The translations under genes and the position numbers were made by a program. From Isoetes taiwanensis (lineage: Eukaryota; Streptophyta; Lycopodiopsida; Isoetales; Isoetaceae), in NCBI GenBank assembly GCA_021234155.1, contig JAJEKV010000112.1, positions 2,286,282 to 2,350,281 of the forward strand: DNA of 64,000 nucleotides. The letters run 5' to 3'. The stretch's first letter is position 1. Each line of letters starts with the position of its first letter. The notes beneath the pieces are model-generated. The model had not been told where the DNA came from. It saw only the letters and a list, made by a program, of their open reading frames with translations, and did not search any database. Below, one piece after another: positions 1-64,000 of the stretch.

Positions 1-47
1 TACCAAATTATAGAACATCCAGATTCTATAGCATGTCAACATCGACA

Positions 48-367
48 TGGCACTAACCCATGGCAACCAATGGCCCTATGAGTTCTGTTATGCAGACGGT
101 ATTTGACGATAGGGATGAGCATGTCCCTTGGTTATTGGAAGAAACATGATATTTATTACCATAGGAAACATCACTTGCATAAGTTGTTTAAGTAAAGACA
201 ATATAATAATGTGCTGATTATATACCCGAGTAATGCTTCAAGCTACTGAGTATATCTATTGGGAAACGTTAAGGCTTGAGACCTTATTTGGCAGACTAAT
301 CCATGTGATCTAATGAGTTATGATGAGCAGGTAACAGAATATGCTCATGCAGGAAATATTTGGCAAT
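48..367 (+). repeat. Dispersed direct repeat, copy 1
   Basis: This ~320-bp stretch recurs at 53939-54258 in the same orientation with only scattered substitutions. Both copies begin TGGCACTAACCCATGG and end near ATTTGGCAAT. I found no coding potential. Part of an interspersed element is the simplest reading. Confidence 0.85.
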
Positions 368-1872
368 AACTTGTACATTATGCCGAACACTAGGCTGCAA
401 ATTATTATGAATTTAATGAATGTGATGTGATGTTCTCTACATTTGAACTATTGAGCAAAGACGTTGTCGGCAGTTCATGGTTGATGTTATGCTAAGTATT
501 TAAGTCTACCATAGAATTCACAATTTATTGTGACCCTAATTGTGGTTGGACAGGGTTAACCAATGTGTACTATATCCGGGCAAAGTGTGACTTCCAACTA
601 GATTGCTTATGTTGGGCCTTAAGTATTCATAATGAAAGATGGTGGTACCCGTGCATTTGGAGTAAATTCCTGACTTTTCTATGTTTTGGTAAGGGGTCTG
701 GTGTAAGAAAGTTTATGCAAAAAAATGCTTAAAACTCTACAGGATATCAGAGGGCATGTTTTGCCATGAATATCACTTGGTTGTTCTTTCGAGTTATGGA
801 CAATTGCTTGGTTGTGATCAAAGGAGTTGATTATGCTTTTAACTTGGTTGCTGATATGGCTGGGATGGGATTTATTCAGTCCAATCACTCTATGATTATG
901 TACAACAATACCATGATCAGTTTTAATATGCTTGAGGCTTGAAGAATCGATGCACCGAAAGACTAGAATCTGCGCTTGATTTGAAAGGTAAAAGGATAGG
1001 GGATGACTCTTATACAACAACATCAGTGGATTCAGCTCTTTTCAGATAATTTTATGCATTTATCTCCTTGATCATATTCATGATAGCATATTATTTCCTT
1101 AAATTTGGAGCGAATTTGTCTTTAAGATACAAATTATTTCCTTTAATTTGACCACCGGTATATCGACCAGGGTATCAATTTCCCATGATATAATTTTGAG
1201 ATTTGAGTTTCATTTTTCCTCCAAATTACAGCTAGTTATGTTGTTTAACTGATTCGGTAATGTTAACCGGACAAGGCCATTAAAGTTTGAGTGGTGTGCT
1301 ATATCGCTAGTGTTACGAGGTTATTGGCTAGTGTTCGTGGATGTGTCAGATAATAAAGTTAATAAGTAAAATGGTTGCTTCTACCTTGACCTTAATACCT
1401 TCACCCATACGTCTACCCCCTTGCATCAAAACATCTTCGTATTTTCCCTATACCAATTCTTTTGCTTTTGGATTTTGAGTTTGGAAGTGTGTGACCTTTT
1501 ATTTCTACCCAAGGGTAAGCCTTTTTCCAATACGACTTTTTCTTTCTTTTCGTCTTTACTTAACTGGTTTACTTTGCTTCTCTCTCTGCCTCTGTTTCAG
1601 CATTCTTGTCCATGTTTGTACATAGTAGTTCTAGAAATGGTGTTTTCCTTCGTTTCACCGAATAGATGGAAAACGAAGTTCTAGAACTACGAAGGTAGTT
1701 AGCAGTTTAGTTATTTTTGTTTTTTCCTTCCCGTTCCCTATTTAGTTCTTGCTCGCCCCTTTCTTTCCCATCAACTTTCGTGCATCTTCCTTTCTTTTTC
1801 TGGTGTTGGACCCCCCCTCTCTCCCACACCCTTTTTCCATTTGTGAACCTTATTTGTATAACTAACATTGTG
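368..1872. other. No recognised gene
   Basis: I see AT-rich sequence with short broken reading frames only. No RNA gene, promoter pair or protein family could be supported. Confidence 0.5.
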
Positions 1873-1976
1873 TTGGAGGCCTTCGTGCTTGGTTGAGGCC
1901 CTCGTGCTTGGTTGAAGGGCTTTATGCCTAGATAGAGGCCCTCGTACCTAGTTGGGGGCCCTCGTGCCTGGATGAG
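1873..1976 (+). repeat. Tandem ~20-bp repeat, five units
   Basis: Five units of about 20 bp are laid head to tail, built on GAGGCCCTCGTGCTTGGTT. The array lies ~250 bp upstream of a LINE-like 3' hairpin motif, so it may belong to the 3' region of a retroelement, as does the hairpin array at 8986-9220. Confidence 0.8.
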
Positions 1977-2225
1977 CCATAGTGGTTTTTGGTTCACTTT
2001 TTTTTGTATGCAGGGAAGCAGTGGTGAGCACAGTTTTCCTACAGTTTGGCAATTTGGACGGGTGTTGGATTCTAGGCACAAGATGAAGATCAATATATTC
2101 AAACATGAGTTCATTTAATGCAACTTCTTTGCTATAATGTATTTTCACCCAACAAGGCTAGTTAGCATGAGGGTATAGATTCTATGTTATGACTCTAGCA
2201 TAGGTTAGTGATTCCATTATTGTCA

Positions 2226-2272
2226 GGATTTTTCCTCGAAAGCCCCAAAGGGCGAGGTTTTTTAAACCGGGC
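2226..2272 (+). mobile_element. LINE-like 3'-end hairpin motif
   Basis: The sequence reads GGATTTTTCCTCGAAAGCCCC, then AAAGGGCGAGGTTTTTTAAA, and can fold on itself. Closely similar motifs occur at 9471-9517, 23203-23252 and, inverted, near 60550-60600. At 23203 it lies inside a clear LINE 3' end, so this copy is read as a retroelement tail. The body upstream is unrecognisable. Confidence 0.5.
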
Positions 2273-4757
2273 CATAATGTTTTCACTAATTTACTATCAA
2301 ATGTATCGGTTTTGGTTATAAGGAGATGCCAGAGCATTCATATAACATTCTTGTTCATGTCTATATGTAGTAGTTCTAAAAATGTTGTTATAGATGATGC
2401 CGCTAACAGCTAAACTCATCGATTCAATCTTATATGTAGGTAAGTTGCTAAGAGTTTTCATTAAAGAAAATCTGCAGACCTAATCTGTCTATCTGAGTCT
2501 GCTTTATCTATTTTCTAAGCTTGCAACCAACCAAGCTCTTGTTTATCATGATTACTCTTCTATATTTGTGGCTCGCTCCTGTGAACTTGCTGCAGCAGAA
2601 TAAAATCACACACAAGCATGTTTTTGCTTGTAACTCAGTCCCCTTGAGACATTTTTTTAGTCGGAGTGTTCTATGATGTTCCTTAAGCAAAGGGAATTTA
2701 AATCTGTTTTCATATTTTAAAACTTCAAATGTTGGATGTTTCCATTCTCATTCATTCTTGTTCCTATTCCAAATTGTAGGTTTAAGTTTCTAAAAAGTTC
2801 ATGTTCCTGGTAACTATGATTTAAATAAAGACATGATGATCTTGAAGATTATTATATATGGCTTGTAGTTAAGATATTTATTAATTCATTGAACCCAAAT
2901 GGTGTTCAATATTGCCTCACCAAAATGTGCTATCGAAAGTTATGTAGCCCCTTCTTCTTCCATGCACCAAAATCATAGCATGCAATGAGTATGCAATGGA
3001 TGAATGTAAGATAAAGATAAGATAAAAATAAAATAAGATAAAATAAGATAAGATAAGATAAGATAAGATGCTCAAGGGTGTATTATATTAATGTAGTAAT
3101 GGATATAATATCTGAAATTTTACCTTTGCTATAGATGATATTACATAGATGCTATTTTTGGTAATGATGTGACAAATACAAATTCTATACATTTTAACAC
3201 ACTCTACATCGTGGATAATCCTCTACATCGTGGACAATAAAAAAAAATCTATCTTATAATGCATACTTTAATATGGCGCCATGTCCATTTGAGAAAGAAC
3301 CAATTGTCTACATCTTGTCAAGCCCCCCATTGCTGAGATTTTTTGAAATCTTTTTTGTTGTGTTGAGATGTATAACTACTTTGACTGATACCCTCCAGGA
3401 TACTATTTTTAAGTGTAATGTTGTCCTACTGTACATGCATGTTGCAACAACATTACGCAGTTAAGATCTAGCATTTGGTATAATTTGTTTCTTTTTTCTT
3501 AACAACCTATGCAAAAGAGATTAAAGCCTTAGAGAGACACATAACAAAATCAGTCATCGCATATGGCATCAAAATATGTAGAACAATGAAGTACCTATCA
3601 AAGTTCTATAAGGCATTTTGAAAACAAGCACGATAATCATATAGTAATCTTTGGCATACTAAGTACAAATCCAATGTTGTTTTGCTCCCGTGGCCAGCAT
3701 AATATTAAAATATTTGCGTGAGCCAAATTTCCAAATGGGCCTTCTCTTGCAACATTGGCATTTGCACAAATGCTGAAAGGGGTTTTTAAGAGGTGGTTCT
3801 ACATTAGGATGTGTGTTTGTTCTAATCAGGGATATTCAGGATGTTTGTTTTGTTTGACAAAGATAAGAGTGCATATTCGTTTTTTGATGATGACATCACT
3901 AAAGTTGACTTTGTTTCTAGTTGCTTACTATCTCAAAGATATTTTTCTTGTCTATTTTTTAGCTAATAATCACACACCTATTCTATTATGATATGATGTA
4001 TTGGCCTACTTTTTAGCCTACCTCTTGCTTTTGTTAGGCACGAAGGGCCCTTTTTTTTTTCAAATATAACAACTAGCATGTAACAACCATTAACATTAAT
4101 TAACATAAACTATTATATCTAAATTTTTTAAATAAAAACCCCCTTGAAACCCCCTTTCGTTTGGGTGCGCACAAATTTAAGGGTCATGTGGATGTAAGAA
4201 AAGAGAAAGCTTAGCTTCTTCCCAAGAGCACTTGTTTACATAATTCAGATTGACGACAGGCACTAATGGCAAACTGCCATCAATGCATATATTTCCAGTA
4301 CTAATGAACTCCTTTTGATAGCTCGTTTCCCCTTTACTTAAGGTCTTTGGGTTGACATTGGGTGGATTGGTCTCAACTACCACGACTGGGGTTGAAGCCA
4401 TTGCTGCAATGGCTGCATAAAGTGCTCTATCTTTTTGCCAAACAATGTGCTATCGCTATCCACTTGGATTTGGTGATGTCTCTCGTGCCCTTGTCTACTG
4501 TTGCTTTCCAATCCACATGCTTGATGCTTTTCCTTATTTCCTCGTGTACTAGACATATGTTCCAGACATGCCTTTCATTTTGTACTTCTTTCATATTCCA
4601 GAATGCGCACAATCTATTTTCCCCAGCTATCATTGGTCGCTACCATCTATTTTTTTCAATAGTTTCTTGTTTTGAATTTGCAGACTATTATCAGTGTATA
4701 CATGCTACCCAAAGATTCCTTCTAGATTTATATTTTTTAGTTATCAACTTTTCATAC
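2273..4757. other. No recognised gene; AT-rich repeats
   Basis: The stretch holds short open frames without recognisable domains. Minus-strand frames at 4177-4633 look mildly coding but are broken and match nothing I know. An (AAGAT)n microsatellite is listed separately. Confidence 0.45.
3010..3070 (+). repeat. (AAGAT)n microsatellite
   Basis: An AAGAT/AAAAT pentanucleotide repeat runs for ~60 bp. Pentanucleotide tracts also terminate LINE copies in this window (for example at 23329), so it may mark an old LINE tail. Confidence 0.8.
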
Positions 4758-4760
4758 AAT

Positions 4761-7700
4761 CGCATCGATCCGAGCCTTCGGATCGCCATTTTGGGCAGGG
4801 ACGAGCCATTATATAAGACCACTCCCCATTCGGGACCGGTTATCGGCGTCTTCTCACAGCAGCACTTCTTCCATTCTCGTTGTTTCAATGGCCCTTCGAC
4901 CAACGGATTTCTTCTCCAGCTTCTCTGCCGGTTTCTTCCTCCACGTCTCGCCACCGACACCTTCCTGGCGAGTTTTTTCATCCTTCTCTAGAAGGTACGC
5001 CTCCTTCCTTTCCTGCTCTTTACGTCAGGGGTTCTCGCCCTTATTCTTGCAGATCTCTTTGTTCTACTGTTCTCTTGGTGCTCACATGGCTTTTCTTTGG
5101 GCATTCACATGTTGAGTCTTGGGCATGGGCTATTCGATGTTTGCAAGACAGCCTACAGTTTAGGTGTGATTATGGTTTCGAGTTATGGATTGGGCGTTTC
5201 ACATTTTGTTATGATCTGATGGTTCGTATTTCTGGGTTTATTGGTTGATCTCTGTCGAGTGGTCTGATCCGTTTTTCCATGGAGTGCTCGGTGTGTTTTC
5301 TGTATGGAGTGCTTTCATGTGTTTGGGGCGGCCAGGGCCTGTGATGCGCGTGGTTTTCCCCTTTTTTCCTGATGTCCCTCATTCTCTTCTTCTGATCTCG
5401 CTTTTGGCCAGTTGCAGCAGGGTTCTTGCTTTCATCTTTCTGGGTTCTTCCTCTCTCATCTTCTGTGGTTCGGTTTCTCCCTCTCATAGTCCATTTGCTG
5501 CTTGAGCCTATCAGCGGATTCCGGCTCCATTCTTGCTGGCTCTTAGTTCTCATCCCATAGTTTTCTGCCCCATATGCTCTGTGTTTCCTCATTCCTGCTG
5601 GGTTGGTTGCTCTTGTGCCCTACTGCACCTTCCGCCATCCCTGTTTTCCTATCCGAGTTCTTAGCTTGTCTTACTGGGCCTCAGCCTGGGCACCCAAAGC
5701 TTCTTCTTCGCTCCTTCTATCTGTTCTTTGCCCTGCCAGTATTTGTTCCTCTCGTTCCGGTTTCAGCTAGCGCAGCCTCTGCCCGTCCATGTTGCCATTG
5801 TCTCCTTCCTCCTTCACGTCGATTCGCTCCCCCCTTGGCAGAATTGGAGTTTTTCGGCACCTAATTGGAGGGTGCGTGCTGTCTTCGGATCAACCACCCA
5901 TTGGCATGCAGCAATGCTGAGGCCGGACTCTCCTTCTTTCTGTTTGCTGTACCAACAAGATCCAACGGCCCCTGCTTTCTCCATGGTAGGTTTCGCTCAT
6001 TTCCCACCACTCTTCTACTGTAATTTCGGCTCCTCCTCTTTGGGCTCTCTAATTTTACCTGCTCTTGGCTGCCATTCATTCTGTTGCATGCTTTTCTCCA
6101 GTTCGCCCTCGGTCTCCCTTCACTCTGCTTGCATGTTTTTTTGTGGCCGTTCGTCCTCTCCTTCTATTCCCTACTGGTTGCTCTTTAAGTCTTCCTACCA
6201 CAGCTCCTTTTCCACAGGGTTTGCCTTTGGACTCCCACCTCATTTCCGTATACCTTTCTTGATCCTTTTTGCAAGTCCCGATGCCGTTCCATTGCCCCTT
6301 TTGCTCCGCCAAGATCTTCCCTGTTGGTTTTTTCTTTTCCTCCCTTTGCACCTCCGGAGATTGCTATGACGACTCACCATCTTTACACATCCCATTTGGA
6401 CGCTTTGCACCTATCTGCTCGCAATGCCTTACAACTTGAATGTGCGGACATTGACTGGCCTCCGGAGTTCTTCCGGGTGCTTCATCTTTATGCGTCTTTT
6501 TCTCCTGTTGTCCATCGGGTGTTTCCTCCACAATTTCTTCCCACTTATCCGGTGATTTCTTTGGGGTTGATAGTGTGATTGTCCCTACCCTTCGGGCGAC
6601 GGTTTTTTGCTCTGTGCCTTGCCTTGGCATCGTCTACATGTTGACGCCCTCTGATGAATAATATGAAATAAAGTGATTGGTTTTGCTTCTGACACGTTTG
6701 GTTCATGTTTCTGAATCATAAACACTAAAATAGCGTGGTTTTGTTGCGGGTTCCTATGTGTTGGCTCCCCTTTTCTCTTTTTATCTTCCCATAAGGGGGT
6801 TGATTTTTATAGAGTTTCCTACGGATCTGTTGTTGCCCCTATAGGGGTCTTGTGACATGATGTTTCACGGTTTTAGACTCAGGCATGTCTCTCTTTTCAT
6901 GTATTACTTTTTTGCATTTTTTGCGTTGTGGTTGACAACGTGGGTTTCTCTATATGTGGCATCATTTTATGAATCGTATTAATTCACATGGTTGTTTTGA
7001 CTTTTTATGTTAGACATCATTCGAATTTGCATTTTTCATATCGCGGAATAAGATGCACCAAACTAGTCGATTATGTTGCCTATGTGATAGCTTCCTTTTT
7101 TAAGATGTGGTTACCCACATGAGGTTTGATTTTTCTTTTTTATATTACTGCATGTGCTTTGGTTTCGATTCCATCCTATTGCCTATGTTATAATTTCCCT
7201 TTGAGATGTTGTTATCCATATGAACAGTTGAATGTTGTCTTTTCCCCATTTTAGGCATACGAGGCATTACAATGGTTTCATTTTCCCTTTTCATGTTATT
7301 GCCGATGTAGTGTTTTCGATTCTGCCGCCTATATAGCTCTTTGTGATTTGTTGTCACCCATATGCCGGGTTGCACTTTATCTTTTTAACGTTTATGCATC
7401 TTACACACTACCTTGGGTTGATTTTCCCTCTTAATCTTATTGCCTATGTATTGGGTTATTCATCATTATTGACCTCTTGGGGGTTTGCATAGATGTGGGC
7501 CTCATCTTATGCATCATATGCATTAACATGGTTCATTTTCTTTTCGTGTTTATGCATCATCTGCAATTGCATAGCTTGATTTCGTTCATACATCTGATGC
7601 CCGACCATAACTAGGATATTGGCTTCTATCATTCGTGTTTAACATTCTCCTTATTATTGTTGATTTCTCCCGCTTATATCGTGGGTTTCTTTGCATTGTC

Positions 7701-8742
7701 CTTATTGTTGTTGTCCTCGTTTGGGCGTGCCTGTATGCCGTCTTGGACTCGTCATCATCGGGGCTTGACTTGCTTTTGTCGGGGCGACCTCTTTTTCCGT
7801 CTCGTGGCTGGCACGCCCTTCTTACCATTGTTTTTGTTCTCTAATGTACTTCCTTTTTTCAGGTCATTGAGCTGATACTGTCCATAGCGAGCACTTCCAA
7901 CTCTCCTCCCTCGAGTTCGCCTTCTCCCCCATGGCTCGCTCGCGCCGCTGGTTCTCGTCGTCAACGCGATGCTTCCCTTTCGCCTGAGCCGGACTCTTTG
8001 GACCCCAGTTCACTTTCTCCCCCCACCTCTCCCGTTTCCGCTTCGTCTATTTTTTCTTTTTGGCCCCCCTCAGCCTTTGCTGCCCCCTTCTCTTCTCTCG
8101 CTGGCGCCGCCGCCCCTTCTTCTCCCACTCAGATGGCTCCTCTTTTCTCTTCTCTGCCGCCCGCATCTTCCGCCTCTGCCATGCTCATTCCTTCTGCTCC
8201 GGTTTCTCCCCATTATACCTAATTATTGCATGAACTTCAGCAGCACTCCAAGCACACTCCAAGCACTCCAGACATCGATGACCCAGCAGTTGTCAGTTCA
8301 GACCCAACTTGAGCACCCTCAACAGGATATTCGAGAACGGGCCGCTCGACCTACCCCTTCTTTTGAGCGTGACTCCATGCGGCATTACTACGAGTTTGCT
8401 TCTGCTATGGACACCCGGTTTAGATGGATTCATGGACGTCTTGCTATGTTGGGGGTCGCCATTCCGGATGATGTGCTGCAGATGGTTGAAGAAGGTAAGC
8501 GTTTGGCGGACCAAGAGATGAAATTTGTCCTTATTGTTGACCAACACGGATACGACGTCGCCTTGGAATTTAGCGAGTCCCCTACTTAGAATTTTTCCTT
8601 GGACGAATCCAAACACCTGCAACAAGCTAAGGCATTCGCCCAAGAGAAGCGCCTATCCCGTGCTCGCCCTTTGGGCTTATAGTTCAGGAAGTTCTCTGGT
8701 AGTCGGCCGGTTTTGTGTCTCTTGCAGGTCCCTTCCCAGAAT
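4761..8742 (+). mobile_element. Long unit of a tandem retroelement-like pair
   Basis: The unit begins CGCATCGATCCGAGCCTTCG, followed by a TATATAAG box, and ends with a motif containing GTTTTGTGTCTCTTGCAGG and CCCTTCCCAGAATC. The same start (8743) and end (9664-9702) delimit a shorter unit directly downstream. The plus strand is strongly pyrimidine-rich, which leaves long spurious open frames on both strands. No reverse transcriptase or integrase is recognisable. It is probably a non-autonomous retroelement derivative; its class cannot be assigned from sequence alone. Confidence 0.5.
7931..8589 (+). pseudogene. Unrecognised ORF remnant in pyrimidine-rich element
   Basis: A serine/proline/alanine-rich stretch (about 7970-8220) is followed in another frame by a more protein-like segment (8230-8589) with polar helices, for example FASAMDTRFRWIHGRLAMLG. 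The second part could be the remnant of a gag-like or structural ORF of the surrounding element. I recognise no family. Low stop density caused by pyrimidine bias makes chance openness a real alternative. Confidence 0.3.
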
Positions 8743-8985
8743 CGCATCGATCCAGCCTTCGGATCGCCATTCTGGGCAGGGACGAGCCATTAGGGATCGG
8801 TTATCAGCGTCTTCTCGCAGCAGCACTTCTTTCATTCTCGTTGCTTCCCTCCCTTCTCGCCCTGCTGGGTGGGGGCGCGCCTCTCTTTTTCATCTATGTT
8901 TTGGTTCATGCACTCTTTGTTGTTGTCTACCTTGAGTGTTGCTATAATAATGTTTTTCTTTTTCGGCATCATGCCGCATTATTCT

Positions 8986-9220
8986 CCACCTGCGGGTGAT
9001 ACTGTTTATTTCCACCTCGAGGGTGACGCATATTTCTTTTCACATGATTGTTCTCCACTCGTTGGGTGACGCTTTTCTCCACCCTATGGGTGATGCTATC
9101 TCCACCTGCGGGTGATGCTGTTTATTTCCACCTTGAGGGTGACGCATATTTCTTTTCATGTGATTGTTCTCCACCCGTTGGGTGACGCTTTTCTCCACCC
9201 TACGGGTGATGCTATCTCCT
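8986..9220 (+). repeat. Tandem array of mini stem-loops
   Basis: About eight mini hairpins of the form CCACC-n-GGGTGA(C/T)GC follow one another, for example CACCCTACGGGTG and CACCCGTTGGGTG. They are arranged as two ~114-bp higher-order units starting near 8986 and 9100. Loops vary while stems are kept, which suggests selection for structure or gene conversion. Confidence 0.8.
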
Positions 9221-9470
9221 TTTTTACTATGTTCTTCTTCATATGTTTTTATCGCTCATATCGTTGGGGGCTTGTTGTTGGGCGGCTTGCCTCGTCACTG
9301 CCATGCATGTTTGATTTTCTCTAACCATTCACGGGTGTTTTTTAAGGTTCTTTGTGTTACTTGCAGGTTTTACGTCGTCTTCTGGGGTCCTGGTATTTTT
9401 GGGCTCGCCATCCACCCATCTCCTTCGGTTCTCCAGGCAACACATTCAAGGTTGTTGGCGACTATTTCTC

Positions 9471-9517
9471 ATTAGGGTTTTCCTTGAAAACCCGAAAGGG
9501 CGGGGTTCTTTATCCCG
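9471..9517 (+). mobile_element. LINE-like 3'-end hairpin motif
   Basis: AGGGTTTTCCTTGAAAACCC followed by GAAAGGGCGGGGTTCTTTAT is a variant of the motif at 2226 and 23203. It lies ~185 bp before the end of the short tandem unit. Confidence 0.5.
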
Positions 9518-9802
9518 ATGAGAAGTTGTCGCTATTACCCTTCTATACTGCTTGTGCACATTTTTTTTTTTTTTCCCGGGGTAGCCCGATATTGTTCCTA
9601 TGGCCGGCTACCCCTCTCTATTCTTCAAACATTGTATACTGCTGCTGTGATAAATGACAAGCCTGCCGGTTTTGTGTCTCTTGCGAGTCCCTTCCCAGAA
9701 TCTAGCAATTTCTATCAAAAGCACAATTTCATTATTTTTGTACAAAACCTGAATTTATGGACCATTTTTTGGAATCATACTTCAATAATAATTTTTCCCA
9801 CA

Positions 9803-12800
9803 CTAAGCAGCATCACCAGCGAGGGCTGCATATGCTTCAGCAACGGGCACTGGAATCTTGATAGTGTTGGGGAGCTTCTTCCTGTTCGATGGAGACCAAG
9901 CAAAGTCGATTGTCTCCAACTCAATGCGATCACTAGCAGTGGTTGGCCTCCATCTTTTCTTCCAACAGTTTACATAATTGGCCGGGTACACCTGGTTCCT
10001 TACGGGGACAGGCTCCCACCAAGTGATCTGTACTGTCTCAAAATTCTCCTTCTTATCATCCATTTGGGGCTCCTTCGTGGCATACCCTACCCATGTGGGA
10101 CACAACACGTCATCAGGATGTGCCATAATGAACATACCTTTTTTCATATCCTTGAATGGATTGAATTCTGGTATGGGTTTATCCTTCAATGGTCCCACGT
10201 ATGGAGGAGCGATGCTTGCAATTGGCTCTGGTACTGCAACCATTTCAGGAAGCTGAACTCCTTCTTGCCTGGTGCATGGCCAAAAGTCCTCATAACTGCC
10301 TTCCGGGCACGAAATCTTCCCTAGCTCCTGTAAAAGACCCATCCAATACTCAATGGTAGCCGTGAATTGTGCGGAATAGTTGGCTGTTTCCGGGGTGCCC
10401 TTCTTGCTTGTGGATATTGCAACCCAATGAAGGATGTGCTTTTGGATGCTGTTTCGCAACTGGCCAAGGTCCTTAACTGTTGCCTTTGGTTTAAGCAGCT
10501 TGGGTGTTCCTACAGGCATCATGGGCTTCCCGTCTTCCCCTTCCTTCCACATTTTTATACCGCATGTAGGCAGCCAATCCAGGAAGCACGGACGGGTTTT
10601 GTAATACATGACAGGCCACTCTCCATTCATTGCAAATTTGAATGTCAGGGGGGTGGTGTGGCCAGTCAATCTATCATCGCCGTCGGGTATGTACCCTTCT
10701 ATAAACCCCTTCCAATCTGGCACTTTATCAACAATGTATGGTACAGGTGCATTTAGATTGCATGTGTGGAACTCATATAATAATTCGGGCATGGTCAGCA
10801 CTTCGGCCTTCTTCAGAGTGGAGGAGAAGTTGCCAAACAAAGCATCAATGTCTTCATGTGTATGTCCATGTATCATGAAACCCAACTCTATCTCCTCGAA
10901 CACACCAAGATATACTAGGTATGAAAGATACGAGAAAACATACCTGTTTTATTTTGACCCGAAGCATTGTCCAGTTGCAGCAACAATGTTCGGGGGAGGG
11001 GCTTGAAAGAAGGTCCTTCTCGTCCAGGCAAGCTTGCAGGGATGTTGCTATTGGTGAGTGCCAATTTCGATTTGAGTGCCGCATTATTACGCAAGGAAGT
11101 CACCCAAGCTGGAGCTGATGTTTCTGGCATTGTAAGATGGCCTCCTGGATACTCATACCCCATCTCGAGCCTTCTCAATATGCTATTCAAAGAACCCACA
11201 TGAAAGTTCGAGTCGTCTGGCCATAGATCCAAAGCAAAGTTTCTATAGCTTCCTCTCCCATGACCATGAGTAAGAGCACCCGTCAATGATGTTTTGAGTT
11301 TATCCAGTCTCCAAAGTGACTTCACCGATTGCTGCAATTTTGGAATCATTGTCTTAGCCTGGTCCATCTTATCATGAATTATACAAACATAGTCTTTGGG
11401 ATGCCTATGGGACAATAATCTCCACGACCAATACTGGGTACGACAGGAGGCTTGCTCCAATCTGTGTGCTCTTCTCTGGTCATGCAATATCCGCCTTTCT
11501 GCCTCATCCTTTGTCTTCAACAGCTTCGTACGAATGACCTCGCATGTATCACATTTAGAGAACGGAAATTTTTTTTGCGATATTGACATCCATAAAGCTC
11601 ATTTTCCAAGTTCTATGAAACTTTGCTGGCGAGACTTTCTTGCATGTCAGTGCCATAACTTCTACATTCACCTCTTCTAGGATGCTTGTTTTTGTAAACA
11701 TTGCAGGCAACTTCATAATGTTTTCCCGGATGCCATCTTCATTCCTCCGACTACAGTGAGGCAAGGATTCGCAATTCTCCCTTACGAACAAGGAGAAAAC
11801 AGCCTCGGATGCTAAGGTGGATGCACGAGGCTTCAAACTACCACAGTTCCCGTGCTCTGCTTTGCGAGCACCCTCGATGTATTGTGCTTTCCATTTCAGA
11901 TAACCTGACTTTGAGATTCCGAGCCCAAGGTACCAGGCTCTCTTACAGACTAGCCTCCCATGCAACACCAAACGTTCCACTCGACGACCTTTCATGTTGT
12001 TCCCAAGCATGTCATACACAAATGTCACCCTGTCGCTAGACTTCATTGCATAGAACTCCTTGCGCATGTCGATGACCTGATTATGTGAGAACTTTGCACA
12101 ACACCTGTGTTTGCAACACAACGTCGTTCGATATTTCAAAACAGCCTCTCTAGAGCTAAGGCGTTCAATCTTCGGCTGTCTCGAGAACCGCCTATGTTGA
12201 CGGGAGTGGAAAGTGTACTTGCGCCTCTCGAAATTTGGATGCTTCTCAATAACAGAGCTGCCTTGACTTGACGGAATATCTGCTTGCTCGGTTGGCTTTG
12301 CAGTCAAGATCTCAGACACCTTTACACCATCCACTGTAACATATTCGTTACTCCACCTTACAAGCATACCTTCTTTTGGTACCTGTAAACAAGCCTGACA
12401 ACGGAAATTCACTTCAGCAGGAATCGGGTAACCCTCAACAATTGTCACTCCAATGCATTTCAATCCTAAGAACTGGTCGCATACTGCATCATCTGGGCCT
12501 GTAAAGGATATGAACCCCTTTCCCACAGGAATGGAGTCGCAAGAGTGCCATATTTCACAGTCCTTCTCCAGTAAAGTGTATCTGTTGTGGGGGATAGGTT
12601 CCATAGTAGATTCCACTCTGTTTTTTGGAGGTGGACCCGACATCCTCTACATTGGATTCACGGACGTCTTCCTCTCTCCAAAGAATGGAGGATCCTTTGG
12701 CTTCTCCTATAGTTTCTGCATCTGGAGTGGGCCATGGGAGGGCGTGACACTCCTCAAAAACCTCTTGAATGCCCACACTGACAGCTCCAGCGGGGATGGT

Positions 12801-12955
12801 TCGACTGAAATGGCACTGGTTAGAGTCTCCAGCGAATCCTTTGGCAATGGGATGACCATCCTTGAAGATGTACACTTCCTGCAGAAGAGAGTTGTCAGAA
12901 AATGGGGCCAGGTTATTGAGAGCAGAACATACTGCAACAGAATCAGCCTCCTGAA
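9803..12955 (-). pseudogene. DUF7869-type transposase-like gene of element B (disrupted)
   Basis: Reading leftward, pieces in successive frames encode one long protein alignable with the genes of elements A and C. It has a cysteine cluster (LCCKHRCC at about 12100), a CxxC near 11540, then HDKMDQAK..P, LQLDNASGQNK and GHTHEDIDALF. These three acidic motifs are typical of DUF7869 proteins and look like a DDE-type (RNase H fold) active site; that role is an inference. The C-terminal part has KGM....PTWVGYA....ITWWEPV and a basic/aromatic tail, stop near 9803. Frame changes occur at about 12640, 11570 (in an A8 run) and 10945. The first coding exon probably lies upstream of an acceptor at ~12955 and may have been displaced by element A. 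Confidence 0.8.
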
Positions 12956-12965
12956 TTGGGGCCTC

Positions 12966-13131
12966 AAATCGGACGGATGCCCAATTTGACCAATATTGGC
13001 CAGACATCCAATCAGGCCCGGGCCAGTTTATCAAATCCAAACGGGTCTGAAATTGGGCGGTCGCCCAAATTGGTTTTCAAACATCGCTGATGAGGCCACT
13101 GGAAAAAGTAAATTGGGCACCCGCCCAATTT
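12966..13131 (+). repeat. Element B palindromes, left group (three sites)
   Basis: Sites at 12966-12987 (degenerate), 13050-13071 and 13110-13131 have half-site AAATTGGGCG, a two-base spacer, and its reverse complement. They sit immediately upstream of the transposase-like gene. The last site ends exactly where element A is inserted. Confidence 0.9.
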
Positions 13132-13161
13132 AACAAGGTTTAAAATGAAACGCACTTATTT
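13132..13161 (+). repeat. Element A left terminal inverted repeat
   Basis: It begins AACAAGGTTTAAAATG and matches the reverse complement of 21702-21731 at 29 of 30 positions. Just inside, AAACGCACTT and AAGTGCGTTT form a subterminal hairpin. Confidence 0.9.
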
Positions 13162-14362
13162 AAGAAGTGCGTTTGAAAGATTCCTTTATAAAAATTGAAA
13201 ACTTGAAAAAAACACACAAAATAGGGAGCAAAATAGATTGTTGAGCAATTAGCATTCGGGATACCCCCAAAAAAGCGACATTTTTGAGGCCTTTTCATTT
13301 TTAAAAGAGGGCAAAGAAAAAAAATGCTTGTTTTGAGGAGAGAGACATTAATTTTGATAACTCGGTAAGTATTTATTGTTAAAAACAGAAGGAAATATAG
13401 ATTGTCTTTTTGCAAGCTTAATATAAGTACTAAGAAAGTCAAACATTGGAAAGACAAAGAGTGTGAAATCATGGAGCAAGAAAGAGTTGTTTCAAAGCAT
13501 TGTTAAAGAGACAAAGCTTTCAGTTTAAAAATCTTCATCAAGATAAATTATAATAATACTTAGCACATAGTTTACAATGGAAGTAGTGAAGAACTCTGTT
13601 TGTATAAATTTATACAAGAGGTGGCTCTTCCCAGTCCACAGGACTCTCGTACCCCTTAGGATCTGGCTCTTGCGAGCTTACAACAGCAGAGATGCCTCCT
13701 TCTGATTCCAAACCTACCAACACAGGTGGTTTCTCGGGCTCAGGCACCACAGGCTCCAAGTCGACAAACTCCACCTCCTCATCTTTTCTTCCTGTAAGTG
13801 GAGGCTGTATTTCTGTGTAAGTGCCCTTAACATCGCTGGCACCGTTCTTTGCTCCCAGTTCCTCGTTTTCATCAGGAAAGGATTCACAAGAGCTTATCCT
13901 GGTCCTGATGAAACTTACTTTATCTGGGTCTATGTCGACAGAGACGACATTGCGCCCCTGCTTAAGGGCGCAAACTGCTGTGGTGCCTGATCCAGAAAAG
14001 GCATCTAAGATCCAGTCTCCGTGTCGAAAACCATCAGATCAAATTATTAATAAGCGGCGTGGGTTTCGATAATGGGACACCACAGCGCCTTTGTCGCTGT
14101 GGGTCTCTTTAATTTCGCAGGCAATTTGAACCGAAATGCATTGCATGGAGGAGTCTTCTCATTCTCAAGGTTTGAAATGAATCATGGTCTTTTGGTGTCC
14201 GCTACCAAAAAACCTATATAAAAATGCTCAAAACAACTCACTAAGCGGACCACCACCATGACCCTTAACGCTTGTTTTAAGCCCGCCAAGCAATATAACA
14301 ATTAAAAAAATTAGTAGAAAGAAAACAAGGAAAATAAGTTACCCCAAAGAGTGTGGCGGTAT

Positions 14363-14515
14363 AAACTTATACCACGGTTGCCTTGTCAGATAAATTTATA
14401 CCACGGCGCAAAGAAGTCAGATAAATTTATACGACATTGCCTTGTCAGATAAATTTATACCACGGTTGTTCCAGCCTTTAAAATTTAAACCTTAAGACAG
14501 ATGTGGTATAAATTT
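14363..14515 (+). repeat. Palindrome array in methyltransferase intron (element A)
   Basis: Six TATAAATTTATA-type sites (two degenerate) have centres spaced 29, 31, 28, 30 and 29 bp apart. They fall in the intron between the motif IV and motif I exons. Confidence 0.92.
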
Positions 14516-15576
14516 ATACCGTAAAGTTACCGTAAAAAAAGCGTTAAATGTAAAGCTTACCAAACGCAGTTCTCGAAGCCGGCGTTACAGACCGCTCCCA
14601 TTGGTTTAAGCACCGACATCGTCTGTAGGTCGGAACGAAAAATGATGACCCTCTAGTTTTCAGATGTCGTGACTTCTTTTAGGCCATCCAAAAAAGACCG
14701 GACTTGCACGTGAGTGAAAGCCTCCTCGTCAAAAGCGCTATCCTTTATTTTGAATCCATAAGGAATGTCTGCAATGCATAATGTAAAATTTTTCTTGTCT
14801 AAAAGAGTCCCCAACCTTGTACAGTCACCCTGAACAACCCTGTACTGGACGTCCTGATCAAATGTAGTAAATCTCTCATAAATAGTGTCAAAACTGGAAG
14901 TGGCGACCTCTTTACCCTGTTCAATTGCCTTAAGCCTTTGCCTCTCCTCCTTGGCCCTACGAACCAGGTTTAAAAATCCAGTTGGTAGCCCCTTCTTCTT
15001 GTTCTGTAAGAATTATGTGAGACAAATTCACAAACACAGAACATATTTTTTGCAACACTTACCCAACCACTGAAGTTAACAACGTGCTCTCTGATGATAC
15101 TATCTGTGGTGCAACTTGGGTACAAAAGCTTGCACTCCTCCCAGTCCTCTAGGTTTAGCTGCTTCATTAACTCGGCCTGGCAGGTGACAATGTCTTTTTG
15201 ACTGCAAAGGGGAAAATATTGTAAGACAAAAAAGGAAGAAAAAAACACGGCATAGCAAGTGAGGCTTACGTCTTAGCTTCCTTGGCCATCTCGTCTAATG
15301 TGAATTCTTTGGCAACTACTTTTTCCAACAGGCGAACAAATATTTCTTTGCTTTTGAGACCCTGTAACTGCATCCAGGGTACAATGCTCATATTTTTTTG
15401 TTTTGATTCACCACCTTTTTTTTGGTTTCTTTCCTGCGTTGCTAGCTTGTTCTTTAAGCTCACCATCTTCAAACATACAAAAAATTCTCTCTTGAAGATC
15501 CCACACCTGTAAATGGTCAAACGAAGTTTAGTGTTGAATGGTGTAAGAGAATGGGCACGGCGACTCAGCACGGTAT

Positions 15577-15753
15577 AAATTTATACAGGGCGGCCAAGCA
15601 GTATAAATTTATACTCAAGATCGGCAGCCAAAGATAAATTTATACCGCACCGCCACGAGATAAATTTATACCAAGGATTGGAGACGGTATAAATTTATAT
15701 CATGACCGCCACGGTGATAAATTTATACCACGTCCGGCACCTGTGATAAATTT
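15577..15753 (+). repeat. Palindrome array in methyltransferase intron 3 (element A)
   Basis: Seven sites are spaced 28, 31, 26, 29, 28 and 29 bp. All lie in the intron between exons 3 and 4 (15829-15507); neighbouring exons contain none. Confidence 0.93.
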
Positions 15754-16811
15754 ATACCGTCACCAAGATATTACACACTTCTAACCACGCTAACAAACTA
15801 CAAAAGATTGAATTAAAGCTTTTACTTACTTGACCATCTCTGAAAGCGAGCTGAAAATAGTTATCGTATTGTTTGACAGCCATAATGGGTTTCTTATCCG
15901 AATCATAATCGAGGCAAAGACTGTCACACAAAGCTCAAGCTCTTGAAGCTTGTTCTTTTGTTTTTTGAAGTCCTCTCCATGCAGTTGTTTGAAATCCACG
16001 TACTCTCGGTGCATGAAGCGAATCTTGTCTATTAGGCTCATTTTTAGTCTGAAGTCATTGTCGAGATTGTGACTCACGGCAATGACTTTTGCCTCTTCGT
16101 CTGTTACGCCCACGTAAATATGCGCTTCCACGCTTTTCCACACTTCGTTACGGCTTTCTTCCTTTGATAGTTCTTTTCTTGCCTTGTAACTGTGTGTGCC
16201 TCCAAGGACATAATATGTGTAATCTTCGAAGTCTGCCTTTTTGTAATCCTTTAATTGGTTGCACTGACTTCTATCAACCATCACAACTAGTGGCGACACA
16301 TGCGCATGAGGATTCCTTCTCATTCTTTGCTTAAGGATAGCCACATGTGTCGCGTACAACTTCCGGACCTGAAGCACTCTGACCCCATCTTCATTTTTTG
16401 GTAGCCTCTTAATAGTGCTCAGTGTCAAAGAAATGGTCTGCTTGAGGAGTTTGATTTCATTTACGTGCTTTAGGATGGCACTTGACTTGTCTGAGGGCCG
16501 CACAACAATATCAGCTCCAGGAGCCTTTTGTAGAGCTTCTGCTGACTCATCTACAGTCAAGGCTTTTGTGGTTCTTTTCTTTTTGGTAGGAGGCTGTGTA
16601 TCTACTACCAGGGAATGCTTCCTACCCTTTCCCTTTTGCACCACTGGTTCCTCCTCTTCTTCCTCTTCTGGTTCTGAAGCCTCGTCCCTTTCGACATCTT
16701 CTTGAGGACGTGGGTACCAGAGACCCTTTACCAATTCTTTTTCTTCACAAAGTATTACTGAGCCGAGAATGTCCACTATGTCCTGTAATACAGGGTAAAT
16801 TAGAAAGATGA

Positions 16812-16827
16812 CGGTATAAATTTATAC
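16812..16827 (+). repeat. Single palindrome in intron 2 (element A)
   Basis: One GGTATAAATTTATACG site lies in the short intron (16851-16783). Confidence 0.9.
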
Positions 16828-17459
16828 GCAAAGCCACTAAGACAGACGTACATAGCCATTCTTGTAATTCTCCGCAATGTAATCATGGATGTCCTTAGGT
16901 CTGCACATGCTTATGCGCAGCATTCTACTGTTCAGAACATAAAAAACTTCACCTTTGTCATGATTGCACTTCATCAAAATCTCATCTTCATTTCCTGTTG
17001 CAGTCAGTGTTATCATTTCCCCAGCGGGGTAATAATCATCTTTGGTAAATTTTCCCCTCCCTGACTGGTGACACAAATACAGGTATGCCTCTGTGGGTTT
17101 GCGCTCTCTCGCCCCCTCGCACGCATTAACGCCCCAGTCCGACAATTCATATGTTTGTGGCTCTGGTGGTGCCGCCTTTGATGACTGGCCTCTCTGTGTG
17201 AACTTGATCTTTGGGCTGATAAGGGGCAAAAAAAACCATTTTTACACCAAAAATGCAGTTTTTCGCCTATGTTTTGGACACTTTAACTGTACGAAAACTA
17301 GCTTAAAGGACCTAAAATGCACGCTATTTTAACCTTTTATTTGTGTCATTTGACCTTTAAAACTCAACATTAATGCTCAACTACAAAGGTTCGTAAAAAA
17401 TTTTTTAGACACTTTCGACACTTTACGAGAATAGAAGCCACAACGTTGTCTTAGTAGAT

Positions 17460-17737
17460 AAATTTATACCGAAAAGTGTTCGAACGGTATAAATTTAAAC
17501 GCCGAAAGAAAGAAGCGGTATAAATTTATACCGTTGCGAGAACACTTTCGCGGTATAAATTTATACGCCGAAAGACGAATCCGTATATACCGTTAGTGAA
17601 TCCAGATAAATTTATACCGCTCGTGCTCGAGGCGTATAAATTTATACCGCGAGTGTTCTGCAACGGTATAAATTTATACCGCTCTTGCTCGAGGCGTATA
17701 AATTTATACCGTTCCAGAACACTTTCGGTATAAATTT
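17460..17737 (+). repeat. Main palindrome array in intron 1 (element A)
   Basis: Ten sites (one degenerate, near 17587) are spaced 31, 31, 35, ~30, 21, 30, 32, 30 and 32 bp. The best match is GGTATAAATTTATACC. The linkers differ in sequence, so the phasing is not that of a simple tandem repeat. Confidence 0.93.
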
Positions 17738-17813
17738 ATACGGAAGACCCTTAGACTCAACAGATTAAAAAAGACGAAACTAGAATAGTACTAATAGAGA
17801 CTTACGTGGTCAT

Positions 17814-18540
17814 GGTCGTATGGATTCGCTTTTATAGCTGTTCTGAGAAGCAATTTGGAGGGGGTATATAAGCGGCAGCTCGAGCGGCCTTCACTCCTAG
17901 CGGTATGTAGAAAATAGAGTGACCGGGTGCCGGGCTTAAGTACCTCTAAGTGCCGCTTTAGAGATAGCCCCATAAAGTTTTCAATACAAGTGTCCGTGGA
18001 GTTTTCGTGATAAATTTATACCGCTTTTCGCTCTATGTTGCCTCCTCCGTATAAATTTATACCATCTCTCAGATAAATTTATACAGTCTTCCGCTTCAAG
18101 TTTGCCTTCTCTCAGATAAATTTATACCATCCCTGTGGTAAACTTTTACCGTCACCCTTCAATCGTGATAAATTTATACAAGCAGACGCTAAGCTTCGAA
18201 AGTATGGCTCGAGAAAAAGAACCGCAGCCTCCAACTCCTGTTCTCGCAGCTTCCTCCTCGCAATGACATTCACACCTCCTCAACGACACACCGTGAAGTA
18301 GCCTCAAAAATTCTCGGGCCCGATATTCAAACCCCCAAATGTTGAGTTTACTCCAAAGACGACCACGCCGGGCTTCCACCACCAGTTTTTTTTACTCCAC
18401 CACACCCCGCCCCCGAACGCCGCTTTGCCCCCACCAATGCGTTTTTACTCCACCACGCTAGAGAGGTCGACTACCTACTCCACTTCATTTCAGTACGTCG
18501 CCCATAGTCCACCGTAGGCTAAATCCCCGGAGGCAAATCA
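17814..18540. promoter_or_regulatory. Divergent promoter region of element A
   Basis: This gap separates the start of the leftward methyltransferase gene (ATG at 17813) from the rightward transposase-like gene. On the minus strand CTTATATACC (about 17866-17875) is suitably placed as a TATA box for the start at 17813; CTATAAAAG (about 17829-17838) lies too close. It includes the palindrome group at 18012-18175. Confidence 0.55.
18012..18175 (+). repeat. Palindrome group in the divergent promoter (element A)
   Basis: Six sites, one of them degenerate (GGTAAACTTTTACC), are spaced 41, 22, 43, 22 and 30 bp, less regular than the intronic arrays. They end before the transposase-like gene, and none is found to its right. 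Confidence 0.9.
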
Positions 18541-21321
18541 CGCCAACTCCATCCATTTCACTAAATGATACTACAAGTGGGAGCAGTCAGCGACACGCAA
18601 CTCTTGTGTTCTACGACACTTCAGGAGCTGGTCAACTACGTCACCAACCTCGACTACTTTTTCCCAGAGATAGGGAAAGCACCTCCCCCCAGGACTTGCC
18701 CACACCAAACCTCTCAGCATCTACAAGTACACCTCATGTTGATCTCTTAGACGAAGAAACACCTCATGTTGATCTCTCAGACGAGGACCTACCAAAGCCA
18801 CAAGACTCCATGTTCGAATTCAAAGCCCCTGCAAGTAAGAATCTTAAGCGTAACTTACACAAGAAAGCATGTACAACCGTTAGAAGAAAGAAACTTATCG
18901 ACGAGGCTCACTTGAGGGCAATACATACAAAGCACTGTTGTTCTCAACGTTGTATGCTTAAGATTGGACTAAAGGAATTGAGGTTGATTCGTGATAGTTA
19001 CAGTTCAATGACTCTGCTAGACCAAAGGGGCTACTTAGCCTTCAATATTAGGCCAGATTATGGTGAGAAGTTTACTTACACAGCTGGTGGCCACACCGTC
19101 TGTCAAACGGCCTTCAAATTGATTCATGCTTTAGGCAGCAGACGACTTGACCGCCTGAAGAAAAGGCTTGACAAGAATCCAGGCATCAATGACTACTGCC
19201 ATTCAGGAGGCATATCCAGAATTCATGCCCTTCAATGTGTTTCCTGGATGGAAGGTTTCTTTAAGGAGTCTTGTGAGAAACTCCCTAACAGCCCTATGTA
19301 CCACTTGAGTGACAATTTCACGAAACAAGAAGTCTACGATAATTATAAGGAGATGTGTGTTGAGGCTGGAGAACGCCATGTCTGCTACTCTTACTTTCAT
19401 CAGACTGAAAAAAGAGTTTTCTCAAGTCCATTCCTAGAAAGCATAGGATGTCTGTTTGTGCTACATGCTCTGAATTAAAAGCTCAGAGACAAAATGCAAG
19501 GACACTTCACACTAAAAGTAAGCTTCCAGGACGTGTTCTTGCCTAGTTCTACTTAAAAGTAGGTTCTTTCCTAAACATGTTTTCATTTCAGATGCATTGA
19601 AAGAGAAACTGAACAAGCACAGAGAACAACAATCCTTAGAAAGGAGAAAATTGACAAAACATAGGAAGAAAGCACTGGAGCAACCACTCAACTACATACC
19701 GGTTGTTATTGATGGAATGTACCAGAAGAAGACCACCCTACCACATTTTGTCAATGTGCCTAAGGATGCTGCTGAAGAAGATTTCATACACCTGCATGTT
19801 GTTGGTGCTATGGTATTTAATGGAAAACTATCTTGCAAGGCATTTTTGAACTATCCAAACATTCATGCTGATCCAAATCTGACTATCACAATATTGAATA
19901 AGCTTCTTTCCAATCTAGAACATATACCACCGGTTCTGTATCTTCAGCTAGACAACACGACAAGAGAAAATAAGAATCAGGCGTTGTTTGCTTACTGTGC
20001 TATGCTAGTTGAGAAACAAATCTTCAAGAAGGTGAAGATTGGTTTCCTGCTTATTGGTCATACACACGATCAAATTGATCAGATGTTCAGTAGGTTCTCT
20101 AAACGTCTTGCTCAAAAAAAAGCGCTCAGCCTACCAGCAATGATTGAGGTTATCCAAGATTCCTACAATCCTCGTCCAGACATCGAGTTATTAGAAGAAA
20201 CTTATGATTTCAAGGAATGGATTTTTCGGAGAGATCAACTGGGTCACTGTGCTATTGAGCCCTTGAGAAACATTACATTTCAGCATCAGATCAAAATTTC
20301 ACTTGTAGATGACAAGGCGATCTTACAAGGAAAGAAATATGCCACATCCTTGCAAAGGCAATAGCCAGCAGTTGTATTCAATTCATTCGGACCATCCCCA
20401 ATACTAGTTCCATGCTCTCTGCAGAGCAAATGCCTCTAAAAAGCTTGAAAGAAATCACAAAGAGTAAAAAGGAGGGAAGAGCATTTGACTTAAACAAATC
20501 ATTGGATTTGATTCAGACAAGTATTCAGTCGTGCTCTAACCACTTTGGGGAGGCAGATGCTTTATGGTGGCCTCAGTTTTTTTCTCGGCAACGTGACATG
20601 TTGCAAGCTTCATTACAAGGTCGAAGACCAGTTACATTCAATTGGCCATCTAGGCAAACTCTCCCTGTGCAAGTTGAGAATCAAGAGGAACATGTAGAGA
20701 TATTGGCTAGCTCAGATGAAGATGACAGAGTCATGTACACTGGCCCCAGATGCACAGCACAACAAGTTGCTCGAGTATCTGGTTCAGTCTCAGAGATTCA
20801 GAAAGGAATGCTCATAGCTGTCCCAGCTAATAATGATGAATCTGGGAAGCCATTCTGGCTAGCTAAAGTACTGGAGGTAACAAGAGAGGATGGAATTCCC
20901 ACTCAATTAAAAGTGCACTGGATGAGAACAAATGCTGCCAGTGCTTTTAGTGGGAGTTATACTTTGGAGATGGTAAAAACAGGAGTGGGAAAGAGAGCAA
21001 AGTCCAAAGCAAGCACTGCTGTCATAGATCTAGCTGAAGTAAAGGTTCTTGCATATGACTTTGTTCTCGACTGGCCGCTAATAAGTGACGATGGTCACTC
21101 AAACTTTAATAAGGCTCCAAGCATGTGGATTAGACAAACAACCTAGAAAGGTGGCCAAAAAAGATGATGATGAGGACTCACTTGTAGACAGTGAGGAAGA
21201 AGATCGTACATCCAGTTTTGAGAGTGAAGCTGAGCATGAAGGCTCAAGTGATCAGGGATTAAATGAGTCGGAGGATGAGATGCATCCTGATCTTGCTGCA
21301 AAATGTAAGTTTGTCCGATGA
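18540..21321 (+). pseudogene. DUF7869-type transposase-like gene of element A
   Basis: The first long exon encodes a disordered acidic N-terminus, then HCCSQRCMLK and a helical region. Joined across an intron at ~19517-19591 (GTAAGC..TTTCAG), it continues with VVIDGMYQKKTTLPHF, LYLQLDNTTRENKNQ and IGHTHDQIDQMFSRFSKRL, the classic DUF7869 signature and a plausible DDE-type active site. The last third contains IQKGMLIAV and PFWLAKVLEV..LKVHWM, which may be an SH3-like (tudor or BAH-like) chromatin module; that is a guess. It ends in an acidic tail. Frame changes occur at ~19407 (an A6 run), ~20340 and ~21130. The start is uncertain because the frame is open upstream of 18606 without an ATG. Confidence 0.82.
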
Positions 21322-21701
21322 CTCGAACATGTAAAGAACATAAAGTGCAGGTGATGATTGTCTGTCAAAATGTCCTATATTTTTGACAATTTTGTTCATA
21401 ATTTTGTACAATTTTCACAACCTTGAATATATCACTTCTTTGTCACTCTACTACCCTTGCTATTTTTTTTATTGCCCCTTTTTTGCCACACTTTATATAA
21501 GTAACTATTTTTTGTTCTAAATTAGGAGGATAAAAAATGCTGTTTAAAATTTTTGCATGGAAGTTATGTTCAATCAACCCCTCAAAAAAGGTACCTAAAT
21601 TAACTAAATTGTCACACCTGTCACAAAAAAATCTTAAAAATGGATTTTTAAGGGAATTTTAGGGAATCTTTCAAAGATTCCTTTTGAAGTGCGTTTCCAG
21701 C
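21322..21701 (+). other. 3' region of element A
   Basis: AT-rich sequence lies between the end of the transposase-like gene and the right terminal repeat, with no ORF and no palindromes. Near its end GAATCTTTCAAAGATTCC is a perfect subterminal palindrome, partly shared with the left end. Confidence 0.6.
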
Positions 21702-21731
21702 AAATAAGTGCGTTTCATTTTAAACTTTGTT
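21702..21731 (-). repeat. Element A right terminal inverted repeat
   Basis: Read on the minus strand it begins AACAAAGTTTAAAATG and differs from the left end at one position. It is followed by ATTT, matching the four bases before the left end. Confidence 0.9.
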
Positions 21732-21778
21732 ATTTACTTGACGCAAATGTACACTGGCCAAAGCACACTGGCCACAGT

Positions 21779-21800
21779 AAATTGGGCGCTCGCCCAATTT
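21779..21800 (+). repeat. Element B palindrome, right of the A insertion
   Basis: A site with half-site AAATTGGGCG lies 48 bp beyond the right end of A. It shows that B sequence resumes here. A degenerate half-site (AAACTGGGCGCC) follows near 21889. Confidence 0.9.
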
Positions 21801-22289
21801 GTCCCATTTCCTGCAGGTGGAAACACATGACCGGCTTCAGTCATTGGTCGCCCGAAATGGATGCTCTGCACGTGGCAGTGGCCAAAGTAAACTGGGCGCC
21901 TGTCTACAAAGTATTGCATTCCATTTCCTGCGGAAGGAATACATGATCACCTTCTTTGGGCTGTCGCCCACATTTAGGCCAGTTGTTTCTGGAGGGCTAC
22001 ACAAAATTGGCTGGTTTTGAAGATTGTCAGAACTTGACTCCCAAAGAGTGGACCTCCATTTGTATCAGCACTTGCATGGAATTGGCAGGCCATGCAGAAG
22101 CAGATTGTTTAAGGCTGCAGCATTAAGGAGGAGGGAGCTCATTCAAGTCACCAAGACAGAGTATACATAGCAGACTCTTCAATCTAACAGCTAGTAAGGA
22201 TAGAAGGACAAAAATTGAATTCCAGGTGCTCACGTCAGTAAAAGACATCTTCCAAAAAATGTTTCATTAGTTGAGCTGACATGATTTTG

Positions 22290-23362
22290 AACTAAAGAAA
22301 CAATGCCAAAATTACAGATCTACCATATTTATGAAAAATTACGTTTGGAGTCACTGGCGCCATGTAAGTTCTCAGAGGTACAGAAGGCCTTCTTAGCCCG
22401 GGCACTGGGAGTGAAATCCACGGTCCCATATCAGATCTTGCTCCAGGAGACAGGCTTCCTTCCATTACAGAGGGCTGCGCTCGAATGTCACATTACTTAC
22501 TTCCAGAAGGTGGTGGCTATGGATGAAGCCCGGCTGCCCAACCTTGCTTTGGCAGTGGCGATGGGCCCGCAGCGACTCAAAGCCTGCTGGAAAGACAAGC
22601 AAGCCCAGTGGTTTTCGCGATGGAATGTGCGCACACGATGTGGACCAAGGTGCATACACCGGCGAAGGAACGCCCCCTTGAAGCAAATTTTGGATGCTTG
22701 CTTCATGGCCAAGCTTTGGGATACAGAGGGCCCCGTCACATGTCAAGGTGGCAAATTATCGATAGCAGGTTAATCCCATGCTCACGAGGGGCCCACACCA
22801 CTACCTCCACGCACCCATCTACCCATGAAAAAGCGCAGGGTGATTGCTTCCATTCAAGACAGTGCACACCACCTCCGCATTGAGACAGGGAGATGGATTC
22901 GGGAGCCGCGTGAGGGACAGAGTCCGCATGCCGCCGTCAACAGTGGCCATTGAGGATGAAAGTCACGCCCTCCGTGCCTGTCGGGCTGACGAGCATATCC
23001 GGGCTCGGTATGCTCTGCTAGTTGTACCCCATCGTGCCCCGCATGAGCTACCGAGCACGGCCTCTCAGAGGGCTTGTTGGGATCAGTACCTCGGGAGGTA
23101 AGGGATACGCTGGACTCGCTTATGCCCCCGTCCGACATTAACCTCAGCTGTACTTGTGATTATGTATATAACTGTGCAGTATGTCAGCATCCTTATTGCT
23201 ACTAAGGTTTTTCCCCCGAAAACCCTTCGGGGCGGGGGTTTTTTAATCCTGGTCGTAATACGCCTGCTACTCTCTCTTTGTACTTGGGTCCCATAGGCCA
23301 GTTGGTCTCCGTGGACGATAAAATCATATTCTATTCTATTCTATTCTATTCTATCATAACAT
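22290..23362 (+). mobile_element. 5'-truncated LINE fragment in element B
   Basis: A frame at 22303-22773 contains VQKAFLARALGVKSTVPYQI and downstream helical sequence of the C-terminal region of a LINE reverse transcriptase; a close relative lies on the minus strand at 37611-37916. It is followed by the conserved 3' hairpin (23203-23252), GGGTCCCATAGGCC, and a (TATTC)n tail at ~23329-23354. It separates the two halves of B's central region and is probably dead on arrival. Confidence 0.8.
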
Positions 23363-23449
23363 CTATTCTATCTTCCTCTTCATTCTGGGTCTGTCCTGCA
23401 GTTACTGCAATAATGAACTGTTTTTCCTTCTAATCCCTCTCTATTCTTT

Positions 23450-23910
23450 CCTTCTAATACTCCTAATCAACTATTTGAGCAGATCATGTGCCACCTTGAT
23501 AGTCGAACCACCTAAACTTACTTCCCTCTGTAAAATGGGCGCCCACTCTATTTTTCTGATAATCACTGCTTTCAGCAGGTAATGTGCCTGATAGTCGATC
23601 CACCTAACCTTGCGTCCCTCAGTAAAATGGGCGCCCGCCCTATTTTTCTGTGAATCGCAGCTTTCAACAGGTGCTTTGCTAGAAAGTCGAAGACCTCACC
23701 TTCCTTCCCGCTCTGTAAATTGGGCGCCCACCCCATTTGACTGTTAATCACAGCTCTGAGCGGGTCACGAGCTTGTGAGGCTAGTGGCCAGTCCAGGACC
23801 TGGGAAATTGGGCGGACGCCCAATTTCACAATGACATGCCTCTCCCCTAGCGCCCCCGTCAACCATTCCACTTTACTTCAAGACAACTATATTGGGCGGG
23901 CGCCCAATTT
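23450..23910 (+). repeat. ~90-bp tandem repeat carrying element B palindromes
   Basis: Five palindromes begin at about 23532, 23624, 23717, 23805 and 23889, i.e. every 84-93 bp. The flanking text also repeats (AATCAC..CTTTCA.CAGGT). The array ends ~150 bp before the ATG of the H3-tail protein, placing it in the promoter or 5' leader. The first two copies have AAAATGGGCGCCC arms, the last two the full half-site. Confidence 0.9.
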
Positions 23911-24056
23911 ATCTCAGAATTGTATGCCTAGGGGTATCCAGGATTTCTTGGACATCTTCCGCCCCCTTTGTTTACTATAATACTGTCGGTCAACTTGTAC
24001 TTCATGGTACTTTGGGTAAGCAGTACTTAATTCTTGTTTGATGCAATGCAGGAGTA

Positions 24057-24083
24057 ATGGCAAGGACAAAACAGACTGCCCGC
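24057..24083 (+). other. Exact histone H3 N-terminal tail (first nine codons)
   Basis: The codons read M-A-R-T-K-Q-T-A-R, identical to the start of histone H3 including Arg2, Thr3, Lys4 and Arg8. The next residue is Leu, where H3 has Lys9, and similarity stops. Removal of Met before Ala would expose the same free N-terminus as H3. The rest of the protein is not a histone. Confidence 0.95.
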
Positions 24084-25714
24084 TTGCCCGGCTATGGACC
24101 TGGGATTCCGCAGGTTGTTGCTGCTGCGAAAGGGACAGAACAGGATGTGACATTTCAAGGGATTGAAGTAGTTCTGGAGGAAATCACTTCTGTTGCTGAC
24201 AAATACACGTGGTGCATTGAAATTGGAAACGTAAATCCTAAGTCGAGCACGAACCATCTCAAGGATTTATGTTTATATTTTGTCGTGCCAGGGACAAAAA
24301 AGACAAGCAATGCTGGGATAGCAATTGATATGCTGGTAAGCGCAGAGGTACCCGGCGAGATAGAGGTTTATGTGGAAGACGTATTGGACAAGTCCTTCCG
24401 TGCATACAAGCTACCACTTGCCACTTATGACCCCCAACTCATGTCAGCAAGCATTACCAAAAATCAAAACTCCTGCGCCGCAAAGGGTTGGCAGCTCAAC
24501 TCATACGAGAGCTTGGAAAGATCTGGGATTAGGAAGCGTGGAGATGTTATAGATGGCTTCTACATAGTCAGGCAGTGGATTCTTGATCACAAGCAGACTA
24601 GGTCGAAGGGCTTGTATACAGAATATCATGGGAAGGCCCAGCCAAAAGTGTACGATACGGCCTGGTTGAGGTCTCGATATGGAGTTGCCAAAAGGGGAGA
24701 AGCAAAATGCAGAGAAGTCTAAGAATGTAGTAGTTGACAAAGGCACTGCTGCAAAGAAGAAGAGATCATCTTTGACAACAAACCCCAGCATTGAGACGCC
24801 AGTTGTGATGCTTGGAGGTATGGAAAAGAGACCAAGAACCTCTGATCCGAGCAATAGTGCCGGAGAATCTTCTGAACGAGAACCTGATCTTCAGTTGAGC
24901 AAGAAACAAAGAGCAGAAGAACAAGTAGACACCTCCTCTAAGAAATGAAGACGTCCCACTCCGCCTCAGACTCCATCTGGGACAAGCGAGGATAGTGAAA
25001 TGCCCAGCGATAGCGAAGAAGTGGGATCATTGCCAATTGTACAGTATACAGCCTCTACTGGGGAGTTAACACAGGAAAGTAGGCATGAATTATCTCAGAG
25101 CGCCATGTTGAACATCAAGCATAGGGAGAGGATTTATCCACTTGGTGTTGGGTTCGAAAATGACGCCAACATATTCAAGATGCATCAAGCCCCTGCAAAT
25201 ATGACTTGCAAGGTCATCAGTGCAGAACACGTGGATACCCTTTACGAATCTTTCATAACTATGCAAATGCATCCTCCTTGTGCAGATGTTGTTCCATTTG
25301 ACCCGTCGACAGGGCGTGCTATGAAATGGAAGAGAGCAAGTGATTTGGACAATGCGGAATTCTGGATCGTCAATGGAAATCACACTACAGTCGTTGCTCA
25401 AATCCTTGTGAACCAGGCTTTGGAATGGCCCCCAGAAAGGAAGCATTTAAAAGATTTGATATTTTTCTTTTATGCCAAGAGAAAGTGTCGTGTACTGGCT
25501 GGAAACCTAACTCCAACGGAATATGTTAAGGTCAGCCAGGAAACAAATGATATCATAGTCAAGACAATTCACGCAGTTGTCTTTTTCGAGGAGGTCCAGC
25601 AACTTCGCAATCAGTGGGAACTGTATGGCAAGCCCAAAAAAGGAAAGCGTGGTCAATCAACCGAAGGCGCTTACTCTGTAAGTTATCTCCCCATTAACCT
25701 GTCCCATGCAATCC

Positions 25715-25800
25715 AAATCGGGCGCCCGCCCAATTTCACCCAGGCATTATTCTTCCAAGCTCTCTCCATGCTCACTCCAAATAGGGCGGGCGCCCAATTT
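25715..25800 (+). repeat. Two element B palindromes within an intron
   Basis: Sites at 25715-25736 and 25779-25800 lie inside the 207-bp intron 25678-25884 (GTAAGT..TTGCAG). The intron happens to be open in frame. Confidence 0.92.
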
Positions 25801-26948
25801 CATACCCTTAATGACTGTCCATATTGTAGTTTCATCCAATTCTTGTGTCGTCTCAACTTGTCTTATAGTATCTTTTGTTTGCAGGAATGGCTAGCTATAG
25901 CAAAACAGACCCTGAAGAATAAGAGCATGCGGGACTATGATTACTTCGTCTATCTTGACGAAGAAACTTGGAATATGTGCACCCGTGTCGCTCAACTTTT
26001 TTACAAGGATGAGCTGAAGGATGAGAATGGCGACAGAATTGAAGTCAAAGATCGTCTAAGGATGTTCACAAACTGAAGTCTATGCACCCCATGGACTTGC
26101 AGAGATTAATGAGGGAGATCATGGCAGGCACCACGTTCATCAAGGCCACGAAGGCTTATAAAGAAAGACGTGTCATGAAGACAAGAGCGCAAGAATTAAG
26201 GAAAATTGGCATTGTTGAGCGTGCAATACTGAAATATTTAAGAGAGGTGAAGAAGTTAAAAGTCGAAAATATGGATGAAGTCAGACAGTTTCATCCCATA
26301 TTCACAGAGAACCTCATGCCAATGTTTGCAAACAGTGTCAGTGATTGGACAGAGAGTCGGAAAGAAGCTGAGAAGGAAAATCTTCCAGAGACTCTAATTA
26401 CAAAAGTTAACGAATACCTCCGTGGACCAGTTGAAGAGGGTTCAAAGGCTTTCAAATGCCTGACTGTCAGTCCACTGGAGATGTGTGTTAATGTCGTGAA
26501 TACGTCAGCACGTTTAGTTGGATGTGACTTTAGGAACCTTAAGAAATGGTCAGTAGAGGAGTATCAGAAATTCATGGATCAGATTAGTATCCTAACGGAC
26601 TAGCAGTTATACTGGATAACGATATTCATCAGCCAAGAGCATTTGAATGAGTGCTTGGCAGCAATGAAAACAATAGATGGTGGTAGTCGGGTGTGGATTG
26701 GAGCCTACCAGGATCCAAAAGCAAAGTCAGGATCCAAAAACAAAGTTCGTGAGCTTCAGAGTCTAGTCCTTGTCATGTACGTGGCCCGAGACCAAGCGGC
26801 AGCTCCTGCACTGGATGACTTGAATCTATGCTTTATAGACAGTGACCATCCACAAATGCATTCGAAATTTCCCCAGCATCTTAAAGAGGCAGAGGACATC
26901 GAGAAGAACTTGCCAGACATGGAGTGCTCCGCATGTAATATTCTTTCA

Positions 26949-26970
26949 AATAGGGCGGTCGCCCAATTTA
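26949..26970 (+). repeat. Element B palindrome within an intron
   Basis: One site with arms AAATAGGGCG and CGCCCAATTT lies in the intron that ends at the acceptor TTTCTGTTTCAG (~27004). Confidence 0.9.
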
Positions 26971-27830
26971 TGTGTTGCTTTTGCTGAAATAGTTTCTGTT
27001 TCAGCGTATTGGTTGTATCGTCCTTCCACAAACTAATGATGGAGGGTTGGAGCGTTCTTGATTTCTTTTCTGGAGGTTCATTCAGTCCTGCAGCACTATG
27101 CGAAGGATACAAAGCAACTTCCTTCAAGGCGGACGAGAACCTGCAGCTGAAGCTAGTACAGATCTTCGATCAACTAGAAATAATGTTGGATGAAAAGAAA
27201 TCAATGGCCCACCGGAGGCAGAAAATTGCAGAGGGCAAGAAGAAGAAATCTGGTTCCAAGCCTGTACAGTTACAAATCAATCCCCTGTCAGCAAATCCAT
27301 TCTCTGCTCAGAAAGTTCAAGAACTGCAGTCCACGGTCTGCCTGAGTAAGGAATCCCTTGCAGAGCAAATAAAGAAGGCTGCAGGAATAGGAAGTAAGGA
27401 TCTTTCCATCTTCCGAATGAAAAAAGATAGAATTAATATGTTGGCAGGTACCCAAGTGGTGAACACTCAGGATGTCATTGAGGGTAGCTCGAAATTCAAT
27501 GAGATAGTGGACAACGATCGTGAGGAATCCTTCGTCAAGGACACACCTCAAAGTCAACAGGACGAGGAGCCAGATAAAGCGCTAGATGATGAGGAAGAAC
27601 AAAGGGAGGTAGGCAATACAGGTGTCGAGAAGGAGACCGGTCAGGTAGAGACAGTTGAGGGAGGGGCAGGTGAAGAAGGTGGCACGCTGAGCAATGAAGA
27701 ATTCATTAACAGGATGGAAGATATAAAGCAAGCTGCCCAGCAAACAACAAGATCAACATACTGACGTTGACAACACTGAAGAGAACCCCCCAGACCCGTG
27801 AACAGAGGTTGCAGCTTAGGAGAGTTGCTG

Positions 27831-28089
27831 AAATTGGGCGGGCGCCCAATTTCAGCAGTCACATCTGTCGAATCAATATTATATCGTGTAATTTTGTATC
27901 TAAGATCAAATTTAAATCTTGTATCTTGTAATCTTGAAATTATCAAATACAAACTTTTCTTGTGATGCTGTTCATTCTATTGGATTTAATTTGTTGTATT
28001 GTCATTGAACGTCTGACATAATTGGGCGGGCGCCCAATTTCTCTTCGCTAGAAGAGTTCTCGCATAGAAATTGGGCGTGCGCCCAATTT
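27831..28089 (+). repeat. Three element B palindromes downstream of the H3-tail gene
   Basis: Sites at 27831-27852, 28019-28040 and 28068-28089 lie between the end of the large gene and the first accessory gene. Confidence 0.92.
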
Positions 28090-28256
28090 GAACCCTGACA
28101 TGAAGTCAAGTAGAAGTGCAGAAGAAGTGGAGGTCGAGAACCACGATTTTACAAAGTACTCAGGTTCGATACATGAAATAAAATTCACTAAGCTTATACA
28201 TCCTTACATATTTCAGAATTGCTTATATCATTATATCCTTATTACAGGGACACAAG

Positions 28257-28523
28257 TCACTCAACATCAACACTTGCTGAGGTGATGGCATTCAGCTCAT
28301 AGATCTCATGATCCGGATGCCAGATAAGGTGGATCACAACATGACTGAGCTCCAGGCAACGAATCTCAGGACCACGAGCTTTGGATTCCAGCCAGGGATC
28401 AAGCTTGACCCCCATTCTCAAGGATTCATCCAGATCACGGTAGCTCATGGAGCACCTAATGCTTTCGGATGTGCTCCGGACGAGGAGGCAAGGAAGCCAT
28501 GCGATATGAATGACCCTTACCAT
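28257..28523 (-). CDS. Small element-linked protein, family 'LDPWL', copy 1
   Basis: This ~88-residue frame contains MSYRDLDESLRMGVKLDPWL and, after a variable segment, HVVIHLIWHPDHEIYELNA. The conserved part is a MSYxDL helix, GxxLDPWL, then a hydrophobic VVIHLxWxPDxEIYEL strand. It pairs closely with the gene at 55765 (~70% identical in the core). The N-terminus is uncertain: ATG 28523 gives the longest form, but a one-base difference from the 55.8-kb copy shifts the frame upstream of the inner ATG at 28448. A CTATAAAAG TATA box lies just upstream. No known family is recognised. Confidence 0.6.
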   Translation of the reverse strand: MVRVIHIAWLPCLLVRSTSESIRCSMSYRDLDESLRMGVKLDPWLESKARGPEIRCLELSHVVIHLIWHPDHEIYELNAITSASVDVE

Positions 28524-28640
28524 CGACTAGAGCTGCTTTTATAGTGAAGTAAAATTATTGGTGTAGATTGTACCGCCATTATTGAGCGTGTACAAGTGTC
28601 ATGTACAATTATCATGTATAGTTATCATGTACACGTACGA
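28524..28640 (-). promoter_or_regulatory. Promoter of small-protein copy 1
   Basis: Read leftward, this sequence parallels 55570-55685: GTACA-rich repeats, AATAATGGCG, CAATCTACACCAATAATT, TTTTACTTCACTATAAAAG. Conservation across two elements points to a functional promoter with a TATA box. Confidence 0.7.
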
Positions 28641-28641
28641 G

Positions 28642-28744
28642 AAATTGGGCGGCCGCCCATTTTCAAGCGGAGCGAGTTACTTCGGTTTTTTGATGACAAT
28701 TTGGAATAAAGCATTCCAACGGAAATTGGGCGCCCGCCCAATTT
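28642..28744 (+). repeat. Two element B palindromes between accessory genes
   Basis: Sites at 28642-28663 and 28723-28744 flank the upstream region of small-protein copy 1. Confidence 0.92.
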
Positions 28745-28839
28745 CAGCGCCAGCAACGGATATCAATATTGTTTCACAGGAGTCATATACAAGTTAGACT
28801 AATAGTTTATCTGATTACAACAAGATGACAAGTAATGAT

Positions 28840-29088
28840 CTAGGGGGACTCTTCTGAGTCATTCTCACCAGCCACCCCAGTGATCTTTTCTATCATGTAC
28901 ATTTGATGCTCTCTATTCCATATCAGATGGATGATAACATCGAAGGGATCAGGATAATGGCGAGGATTGAGAGCGACAGTGGTCATCCAATCTTCCATGG
29001 CTATTTCTCGCTCGCGGCACTGCTTGAAGTTTTCGTGATTCATCTTGCAGGTAATGGAATCACGTTCAGGACCAGAATGAGACCACAT
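28840..29088 (-). CDS. Small element-linked protein, copy 2 (divergent)
   Basis: The 82-residue frame from ATG 29088 contains MNHENFKQCREREIAMEDWM and DVIIHLIWNREHQMYMIEKI. It aligns along its length with the other small proteins but LDPWL has become MEDWM. A TATA box (GGGTATAAATATATATG on the minus strand, ~29130-29147) suits this start rather than an upstream ATG at 29130. It diverges from copy 3. Function unknown. Confidence 0.6.
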   Translation of the reverse strand: MWSHSGPERDSITCKMNHENFKQCREREIAMEDWMTTVALNPRHYPDPFDVIIHLIWNREHQMYMIEKITGVAGENDSEESP

Positions 29089-29291
29089 GGCTACACGAAG
29101 GCCAAATTTGATGGACAAATTTGGTTTCATATATATTTATACCCACCAAAATTATTGACGGTATTGTACACAACAATTATTGGATATACATACTGCTCGT
29201 ATGTACACCCAATAATGTTGCTACAGTGGTCATCAATAATTCCATGGCTATAAATATAGCCGCATTCGAGTGCACAGCACATTCATTTGCT
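29089..29291. promoter_or_regulatory. Shared divergent promoter of small-protein copies 2 and 3
   Basis: Two outward-facing TATA boxes lie near the ends: GGTATAAATATATATG leftward and GCTATAAATATAGCC rightward (~29250). Between them AATTATTGACGGTATTGTAC and GTACACCCAATAATGTTG are imperfect mirror copies, suggesting an inverted duplication of one promoter. Confidence 0.65.
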
Positions 29292-29537
29292 ATGTCTTGC
29301 CGTCCTACTAGAGCTCTTCAGAGGTCGAATCTTGATACCCTCACTTGCCTTATGACTTTCGACGATCTTCATGCATGCCATGTCAAAGGGATCACCCTTG
29401 ATCCCTGGCTGCATGGGGTAGCTACTGGTCGAAAGAAAGACTCCCCCGGCGAGTACCATGTTACTATCCATATTGTTTGGGTTCCGGAGCGCGAGGCTTA
29501 TGAGATTGACAAAATCACCAATAAATACAATCTATGA
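29292..29537 (+). CDS. Small element-linked protein, copy 3
   Basis: The 81-residue frame starts MSCRPTRALQ about 40 bp after a TATA box. It contains MTFDDLHACHVKGITLDPWL and YHVTIHIVWVPEREAYEIDK, the family signature. It is intact, with ATG and stop. The fold looks like a small alpha/beta domain. It could be a regulatory or DNA-binding accessory factor, but no function can be assigned. Confidence 0.7.
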   Translation: MSCRPTRALQRSNLDTLTCLMTFDDLHACHVKGITLDPWLHGVATGRKKDSPGEYHVTIHIVWVPEREAYEIDKITNKYNL

Positions 29538-29691
29538 GTCATGTATTTAATGAGTTCATAAGAATTTATTATTGATATGACTGTATTATGTAGCATTCAC
29601 ATGTGATTTTATAGTGTTCAATTACTTTTATTTGTGTTGGATGAATTATATTTGTGACAGTCTGTATTTCTATATTCTCGCAACTCTAACG

Positions 29692-29780
29692 AAATAGGGT
29701 GGGCGCCTAATTTCCTTTGGAGGCATCTAGGAAACTTTGTTCAGACGAATACCAGGGCAAATTGGGCGGGCGCCCAATTT
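29692..29780 (+). repeat. Rightmost element B palindromes
   Basis: Sites at 29692-29713 (arms AAATAGGGTG and CGCCTAATTT) and 29759-29780 (perfect arms) are the last ones seen. They give a minimum right limit for element B. Confidence 0.9.
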
Positions 29781-29974
29781 GCACACAACAAATTGGTGTC
29801 TTGAAATTGTGGGTTATGCTCCTTCATAAAAATAGATAGAACCAGTTCCATTCATATAGAATTGCAGTACATAGATGGGGTACACATATTATAAAATCAA
29901 TGAAACATCATGCCTCGATGTAGATAGTTCGACAAAAACAGAATAGAGAGTAGAAAATATCAGGAAGCCAGGTT

Positions 29975-30472
29975 TCAGTCAATGCCTAGTTCGACCTGAA
30001 TAAGATCACCCAGATCGAACTCATCAATGTAATTTCTGCTATACATATCCAGCCATTCATCCAATTCAAGGATCGAATGAGGAGTGTTGACAATGAGCTT
30101 GGTTACCAAAGCTTTACGTTGCCTTTTTTCCTTCTTATAAAGCTTCTTAAATAATGGCTTGAAGGTGTTGTGCAGCCAAACATCCTCTAATTCGAGTAGC
30201 CTCTTCATGGCCTCTCCCCTGTAAACATGTCGTTTCAATGATATCAGGCAAGCTTCTAGCTCCACCCTACTGAGTTGATCATTGCTTTCCTTTAACAACT
30301 CTTCCCTACGAAGGAGCTTCATGACCTGCCCACTGATTTCCTTTCTTCCATTCTGGTTTATCTCATTCTGCACTTCAACCTGCAACTTATTCGCGTGGGC
30401 TAAGATTGGCTCACTAATATGGGACTGCATTTCAGTCATTGTTAGTCCATACCGGCGCCTCGTTTCAACCAT
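29975..30472 (-). CDS. Unrecognised 165-residue helical protein at the right of element B
   Basis: The frame starts MVETRRRYGLTMTEMQSH and is rich in charged helices (KLLRREELLKESNDQLSRVE; KKLYKKEKRQRKALV), ending DLGDLIQVELGID. It is intact from ATG to stop and far longer than chance frames nearby. It lies 195 bp beyond the last element B palindrome, so it is probably a B accessory gene, but no relative exists in A or the visible part of C. It could also be the last exon of a longer gene. I recognise no family. Confidence 0.6.
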   Translation of the reverse strand: MVETRRRYGLTMTEMQSHISEPILAHANKLQVEVQNEINQNGRKEISGQVMKLLRREELLKESNDQLSRVELEACLISLKRHVYRGEAMKRLLELEDVWLHNTFKPLFKKLYKKEKRQRKALVTKLIVNTPHSILELDEWLDMYSRNYIDEFDLGDLIQVELGID

Positions 30473-30989
30473 TCTCACTGCTTCGTTATGAATCTATGCT
30501 GCACAGATTTGCAAAACAAAGCTTGACTAGCAACACCTCTTATACAGAAGGCGCTTTTGCACGACCCCGAGTTTGTTGTGTGTTTCTTGGCTTAATAGAA
30601 ATAGCACCTGCCATCTCACCTACCTGCACATTTCCCGAAAATTTGCATCACTTTATTAAAAAAAACCATAGTATTCCAGAAATTTGCGTCAATTTCGGAG
30701 GCGTATGGACTCAGGGAAAGTCCATATATAATGAAACAGTGCTTTCAATAAGATGTGTGGAAGTTCCAATTCTTGTAGCCTCAAGAACACTTTATCTCTT
30801 GCAGTAGTATCAAATGCCTTTCTAAAATCAACAAAGTAGCAGTACAGTGTTTTGCTTTATGGCTTCATTTTTCCCATCAAGACTCTTAGTGTGACCAGCT
30901 AATCGACTGTAGAATGATGTGGTCTATATCCGCCTACTCCATTTCTTTTTTTTTGATTTGTCACTGCCCATTTTGTGGTTCAAATTTCT

Positions 30990-31941
30990 ATCACATCTTG
31001 CTGTACCATTTTGCCATCCCACTACTTACGATGTTAGTCTTGTAGTTTTTTGGGTTGAGTGGGTCTCCATCTTTAAGTAGTGCAATCATTTTGTTGCATT
31101 TCCAACTAACAGGGAGCCCTTCCTTGAGCATTGAGTTGAACATTCTTGTTACCATTGTTACTAGAACCTGCCCACTTGTCTTGAAGATACCTATAGTAAA
31201 ACACAGCAGGCCTTGTGCTTTATTGTCGCTTAGCTGATACATTGCCCTTTCTATTTCATCTATTCTATTCCTATTCTGTAGAGTTTATTTAAGTGCTCTT
31301 TCCATACTTTGTGATCCCTTATCCTAACCTTGTTCTGCTTTTTCTTGAACACTTTCCAAAAATCCTTCGGAGGTTTTTTTATCTGGTATATTTTTCTCAC
31401 TTAGTGTTCCTTCATGAATGCTCGTTTCTTTCATTTTATTATCAGCGTATAATTTCTTTCAAACTTCTTGTATCTATCTGATCCCTTCCATAATCTTGCA
31501 TTTTGTTGTGCTCTCGCAAATTCACGGTCGTACCACCTTGATTGCTGAATATTCGAGTTTGGTTGTACATAGACTACAGTTAGAAAGAAGTCTTCTTTAT
31601 TGATTATTGGTAATTGTACAACAATATGAGCCTATTTTACTATCTAGGGTACGAACAGAAAGAATCGTTTGCATATTAGTTTCCATCTGTTGAGAACCAT
31701 CCTCCATCTTTAAATCCTCTATAATGCCATTCTCCACTGCGAAGAGCAAAAATTGAAAAAGTGCCACAATAGTAAATAAGTAAGGAGCTAACGGACAACC
31801 TTCAGGTATACCACGACCGATGCTAAAAATAGGGGAAGACTTGTCATAACAATGTATAGTCACCCTGGCAGACATAAGAAGTTCCATCACCATAGACATA
31901 AAAGCATTCCTACATCCAAATGCTAGCATCATTCTCTTCAA
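30990..31941 (-). pseudogene. Decayed LINE reverse transcriptase
   Basis: Minus-strand fragments carry LLKDGDPLNPKNYKTN and GIPEGCPLAPYLFTIVALFQ, two reverse transcriptase blocks of plant LINEs. Frames are broken and the order on the minus strand is collapsed by deletions or rearrangement. No full ORF survives. Confidence 0.75.
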
Positions 31942-32075
31942 GGAGTCCCATCAGACACTATCATAACCTTCAATAATATTAACTTGAGAAAAAAAAATTG
32001 ATCAGCTTTACATGCCGAGTGGGTGCCTTCAAAGTAGCCGCAACATTATTATGATGGAGGAAACCGCAATGGGGA

Positions 32076-32166
32076 GGGGGTTTCCTGAAATAAACCCCCG
32101 GCGTCCGCCATGAAGCGGGCGGCCAGCCGAAGGCGCCGCCGCCAGGGGTTTATTTCAGAAAACCCC
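32076..32166. repeat. Hairpin with GC-rich loop
   Basis: GGGGTTTCCTGAAATAAACCCC (32077-32098) and its inverse at 32145-32166 pair at 21 of 22 positions around a 46-bp GC-rich spacer. It abuts the MITE-like element at 32184. Confidence 0.85.
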
Positions 32167-32183
32167 GAAATATTATTGCGCCA

Positions 32184-32881
32184 CGTAAATGTCCGTAAGG
32201 CGGAATTTTTTGCTACGTGACAAAAAAAATAGGTCTATGGCAAGTTCTGGCCCCTGTTTCTGTGACGCCCGGAGTTCCGGAGCTCCGATTTTGCCAAGGT
32301 GCAGGCCGGGCTGTCTGAGTATTTGCAGCTCTGAAGGAAGCTTGGATGGAGATTCTTGGCGGTATTGCAGTAGTTTGGCTGCTCGGGTGCATGCTCAAAT
32401 CCAACAGACCCTAACCTAGTTGAGTAGATCCGGCAAAAGATCTTGCCCTGCCCTGCGAAACTTGAACCTTGCAGGGCTTCTCTAAATCCCTCTCAAAATC
32501 TTTCAGGGCAAAAGAATCAGAAACACCCTGAATCAGGCCCTGAAGCACCTATTCTTTGAGATCTTCGACCTTCGACCTGTTCTGCCCTGCAAAGATGTTG
32601 CCCTGCGAATGCTTTGGCCTACAGAACTCTACCTTGCAAAGATCTTGCAACCTTATGAAAAAATAGGGACGATCCGGCAATGACCAGGGCTCGTTCATGA
32701 CGAAGGAAAAAAAAATGAAAAGGGATATCTGTGAACCGAGCTCCAGAGCTCTTGGCATTGCATCATTACTTCAAGATCCTCCAGAGCTCTGGCGGCGCCG
32801 CCTGGCCTCCCCACCAGGCCGGTTTCTTGTTTTAAGGAAAGACATAAAAAACACGAAAATTCCGCTTTGCGGACGTTTACG
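32184..32881. mobile_element. MITE-like element (~700 bp)
   Basis: The ends are inverted: CGTAAATGTCCGTAAGGCGG at left and the complement of CGTAAACGTCCGCAAAGCGG at right, continuing into AATTTT. The interior has no ORF but repeats of CCCTGC(G/A)AA and GAGCTC. No clear target duplication was found. Class unknown. Confidence 0.7.
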
Positions 32882-33966
32882 GATGGCACTAGTAGCTGAG
32901 ATGGGGATTCAAGAGGTAATTGAGATTGTTCGAATGGATGTGATAGCACAGAAGATGCCTTTAGAGCATGGGGTACAAGAGTGTCATTTTCCGACAGATT
33001 GCCCTTTCTGGCATTCTTTGTTTTCTAGATGAGAGATGCTTTAGGATGAATCACAGTTTGTCTTCTTACACGCACTTCCTACATTTTGTGATGAATTTAA
33101 GACGTATTTTACTCCCTGTCCAAGATTGGCAGCAACAAGTCTTCAGATTGCACCGTTATATCGGTCATGTGTCTTTGTGGAGGATGAACCGGAAGATTGT
33201 TAGCCACTCGAGTCAAAAACCATTGATCCCGCTCCTTGAGTGGAAAATTTGCAGAACAGCTGCGAAGACGCCAACTGACCATTCTAGTACCAATCTTCTA
33301 CGGAATAGAACAGAGAAAACATCATTCTGTGCCCAACTTTGCTAGAGGTGAGGATCGACATTTGCTAACAAGGAGGGCAGCATGTTTGGCATTAATGGAA
33401 TCCACCATGATGATGAATTCAATAGGACGCACCCTAAAACAGAAGACCCTTCAGAAATGCTGAGGCATTGGCATGCAGTTTGACAGCTGAAAACAACGCT
33501 CTGGAAGCTACACTTGAAATGCTAGCTTACTTAACACAACCAAAATGGAACAAAAGACTGATGGAACTTTTCTACAATAGAAACATTTTCTGCAACTTGC
33601 TCTCCGGAGCCAAAATGACAGAAGCCATATAAATATGCATGGAACATAATATTGACTTTGCCACTGTGATTCGGCGGAAATTGAGAGCCTGCGATATTTC
33701 CATCAATTGAGGTATCAGCGTAAACCTACCAAGATGTCTTCGCAGAAGATATTGGCGGAGATGTCAATGTGAAATGAAATGCTCAATATTTTGGAGCACC
33801 TAAGTTGCAACTGCAATTTCCAGGGGACATCAATCAGCATAGTTGATGCTGGCTCAAATGAGAGCCACAAAGCTGAGCACTTTTTCAATTCAGAAGGCAA
33901 TTAGAAGCAATGGAAAACATATCCAGAAGTTCTTTTGTGTCTATCAAATTCTTCTTGTCGGCTTGT
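32882..33966. other. No recognised gene
   Basis: Short interrupted frames only. Sequence around 33000-33480 reads like broken coding DNA on the plus strand but I cannot assign a family. Confidence 0.4.
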
Positions 33967-34048
33967 AGAAGGAGAAGGAGAAGGAGAAGGAGAAGGAGAA
34001 GGAGAAGGAGAAGGAGAAGGAGAAGGAGAAGGAGAAGGAGAAGGAGAA
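33967..34048 (+). repeat. (GGAGAA)n microsatellite
   Basis: About 13 perfect GGAGAA hexamers. The poly-Leu and Ser-Pro frames seen across it are artefacts of the repeat. Confidence 0.97.
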
Positions 34049-34394
34049 TGCCTAATGTCATATTGATCTCGAGCACCACATGACAGCGAATACATGGTGT
34101 GAGATCAACTTCTAATAGCAAACTTTAGATCATGCTTTCATCTATTCAACAATTGGCAATCGTTTCATAGTGATAAAGGGAGTGATGGAAAAACCCGAGC
34201 CACCCATTTCATACCCATAAGTCGTGTTCCACCTTATGACACCTGCAAATCGAGTGTGCCATCGGTAAGATTGGTCCATCCTGAGATATCAGTACCTATA
34301 CTCATGTTCTTTAAGAATTCATAATATGATTAAAATCCCTAATATAATAGCCAACCTTTTCCTTGTTAGCAGGATCAACACTATTTCCACTTTT

Positions 34395-35440
34395 GAGATA
34401 CTACCAAGCAGGATGTTTGACTCTTGATTGAGGAGCTGCAATATGATGAGGTTCACTATCAGATCAAGTCCAACCAAGAACACATGCTACCACTTTCTGA
34501 TTCTTGCAAACCCATTTGAATTATTGCTTGTTAAACAGTCTGATTTGGCTCAACTCTCTTCTACAATACACTTCACGCAGTGAACTTATATATCAATTTA
34601 TCCACGTTGGAACTGTCTCGTTTGATCACCAACTTGTAGTTCATCTATCTCTTTGGTGGCACGGTTTTGTATTCCCTTTTTTAAGTTCTCATTTGCAACA
34701 AAGAATATACACGGAGAACTAATTTGTCACACAAATACAGATTATTGAAATTACAAGACATTAAAATGAATTCTAAAACAATAAGAAACTTGCTTCAAAA
34801 TTACCCAATTGATACTTCATCATCCGTGTTTGAACCTCTTGTAATAAAACACTTTGCTTGGCTATGAAACTTGTAATTTTTTGGGCAATAACAGATGGAC
34901 AACTACAAGGACCTGAAAAATTTGTTGCAGAATAACTTAAACCTCTATTCCAGCAAGTTTTGTTCCAAATTATAAGTATCAGCAGAATGCTTGTGCATAG
35001 CAAAAACTAACCATGTGAACTATACTATCCACGCAATTAAGTTGTTGGAGCAATGTCCCATTATACATTGCTAACTATTAGATTATGATATGGGCTTGTC
35101 ATAAACATCCATTTAGTTAGGTTATTGTGTTTTCTACTATATGTTGCCACATGTTCAAGAGTAGAGGAATATGACACGTGCTTGTCATCTATCTATGATT
35201 ATTTGTCTATCTTTAGGGCATGATAAATTCTTAAAAGCTAGATAAATTTTTAAACAAATGGATGGATGGATGCGTGGATGCATTTTAGACATCAAAGTAT
35301 TTTCCTTTGGCAATTTGGACATAATGTTGATCAAACACATTGTATTAGAAATCAAAACAATCAGTAGAAGTTACCTTCATGTCTTCAATCATATGAACCA
35401 TCTTCACTATAAGCTCAAAAGTTCTCTGGATACTACCGTT
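34395..35440 (+). repeat. ~1.05-kb tandem duplication, unit 1
   Basis: The unit begins GAGATACTACCAAGCAGGAT and is followed directly by a second copy at 35441. No gene is recognisable in it. Substitutions and small indels show the duplication is not recent. Confidence 0.92.
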
Positions 35441-36455
35441 GAGATACTACCAAGCAGGATGTTTGACTCTTGGTTGAGGAGCTGCAATATGATGAGATAA
35501 ACTACCAGCTCAAGTCCAACCAAGAACACATGCTGCCACTTTCTAATTCTTGCAAACCCACTTGAATTATTGCTTGTTATACAGTCTGTTTGGCGCAACT
35601 CTCTTCCACAATTCACTTCAGCAGTGAACTTGTATATAAATTTATCCATGCTAGAACTGTCTCATTTGATCACCAACTTGTAGTTCGTCTATATCTTTGG
35701 TGGCACGGTTCTGTATTTCCTTTTTCAAGCTCTCATTTGCAACAAAGAATATACACGAAGAAGTAATTTGTCACACAAATACAGATTATTGAAATTACAA
35801 GACATTAAAATGAATTCTAAACCAATAAGAAACTCGCTTCAACAATTACCTCGCTGATACTTCATCATCCATGTTTGAACCTCTTGCAATAACAAACTTT
35901 TCTTGGCTATGAAACTTGTAATTTTTTGGGTGATAACAGCTGGACAACTACAAGGAGCTGAAACAATTGTTGCAGAATAACTTAAACCTCTATTCCAGCA
36001 AGTTTTGATCCAAATTATAAGTATCACCAGAATGCTTGTGCATAGCAAAAACTAACCTTGTGAACTATACTAAGCATCCATGCAATTAAGTTTTTGGAGC
36101 ATTGTCCCATTATACATTGTTGTCTATTAGATTATGATATGAGCTTGTCATAAACATCCATCTAGTTAGGTTATTGCATTGTCTACTATATGTTGCCACA
36201 TGTTCAAGAGTAGAAGAATATGACATGTGCTTGTCGTCTATCTATGATAATTTGTCTAGCTTTAGGGCATGATAAATTCTTAAAAGCTAGATAAATTTTT
36301 AGACAAATGGATGGATAGATGCATGGATGCATTTTAGACATCAAAGTGTTTTCCTTTGGCAATTTGGACATAATGTTGATCAAAAACATTGTATTATAAA
36401 ACAAAACAATCAGTAGAAGTTACTATCTTCACTATAAGCTCAAAAGTTCTCTTTT
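35441..36455 (+). repeat. ~1.02-kb tandem duplication, unit 2
   Basis: Direct copy of 34395-35440, ending at CACTATAAGCTCAAAAGTTC; slightly shorter because a segment near the end is missing. Confidence 0.92.
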
Positions 36456-37499
36456 GGCCGCCAAAAAGATTAAGTCAATCACACAACAACAAGCAAATCC
36501 TAAATATAAAAAAAAATTAATATGCGCACTTCTCTGCTGCTGTCTGGTCCACTATGTTCCCTTTCAATTTGATGACTATTTCCTTGCGATACAATCATAA
36601 GACCCAGTGATTCTATGTTCTTATATAAGGTCTCTTCCTATCTTATGCATAATGCTAAGAGTGACCTTAAGATATAAATAGAGAATCCTTAAAACTACAA
36701 AGTATTCAATCCTCTTAGATAATCGAGGCGACGTTGTTACTAAAAAGAAAGCAAGATCCATTTTCTAATACTTTGACTCCCAAATTCACCCAATTTATCA
36801 AGGATAGTCAAGGGCAATATATGTCAGAAAGCTTTGAGATGAGCATTGGAGTAACTTAGCATTGGAGCATTGGAGTAGCATATGGAGAAACTCAATAAGC
36901 ATATAGTTGCTGGCTAAACGAGACAGAATCTAGTTTGTTACGATCTTATGATTTATTGCAATGGTTTTGTAGAATGTCTGAAAGGTATATATTCGAAGGA
37001 TCCACTGAGGAAGAGCTCTTGCAATCTTAGATTTGGAAATGAAATTTTTTCTTTAAACAACTGATATTACAAGAATGTGATATCAAGGTAGACTTTTCTA
37101 GGTATTTTATTGTGAGGGGCTCTAGGATTCTGATGTCAAAGACCTTGTTCAGAGAATTTTGCAAATGTTGAGTTCATTTTAGGCATTTTGTAGCATCCAT
37201 GGGTGAATTTAGTAGTTTTATAATTCTTATTGCTCCCCAGGGCACCATCTACTAGACATGTTTTATCTTGAAAGCCAGTGGTATACATCAACCTTCAAGT
37301 TGAAATATGTAGCAAAGATAAAAAATCAGGAAAATAGATAATCAATCATTCGTTTAGAACTTAGAACTCTATTGATCATAATCAACGTTGCCTTTTGAAT
37401 GATCAATGAAATTCTAAGCTCTGGATCGATGACCAATGACCTGTGCTCCTACACATTCCATCTAGCCAACCATTGAGCTCTCTTTTCCCTCCAGCAGGG
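36456..37499. other. No recognised gene
   Basis: AT-rich sequence without a supportable feature. Confidence 0.5.
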
Positions 37500-37970
37500 C
37501 TTGAGGCACTGCAACCCCATTGCCATGATATAAGCTAGGTTAGGGAGACGAGCATCGTCCATATTGACCACCTTCTGAAAATAGACAATGTGGCGATCAA
37601 GGGCCACCCTCTAAAGAGGCAAGAATCTCGTCTCCTGCAGTAGAATTTGATATGGGACTGTGGACTTCACCCCTAGTGCTCGTACCAAGAAGGCTTTCTG
37701 CACCTGCTCCAAGTCATTCCAAGTAGCGAGGGATACTACTGGGCCCCATACTTCAACCCCATATAAAAGGACAGGCTCCACTAAGACCTTGAACAGGTGT
37801 GACTGATGGGCCAAATCATACAACTCCGCTCTATGACTATTGTTTTGCATTGCATATAGTGCCTTCCAGCCCGCCGCTCGTAGCCATATGGATGTGTCCC
37901 AATGCATTGTATCCAACCTCCTTGTCCCTTGTTGAAAGAGTTGGAATTATAAGTAATGATTGGGAGCACT
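37500..37970 (-). pseudogene. LINE reverse transcriptase C-terminal fragment
   Basis: The minus-strand frame contains LVEPVLLYGVEVWGPVV and VQKAFLVRALGVKSTVPYQI, nearly identical to the LINE fragment at 22303. It belongs to the same LINE family in the opposite orientation. Confidence 0.8.
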
Positions 37971-38009
37971 CATATCTACTTCTCTTCAGACATTGTTGCA
38001 GACAAAGCC

Positions 38010-39110
38010 ACTTAGATAGAGATAGAGGCTGCCATGAGATAATTTATCTGGCAAGGAGATTACAAAGTGTCATGGCGTGCAATCTCATTCATCCTAAAAC
38101 CTCAGGTAGATAAGCATGCACGAATCTATTTAAACAGACCTCAGCACTGGTGGCTAGACTGGTAAGGTTTGCCTTATACGAAGAACATGGTTCCCCTGCC
38201 TTATCTTTGGTTGGAGAAATCTAAACTAGTTGGTAATAGTTCATCTATCATCAGCTCCCAGAATTTGCATTTTATCAGCTTCTTGCTGCACCACATACAT
38301 CCATGATCACGAGACAAATTCTCGATGCCTGGAATGAAGTGTCCCACTATTTCCATGCAGATGCAATCAATAGTCAGGAGTTTCATTTTCTTGGCATCAT
38401 AAGATGCAACCAAATGAGGTCATTTGGCACTTAAGCACCCATGGAAATATAAGGAATAGAGCTCATCTGGACTCAACACTATCTCTGATCTTAGAGAAGG
38501 TGATGATTGGATATCAGGGAATCAGATGACTCAGAAGATTCAGTGTTCCCTTACAAACAGAAGTATCTTTGAAGCTGTCATACAGGCTTAAACAAACTGG
38601 GCAATACTCCAGGATTGATTTACTGGAGTTGTGGTAACAAGAAGAAATCCAAAGTTTGCAGAGTTTACAATATGATTCTTGACCCTCCAGACTTAAAGAC
38701 CTCAATAGTTTGGAGGTGCTCTAATGATGTTGGCATAAATCTCACTGTAGTAGGTTGCAATGCCTATTGTCCACAAAAAATTGTGCTATCTAGATGGTTG
38801 TTGCCCAAAGTCTTGCTTCAAATGCAAGAGCAGGCAAGAATAATCCGGAGTCTCTAGCCATTGCCCTATTGTATAGATTGAAACTAAATCCTTCAATGCC
38901 CACGACGCTCCCTTTTTTTTTTTATCTTGGACTAGAAATCTTTGTAGTGCTACTATAGCCTCTTCCATTACCGATTTCTCAGAATTTCTTCACTTTCCTA
39001 GTGCATTAGGTGGCACCCTAAGGACACTTGCTCGATGGACAATTTCAAAACACAGAAGCTCACCATATTTCCCAACCTCTTATTTTTAATTGTTGAAGGC
39101 ATTCTTTGAA
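38010..39110 (+). pseudogene. Possible decayed LINE 3' region
   Basis: A broken plus-strand frame has FIWQGDYKVSWRAISFILKP, reminiscent of the post-RT region of plant LINEs. The rest is too degraded to confirm. Confidence 0.3.
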
Positions 39111-39625
39111 TCTTTGCTTGTTGAAATAGCTCTGTCTCACAGGAAACTAAAGGGTCTGGCAAATGATCAACATTGGGACACACTTGGAAGCTATTATGGT
39201 TTATTTGCATTTTTCAGATTATCTTTGATCAATGCTCATATTGATGCTGGTATTTGCAGCCAAATGAGAGGAACACTTTGAGATATCTTCTAAGCTCATT
39301 CTGCAATGTATGGATGACACTCTTTTTGACCCGGATGAGCTGGAGATCATTTACAATATAGTGTAGGTCGATCTTCTAGAACTTAGATCTTTCTAAATTT
39401 TCAAACTGATGTTGTAGTCTGAAAAAAACATTTGAAACTCTTAATATCCTAAGGTCGCAGCAATTTTGTCCATTATAAGCTATGGATCTCTCTTTCTTTT
39501 GTTGTTCCCTTCTTGGGATTGAGATTGCAACATCAAATGTGTTTACCCATTGACATTGTTGTAATATGTAGCAAAATAACAGAGGGTTCCAGGGAGATTT
39601 GATATGGATGTAAAAATAACAATTT

Positions 39626-40923
39626 TTTTTTTTTTTTGAAGAACTGTGTCATCAATATATTAAAAGAATGGTAATGTTACAAAGCAAGTGAGGAGGAAGG
39701 AGAACTGCCCCAAAGAGACAGCGATACCTCGACACTCCACAACAAACTCACAGAAAAACTGCAACTCTACTGCTGTACAAACCGACCATCACCATCTACA
39801 ACACCCAAGAAGTCCCGCCAAATGGCAAACTTCCGCTCTACTACTCCCGGGAACACCAGAAAGCTTTGAAATAGCTTGTACCTAAGTCGAGGAATCGAGA
39901 GGGCCGCAGTCAGCCGAATCCCCCGAAAGATCCACAACCGCCGCCACTTCCAAATCAGCCACACCAACCAAGCCACGACAGATGCAAGGCTTTGCCGCCG
40001 CAAGAGCGCCAAGCACCAGATACACATGAAGCAAAGAATCGCCGGCTAGTCAATCTCACCAAATAGAGCCCTAACCCAATCCCAGGCAGCCCGCAAGTGA
40101 GGGCATAAAACCGCATAATGCTCCACAATCTCAATGATGAAGGCCACAACAAGGGCAGAGAGGGCTCACACCCGCCTAAACCGACTCACAAGGGCATTCA
40201 CCCCCGATACAAATGGTGCACCACCGCCACGTAGCACCCTAACCTTCTGTGGGGAAGTGAGCTCCATGTCCACGCCCAAACCGAAGGCCATCGAGAACCC
40301 TAAGCCGCAGAGACCACTTGCCCGGCAAGGGGGCAAAGGTGTCATGAATAGCCAAAGACCCTGTAACAAGACCGCACAAAGCAAGAAGACACAACATCCG
40401 GATGAACCTTCCAAACCTGCACCACCACATCATCCCGAGGGACTATAGGTATGTGTAGCGAATACTCCCCGCCACGCGCTCCCGTGATAGCCCTACCACG
40501 CCTCAGCGTAAAGCGAAGCTCGAAGAACTCCCACGGCTAGCTGACCACCCCAATACCAATCCTCCAAGGTGAGCATAGCAGCTCGGCCTCCACGGCCTCA
40601 AGGTCCGAGCATGCACACGCGGGCGCCAAGGGCAAGTGCGCAGGGGGTAAAGGAACCCACAAGAAAGGAGAAGAATGGTGATAAACTGAGGCATAATCTA
40701 GCTGGAAGAGCACACGCACATGATCCCAAGACCGCAACACTCCTGTGAGAAAAGGGGATGCATGTGGGAAAGGCCGGAGACCATATAACAGTGCCCAGGG
40801 CAGCTCCACATGCACAGACGACTTCCCAAACGCCACACAATGGCGAAGAGACTGCAACAACAGTGCCGCACCAGGAGAAGATGCTCCATCCTGCAGAATG
40901 CTCCAAACAAACTTGGAGACCAA
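39626..40923 (-). mobile_element. 5'-truncated L1-type LINE insertion
   Basis: Flanked by a 14-bp target duplication, AAAAATAACAATTT, at 39612-39625 and 40924-40937. A T-tract at the left is the complement of a poly(A) tail, so the copy is on the minus strand. A minus-strand frame reads VEHYAVLCPHLRAAWDWVRA, the HxxxxC-type tail region of plant L1 proteins. It uses poly(A) rather than the pentanucleotide tail of the other LINEs here, so it is a different lineage. Confidence 0.88.
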
Positions 40924-40937
40924 AAAAATAACAATTT

Positions 40938-43900
40938 ATGAAATCATAGACCATATATTTCTAAAATAATTGAATGGGTTGTTATATAAAAAAAACAAAA
41001 ATAGATTCAAGATAAGAAATAATCGTATTAGCTCACTGGGTACATTTGGTTAAAATAGTCTTAATAGGATATTTGATAGGTAGAGATTTGAGCCCCCGTA
41101 TTTCATATTCTAAAATCTTAGAATAGTCTTAGACTATTCTATTCTATTCTATTCATATAGAGGTTTGATATTCTCTCAAAACCTTAGGCGAAATCGTATT
41201 TCATATTTCAAAATTATAGGCGCCTCCAATCATAAATGACTATAAACGAAACGAGAGGTGCCTAGAGGCCCCAACGTACGATCGGGGTCGTAGGATCGAT
41301 GAATCCGACAACTGTGGTAGTCTAGGGTGCACCTCATTTTATTCATGTAATTTTCTCCTACATATAATATAAACCACTACCTTAACACCAAAAAACTAGT
41401 AAAAACATAGGCTTGCGGCAAGGAGAGGTAGGACTTTCAAGCATGGGCACTATGGGAGAAAATTGCTATCAAATGGAGGTCCGGCTTATCATGTAAATGT
41501 CCTCATAGGTATAGAACTTCAGTAAAGTCAATATGAAAGGAACATGCATATATCAATTTTGGGAACTAAGTTATGCCTATTAAACTATAATGGTTAAGAA
41601 CATGTTTATATGATGTATAGTAATTTGCAAAGGATTAGCAATGTTACCTTGTATACAACGATAGGTGCAGTTGGTACGATGCTTTTCATTTTCTAGAATA
41701 GGATGAATAAACTTATGGAGCTTGACATGACATATATGACAAGGAAAAAGGGATTTTGCAAGAGGATAGGCGGTCAAGGACTTGGAAAAGAAAAGACAAT
41801 TGGTGCAGGAACGTATTGATAACCTTCTAATTTGCATGGTAAATTATATCTTATGGGAAGTGAGTAAGATTTTAAGCAAGTTTAAGCATATCAAATAAAC
41901 TCCAAGATGCTGCAAGGTAGATTTAGTACAATATAAAAAGTGGAGAACTCATCATACTTTTCTATAATATTTATAAATATCGGGTGATTTAAAGCGTATG
42001 GAGTTAGGAGGCCAAGGCATTCATTAAAACATTGGTGGGTGGGACACTCATTACATCTGCTACTACTGATGCACACTTGTCAAATGGAAAAAGAATAAAA
42101 TAGAATAAGGCTATCTTATATTGCCTTATCATCCACACCGAGAAAAATTTATCATTATAGATAATAATATTAGTACTAGCTGAGTGTCCAGGTGGAGGAG
42201 ATTTTTGATGGTAAACCCACAGTGACACTGTCTGCATGAGTGGTATTAGTTGGAAGTAGTGGTGGATTGTTAGTGGTTGATGCCACGTGATACCTGATAC
42301 CCAAGCAGCTATTAAACGAGATGCAAATCATGCCATGTGGCGAATGAGGTGGCATCACCTCTTTCACCCAGATGTCTAAGAAGCATTTTATTTTATGTTC
42401 ATTTTGCATATCACAGTTCATTTTATGCTTGTTCCAACAATATTATTGCTTTTGTGTGCACTATATATAATATGATAATAATTATAGAGTACATTTATTG
42501 ATTTAGACAATAGATTAAAAAAGGCTATAATTTTTAGCAAACAATTTCACGACTTTGAGATGTTAGTGGCAGTTTTTGGGCCTTTATTAGCTAACAATTC
42601 ACAAGTTTGAGATGTTAATGGCAATTTTTTCAAGCTTTAATGTAATCAAGAGTTTGAGATTTTAAAGGCAATCTTCTCAGGCTAGAGTAAAGGTAGGACA
42701 ACATTTAGAACTGTCAATCCAAATGATCAATTATACAACAAAATTTAGGAGCGTCAAACCAAATGGCCAACCATACAATATGTTTGTGCGAGAAATGTGG
42801 ATATTGTGTCAATGGCTCATTCTTTCAAATTGCCGTTGTGACAAAATTCATGCATTTGGTAGCTCTATCTGGTGTTGAATTAGCATCACCTATGCCAAGA
42901 GAAAGCATACATTGAAGGAGTCATCCTGCAGCCTAAGGGAAGGATACTGTTGACATGTAAATTCAAGAAATCCTAGAACATCATGCCTCGACAAAGAGGT
43001 GCCCTTTTATAAATTGAAACACGTTTACAATAGAATCAGATCCTAATACCATTAAAAACATCGAGGAAAGGAGAACAAATATAGTATCAAAACACGCCAT
43101 CTCAGAGTTGTAGATTCATAATTTACCAAGAACTCATGAAGGGAAAATTAAATATTTTTGTTTCTCCAGCAAAGTATCAAAACATATAGGAGGACAATAC
43201 AAGCATCAAACAAGTCATCATTTACTTGGTAACCACATCTGCAAATGTCTTTTGCCCATCTCTTGTCAATGAAAGAAGCTTTCTTACTTCGATGCCACTG
43301 TTGTTTCAAGACTATGTCATATCAAATTTGTTACATTTGTTACTGTAGATGTCTCGTGTCTATCCGCCAGTCCAATTTAGATCTAACTCTGATAGTACAA
43401 TTTCCTCGACAATGCCATCTTCTGAAGCAAGAATTAATATGCAAGTTTATCTATATAATTGGTTTTCCAATGCTTTCCATCATGGTATGATCAGATGGAC
43501 TTTTGGAGAACAAATAGAGATAAATATCAAAATTTTCTGAATTGGCCTGAGTTCATGCAGAAGTATAATCTAAAATCTACTTGTAATTGTTGAAAAATAA
43601 TGCTACCACCAAAGCAGCCATTCTCAATTCTGCTTGTGAAATGTTAAGGTTAGCAAATCGTCATCCAACTGGCCTATTGCTAGAAAAACAAAGCTGGAAA
43701 TTTTGCAGGTATAGAGATGAACATCTCCATTTCATCTATATATTTTGGCATTTTTAAATCCTATGTATATCAGTGCACTTGAGAACATGCAAAGGCCTGC
43801 CACTTACGCATCTGTAAGAAAGTCTATGATGTCAAAGGTGTAGTTTATGGTCTTTCCAGAATCAACCCACTGAGATATACCATCTCTAGTGCCACAGTGT

Positions 43901-44820
43901 TTCTCGAGTTTAGCGCTCCATAAAGATCTATAGTGATTTGCAAATTGTATTGGTTGCAAAAAAATGACAAGTCAGTTCATGAATGTGCACTCTCCAGAAT
44001 TGTATAAAAAAAACCATGAGATTGACGTTTTAGACATTAGAAGCATTATAGCCATAACCATTAGCCCATTGTTATTTCCGACCAAATAAACCTGCAAATA
44101 TATACATGCAGTTTGAAGACAAACAAGCATCAAGAATTACATTCATCATTCTACAACTGTTTCATATATCAATATTGTGAATAAGAAATGGATTAAAAAA
44201 GAGCAAAGCTTTCTCTATCAATAACTTCACCATTCATTTCACATACATCTGTTTAAGGTCCTCGGCCTTATCCACGTCGAACCCATCGTCAAATGTATGC
44301 TTAAGATCAGTTCTAAGATCATCTGGAGTCATGGCGCAACGAAAAGGCCTAAATGCAAATAGTATATTAGTAAAAGGGGAACTGATAAAGACTAAAATAG
44401 GAGCCATGTCAAAGTCCATGACTTGGCCTATAGACAAAATAAATGCACAATAAAATTGTGAAACAATCAGGAAATACCTGTGATGAAATATTTTTTTCCA
44501 AATTTGACAGTAAGTGTTGAAATTGCATTCTTCACTATCTCTTCTTGACATATTGTGTCACACAACTTAGCATATAGTCTGTATCCAAGATATTCCATAG
44601 AAAATGTTAAAGGCATTTCTTTGATACTGCTCATCTAGAAACTCGAAATGCCATTACAAAAACTTGGTGAAACTTTTCAAAAACAAAGGGAGATCGGGGA
44701 AAATGATTAGTGACAGTTAAGGATGAGCATGGATTTGCAAGATATAAAGCCATGGATTTGTGGAGCATCATGAGATGGGAAAAGGTATGCCTATAAATGG
44801 GACCAGCTCTAGTATTGATC
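40938..44820. other. No recognised gene
   Basis: Low-complexity AT-rich DNA with a (TATTC)n tract at ~41128-41152, possibly a LINE tail. Frames at 43245-43540 and 44234-44551 are short and unrecognised. Confidence 0.5.
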
Positions 44821-44828
44821 TAATATTT

Positions 44829-45870
44829 GTTCCTTTTCAAACTTTGCAGGCTTATGGAGTGAATGTGGATTCAGTCTGTCCAAGAAAGAGAAGTGGAAAA
44901 ACATGCATAACTGCTATAATTCATGATTTTGTTGGATATGAGGTTCGTCTTGACATTACTTCATTGGTTATTGCAACTTTATGTGACATTGTTTAGATAA
45001 CATGTTCTTGAGCTTTGTTTCAAAGTTCTACCGAGCTTTAGGAACATAACTTCATGCTGAATAAGACATTCAATGATGTCCATCCGAAGGCCATTTATGC
45101 TTTACTTAATTTCTGGAACTAAAACACCAAAATATCTTTCTTGAGATATTTCAAATGTTTTAGTATTAGTAATAGTCAAGAAATTTGTCACTGCACATCA
45201 TGGACCTTTGATTCTTTACATCGTGCTCGGGGATATCACTTCATGGTGAATAAGACAATCGATGATGTCCATCCGATGATTTACTTGTTCCTAGAGGACT
45301 TGCAAAAAAAATGGACAGTGTACAGGGGAGGCGCAACAATCATTCTAGATCAACGGCCTTCAATCCTTGGCCTGCCTATGTCTAGATAATTTAAGTAGCA
45401 CAAAATCATCATTAGCATTAGCTCTTTTTATTATTTGGGTCCCATGGCCAATTTGGCCTCCGTAGACATTTAAAATCTACCTACCTACCTACCTACCTAC
45501 CTACCTACCTATCTATCTATTTTTAGATGTTTTAGTGTTAGTAATATTCAAGAAGTTTGTCACTGCACATAACCAATTGCTTCAATTTGTCATGGACATT
45601 TGCTTCTTACAGCTGCTGATGTATTGAATGGAAAGAGATGCACAACCTACCCCGCTATAGAAACTGTGATTGATCTCATTTTGGAATGATACGCTTATAG
45701 CTTGTTCTAACCATTTTAAATCCATAAAGCCTTTTTTGGATACACTTGAAGGCAATATTTCTAGATGCGACAGTCATCTATATTTATTTCTAGTATATCA
45801 TAGTTTCACTTATAGTGAAGGATAACATGGAAGAATATGGAGCGATGGTTCCATTTCAGGTATTATAAGC
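44829..45870 (+). pseudogene. DJ-1 homolog D-like (DJ-1/PfpI) pseudogene
   Basis: Pieces in order are [18 protein letters not shown], then [14 protein letters not shown] (44829-44943), RGYHFMVNKTIDDVHP (~45225-45280), [20 protein letters not shown] (~45612-45685) and NMEEYGAMVPFQVL (~45829-45870). These match successive blocks of plant DJ-1D proteins, which have two tandem PfpI domains; the last piece would begin the second. Large parts, including the nucleophile-elbow cysteine region, are missing. A block similar to the second piece occurs twice (also ~45052-45090). A LINE tail interrupts it. Non-functional. Confidence 0.75.
45430..45520 (+). mobile_element. LINE 3' end with (CTAC)n tail
   Basis: GGGTCCCATGGCCAATTTGG, CCTCCGTAGACATTTAAAATC and a (CTAC)n/(CTAT)n tract match the 3' end of the LINE at 23285-23354, with a different tail repeat. 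Confidence 0.75.
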
Positions 45871-46086
45871 TCTCGCAACAAGGCCAATATGGCTCCCGCT
45901 CTTCTCATAGACACGAGATAACACCCAATCATCTAACTGCAACCATAAGAGTTTGCATACGCAACCATTTGCAAATCAAATAAAATGCATGAAGCATACT
46001 ATACAAGATCCTCTCACTTCGTATCGGCAAGCCTGTGCCAGCCGGAGCATGTCGAGCCAAATGCTTTCGCCAAACTTCTCTTCAAT

Positions 46087-46258
46087 GGTATATCTAGTTG
46101 TTCCTGACACTCCAAGCCAACTGTCTATCGCCAATGCAAGGGGATGCAGGATGTAAAAGAAGGATGAGACAAAAAGGAATATATGCGAAGAAGAAAAGAA
46201 GGAAAGCGTCCAGAGAAATTGGACAAGCTTCGTTCGTGGTTATTAGGGAAGGGAATTT
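46087..46258 (+). repeat. Dispersed ~170-bp repeat, copy 1
   Basis: Matches 49600-49768 in the same orientation, for example GCAAGGGGATGCAGGATGTA. No coding content is supported. Confidence 0.85.
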
Positions 46259-47264
46259 TCGAAAAGCAGAGAATGTTTAAGGTTCATACTAGACTAATCT
46301 TGTTTAGACTAGCTAACTTATCCCATTGCTTTGCAGCAACAAAAGTGAAGGGCCAACAACAAAAGTGGAGGACCCGTACAGGCTTTTAAGTTCTACCACA
46401 CCGGGGATCATTATTGTATATCCCTATTAACCAACTCCTCATCGTATACCCCTAGTAACCAAATCCTAAAGATAAGAGACATTGGCAAGGTCTGAACCCA
46501 TGACCAGTGTACTTATTTTAGAATTACTAGGCTTATATCAACTCGCCACACATTCGTTGGCAAAACTTTTGCCGTATATGCACACTTTGTAGGCAAAATT
46601 TAATCCCACTTTAAGAAATCTAGATCCAAGGGGCAACTCTAGGGGCATTACTTTCAGCCTCATCATCCTAGTGCCACTTGCCATGGTCCCATTAAATTTT
46701 TAGTTCTTGCTTAAGATCCATACTAGACTAATCATGTACAGACTAGCTAGTTTATCCCACTGTTTATTTTTTAATTTTTGTTTAAAGCCCATATTAGGAA
46801 GTCGCGAGATAGCCAACTCTAGTAGATACCCGGGGGGTTCACGTATGTATTCCGTAGAATACATGTGCGTGGACAGGAGAGGGGTTTTTTCGAAAAAAAA
46901 AGGTACGTATACGTGCGGTGTGTCATACGTTTTGGCGCCTGGACTGTATGCATTTTCACGGTTCTGGGAGGGTTTTCTTCGATCAGGTAAGGCGTTAGAA
47001 TACGTTTTGAGGTCTAGGAATCTGAAGCTTGCTGCCAGGTTAAGGGATTTGGTGTTTCGGAGGTAATCTTTTAGCTTATTTGTCATTTTCCCTTGCCTCA
47101 TAAAATAAAACTCTGTTACAGAGTTCGGTTATGTGGGATGGCATGGGCTTGATATGGCATGGGCGTGAGTAAATGTTTGGTGATTAATATTATGCCCTGA
47201 ACTCACTTAGATATTTCTTTATTTGATTGAATGTTATTAATATATGCCATAGAGGTCTCCTTAA

Positions 47265-47512
47265 TATATGTCATTGATCTCCTTTGCTGTGCAGGGCAGC
47301 TTGATGTTGCAAAAAACTTGATTGTCGGCATGCCATTTCAGCCTACTACTTCACTATGGAGAACATATCTTGGTGCATGTGGCAATGAATCTCAAGGAAC
47401 ATGGGCAGCTGGGTAACTGTCTAGTTTGGATCTTAAAGATTCTTCATCATATGTTTTACTCTCAAACATACTAGCTACAAGTAACAAGTGGGATACTGAA
47501 TGCGAGACAGTC
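47265..47512 (+). pseudogene. PPR (E-class) protein fragment
   Basis: The reading VIDLLCCAGQLDVAKNLIVG then MPFQPTTSLWRTYLGACG and, in a shifted frame, LKDSSSYVLLSNILATSNKW matches the conserved C-terminal PLS/E motifs of plant PPR proteins. It has a TAG and a frameshift, and no upstream repeats remain. A dead fragment of an organellar RNA-editing or processing factor. Confidence 0.8.
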
Positions 47513-47869
47513 CCCTTTTTCTACCAGGAAGAAAGCCAATACTAGATATTTGTTCTTAATTTTGTTTAAAAGAATCAAAGTACATTGGGGTGGCACAAGA
47601 GACAGAGATGCAAGTGAAAGGAAGATTTGTATTCTTGATTTTTCGAACGGTCCCATGCGTTGGCATAGTCGGCAGATAATAGTCATCTTCTTTCCTCTCC
47701 TGTTGCCAATCTTAAAGCAAGGGCTAAGGAGCCAAGCTCTTTAGCGTGCTTTATGATATCTTGGGTACAAGTATTCCCGAATTTTGATCCTTCACCAATT
47801 TTTAATCTACACCATACTTCAAAGATCAAGTTTTTGAGACGCTCATGCTTTTAACTTGTCGGGCGGTAT

Positions 47870-48485
47870 GGAAGGCAGTCCCCATGCACGCAAAGGCCCT
47901 CTCGTGTTGTGCCGCTTTTGCCACATTGGACTTTTGCAATATGATCGTGCTAATGAATATGTCGATGGAGCTAAGAATGTAAGTAGGCCTATTAGAATTT
48001 GAAGTTGTTTAATCGTCTAATAAGATGTATGTTGATAGCTGGATCCAAACATGGCCTGCATCTTCTTGAAGGTAAATGCACCTAAATTTCTATGCTTTAT
48101 TACAATGGCCACTTCGTTATGTCTTTTATTTTCCAGTTCAAGATATGGCTGCAACTAGATGATGAACTCAGAGCTGCAAAGCAGTTACTTGATTGTTGCA
48201 TCTCATGAAGCCATGGCCTGCAAAAGCACAAAAGATGTTGTTTCTGCACTCTCTAGCCCCCCTGGAATTAGAGAAATTACCATCTACAGGAATCTTTTAT
48301 CTCTGGCATTGGAAGATTTAAAATGTCAAAGTGACATGTTTGAAGTATTTGAAGAAAGCTCTTGCACGCATGGCAGAACTTGGACCAGAGACGTTATTTG
48401 ATTCTGAAGATAAAGGACAAGGAAGCCACCTGGTTTCCAGGGTGCTCATGGAACCGTGGTTTGGTCAAGGCAATGCATGCGGTTC
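47870..48485 (+). pseudogene. ZIP4/SPO22-like meiotic TPR protein, pseudogene fragment
   Basis: Pieces in order are CHIGLLQYDRANEYVDGAKN, LDPNMACIFLK, FKIWLQLDDELRAAKQLLDC, ASHEAMACKSTKDVVSALSS, REITIYRNLLSLALEDLK, LKKALARMAELGPETLFDSE and EATWFPGCSWNRGLVKAM. This is the order seen in plant ZIP4/SPO22, the TPR protein needed for class I crossovers. Splice-like junctions (GTAAGT ~47980; a small exon ~48040-48071; TTTTCCAG ~48135) show a genomic rather than processed copy. Several frame changes make it non-functional. The family call rests on remembered motifs and should be searched. Confidence 0.65.
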
Positions 48486-50812
48486 GAAATATCCCTTCTT
48501 CTAACCATAGCCGCAATCCTTTCTCAAGAAGGGCGGGGATGATCCCGGGAGTTAAAGATGGCTTCAATTTACTTGGAGAGATGCCGGAAGGTGATATTTT
48601 ATCCGCCTACTTTATGCACATTATTATTATTATTATTACGCACTAGTGATGCAAGTAGATTTTATAAATGAATTGTTTTCATTGATCCTTGTTTTAACAG
48701 ATTCATTTGTTGATTTTGTCCCAACCAAACTGTGACAAGTTTGAATGAGAACTTCAATGTATATTTAAGTATTTTAGCCTTTCACCTATAGGGCAGAACT
48801 AATGTATCGTTGCAACAGCATGCCACAGTGTTTATAGCCTGAAGATTCAACTCATATGAACGATCAAGTGGCTGAACTCTTGTTTTGCTAAGTTTGATAA
48901 GGAGCTTATAGCTTGAATACTTAACTCATATGAATAATAAAGTGGGTGCACGCTTTGTCCTGCCCACTTTTTGTGATATGTAATGTTGTACAACTTTTGG
49001 ATATTCTTTATTTGAACTACATTCATGTGCCGTTCATCACGTTAGAAAGAATGTGCATGTATTGCAAATAAGACACTCAAATGCTAGCCATGGATGTCTT
49101 ATAGTTCTATGTTTAACCCTAAATACTGACTGGATGTAACATTTGCAAACTGGATGTAAAAATACGGTAGAGGGTAGGATACATGAATGAAAAATGGACG
49201 TAAAAATAAGGTTGAGGGTAGGGCAAGAAGTGCTTAGACTGGGTGTAAAAGTATGGAATCGGGTATGAGTCTTCGACAGTATGGGACCGTATACATAGGG
49301 GTTTCTATGGAGGGTCAGCTGTATACAGAGGGGTTTCTTCTGACTTGATGCACGCACATGCCATATGCCCCTTATATAGAGGTGAACCCCCCGGGAGTAG
49401 ATACCTACATATCCTGTGCCAAATGGACCATTGGGTACTAACAGAAATTTCTACTACGTCTGGGTTAACCCCCAGCAACTCCCATCAAGAAATGACATCT
49501 AAAACAAGGTTTGAATCCCTGACCAAAGTGCACAAATCTTAGGCATCACTAGGCCTCTACCAACTCACCACACGTTCATTGACCAAAACTTTTTTCAGTG
49601 GTATATCTAGTTGTTCTTGACATCCCAAGCCAAGGGTCTGTAGCCAATGCAAGGGGATGCAGGATGTAAAAGAAGGATGAAACAAAAAGGAATATACGCG
49701 AAGAAGAAAAGAAGGAAAGCATCCGGAGAAAACGAACAAGCTTCGTTCATGGTTATTAAGGAAGGGAATTATGGAGGGTTAGGCTGCTAAAATAAATAAA
49801 TAAATAAATAAAATCATTAACTATGTTTCTTTAAACTATGTGTATCACTAATTTTATTATACGGTATACCTAACATGTAGGAGCATACCCCATATATGAG
49901 GGTTGCTATCTACGGCCTAGATGCAGGCACAAATCGTGAATAATCCCATCTAATAGTTGCCAAAGCCACCCCTCGTGCCCTCGTATGAATATACCCTAGA
50001 CATTAATGGTGTAGATTTTCAAATGGACATACAAATGAAATGTTGAGTGTAATTATGATGTACGTTGTTCTCTAGGCAGACCATGCTCACGAAAGACTAA
50101 ATAGCCTAATCGAACCAGAGTCGCATCTATGTTGGTGTGGTACTAATTCTACGAGGAAAAAATACCTTCAACGTTATTTGAAACATGTGAAGCAAGATAT
50201 ATGGTAAGACCCAAATGCACTAATACAATATAGATTATCCTCAATAATTAAATGACGTATGATGTTATGAACTTCTTCTCCCAAATCACTTCATTACTTT
50301 TAGTTTCCTATAACACTATGTTCGGGATTGCGCACAACAATGTTGGCAGATAATAGTTTGTTTAGAAAAAACCAATTTGCCATCATTGTGAAGAACCTCA
50401 TGAGAAAATAACACATTGTTTAATACATGGTTTTATAAAAAACAAAAACATCTAAAGAACAAAACTAGGAAAATACTTCTTCACCAAAATCGATTTAGAG
50501 CTAGGGTAAACTACTATTAATATTTCAATTAAGGCATGGTGTCGATATGCCATGAATCATTAAGGATGTTATATTTTTTATTTTACTATCCAAGAAAAGA
50601 TTAAAATTGCATGTTACATGTCCCAAGCTAATAATTTAGAAAAAATAACAATTTACTGCACGATGAAGAAATATTTTAAGACATAGAGAATTCATTTATG
50701 GAAAAGAATTGAAAATGACAAAGTGAGAACGAGGTTAAAAGTTTCCTTTCCCAGACAATTTTACCAGAAGCTAGAACATACGTGATGGAATGACAACATT
50801 ACATATAAGAGA
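48486..50812. other. No recognised gene; repeats
   Basis: Contains (ATT)n at ~48618, the dispersed repeat copy at 49600 and an (AAAT)n tract at ~49786-49811. Around 46821 and 49382 a CCCGGGGGGTTCAC motif occurs in inverted orientation, suggesting related repeats. Confidence 0.5.
49600..49768 (+). repeat. Dispersed ~170-bp repeat, copy 2
   Basis: Second copy of 46087-46258. Confidence 0.85.
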
Positions 50813-50888
50813 ATGTGGGTTTACCCTGCATTCTAACAAGGAAAATCACGCCGGCGCAACTCTGCCATAATGCAGGGTAAACCCACAT
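50813..50888. repeat. Perfect 20-bp inverted repeat upstream of the terpene synthase
   Basis: Arms 50813-50832 (ATGTGGGTTTACCCTGCATT) and 50869-50888 are exact complements around a 36-bp spacer. It lies ~820 bp upstream of the gene. It may be a tiny foldback element or encode a hairpin RNA. Confidence 0.9.
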
Positions 50889-51649
50889 CCAGTTAAGCAG
50901 AATGTCAAGTAAACTAGAATAAAAAAGCGGGAATATCAACTAAAATGCAATTCACGAAAAGAAAAATTGCCCATGTGGCAATAGCGGATTGGCAGATAGG
51001 GCACAATTCAACCTAACCTTGCTTTGCTTTTAAATAATGTTGTACAAAGTTTACACTAGGTGACACTAAATTGGTATCTAAAATGATTATAGCCTATTCC
51101 ACACAAATCTTGTAAGGTTAGAATTTTCAAGTCAAAATTCAAAATCACGAACAAAACATGGAATCCATGTAAGGAAAACAAAAGATTGACGAAGGGAGAT
51201 CAAAACAAAAAAGGAAAATAGAACAGAAACCGTTTGCCGTATGTAATCAAAAGAGACGGGTCAATATTCCAACCGCCAAAGGGCGTCGAATTTTGAGGGG
51301 TCCATTATTCACCAATTCTTTAATAAGTATGGGGTTTGTCTTTTGTCTTTTCAAACTTCTGCAGACGCACATGGCATTCCAAGAGCTTAATTTTCAATCT
51401 AAAGAGCTCAATTTTCAATCTACTGAATGTTGAAGGCTGTTTTTTTTTTTGTTTCCGGTTTCTTAGAACCAAAAGGCTTGACGAGCGAAACCCACGCGCC
51501 AGGAATTTGCATCGAGTGACTGACTCTTTCAAACCTTTGAATTTACTATCCTTTGAAAGCCTTAAACCTCGAGGATTTGACTGACTTTGATCCATCTTTG
51601 TTCTACACAGGCATCTGCAAGGTCATTTCTTCTTCCAGTCTGTTTATGC

Positions 51650-51661
51650 TGTATATATAAA
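51650..51661 (+). promoter_or_regulatory. TATA box of the terpene synthase gene
   Basis: GTATATATAAATA is about 50 bp upstream of the ATG at 51708, a normal plant core-promoter spacing with a short leader. Confidence 0.75.
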
Positions 51662-51707
51662 TAAGGAATCCGATGGTTCTGTGGCACAAACAAAACTACA
51701 TCTCTTC

Positions 51708-52826
51708 ATGGCTTCCACTCTCTTCTTGGGTTCAACAGCAATCTTCAGTAGCCAGACTAGAGCCCCTACTGTTAAATTGAACTTCAAGAGGACAGCCACA
51801 ATTGCTCGCATTTCGCTACCCCAGGTAAAGCAGGAGCCTCATGAGCTAAAAATCAAGTGTAACATACCTGTCAAATGCCATCCTCAACTAGACTGCATTC
51901 GTAAAGAAGCCCATGCCTGGCTCCGAAACTACGTCTCTAATACTCAACTAGAAGGGGCTGATCTTCCTTTGCTCATCATGTCCATGAATTATTTAGGTGA
52001 TGCTCAAGCTGCCACCAATCTTGTCAAGTTCTTCCTTTTCCTTGTCCCTCTAGATGACTTGATGGATAACTTTCCAGCTTCCATTGATGAGTCTATTTCT
52101 CGCCAAAAAATTGTCAACCACATTGTTGATGTTATGCATGGAAAAACATCTCAGCTGTACATGGAGGAATTCCCTTTGCTTTGTGCATGGGCGGATCTAT
52201 GCGATGGCATTCGCAGAAATACCAGCGCCCTCCAATGGGAGCGCTTTGTAAAGGGTATGACCACATACTTACAAGGTTTGGATGAACAAGGCCAACTTCA
52301 AGTCAATCCAACCCTGCCTAATTATAATCCAACACTCTCTACCTATGCGACAATCCGAAGAAAAGTCATTGGAGCCATCCAGGCTTTTCCTTTGGTGCAT
52401 GCTATCATTGGGTTGGACATTGAAGATGAGCTGTGGTACAATACATCCTTCCAAGATCTTCACAACTATGTGCTTGACCATATGGTATTTACAAATGATA
52501 TTCTCTCATTTGAGGAGGATGAGGGTGTGATATGGAACATTGTATCCATCATGCAAGCAACACACAAATGTAATCTGAAGGAGGCCATATCATTGTCATG
52601 TCAGAAGGCAGAGGACATAGAGAAAGCATTCACAACTCAACTCCATGGTTTCAGATTCAGGTTTCGCCATAGACCACTTCTTCTTGCGTACTTAAATACA
52701 TTAGCAGCTCATATGTCTGGGCACTTGACATGGCTTTCTCGTTCTCCCAAGTACGGGACACGTAAATGCAAGCTTATCCTCAGCGATGGCAATGCTCCAA
52801 CCCTCCAATTGAAGTACATTGTCTAG
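51708..52826 (+). CDS. Microbial-type terpene synthase (MTPSL)
   Basis: The intact 372-residue protein has a class I terpene synthase fold signature: DDLMD at residues 116-120 (Mg-binding DDxxD) and NDILSFEED at 263-271, matching NDxxSxxxE except for Asp at the last position. An Arg pair at ~217-218 is placed as the diphosphate sensor. It would ionise a prenyl diphosphate and cyclise or quench it to a terpene; substrate and product cannot be read from sequence. The single small alpha domain and length resemble bacterial/fungal enzymes and the MTPSL family of non-seed plants, not the longer typical plant TPS. The first ~36 residues are Ser/Thr/Arg-rich and may be a plastid transit peptide. A GTG 27 bp upstream is in frame, but the ATG fits the TATA position. 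No introns. Confidence 0.9.
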   Translation: MASTLFLGSTAIFSSQTRAPTVKLNFKRTATIARISLPQVKQEPHELKIKCNIPVKCHPQLDCIRKEAHAWLRNYVSNTQLEGADLPLLIMSMNYLGDAQAATNLVKFFLFLVPLDDLMDNFPASIDESISRQKIVNHIVDVMHGKTSQLYMEEFPLLCAWADLCDGIRRNTSALQWERFVKGMTTYLQGLDEQGQLQVNPTLPNYNPTLSTYATIRRKVIGAIQAFPLVHAIIGLDIEDELWYNTSFQDLHNYVLDHMVFTNDILSFEEDEGVIWNIVSIMQATHKCNLKEAISLSCQKAEDIEKAFTTQLHGFRFRFRHRPLLLAYLNTLAAHMSGHLTWLSRSPKYGTRKCKLILSDGNAPTLQLKYIV

Positions 52827-52887
52827 CCTTTTGCATCAGAGAATTCTATGTCATATATGTTTTAAGTGTTCCCCTGATTTTTGATCC

Positions 52888-52893
52888 AATAAA
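52888..52893 (+). terminator. Polyadenylation signal of the terpene synthase gene
   Basis: AATAAA lies ~62 bp after the stop codon. Confidence 0.7.
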
Positions 52894-52899
52894 ATACAT

Positions 52900-53938
52900 C
52901 CCAGGTTTTTTAATTATTCAATGCAATTCTATCTACTAAAATCCTTGAATGATCTAAAACTAGGATTATGGCAAACAAGGACTAAACGAAATCCTCAAGG
53001 AGTATGACATGACCTCTTATAAGACTAAATTCGAACAATTCGTATCATGAAGGGACTTGCCATTTGATGTTTAAGTAACTAAAAGTATTATGTCTTAAGG
53101 TTAGAAAGCTTGCTTGAGGACAGAACTTGATGTATGCATTGACAGAAGACACTAATCAGGATGTGACACTAATCAGAAGACAGCTCTAGATTATTAAGAT
53201 AAATTAAAAGTAAGGTAGAAATCATGATTTTAGGTCTTTCCTGGATACTGACAGCGACACTATTATAATTTTTTTTTGAAGGATAGTGACACTACTTATT
53301 ATAATGCTTGCTATCAGACACCAATTCAGTTCTTTTTGTGCCTGAACACGTTTTACCTCCAATGCTCTGGACATTCAGAATCTGGAACAATGAAGAGTTT
53401 TATGCAGTTACTTAGATCCTTCCATTCGTCTTTTGAAGGATTCAGTTCAATAGTCCTTTTTTCCTGAAACTAATAGCTGATATTTGGTCAATCTATGGCA
53501 TGTATCGGTGCTGCTTGCCTGCTTGCAAAGGTCTGTAGCAACGTATGCTAACCTATATTAAAGATATTACATGAGAATAAAACTTACATGCTGGTTTCTG
53601 GTGCCGACACCAATATTGGATTCAGAGTACACCATACCTGCCATGGATAGAAGGCTTAATTCCCTCGTTTCTTTCTTGTCTTTCTCTCGTGTTTTCTTGA
53701 CCCTTAATAGATGGTTAAGTACATAATAAGAGCGTAACAGCTGTAACCGGCCTGCTGATGAATTCTGCCGATAGAAGAACTGGATCCAGAATGAATCTGT
53801 GCACCCGATTCCTTTCATAGCCACTCCAAACGCCTATCATCGGTAGGAGAACATTTGATTCTTGTTGGGCAGCTATGTTTTGTTTTTTTTTCGCAACAGC
53901 GCCAACCCTTGGTGTCTATGTTATTTTTAAGCCTAACC
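52900..53938. other. No recognised gene
   Basis: AT-rich sequence with short frames only. Confidence 0.5.
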
Positions 53939-54258
53939 TGGCACTAACCCATGGCAACCAATGGCCCTATAAGTTCTGCCATGCAGACAGTGTTTGACGA
54001 TAGGGATGAGCCTGTCCCTTGGTTATTGGAAGAAATATGCTATTTATTACCATAGGAAACATCACTTGCATAAGCTGTTTAAGTAAAGACAATATAATAA
54101 TGTGCTGATTATATACCCAAGTAATGCTTCAAGCTGCTGAGTATATCTGTTGGGAAAAGTTAAGGCTTGTGACCTTATTTGGCAGACTAATCCATGTGAT
54201 CTAACGAGTTATGATGAGCAGGTAACAAAATATGCGCATGCAGGAAATATTTGGCAAT
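53939..54258 (+). repeat. Dispersed direct repeat, copy 2
   Basis: Partner of 48-367. Similarity ends at TTGGCAAT on both sides, where different sequences begin. Confidence 0.85.
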
Positions 54259-54299
54259 GGCTTGCGGTGCATTTATTGGCACCCCATTTGGACTTGGAT

Positions 54300-54610
54300 T
54301 CCAGGGGGATATTTGACTCGTGGAATAGGGGGTATTAGACTCGTGGTTTCGGCATGCACACTTATTCCACAAGCCGAATACCCCCAATTTTGGGTTGATA
54401 TTAGGCAAGCCAAATACCTCCCATTTCTCCTTGGCCGGACCCCCTATCCCAAAAAGGTCCCAAAAAAGGGGGTATTAGACGTGTGGAATACCCAGGTGGT
54501 ATTAGGCTCGTCTAAACTAAGGCTTGTATTGTGCAAGTCGAATACCCCCTTGGTTATACCACAAATCAAATACTCCTTGCTTATTCCACAAGTCGAATAT
54601 ACCCCCCCAC
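54300..54610. repeat. Cluster of a ~22-bp motif in both orientations
   Basis: About eight copies of GGGGGTATTxGACTYGTGG(AATA), or its complement TATTCCACAAGYCGAATACC, occur in 300 bp. Copies lie near 54306, 54328, 54362, 54467, 54500, 54528, 54555 and 54581. Mixed orientation excludes a simple tandem array. Confidence 0.8.
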
Positions 54611-54611
54611 C

Positions 54612-55559
54612 CCCCCTTTTTTTTCGTCAGACCGTGGACGTCAAAAACCCATCTTATCTTATCTCTTTTGAGCCAATTTGTGGCCGGATAATAGCCCCGA
54701 TCAGGTCTTCTACCCTATTTTTATCTTTCATGTCAAGGATTTAAACTTTGCAGGTGTTTCTATCTTTCCCATCATAGATCTAGACTTTGCAGGGTTTTTG
54801 CAGGTCTTTCAGGACCTTCCGATTCTGAGGTAATTTTTTCTTCAGAATTTGATCTGGCCTGGTTTGAAGTTGGGTTTCTATGCGTTTTCTTATTAAATAG
54901 ATACGTCATCACCTCGTTTAATCTTGTGGTTTGAGACTGTCAGTTCAAAAAGGATGGCTATTAAATATGGTGCCTTGCGCAAGATCAGAATGTTCAATCA
55001 TCCAAAAATTCTCGTGTCACTGATAATATTACAAAATAAATGCAACACATTCTAACTTGCGTTAGAATGAAAGAACTGGGAGCACTTTTGGTAAGGCTTG
55101 CCCTGTGCTTCATTGACAAGCCTTGTTCCAAGATGAGCCAGAAAAACCAATGTTGTTTTGTGTCCTATACAAAATCCTCAATCTGTTGTTTTGTGTCCTA
55201 TACAAAATCCTAAATCTGTTTCTGTCAGCAGGTTGCTTTTGTTGTTATGCAGTGCAGGTAGACTTTGTTTTCTTATCCGTTAAGGCAGAAAAAACTGATG
55301 CTAGTATTTCATTTGAAAATAAGAAGCGTTCAGGATCAGCAAGATGGACATATGCTGCTTTTCCAAGTTCCAATGATGAAATAGGCCTCCTATTCCCATC
55401 TAGTGTAAGAACGTAACCCTTCTGCACAAACTCCTCTAAAGCATGATTTCATTAATTGGAGAAAATAACGCAATTTTGAGAATTTTGAGCACACCTAATT
55501 TGCTCAAGCACCAATACTTTCACCTACTTCTCGAGTCCAAGATACATGAGGTCACAACA
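54612..55559. other. No recognised gene; short tandem duplication
   Basis: A ~32-bp direct duplication (TTGTTTTGTGTCCTATACAA) lies at 55151-55214. A frame at 55256-55410 after a TGCAG looks exon-like (RSGSARWTYAAFPSSNDEIG) but matches no family I know. Confidence 0.4.
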
Positions 55560-55690
55560 TACACATATCCATACAAATTATGCGTTATACTTGTACGTGT
55601 ACGTGATACTTGTACAAGCTTAATAATGGCGCTACAATCTACACCAATAATTCACATCAATAATTTTACTTCACTATAAAAGTAGCTCCA
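55560..55690 (+). promoter_or_regulatory. Promoter of small-protein copy 4
   Basis: Shares CAATCTACACCAATAATT and TTTTACTTCACTATAAAAG with the promoter at 28524-28640, ending in a TATA box ~85 bp before the first ATG. Confidence 0.7.
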
Positions 55691-55764
55691 TTCGGTGGTA
55701 GAGGGCATTCATCTCCCATAGCTTGCCTCCTCGTCCGGAGCACATCCGAACCATCAAGTGCCAC

Positions 55765-55956
55765 ATGAGCTATAATGATCTGTGTGAATGCGTGAGAAAT
55801 GGTATCAATCTTGATCCATGGCTGCAGTCCAAAGCAGATGGTCCTGCGAGTGGTTGCAGGAAGCTCACTCGTGTTGTGATCCACCTTTATTGGCTTCCTG
55901 ATCAGGAGATCTATGAGCTGAATGCCATCACCTCAGCAGGTGTTGATGATGAGTGA
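55765..55956 (+). CDS. Small element-linked protein, copy 4
   Basis: The frame MSYNDLCECVRNGINLDPWL, a variable segment, then VVIHLYWLPDQEIYELNAIT is the closest relative of the 28.3-kb copy. The frame is open upstream to ~55702 but without ATG. An ancestral start at ATGGCTTCC, seen at 28.5 kb, reads CATAGCTTG here, so this copy may be N-terminally shortened to 63 residues. It sits downstream of the C transposase, whereas in B the copies sit downstream of the ParB-like gene. Confidence 0.6.
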   Translation: MSYNDLCECVRNGINLDPWLQSKADGPASGCRKLTRVVIHLYWLPDQEIYELNAITSAGVDDE

Positions 55957-56129
55957 ATCGTTGAAGACTTGTGTACCTGTCAAGGATATAATAATGATAT
56001 ATGAGCACTTCTAAAGTATGTAAGGATGTAATAAGCATAATTAATATTATTTGATGTATCGAACCTGAGAAATTTGTAAGGGTGTGCTCTTCGACCTCCA
56101 CTTTATCTCCAAGCAGTCCCTAATTTCAA

Positions 56130-56395
56130 TCACACTTAAATTACTCAAGCACAAATACTTTTACCTTAGTAAAATCCAAGATACAAAGCATGTTTTCACT
56201 TGACACACATATCCATACAAAATATGCATTATACTAATGTACGTGTACATCGATCTTGTACGCGCTCAATAATGGCGATACAATATACTCCAATAATTCA
56301 CATCAATCATTTTTCAGGAGTATAAAAGCAGCTCCAATCGGGGGTAGAGTTCATTCATCTCCCATGGGTGATGATCAGTGAATCACCTATTCTGC
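56130..56395 (+). pseudogene. Small-protein promoter with deleted gene body
   Basis: A second copy of the promoter (ATAATGGCGATACAATATAC, then GTATAAAAGCAGCTCCAATC) leads into CATCTCCCATGGGTGATGAT and TGAATC. The start region is joined directly to the end of the coding region, so nearly the whole gene has been deleted. Confidence 0.65.
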
Positions 56396-56570
56396 AATGT
56401 ATAGTGTAAGAGCTCTTGTAGTAAGATGAAAAATGCAGAGCGTAATGTAGTAATGTTTAAAAGCTCTTGTGTTAAGATGACAAATGCAGAGCGTAATGAA
56501 TAATAACTAGTCTATTGTACCTTGCATGTTATATATGGTATAGTAATTACGTAAAAGAGCATTGCATACC

Positions 56571-59500
56571 TCATGAGTTCTCATCATCGTCGTTAGCTTC
56601 TTTAGCCACTAATTCTTGCAACTGAGCCCCCACACTATTGGGGATCACCACTAACAACGGCCTCGTCTCTACCGCCCAACCGTAGTCTATTGTTTTCAAA
56701 TGTTGGTAGCATGGCGGGTCATTAGGATTGGGTCTCCACTTCTTGCTCCATCAATCCCTATATTGCATTGCATATGAGGTTCCCTTTTTGGCAACAGGCT
56801 CAAACCAAGAGACAAACACCTCTTCGTAATGAAGGAGATTAGGGTCCTCTATTGGGTCCTCTTCGGCAAAAGCCATCCACGTCGGGAAGTTATCATGTGG
56901 ACTGATTAGCAAGAGCATTCCTTTCTTGACATCTTGGTAGGGGTCGAATATTTCAACTGGTTTCTTTGGTCTACCTGAGAAAGGCCCTACGTAGTGAGAT
57001 GCTACAATGTGCTCATCCACCAACACGTTTTCGGGTTCTTCCAATGCATTTTGCCTGGTGTTGGGCCAGAAATCCTGAATGACTGCTCTACTGGGCTGAA
57101 CGTCCCCAAGCACTCGCAACAAGGTGGACCAGTTACCAGTAGTCAATTACTTCATTCATATATGTGTTGGACCATGAGTGATCGCCAGCTCTAGAAATAG
57201 CTGCCCAATGCATCATGTACTTGGCAATAGAAGATCTCAATGCACCTATATCTTTCAAGCTCGCATATGGCTACACGACCTTAGGTGAACCTGTCGGAAT
57301 GGTAGGTAAACCCTGGGCATCCTCCTTCCACATCCTGATTCCCTTTTCAGGGAGCCACTCCCTATGCCCTGGCCTCATCTTGTAGAACATTAGTGGCCAT
57401 CCATCCTTCATGCAGAACTTGAAGAGTAGAGGTTCCAAATGACCACATAAACGGTCCTTCTTATCAGGGATAAAACCTTTCACGAATTCCTTCCAATTAG
57501 GAACCTCAGTCACAAGGTAAGGTGAAGGAGACTTGGAACTACACTGCCTGAAGAGTTGCATAAGCTCTGGAATAGTCAATGCATCTGATCTTCTCCTTGG
57601 AGTAGAGTAGTTTCCAAAGAGGGCATCTATGTCATCATGGGTGTGTCCAACCATCATGAATCCCAGCTGCGCTTGATCGAAGACACCTAACCAAACCAAG
57701 TATGACAAGTAAGAGAAAAGATATATGTTCTTGTTTTGACCTGAGCAATTGTCTAACTGCAAGTAAAGCCTCCTAGGCAACTTCTTCGGTACCATAGGGC
57801 CCTTGAGGGGAGGCAGAAAATCATTTCTAGTGCCATTTACCATTTTTGTCCTCAGGGCATCTGTGTTTAAAATTGCTCCACCCCAGCACCTTTCAAGATG
57901 ATCTGTATGTCTCAAATGGCCCCAATTGTCCTCAGATTGATTCTCCAGTGTTTTCAAGGTATGATTCAAGGATCCCACATGAAAATTAGAATCATCAGGT
58001 CAGAGGTCCAGTGAGAAGTTGCCCAAGGCACCTATACCATGCCCGTGCATGAGAGCACCTGTAACACTCACCTTCAATCGTTCACCCCTCCATACAGACT
58101 TTGCTAGCTTTTCTAGACGAGGAACCATGGTCTTATTCTGATCCATCTTATCATGTATAATGGTTAAAGCATGTTCAGGAGATCGATGAGACAAAGCTCT
58201 CCATGACCAGTAGAGACTCCTGCATGAAAGTTGGGCTGTCATGTGAGATTTCCTTTCTACGGCAAGCTCCCTTCTTTCATTTGGATCTCTAGTCTTGGCA
58301 AGCTTCTCCTTTATCACAATACGGTATTACACTTAGAGAATGTTATCCTTTTAGCGATTGCTACCTCTGGGTGATTCTCCTTCCATGCTGACAAGAAGGA
58401 CGAGGGAGAAACATGTTTTCCTGTCATCTCGTGCACGGTAATATTTATCTCTTGATGTATGTCCTTTTTAGTCAAGATGGAAGTTAATCTCTTCACATTC
58501 TCTCTAGTGCCTCCACTCGTAACCTTTGAGCGGTGTGGCATAGTCTCAGCATTTTCATCTATATACATAGATAGCACAGCAGTTCTAGCCAATGTATGAG
58601 ATCTTGTCTTTTTAGATCCGGCATTTCCATGCTTCGCAATCCTGTGGCCACTCAAAAATAGCTTCCTCCATTTGTAAAATGTAGAAACGGGTATACCATA
58701 AGCACTATGCCATGCCTTCACGCAGACTTGCTTGTTGTTCAGCATTAGCTTTGTGACAGTTCCATTCTCTGAGCAAAGATCTAGCATATTGTACGCAAAA
58801 GTTGTGCGTTCTGAGCTTTTCATGTTCCAGTAAAAGGTCCTCATGCAGGCTATCTCTTTAAATGTGAAATTAGCACAACATCTCTTCATGCAGCAGAGCG
58901 AGGACCTGAACTCCAAGATAGCGTCAGTTGTGATTTTCCTTTCACATTTGTTTGGGGCGGAGCGTGGTCTGGCCCGCCTATTAACCATATGGTATTGTCT
59001 TTTTTTTTTTTGTATTCCAACCTCCGGCCTGATGGCATAAGGTTCTTTCTCGACATCTGTCTTCTTCACGGCCGATACTAGACTTGAAACAGGAATATTG
59101 TCTACTAGAACCAATGCTATTGGCCATCTCACCAAATCATGCACCTGCGTTATTTCTGCACAAGCCTGACAGCCTATAGAAATATTTTCAGGCATGGGGA
59201 ACAGGTTCATAATAGAAACCCCTATCCATTCCTCACCCAGCTTCATGTCAGACACAACATGGTTTGGATCTGCGAAGACGATGACACCTGAAGCATAAGG
59301 CATATTGCAGCACTCATGCAGTAACGCGCATGTCTTCTCCACTAGTTGATCTCTAGAAATCCCATGCACTTCACTTGGTTTACTGTTTTCTACACTATCA
59401 TCTTCTCTGACCTGCCAATTTATCCGTTTAATCTGCCCAGGTGGCGTGCAAACATCGGCTGCTTCATTATTAATGTCGTTTTTACACCAAAGAACAAAGC

Positions 59501-59691
59501 TACCGATAGCTTCCCCTAGCTTCTCCAATTCCGGTTCTGGAAACGGAAGTGGTATCTGTCCATCAAACACAACCACAACAGAAACTAATCAAATCCTCCG
59601 GCACAGGAACATTGTGGTGGTGCATGAAGTTGTGCACTCTGCCTTCTGCCACTTTCTTCCCCAACAGGTAGAATGACTGTAAAGCTTCCAT
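56571..59691 (-). pseudogene. DUF7869-type transposase-like gene of element C (disrupted)
   Basis: The start is probably ATG 59691 (MEALQSFYLLGKKVAEGR). The order matches B: PLPFPEPELEKLGEAIGSF, LCCMKRCCANF, FSKCNT, HDKMDQNKTMVPRL, LYLQLDNCSGQNKN, GHTHDDIDALFGNYS, then KKGMLL..PTWMAFAEE..VSWFEPV and a C-terminus ending DDDENS (stop 56571). Motifs of the presumed active site are kept, so loss of function came from later lesions: frame changes near 59590 and 58325, TGA at 58000 where B has TGG, and TAG at ~57271. Identity to B is clearly higher than to A, grouping B and C. Confidence 0.82.
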
Positions 59692-59723
59692 CCTACAAAA
59701 CAGGTCAGATTTTGCTCGTCAAC

Positions 59724-59991
59724 ATCGCGATCGCGATCCTCTGGACACATTGGCAGAAAAATATATGAATACGTCATCAGCTCTAACTAAAGTCTTCACC
59801 AGCTCTAACTAAAATCTTCATCAGCTCTCACTAAAGTATTTATGGCCCACTCAAATATTATTTTACTCTAGGATTTCAGGACAGAATACCTCCACAAGAT
59901 CGCAGTCGCGATTATTTCGAGCGAGCAGATTTGGAACGTGTACCTGACGTTGCGTCAAACGAAAATAACTCAGCAGGATCACAGTCACGAT
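59724..59991 (+). repeat. Element C palindromes in the divergent promoter
   Basis: ATCGCGATCGCGAT (59724-59737), ATCGCAGTCGCGAT (59899-59912) and ATCACAGTCACGAT (59978-59991) lie between the two gene starts. Later copies show C-to-T or G-to-A changes at CpG, as expected of methylated sites. Confidence 0.75.
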
Positions 59992-60390
59992 TTCTTCAGG
60001 CGAGCCTACCAAGATCATCACACCTTCAAATGAAAGGAAATGGTGCATTGAAATTGCACAAGCAATTCCTCAAACTAAAGGTGACAGAAGAAAAGACCTG
60101 TGCTTGTTCCTCCGGACTGGCAAGAAAGTTGAGGACGTACAACAGATAGGGATAGTGATTGCTATGTGGGAGGGCACAAAAAACAATGTGCAGGACGCCA
60201 TTATATGCAGCGTGGAGGATACACAGCAATTGCAGTTCCTGGAGTACGTTTTGCAATGGAGGAACTACGACCCCTCAATGACGACGGCTAGCAAGTTGAA
60301 CAAACCGGCAACAGGGAAAAATGTCCCAACTAGTGCAAAAGGATATGGCTGGGAGCTGCAGTCGTATGAATCTTTGTTTCTATCCGGAAT

Positions 60391-61070
60391 AAAGGAAGGA
60401 AGGAAGGAAGGAAAAATTTTTAACGTCCACGGAACCCAATCGGGTTATGGGACCAAGTACATAAGGGACCGAAGTCCTGGACCGAAGTCCAAACAAGAAC
60501 ATGGGCCGAAGCCCTTAAACCAAAGCACAACGTGAGCTAGAACACAACCGTCATGACCCGGATTAAAAACCACCTGGGAAAAAACCGTTGCCAGGATGAC
60601 TATGGCTGCTCACCGATCCAAAAATCCATGCTGTTGCACAAGCAACAAGCATACCTTCATACCTCCAGCAGGCAAAGCTTCACCAAGCAACTCCAAACCG
60701 TAACCTCTTCACAACTGGGTGCTGGAAAACAGACGCCCCCAACGCCAATCGCCCAGACACGCAGGGAAGGCGGCGCTCAGAAAAACCGCTCAGGGAAATC
60801 GCCCATCGGAGGTGCCTCCTCACCCATCCACCAGCCCTGCGCCAAGGCGCCAGCACCCCCAGGTATGCGCGCAGGCGGACATCCACTCAGGCACACACAG
60901 GGGTGCCATCCTTCACTGCCGCTGCTCCAACGCCATCCATCATTGCATCCGCTCGGGCAGGCCTCAGGCAGCGCCTCAGGCAGGCGCCAGGCGCCAGGCG
61001 GAGAGGCAACGGAGGAGGACTCAAAGGGAAACAGGGATATGCTGCCAGGTTTCTCGGCATGCAGGAAAGG
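60391..61070 (-). mobile_element. LINE fragment inserted in the element C gene
   Basis: On the minus strand the 3' end reads GTACTTGGTCCCATAACCCG..CCGTGGACG and ends in a (CTTC)n tract (60393-60415), matching the 3' end of the LINE at 23285-23354 apart from the tail repeat. GC-rich sequence to ~61070 is the body. It splits a conserved exon after LFLSGIK. Confidence 0.7.
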
Positions 61071-62181
61071 TTTGCTAGCAGACAAGAAACCACCGAGCAT
61101 TGCGTTGAAAGCAAAGCGTGATGAGAAAATGCCCTCGATCATGGACACAAACTGGCTAAGAGCTCAGGCCAAGAAGAAGAATGTAAGGCCTGCCTCCATA
61201 GCAGAGGACTCTTCCCAGATCAGAGCCCTGTTTGTAGAGCCTGTTACCATGGCCCCTCCTTCAGCTATTATTAATCTGACACAGCCTCTGGCTATTTGTG
61301 CTCCACCTGTTACAACGAAAGAGACGTTGGTCCCCAACAAGCTATCAAAGTTCACGATCAACCTGCGCAAACTGACAACATCGGATAGTGGAGAGACTTC
61401 GTCATCTCGCACGCCTCCTTCTGTCACAGGTTTATCTTCTTCGAATACCTTGGCATGGCCCGTTATCCCTGAACTGCCAACTGAGCTTAAGTTCAATCCT
61501 GAGGAAGAACGTAAGTTGGTCGAGCAAACCGCACAGAAGCTTGAACAGTTTAAGCGGTTTTATCCGCTTGGTGTGAACTGGTTTATGAAGGTATCTATTT
61601 TTGATTGCGAGCCAGCTCCTGCTAATCTCACCCATCGAATGCGGTCGAACGACCATGTGCAAACACTAGTGAAGAGCTTCAAGACGTATCCTACAGAGGT
61701 CCTCACACCGGCCGACGTTGTCCCCTTTGACCCAATTACTAGGTGATTGTTATTATCCATCATATTTGTTTTGTGGCTTCTTATCTAATCGGTCTGCATT
61801 ATTTCAGGAGAAAGGTCACCTGGAGCGCAGAAGCTTATTTAAAGTGCAAAAAATTTTGGATAATTTCTGGTAACCATAGTATATGTGCAGCTCAATTGCT
61901 TTGCGGTGTTGTTGGTGAACTGGAACAACGGCTCGAATTTGCTAAAGCCTACGCCAGGAGAAGGACCAGAGTGCTGAATGGAAATTTGTCAGATAGAGAA
62001 TATATTGAGTTGAGCATTCAGTGCAATGAAGTCATTGCAAACACCATATACAGAGAGCCTTTGATAGAGAAGCTGCAACAACTACGGCATCAACACAAGG
62101 CATATGGATGTCCTCCGCAAGGGCCCATTGGTACTGCTACAACATCGGCATGGAAGGTATTTTGTATTTTTAGCTCACCAA

Positions 62182-62195
62182 CATCGCGGCCGCGA
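62182..62195 (+). repeat. Element C palindrome within an intron
   Basis: ATCGCGGCCGCGAT lies inside the 64-bp intron 62157-62220, repeating the intronic placement seen in A and B. Confidence 0.85.
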
Positions 62196-64000
62196 TTATG
62201 CTGACCATTTATTTTTCAGGACTTCCACGAGATAGCTACTACAACATTGAAGGTGAAGGAGCTAAAAGATGAAAATCAGTTCATTTTTATGGAGGAGCGC
62301 GTCTTCAAAAAACTAATGGAAGTGGCCAACAAATGGGTGAGCAGAAAACTCTGTGATGAACATGGGGATCTACCTGACAGGCCAACGAAGGACTTCTTCA
62401 ACAAAACTTGGCTAAGATTCCTTAGAGGTATGTCTAATGCAGAGGTTTCTCAGCTGCTTGATGAGATTTTGGAAGGAAAGACATACCTTAAGGTGCAAGC
62501 GGGATATCACAGCAGGTATGATTGCAAGCAGCGCGCCATTGACATTAGAAGCTTGACCTTCATGCGCAGAGAGATTGTGTCCTATGCTTCCAGCTTGCTT
62601 CAGAAAGAATACTCTTCTTTTGAAGAATTGTTGTCTGAGTTTCCTGAGTTCACTGAACAGCGGATTCTTGATATTTCTGATTCGGATACAGAATACGTGA
62701 AGTCCAATTACAACAAAGATCATGTCGTGGGTAATTTGCCCGTTGCATTTTTAGAGACGATCAGATTCGATTTTGAAACCTGAAGAGGCTATCAAAATCA
62801 AACAGAAAAAAAATGTTGTTCACGCAGTGACAAAGGAAGGGATTCCTACGTCCACTCCAGTATCTGAGAATGCAACACTGGTGTTCATTGACATGAGGGG
62901 GTTCTCTACAATATGGAACTGCAAAAAGTACATGGAGCTCTTTACAAGAGTATCCAGCATGACAATTGCTAATCTTTATCACCTGGTTATTCTGATGCGG
63001 TCTGTGAACTTGCCAGATTGCTTGTACAGTCAAAAGCAGATTCAAGGCGGCTCCCATATTTCTGTAAGCACGTATGACGAGCAAGGATGGGAGAACAAGA
63101 AAAGAGTAAAGGAGTATCAGTATTACATCACCCATATGTGCATTAACAGAAGCGACTCCAGGGTAATGCCGATATTGCCTGAGCTGGAGCTTCATTTGAC
63201 ACCGGTGAGCTCAGCACCAAAGAACACCCCCTTGCCACCAATGCATGTCACTGGAAATGAAGAAGCTGATGAGAAAATGAGAAAAAAATGGCAGACTTAC
63301 TTCACGGGTAAACCAAGATACAAGTTTGTCGGAATGGAAGGTGATCATGTGCTAAAGTGCCAGTTGAAGACATCATATGCTTACTACATTGTTGATCAGC
63401 TGGTGCCCAAGGATGGTTGTGTCCTTGATTTCTTCTCAGCTGGTACTGCTTCCCGTGTCGCCTTAATGCAAGGAAAGAAAAGTATTGCATTCGAGAGCCA
63501 AGGTAAAGTATGTCGATTTCTTAGGGCTTTCTTGCATAAGCTTGAAAGAATGGTTTGCCAGGGCACTGGGGAGTCATATGAAGAGGAGAAAGCAGACACT
63601 GCAAATGATCCTGACAAGATCAATATAAATATTACCCAAAAAACAGATATATCTAACCTTGATGAAATCTTGGATCAAATGGATGCACAGAGCTACGAGC
63701 AAAGGATGCAGCAGACGAAAAGACTTTTAGAGTCTACAGAGAAAGGTATTAATGCGCTAGAGCCTATGTTTTAAAAATTGGGGGCTTTAAACAAAAAATT
63801 TGATGCGTACATGCCTTTCTTGACAGACGGATCAAATTTCGAATACATAGGAATCAACGAGGAACTTGCGCATCATGAGGGTGAGCCAAGTGGTACACAA
63901 GAGCACCAGGTTGTAACCAAGAAAAAGAAGCTCTTCCACACACCAGAAATCGACTGTGGTGTCCAAAATCCCGCATCGGTGGAAGGCAGCGCAATGGATA

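Follow-up and report, generated by a model that had tools for sequence, protein, structure and literature searches.

Results

The window, that is, the whole stretch of 64,000 nucleotides of Isoetes taiwanensis DNA that was analysed, harbors three copies (A, B and C) of class II DNA transposons with two divergent genes. One gene carries a DUF7869 domain and is the putative transposase; its partner, on the opposite strand, encodes a protein with a ParB-like and a methyltransferase (MTase)-like part, and both diverge from a common center. The elements measure about 7.4-9.3 kb and have terminal inverted repeats (TIRs) and a 4-bp target site duplication (TSD). Gene and intron bounds throughout were inferred from open reading frames, and exon bounds are approximate. 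An earlier, sequence-only reading of this DNA had proposed a divergent two-gene mobile element in three copies, and this was borne out.

All three DUF7869 genes match the Pfam family PF25273 above its 26-bit cut-off, that of A (18462-21321, plus strand) at 2.5e-53, that of B (9803-12646, minus strand) at 2.3e-24 and that of C (56751-59588, minus strand) at 1.5e-35. The motifs LQLDN and GHTHxxID, pointed out in the sequence-only reading, are present in the translations of all three copies, but its other two motifs are less general: an exact HCC is found in A only, and DxMxQK, which reads DGMYQK in A, has the variant form DKMDQxK in B and C. In window copy A the frame is broken shortly past the domain, whereas it is open further in its relatives, and the frame of copy C is interrupted by a stop codon at 58000-58002, so that both copies look damaged.

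The DUF7869 protein is most likely a transposase that acts on the TIRs. A comparison of its profile with the PDB gave no credible match (best E 0.75), and an AF2 model of the DUF7869 exon, built on a 4-row alignment, reached a pLDDT of 38.2, too poor to read the fold. This lack of fold evidence for an RNase H speaks for the alternative that the DUF7869 protein is not a transposase and that a different transposase mobilizes the elements in trans. We consider this highly improbable, because DUF7869 is the second gene of the pair to be conserved, at a dN/dS of 0.04-0.17 in finite pairs, and because it carries spaced, conserved acidic motifs (DxM, LQLDN and GHTHxxID). A query of IMG/VR with the A exon returned no DUF7869 relative.

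The partner gene of A comprises several exons at 13606-17241 on the minus strand and matches the Pfam family N6_N4_Mtase at 7.7e-9, with DIPYGF as motif IV and DAFSGSGTT as motif I. A relative from a fourth lineage, the L family, matches at 8.7e-19, and the partner gene of C (59969-63774, plus strand) at 0.0038, below the cut-off; the latter appears to encode a pseudo-MTase, with DMR in the place of motif IV and LDFFSAGTA retained. The partner gene of B (24042-27764, plus strand) matched no Pfam family above its cut-off. It is classed as ParB-like by a GNH motif and its position and as MTase-like by a C-terminal LDFFSGG, together with its homologues and a profile comparison. The MTase part furthermore matches PHROG_67 (3.6e-27), the structure of the adenine MTase CcrM, its nearest solved relative (5.5e-12), and a CcrM model (2.6e-14; 52.9 bits, cut-off 830). 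Of the 17 rows from A and L, 16 retain motif IV as D[LI]PY, with L or I rather than P as the middle residue, and all 11 L rows retain motif I as DAFSGSGTT. Judged by these motifs, the A and L partner is an N4C/N6A-type MTase with an intact catalytic motif, and its target base is probably adenine. In the C lineage, catalytic motif IV is missing from all 8 rows, but gene and palindrome (see below) are still kept, and the exon has a dN/dS of 0.08-0.25 (three finite pairs).

The ParB-like assignment is a weak one. A GxH motif is present, and the NCBIfam ICE ParB model matches an L-family protein at 2.1e-4 (21 bits, cut-off 143.75); it gave no match to the B partner. Against PDB profiles, the best match of the ParB part was DHFR-TS (0.083), and 6 of 10 matches were to sulfiredoxin (0.71-1.6). 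A structure model of the ParB exon from a 4-row alignment had a pLDDT of 37.7, too poor to read the fold. The fusion of ParB with a beta-class MTase that was put forward in the sequence-only reading is upheld for the MTase-like part, but has to be qualified for the ParB part and for the catalytic motif in C. Its view that the copies are far diverged agrees with the result of phmmer, which at 1e-4 found no link between A/L and B/C for either the ParB or the MTase exons. We infer a common descent of the two sets of partner genes, between which the link is weak: comparing profiles of the MTase part of L and C gave 6.5e-5 at a probability of 64%, and comparing those of the ParB part of A/L and B/C gave 0.0021 at 13%. 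IMG/VR, when queried with the L MTase alignment, yielded four partial MTase relatives. Among GenBank phages, 28 records matched, none of which covered 80% of the query, and the 25 phage matches listed covered only query residues 324-579, which is the MTase part.

Genome-wide searches and counts were performed on the assembly of 1.66 Gb in 1110 contigs. Linkage and divergent order of the two genes hold across the genome: of the 46 DUF7869/MTase pairs no more than 20 kb apart, 43 are divergent when both searches are taken together, with 22 of 24 in the first search (0.48 by chance) and 21 of 22 in the search with the A exon. In the first search, 17 pairs were separated by less than 6 kb, and 12 of these were taken for sequence retrieval. 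Finite dN/dS values across the tested exons were 0.04-0.25; L054, whose frame is disturbed, was left out of this run.

Element A (13132-21731, 8600 bp) is nested in element B, and copy B is split because A inserted into its center. The left TIR of A (AACAAGGTTTAAAATGAAACGCACTTATTT, 13132-13161, plus strand) is 30 bp long and identical at 29 of 30 positions to the right TIR (21702-21731, minus strand), and the element is flanked by the TSD ATTT at 13128-13131 and 21732-21735, the left copy of which doubles as the final 4 nt of a B palindrome. The uninterrupted paralogous site is found in other B copies, eight of which match across the A insertion point at 82-94%; L067 and L068 are empty sites that have a single ATTT where A carries two. 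In the L family, both ends are present in 9 of 12 loci, and one end only was detected in L024, L026 and L027. A script found a perfect 4-bp TSD in eight of the nine elements, and the ninth, L022, has a perfect 4-bp TSD at a separately aligned end. By eye, the terminal repeats differ from the palindromes, with AAACG[GA]GAG in the L ends and AAACGCACTT in the A ends. These TIRs and TSDs, together with the empty site, show past mobility of the two-gene elements. A 4-bp TSD, as found in A and the L elements, is a feature of the Sola superfamily and is also common to other superfamilies.

A search for the termini of B found none; its homology to L066 on the right side stops at 28040, and a 43-nt direct repeat (8701-8743 and 9660-9702) lies just left of the start given in the earlier reading. 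Element C extends from a candidate left end at 55438 to the end of the window at 64000 and on to a right end at about 64716, some 716 bp beyond, so that the three-copy layout described earlier stands as to the number of elements but not as to the integrity of B or the extent of C. The ends of C were placed by an imperfect inverted repeat, with 22 of 26 positions identical, and by the point at which homology to L064 stops; no clear TSD was recognized there. The inverted repeat that sets the left end scores 32, and the next chance matches 27 and 26. The nesting, the TIRs, the TSDs and the palindromes were absent from the sequence-only reading.

Each lineage carries a palindrome of its own, namely GGTATAAATTTATACC in A, TGTATTCCGGAATACA in L, AATTGGGCGnnCGCCCAATT in B and ATCGCGnnCGCGAT in C. 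These sites of 14-22 bp lie in presumed introns and in the central region between the genes, and not in the TIRs. Arrays of the A palindrome are found in presumed introns (14361-14517 and 15575-15755), on the 5' side of the MTase gene (17458-17739) and in the common central region (18010-18177). B palindromes are located left of the A insertion (13050-13131) and to its right in the stretch from 21779 to 23910, with a LINE-like piece in between. In C, ATCGCGATCGCGAT lies in the common central region (59724-59737) and ATCGCGGCCGCGAT in a presumed intron (62183-62196). Exact counts in the genome were 7218 for A, 3392 for L and 2848 for B; an extended pattern for C gave 118, and control patterns gave 0. 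The own-lineage motif was present in 34 of 35 sampled loci (exact in 30), and a motif of another lineage in none of the 35. No motif was found in L030, of the A lineage, and L034, L044 and L047 have just one or two imperfect sites each; the C loci carry their palindrome at no more than one mismatch in 9 of 9 cases. An exactly recurring palindrome arm was missing from 9 of 23 test loci, and no recurring palindrome was seen in L001-L010, each of which spans 3.5 kb around the DUF7869 exon. When L024, L026 and L027 (one end) and L028 (the source of the query exons) were left out, 79 of 89 palindrome sites fell outside coding matches, as compared to about 30 expected.

The palindromes might also function through their structure, as hairpins in RNA or cruciforms in DNA, with a role related to splicing, transcription or small RNAs, rather than as protein sites. 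Long, perfect inverted repeats within presumed introns would suit such a role, as would the pairing past the core in L, where complementarity over 168 units is 0.57, 0.52 and 0.48 at offsets 12-14, against 0.36, 0.31 and 0.36 in shuffled sequence; such extended pairing is slight or absent in the palindromes of A, B and C. However, it is the core sequence that is alike and not pairing alone: in 38 neighboring L pairs, the palindromes are 95% alike and the spacers 53%, though the former value is partly built in because sites were selected at no more than two mismatches. Furthermore, sites are also found in the central intergenic region, and a distance of 41-43 bp accounts for 62 of the 82 close spacings in L, which fits dimers on one helix face, though tandem duplication gives fixed spacing too. 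A structural role thus seems quite improbable to us.

Discussion

We favor, at roughly even odds, a model in which the partner protein is a VANC-like, sequence-specific self-recognition factor for its own element. The DUF7869 protein would act on the TIRs as the transposase, and the ParB-like/MTase protein would bind the palindromes of its own element in the introns and in the central, presumed promoter, region. This binding would keep the element transcribable and mobile, which would amount to self-recognition or anti-silencing as by VANC of Arabidopsis VANDAL. With the MTase motifs intact, as in the A and L lineages, the protein may in addition methylate adenines within the element; the C protein, having lost motif IV, would work through binding alone. 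Both the identity of the palindrome binder and the anti-silencing effect are what we infer from the sequences, and the lineages A, L, B and C amount to at most four independent cases.

The DUF7869 protein or a host factor could instead be what binds the palindromes. Both proteins differ between the lineages, as do the palindromes, and the match of motif and lineage therefore cannot separate DUF7869 from ParB-MTase as the binder. If the palindromes were DUF7869 sites for the assembly of the transposition complex or for autorepression, the ParB-MTase protein would have another role. Cys pairs in the DUF7869 genes, and a match to HTH_23 that lies upstream of the domain in C but stays below threshold (0.023), would be in line with DNA binding of this kind. 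However, the element ends carry different repeats of their own, which are more natural sites for a transposase, and the palindromes lie in introns and the center, outside the TIRs, such that we regard this possibility as distinctly unlikely.

Another possibility is that the MTase serves as a selfish writer of epigenetic marks, with the adenine mark on the element itself as the functional output. The retention of motif IV and motif I in A and L and the relationship to CcrM would argue for this. Against it stands the C lineage, which has no motif IV, but whose exon has a low dN/dS and whose palindrome is kept in all nine of its loci. Furthermore, beta-class MTases usually recognise 4-6 bp, as compared to the 14-22 bp of the palindromes. 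We therefore hold a purely enzymatic output to be unlikely. A variant of the self-recognition model, which we regard as rather unlikely, borrows from parS and ParB: the protein would load at the private palindromes, spread via its ParB-like domain and protect or mark the whole element. Adenine methylation would then be the original output, since lost in one or more lineages with loading kept, and the private sites would keep the lineages separate.

The claim that no eukaryotic transposon with this pairing had been described can hold for its DUF7869 half only. For Sola1-1_Ec32 of Ectocarpus, a gene for a ParB-like protein with an N4C/N6A MTase is described opposite the transposase, it is suggested that this protein binds and modifies its own transposon, and Iyer 2011 and the 2025 Bostrychia genome are cited for green and red algal cases (PMC12477816). 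Apart from this paper, our literature search identified no ParB-MTase gene in a eukaryotic transposon. Sola1-1_Ec32 is a single family of 21.5 kb, whereas the Isoetes elements form four lineages within their smaller size range. They also differ in one lineage without the catalytic motif, in the lineage-private palindromes and, as far as described, in the DUF7869 partner; the string "palindrom" is absent from the main text of the Ectocarpus paper. Thus, ParB-MTase genes in algal transposons were already known, and the private palindromes are new as an observation beyond the published ParB-MTase transposons, while the DUF7869 pairing may be new as well.

VANC itself recognizes repeats in introns and upstream noncoding regions that differ between related elements; it has DUF1985/DUF287, and the VANC21 motifs are 9 nt long and not palindromic (PMC5735166). 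The Isoetes elements resemble VANDAL21 in having repeated motifs in introns and upstream regions that differ between families, here as putative targets, but their palindromes are longer, and the element proteins scanned gave no Pfam match to DUF1985/DUF287. The partner of VANC is of the MULE type. With CcrM and phage beta-class adenine MTases, which are the best sequence matches, the Isoetes protein shares the order of motif IV before motif I; it differs from them in its ParB-like domain, an unassigned N-terminal part, several exons, the D[LI]PY form of motif IV and its location in a eukaryotic transposon. For the met genes of Wolbachia prophage WO, a ParB-like domain is predicted N-terminal to an adenine MTase in the account given of them (PMC3089641); these are prophage genes, as opposed to a partner gene within a eukaryotic transposon, and the passages on them mention neither a transposase partner nor palindrome arrays.

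To our knowledge, molecular detail of how transposons escape silencing in plants is available for few systems only. The palindromes and the partner protein look like a self-recognition system that the elements may use to stay active. The ParB-MTase accessory proteins of algal transposons hereby gain a candidate DNA target, and, as the C lineage suggests, at least one lineage can do without catalysis. One genome here holds several candidate pairs of protein and motif, three of which have exact sites in the thousands. Questions of specificity and coevolution, and of what a captured adenine MTase of bacterial type contributes, thereby become directly testable.

Results

As a reading from sequence alone had proposed, DUF7869 is present in all three copies of the two-gene element in the window (A, B and C, names that we also use for their lineages), with matches to Pfam PF25273 at E-values of 2.5e-53, 2.3e-24 and 1.5e-35, respectively. 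On the opposite strand lies a partner gene whose product has a ParB-like region, joined in the case of A by a beta-class methyltransferase (MTase) region. The MTase part of the proposed partner was upheld: the A protein matches Pfam N6_N4_Mtase at 7.7e-9, and a protein assembled from the exons of L028, a locus of a fourth, related lineage (L), matches the Pfam MTase at 8.7e-19, PHROG_67 at 3.6e-27, the CcrM structure 6pbd at 5.5e-12 and the NCBIfam CcrM model at 2.6e-14 (52.9 bits, cut-off 830). The ParB part is a weak identification, since the NCBIfam ICE ParB model reaches the L protein at 2.1e-4 (21 bits, under the cut-off of 143.75) and does not match the B partner protein. Pfam DUF6551 scores 0.0038, under its cut-off, and a PDB profile search gave DHFR-TS as the top match (0.083) and sulfiredoxin as six of ten matches (0.71-1.6). 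The ParB fold is common to sulfiredoxin, and a GxH motif is present in the region. Structure predictions of the DUF7869 and ParB exons were both poor.

The two genes are linked well beyond the window. The assembly that contains the window (1.66 Gb, 1110 contigs) has 9908 DUF7869 candidates and 1444 N6_N4_Mtase candidates, and the best 150 scored of each formed 24 pairs within 20 kb, against 0.48 expected under random placement; 22 were divergent, one tandem and one convergent. With the best 150 of 2283 A-type MTase exon candidates, 22 pairs were found (21 divergent, one convergent), one of them being window A. The genome-wide check called for in the sequence-only reading thus yielded linkage with divergent order in 43 of 46 close pairs, both samples pooled, among best-scored candidates only. 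The DUF7869 search matched none of 14 control genomes.

Twelve of the 17 pairs lying less than 6 kb apart were fetched (L017-L028), and both element ends were visible in nine. Eight of these have a perfect 4-bp target site duplication (TSD) by script; in the ninth, L022, the script picked an inner repeat, and the aligned end gives AGGT on either side. The nine TSDs read ATGT, TTAA, ATAT, GGTC, AATG, AGGT, ATAT, CTTA and AAAC. Element A (13132-21731, 8600 bp) is bounded by 30-bp terminal inverted repeats (TIRs), AACAAGGTTTAAAATGAAACGCACTTATTT, with one mismatch, and by the TSD ATTT, and its insertion point is the centre of B. When A is deleted from the query, matches run across the joint in eight other B copies at 82-94% and in further ones at 71-78%, and the uninterrupted site in L067 and L068 carries a single ATTT. 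In this one case, the TSD is the final 4 nt of a B palindrome (13110-13131), so that the insertion lies exactly at the palindrome edge. The left end of C is probably 55438, judged from an inverted repeat with 22 of 26 positions identical; its right end lies about 716 bp past the window, at the point where homology to L064 breaks off as well. A search for the ends of B found none. A 43-nt direct repeat (8701-8743 and 9660-9702, 91% identical) directly precedes the DUF7869 side of B and may be part of an insertion truncating it.

Each lineage has a palindrome of its own. The A palindrome, ATAAATTTAT, occurs perfectly 26 times in 8.6 kb, and the L palindrome, GTATTCCGGAATAC, reaches 7 perfect copies per 10 kb. 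In L029-L051 (23 loci), a gapped palindrome with 6-nt arms recurs in 14 loci, up to 23 times, and none recurs in nine; the maximum in 20 first-order Markov sequences per locus was 1. Across 35 loci, of which 12 belong to L, 9 to C, 8 to A and 6 to B, and with two mismatches allowed for A and L and one for B and C, the own-lineage motif was found in 34, exactly in 30, and a foreign one in none at these limits. The L motif was derived from the L loci; in the remaining 23, which serve as the test set, 22 carry their own motif. The sole exception is L030 (A lineage, 88% MTase exon identity), with no A palindrome in 4.4 kb upstream. L034, L044 and L047 have one or two imperfect sites each. The most distant loci sampled have MTase identities of 65% for A, with 19 sites, 53% for C, with a single imperfect site, and 50% for B. 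Exact genome counts were 7218 (A 16-mer), 3392 (L 16-mer), 2848 (B 20-mer) and 118 (extended C 20-mer), with zero for each of the four reversed patterns. The lineages represent at most four independent cases. In the window, near-matches to the A motif outside A occur once within B and once in the 30-56 kb stretch.

The sites of window A lie in presumed introns and the central region, with one over the MTase stop codon. Of 89 sites in 8 of the 12 L loci, 79 fall off coding matches, against about 30 expected (59.1 expected inside), where coding intervals were set by tblastn with ORFs containing some intron read-through. Among L spacings of up to 90 bp, 62 of 82 measure 41-43 bp, roughly four turns of the helix, and 70 of 107 A spacings are 28-32 bp. 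In 38 L pairs at 42 bp, likeness is 95% in palindromes vs 53% in spacers, the former being partly built in by pre-selection at up to two mismatches. The L arrays look as if palindromicity itself had been maintained. Flank complementarity outside the core exceeds that of shuffled sequence at offsets 12-14 in L011-L028, and there is little or none in A, B and C.

B palindromes also stand at 28642, 28723 and 29759, interspersed among short repeated ORFs (such as LDPWL..VVIHLxWxPDxExYELNAIT) at 28257-28526 (-), 28840-29136 (-) and 29112-29537 (+), which adjoin the right side of B; another copy, 55702-55956 (+), is within the presumed left end of C. A Pfam scan of three of these four gave no match. 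Outside the transposons, a terpene synthase-like ORF spans 51591-52826 (Pfam PF19086, 5.8e-26). ORF fragments sharing the peptide ARALGVKSTVPYQILLQET (22291-22773 and 37611-37946), one of them between the A insertion and the B partner gene, are presumably LINE-like. There are also a direct duplication of about 1 kb (34393-36375, 92-93% identity) and a 300-nt direct repeat (45-344 and 53936-54235, 94% identical, 54 kb apart).

Discussion

It might be asked whether the copies have one partner family or two. The DUF7869 half joins all of them. The partner genes of A/L are highly diverged from those of B/C: phmmer at 1e-4 found no cross match between their ParB or MTase exons. Profile comparison gave 6.5e-5 (probability 64%) for L MTase vs C near motif I, and 0.0021 (13%) for the two ParB regions near the GNH motif. 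From these weak colinear matches, together with the position and order of the parts, common descent of the partner genes appears likely.

All finite dN/dS values lie within 0.04-0.25. DUF7869 has 0.04-0.17 and the MTase motif IV exon 0.04-0.15; ParB gives 0.07 in its only finite pair, and the C pseudo-MTase exon 0.08-0.25 in three. For the majority of pairs dS is saturated, with dN of at most 0.54. These values fit a long maintenance of the genes in moving copies. Motif IV, D[LI]PYGF, stands in 16 of the 17 A and L rows shown (L019 reads DLSYGF), and motif I, DAFSGSGTT, in 11 of 11 L rows and in window A. At the motif IV position the C lineage has D[MIF]R in 8 of 8 rows, while [LI]DFFS[AG]GTAS is retained in seven (it is disturbed in L054); window B retains LDFFSGG, and inspection by eye of its translated exons found no DPPY-like motif. 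Catalysis thus looks dispensable in C and, probably, in B as well. The C pseudo-MTase protein has been maintained despite the loss of motif IV, which argues for binding rather than methylation as the conserved output.

We give about even odds, roughly 0.5, to an explanation in which a DUF7869 transposase is combined with VANC-like self-recognition of palindromes by the ParB-MTase protein. DUF7869 would be the likely transposase, working on the TIRs, which have repeats of their own (read by eye as AAACG[GA]GAG in L and AAACGCACTT in A), and the ParB-MTase protein the likely palindrome reader. That it loads at palindromes as ParB does at parS, spreads and so marks its own element is a more doubtful proposition.

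In function, the closest parallel is offered by VANC of VANDAL21, the targets of which, according to PMC5735166, are repeats in introns and upstream regions that change between related elements. The likeness would be in the mode of working: the partner is not itself a VANC, since no VANC domains were found among the proteins scanned. The belief that no eukaryotic transposon with such a pairing had been described can stand only as regards DUF7869, since PMC12477816 describes a ParB-like/MTase gene on the strand opposite the transposase in Ectocarpus Sola1-1_Ec32. The proposal made there is that proteins of this type bind their own transposon and modify it, and Iyer 2011 and the 2025 Bostrychia genome are cited for green and red algae. 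For DUF7869, nothing was found in the literature searched. Within that literature, the DUF7869 partnership is new, as are palindromes private to each lineage and a lineage with a pseudo-MTase, and among the new features we also count the host, which we take to be land-plant-like.

Follow-up and report, generated by a model that had tools for sequence, protein, structure and literature searches.

A DNA transposon in the genome of Isoetes taiwanensis encodes a protein that apparently begins with the first eight residues of the mature histone H3 tail, and in copies that have kept their reading frame this short segment is under strong purifying selection. The transposon, called element B here, is a two-gene element that consists of the H3-tail gene and a divergent partner gene encoding a DUF7869 protein, which is a putative transposase. 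The copy through which it came to light is broken, with a nested sister element inside, and lies in a stretch of 64,000 nucleotides (contig JAJEKV010000112.1 of assembly GCA_021234155.1, positions 2,286,282 to 2,350,281, forward strand) that is referred to as the window. The features of the window are collected in Table 1.

Table 1. Features of elements A, B, and C, in window coordinates
Positions	Strand	Feature	Basis
9803..13040	-	Element B divergent partner gene, in pieces; DUF7869 1.3e-18 (9806-10903) and 1.4e-09 (10918-11589)	
12966..13131		Three B palindromes, 5′ side of the DUF7869 gene	
13131..21732		Sister DNA transposon A, nested in B; 31-bp terminal inverted repeats (97%) at 13131-13161 and 21702-21732; probable target duplication ATTT	duplication by eye
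13601..18180		26 sites of the A palindrome GGTATAAATTTATACC at up to 3 mismatches; all apparently in non-coding DNA of A	
13616..17241	-	Element A ParB-like/DNA methyltransferase gene, PF01555 7.6e-09, with DIPY and DAFSGSGTT (catalytic-type motifs)	
18606..21146	+	Element A DUF7869 gene (2e-53), divergent from the A methyltransferase gene	
21779..21800		B palindrome just right of nested element A	
23532..23910		Five B palindromes 5′ of the ATG: 23532, 23624, 23717, 23805, 23889	
24039..24056	+	In-frame TGA 24039-24041; probable 3′ splice acceptor GCAG 24048-24051; 5-nt exon leader GAGTA	acceptor by eye
24057..24083	+	H3(1-8) tail codons, Met removal assumed; Leu (hydrophobic) at the K9 position	sequence, copies, selection test
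24057..27764	+	Second gene of element B, with about three exons; product comprises an H3-tail N-domain, a ParB-like segment, a helical region, and a methyltransferase-like C-terminus; copy broken, with the first frame closing at 24722	
25678..25884	+	Intron of the H3-tail gene, with two B palindromes (25715, 25779)	ends by eye
26948..29780		B palindromes in intron and 3′ DNA: 26948, 27831, 28019, 28068, 28642, 28723, 29692, 29759	
57271..63774		Element C: DUF7869 gene (-) divergent from a ParB-like/methyltransferase-like gene (+); layout as in A	

The forward strand at 24057-24083 reads ATG GCA AGG ACA AAA CAG ACT GCC CGC, which translates as MARTKQTAR and continues as LPGYGPGIPQ. All eight residues after the Met (8/8) are identical to H3(1-8), and a six-frame check found no other instance of ARTKQ in the window. 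An earlier note on this DNA had described a transposon gene whose product matches the H3 tail exactly and ceases to match at the K9 position. The window sequence bears out the match, its end point, and its location in a transposon gene, and the extent proves larger than that note had it. The identity to the H3 tail goes beyond chance, as a chance origin of MARTKQTAR is ruled out by the genome pattern counts with their reversed control, by the constraint on the codons, and by the GTDB and viral scans described below. An amplified or degenerate H3 gene was likewise rejected as the source of the element B start, as nothing H3-like is found past residue 9.

The 221-residue first frame of the element B gene was used to search the 1,658,258,908 bases (1.66 Gb) of the genome. 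This search returned at least 153 matches, a number that is a lower bound because 150 of the 1849 candidates were scored. We analyzed 108 of the 153, the window copy included, and left out the other 45; because this set favored matches that reach the N-terminus, copies without one are under-represented in it. With the frame anchored on the match, exact MARTKQTAR is present in 58 of the 108 copies. The others carry near variants (MARTKSTAR, MARIKQTAR, MARIKKTAR, MARSKETAR, or MARTRQTAR) or frame breaks in or near the tail. An ATG followed by at least 195 open codons is retained by 43 of the 108 copies, and the exact tail by 33 of these 43. In 41 of the 43 the residue that follows the tail is V, M, L, A, or I, and in none (0/43) is it K. 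Several related copies (L020, L045, L046, L054, L056, L090, L103-L105, and L108) appear by eye to have small indels in or just after the tail codons.

Selection on the tail was assessed with all 43 long-open copies, using the 614 pairs that are less than 75% identical. At codons 2-9, pS is 0.91 and pN is 0.083, for a ratio of 0.091, and silent sites are saturated between diverged copies. Beyond the tail, the same pairs give pN values of 0.42 at codons 10-17, 0.43 at codons 18-34, and 0.27 further on. Given how low pN is at codons 2-9 compared with their neighbors, the tail is a sharply bounded stretch of strong purifying selection in frame-keeping copies. When eight-codon windows are ranked by pN, codons 2-9 come second of 195, behind the overlapping codons 1-8, which are favored by the ATG requirement. 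Each residue is well retained among the 43 copies (A1 in 43, R2 in 41, T3 in 41, K4 in 42, Q5 in 38, T6 in 41, A7 in 40, and R8 in 38), and the residues after the tail are V in 27, then P in 34 and G in 40. By column entropy the tail is 12th of 196 windows in these copies. It is 127th of 189 windows in 60 copies chosen as open over codons 30-195 with no N-terminus condition, a rank that is depressed because frame breaks near the N-terminus spoil the columns. The earlier note had reckoned with the possibility that no other copy shares this N-terminus and had raised purifying selection on the nine codons; the N-terminus is shared, and the selection is found.

These data bear directly on the idea that the start of an H3 coding sequence, or of a retroelement gene with an H3 tail, was captured passively and now has no function. 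Sequences with an H3 start are so abundant in this genome that a fusion capturing one would be easy. However, passive capture is disfavored by the constraint on the tail codons, with a pN/pS of 0.09 between diverged copies, and we consider it extremely improbable.

The abundance of H3 starts was established with a degenerate DNA pattern for M-A-(R/S)-T-K-Q-T-A-(R/S), with the reversed pattern as control. The 1.66-Gb genome contains 1888 matches to the pattern and 0 to the control. The tail is followed by an H3 continuation (AAR-WSN) in 25 of the 1888, which rules out amplified or degenerate H3 genes as the explanation for most of the matches. The H3 start is therefore encoded in this genome far more often without an H3 continuation (1863 of 1888, element B copies included) than in H3-like sequences. 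We read 20 sites, comprising one H3 gene as a control and 19 codon variants from the first 100 listed. None of the 19 non-control sites is H3, and different proteins follow the same nine residues, with residue 9 being K at 16 sites, V at 2, and I at 1. Several further N-terminal families are seen behind MARTKQTAR in L109-L127, for example ...KVSKDDKPSAQVLAAEQKL, ...KYNERPTLSMAQAAAGRHVKK, ...KYRLGEQPSAQDRRRIQQ, and ...VPRGDTTASAQIQEML. GGCGCC occurs within 40 nt 5′ of the ATG in 9 of the 19 sites and is perhaps a primer binding site. That the same genome holds many other proteins with an H3 tail besides that of element B is relevant to the question of capture versus convergence.

Perhaps the peptide is kept for another reason, such as N-terminal acetylation or stability, nuclear localization, or DNA contact, and matches H3 through convergence, with no mimicry involved. 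Short basic protein N-termini are common, and a tail of this kind can be bound by DNA. However, this explanation must contend with eight exact residues in register with the start of H3, each of them constrained, and with 1888 genome matches among which all 19 of the non-H3-like sites read place different proteins behind the same nine residues. We therefore regard it as very unlikely.

Three further tail loci were read in part, and two of them (L130 and L143, not L129) include an H3 fold; no histone fold was found in the 6.5 kb of L129. At L130 (C35:285900-292400), one strand carries a MARTKQTARKPRR frame and part of an H3 histone fold (Pfam Histone 2.5e-13; best PDB H3 chain 4.4e-15), together with matches to gag (PF03732, 8.9e-04) and reverse transcriptase (RVT_1, 3.6e-06) that are both below cut-off. 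No LTRs were recognized at L130, where the frames are interrupted; at this one locus the tail, H3 fold, gag, and reverse transcriptase likely belong to one element. A relative with identical first 66 residues has a 435-codon open frame. The end of this frame, L143 (C1048:12957255-12957644), holds an apparently complete H3-like core that ends ARHIKGERP and is in frame with the ATG by coordinates. A search with those 66 residues gave at least 150 matches when 150 of the 1150 candidates were scored, and open frames of more than 400 codons are present in dozens of them. L130 and L143 thus seem to represent an elongated H3 beside or within retroelement sequence, made up of a MARTKQTARK tail, a long insertion, and an H3 fold.

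Outside this genome, the pattern was found at 10 loci in the GTDB contig collection (257 Gb), of which 7 read MARTKQTARKS and three (L133, L134, and L137) do not. On the bacterial-labelled metagenome contigs L134 and L137, the sequences are MARTKQTARKPSPT and MARTKQTARKIVPM, with K9 present and S10 absent. The viral contig collection yielded 0 matches to the tail pattern.

For the element B protein to present its tail as H3 does, translation must begin at the ATG of MARTKQTAR. An in-frame TGA lies six codons 5′ of this ATG, and the earlier note had taken it to confirm the start. This argument does not carry, because a probable 3′ splice acceptor sits between the TGA and the ATG; splicing of the leader is thus probable, as is an intronic position for the upstream stop. 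Most copies have the probable AG acceptor 5 nt 5′ of the ATG, and one subfamily (L022, L024, L026, and relatives) has it at 8 nt; a few copies (e.g., L012 and L033) lack it. The two distances are 2 mod 3, as might be expected if MARTKQTAR were internal, with an upstream coding exon spliced to this acceptor and the peptide serving another role. Several observations speak against this arrangement. Identity to H3 sets in precisely at the start of the histone, and the short leader that separates the acceptor from the ATG shows free variation among subfamilies (GAGTA, CACCC, GAATT, GCACT). Furthermore, conservation of the Met equals that of the tail itself, with 83% of the 60 copies not selected for the N-terminus retaining it, compared with 73-88% for residues 2-9. 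No coding block common to the subfamilies was recognized 5′ of the ATG in at least part of a 14-copy upstream comparison, which revealed mainly palindromes and ATG-flanking bases. An internal location for the peptide is distinctly unlikely in our estimation, and the element B protein would have a free N-terminal Ala like that of H3, with some doubt about the start.

In related copies, the H3-tail gene has about three exons. Its product starts with the tail, which a variable linker joins to a conserved N-domain; a charged linker then leads to a ParB-like segment, followed by a helical region and an end that is methyltransferase-like. Across 14 first-exon rows and the later-exon reads, no Pfam family scored above cut-off; NUP210 Ig-like appeared in 4 of the 14 first-exon rows, with a best value of 0.0023 that is below cut-off. 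Comparison of the first exon with solved structures gave nothing significant, and no homologues were found at E<=0.001 among 7995 scored candidates from a set of 5.8 billion proteins. The methyltransferase-like end matches phrog_3008 (5.5e-04) and, below cut-off, PF01555 (0.24). A profile search for the ParB N-domain gave phrog_723 at 0.015 for element A and no match for element B, and the profiles of A and B match each other at E 0.088. The earlier description of the gene as ParB/methyltransferase-like therefore survives in the form of marginal profile matches, with the ParB-like label being weak for the element B protein. Its catalytic motif (motif IV) looks degenerate or lost, since by eye DHPQ occupies the supposed site of the [DNS]PP[YFW] catalytic motif of DNA N6/N4 methyltransferases in 5 of the 6 B copies read over that part (the window copy, L010, L013, L018, and L019); the frame of the sixth, L021, is broken there.

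In the window, the partner gene is split from the H3-tail gene by nested element A. The 5′ part of the partner gene also lies, in divergent orientation, upstream of two more copies from different subfamilies, where piece 11558-12643 is matched at 71% (L131) and 72% (L132). L132 has a second match to this piece at 43% and one to piece 10918-11589 at 70%. This comparison covers the 5′ part, the DUF7869 domain being mostly beyond the stretch fetched. Terminal inverted repeats of element B were not found between 8000-9850 and 27760-31500, nor were those of element C between 54500-57300 and 62500-64000. A DUF7869 partner gene is common to all three window elements. Elsewhere in the window, an open frame at 51681-52826 resembles, by eye, a microbial-type terpene synthase.

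Element B carries a palindrome, AAATTGGGCGGGCGCCCAATTT, that is iterated in its own non-coding DNA. When up to 6 mismatches are allowed, the window has 20 sites, of which 19 are in the element B stretches 12966-13131 and 21779-29780; the twentieth, at 33678 with 6 mismatches, is outside them. Three mononucleotide shuffles of the window gave 0 sites on average. The 108 copies (up to 4 mismatches) have 500 palindromes in 79.6 kb of upstream DNA and 93 in the 55 kb beyond codon 500. Their first 1500 coding bases have 6 in 139 kb, and 5 of these 6 are in L028, whose frame runs through intron-like sequence. An L018 intron (oriented positions approximately 2648-3320) holds ten exact palindromes about 72 bp apart, forming a tandem array as VANC target repeats do. 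The palindromes of A and B differ clearly, and 26 of the 27 window sites of GGTATAAATTTATACC are within element A (three shuffles gave 0, 0, and 1). A possible third palindrome, ATCGCGATCGCGAT, at 59724, 59899, and 62183 in element C (shuffles 0, 2, and 1), is a weak and only suggestive candidate for that element.

The density of palindromes in the non-coding DNA of element B points to a protein that acts on the element itself. This weighs against the possibility that the tail is a real H3 mimic acting elsewhere, either as a soluble decoy or as a bait that steers a transposase or integration complex to particular chromatin (e.g., H3K4-methylated or newly assembled). The constraint on the tail is compatible with every way of using H3-tail partners, and the presence of an H3 fold at L130 and L143, in the other class of H3-tailed genes, directs attention to chromatin or histone chaperones in general. 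We consider action away from the element unlikely on the whole.

We instead propose that the element B protein is a DNA-binding, VANC-like, sequence-specific anti-silencing factor that works by histone mimicry, a reading that we hold to be evenly poised between right and wrong. The H3-tail gene would be the regulatory or DNA-binding gene of the element, and its protein, or the ParB-like part thereof, might bind the B palindrome; the binder could alternatively be the DUF7869 protein or a host factor. Because the presumed binding sites are iterated in the upstream DNA and introns of the element, many copies of the protein would line up there. With Met removed (Ala being the second residue), each would display a free ARTKQTAR end. 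This end could engage host readers and modifiers of the H3 tip as far as K4 or R8, while offering no K9 to be methylated. Perhaps the resulting local concentration of fake, K9-less tails recruits or diverts host factors such that the element escapes silencing.

Candidate partners for an H3 tail include H3K4 enzymes such as writers, WDR5-type proteins, PHD proteins, and LSD1-type proteins, to which VIM/UHRF1-type proteins can be added. UHRF1 is described as acting on the H3-mimic domain of PAF15, and the Arabidopsis VIMs, VIM6 excepted, as retaining an N-terminal PHD domain (PMC8594673). The loss of K9 from the element B tail while R2, T3, K4, T6, and R8 are kept would fit partners that read the H3 tip and not the K9 mark. 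The nearly letter-for-letter retention of the tip suggests a use in dealing with the plant silencing machinery. More tentatively, and with somewhat more doubt than belief, we speculate that mobile elements of two unrelated kinds in one plant lineage, namely retroelements with an elongated H3 and a DNA transposon with DUF7869, have turned the H3 N-terminus on host chromatin. The sequence-specific protein of the DNA transposon would coat its own palindromes and build a patch of K9-less fake tails that blocks or diverts silencing.

Bacterial and phage proteins that join ParB and DNA methyltransferase domains, and the ParB-parS system, are natural comparisons, being similar to element B in domain order and in the presence of palindromic sites in the element's own DNA. 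They differ in that the element B domain matches are marginal and its catalytic motif looks lost (DHPQ, by eye). With DUF7869 proteins (PF25273), the likeness is the domain itself, which is present in the partner genes of A, B, and C and whose transposase role is putative. Influenza NS1 and G9a are examples of histone mimics. Another is the H3-mimic domain of PAF15, on which UHRF1 acts and which, like the element B tail, is a short linear copy of an H3 N-terminal segment in another protein (PMC8594673). In contrast to such mimics, the element B match is exact for residues 1-8, lies at an apparent N-terminus, lacks K9, and is carried by a transposon with its own iterated DNA sites. DNA viruses that encode histones are also parasitic DNA with histone sequence, as described in PMC9145170 and PMC11500106, but element B has the tail only, and the L130/L143 class has an H3 fold and resides in repeats of a plant-like genome.

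Among the top matches in the open-licence literature searched, no report of a transposon-encoded H3 tail was found. Histone mimicry and viral histone genes are already known; what appears to be new is that a DNA transposon carries, on a protein of its own, an H3 N-terminus that is both exact and under selection. If our proposal is true, histone mimicry would extend from pathogens and host proteins to transposons. Furthermore, the natural tail variants (e.g., S5, K5, R4, and I3) would provide a set for mapping what the host machinery reads.

The closest functional parallel is with the VANC proteins of Arabidopsis VANDAL transposons, whose short binding motifs have built up as tandem repeats in the introns and upstream DNA of their own elements (PMC5735166). 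Both systems feature an element-encoded protein family and short motifs iterated in introns and upstream DNA, with the motifs differing among related families (PMC5735166, PMC10398659). However, the element B palindrome is 16-22 bp and the VANC motif nine bases. Further differences are the DUF7869 partner, the terminal inverted repeats seen on sister element A, and the H3 tail, a feature unmentioned for VANC in the passages of PMC5735166 consulted. Homology to VANC proteins was not found by Pfam profile, no family being above cut-off in the B gene (14 first-exon rows and later-exon reads). How anti-silencing follows from VANC binding is described as an open question (PMC5735166). An exact, selected H3 tail on a VANC-like protein would offer a directly testable mechanism for this step, in which an element escapes plant silencing after its protein has bound.
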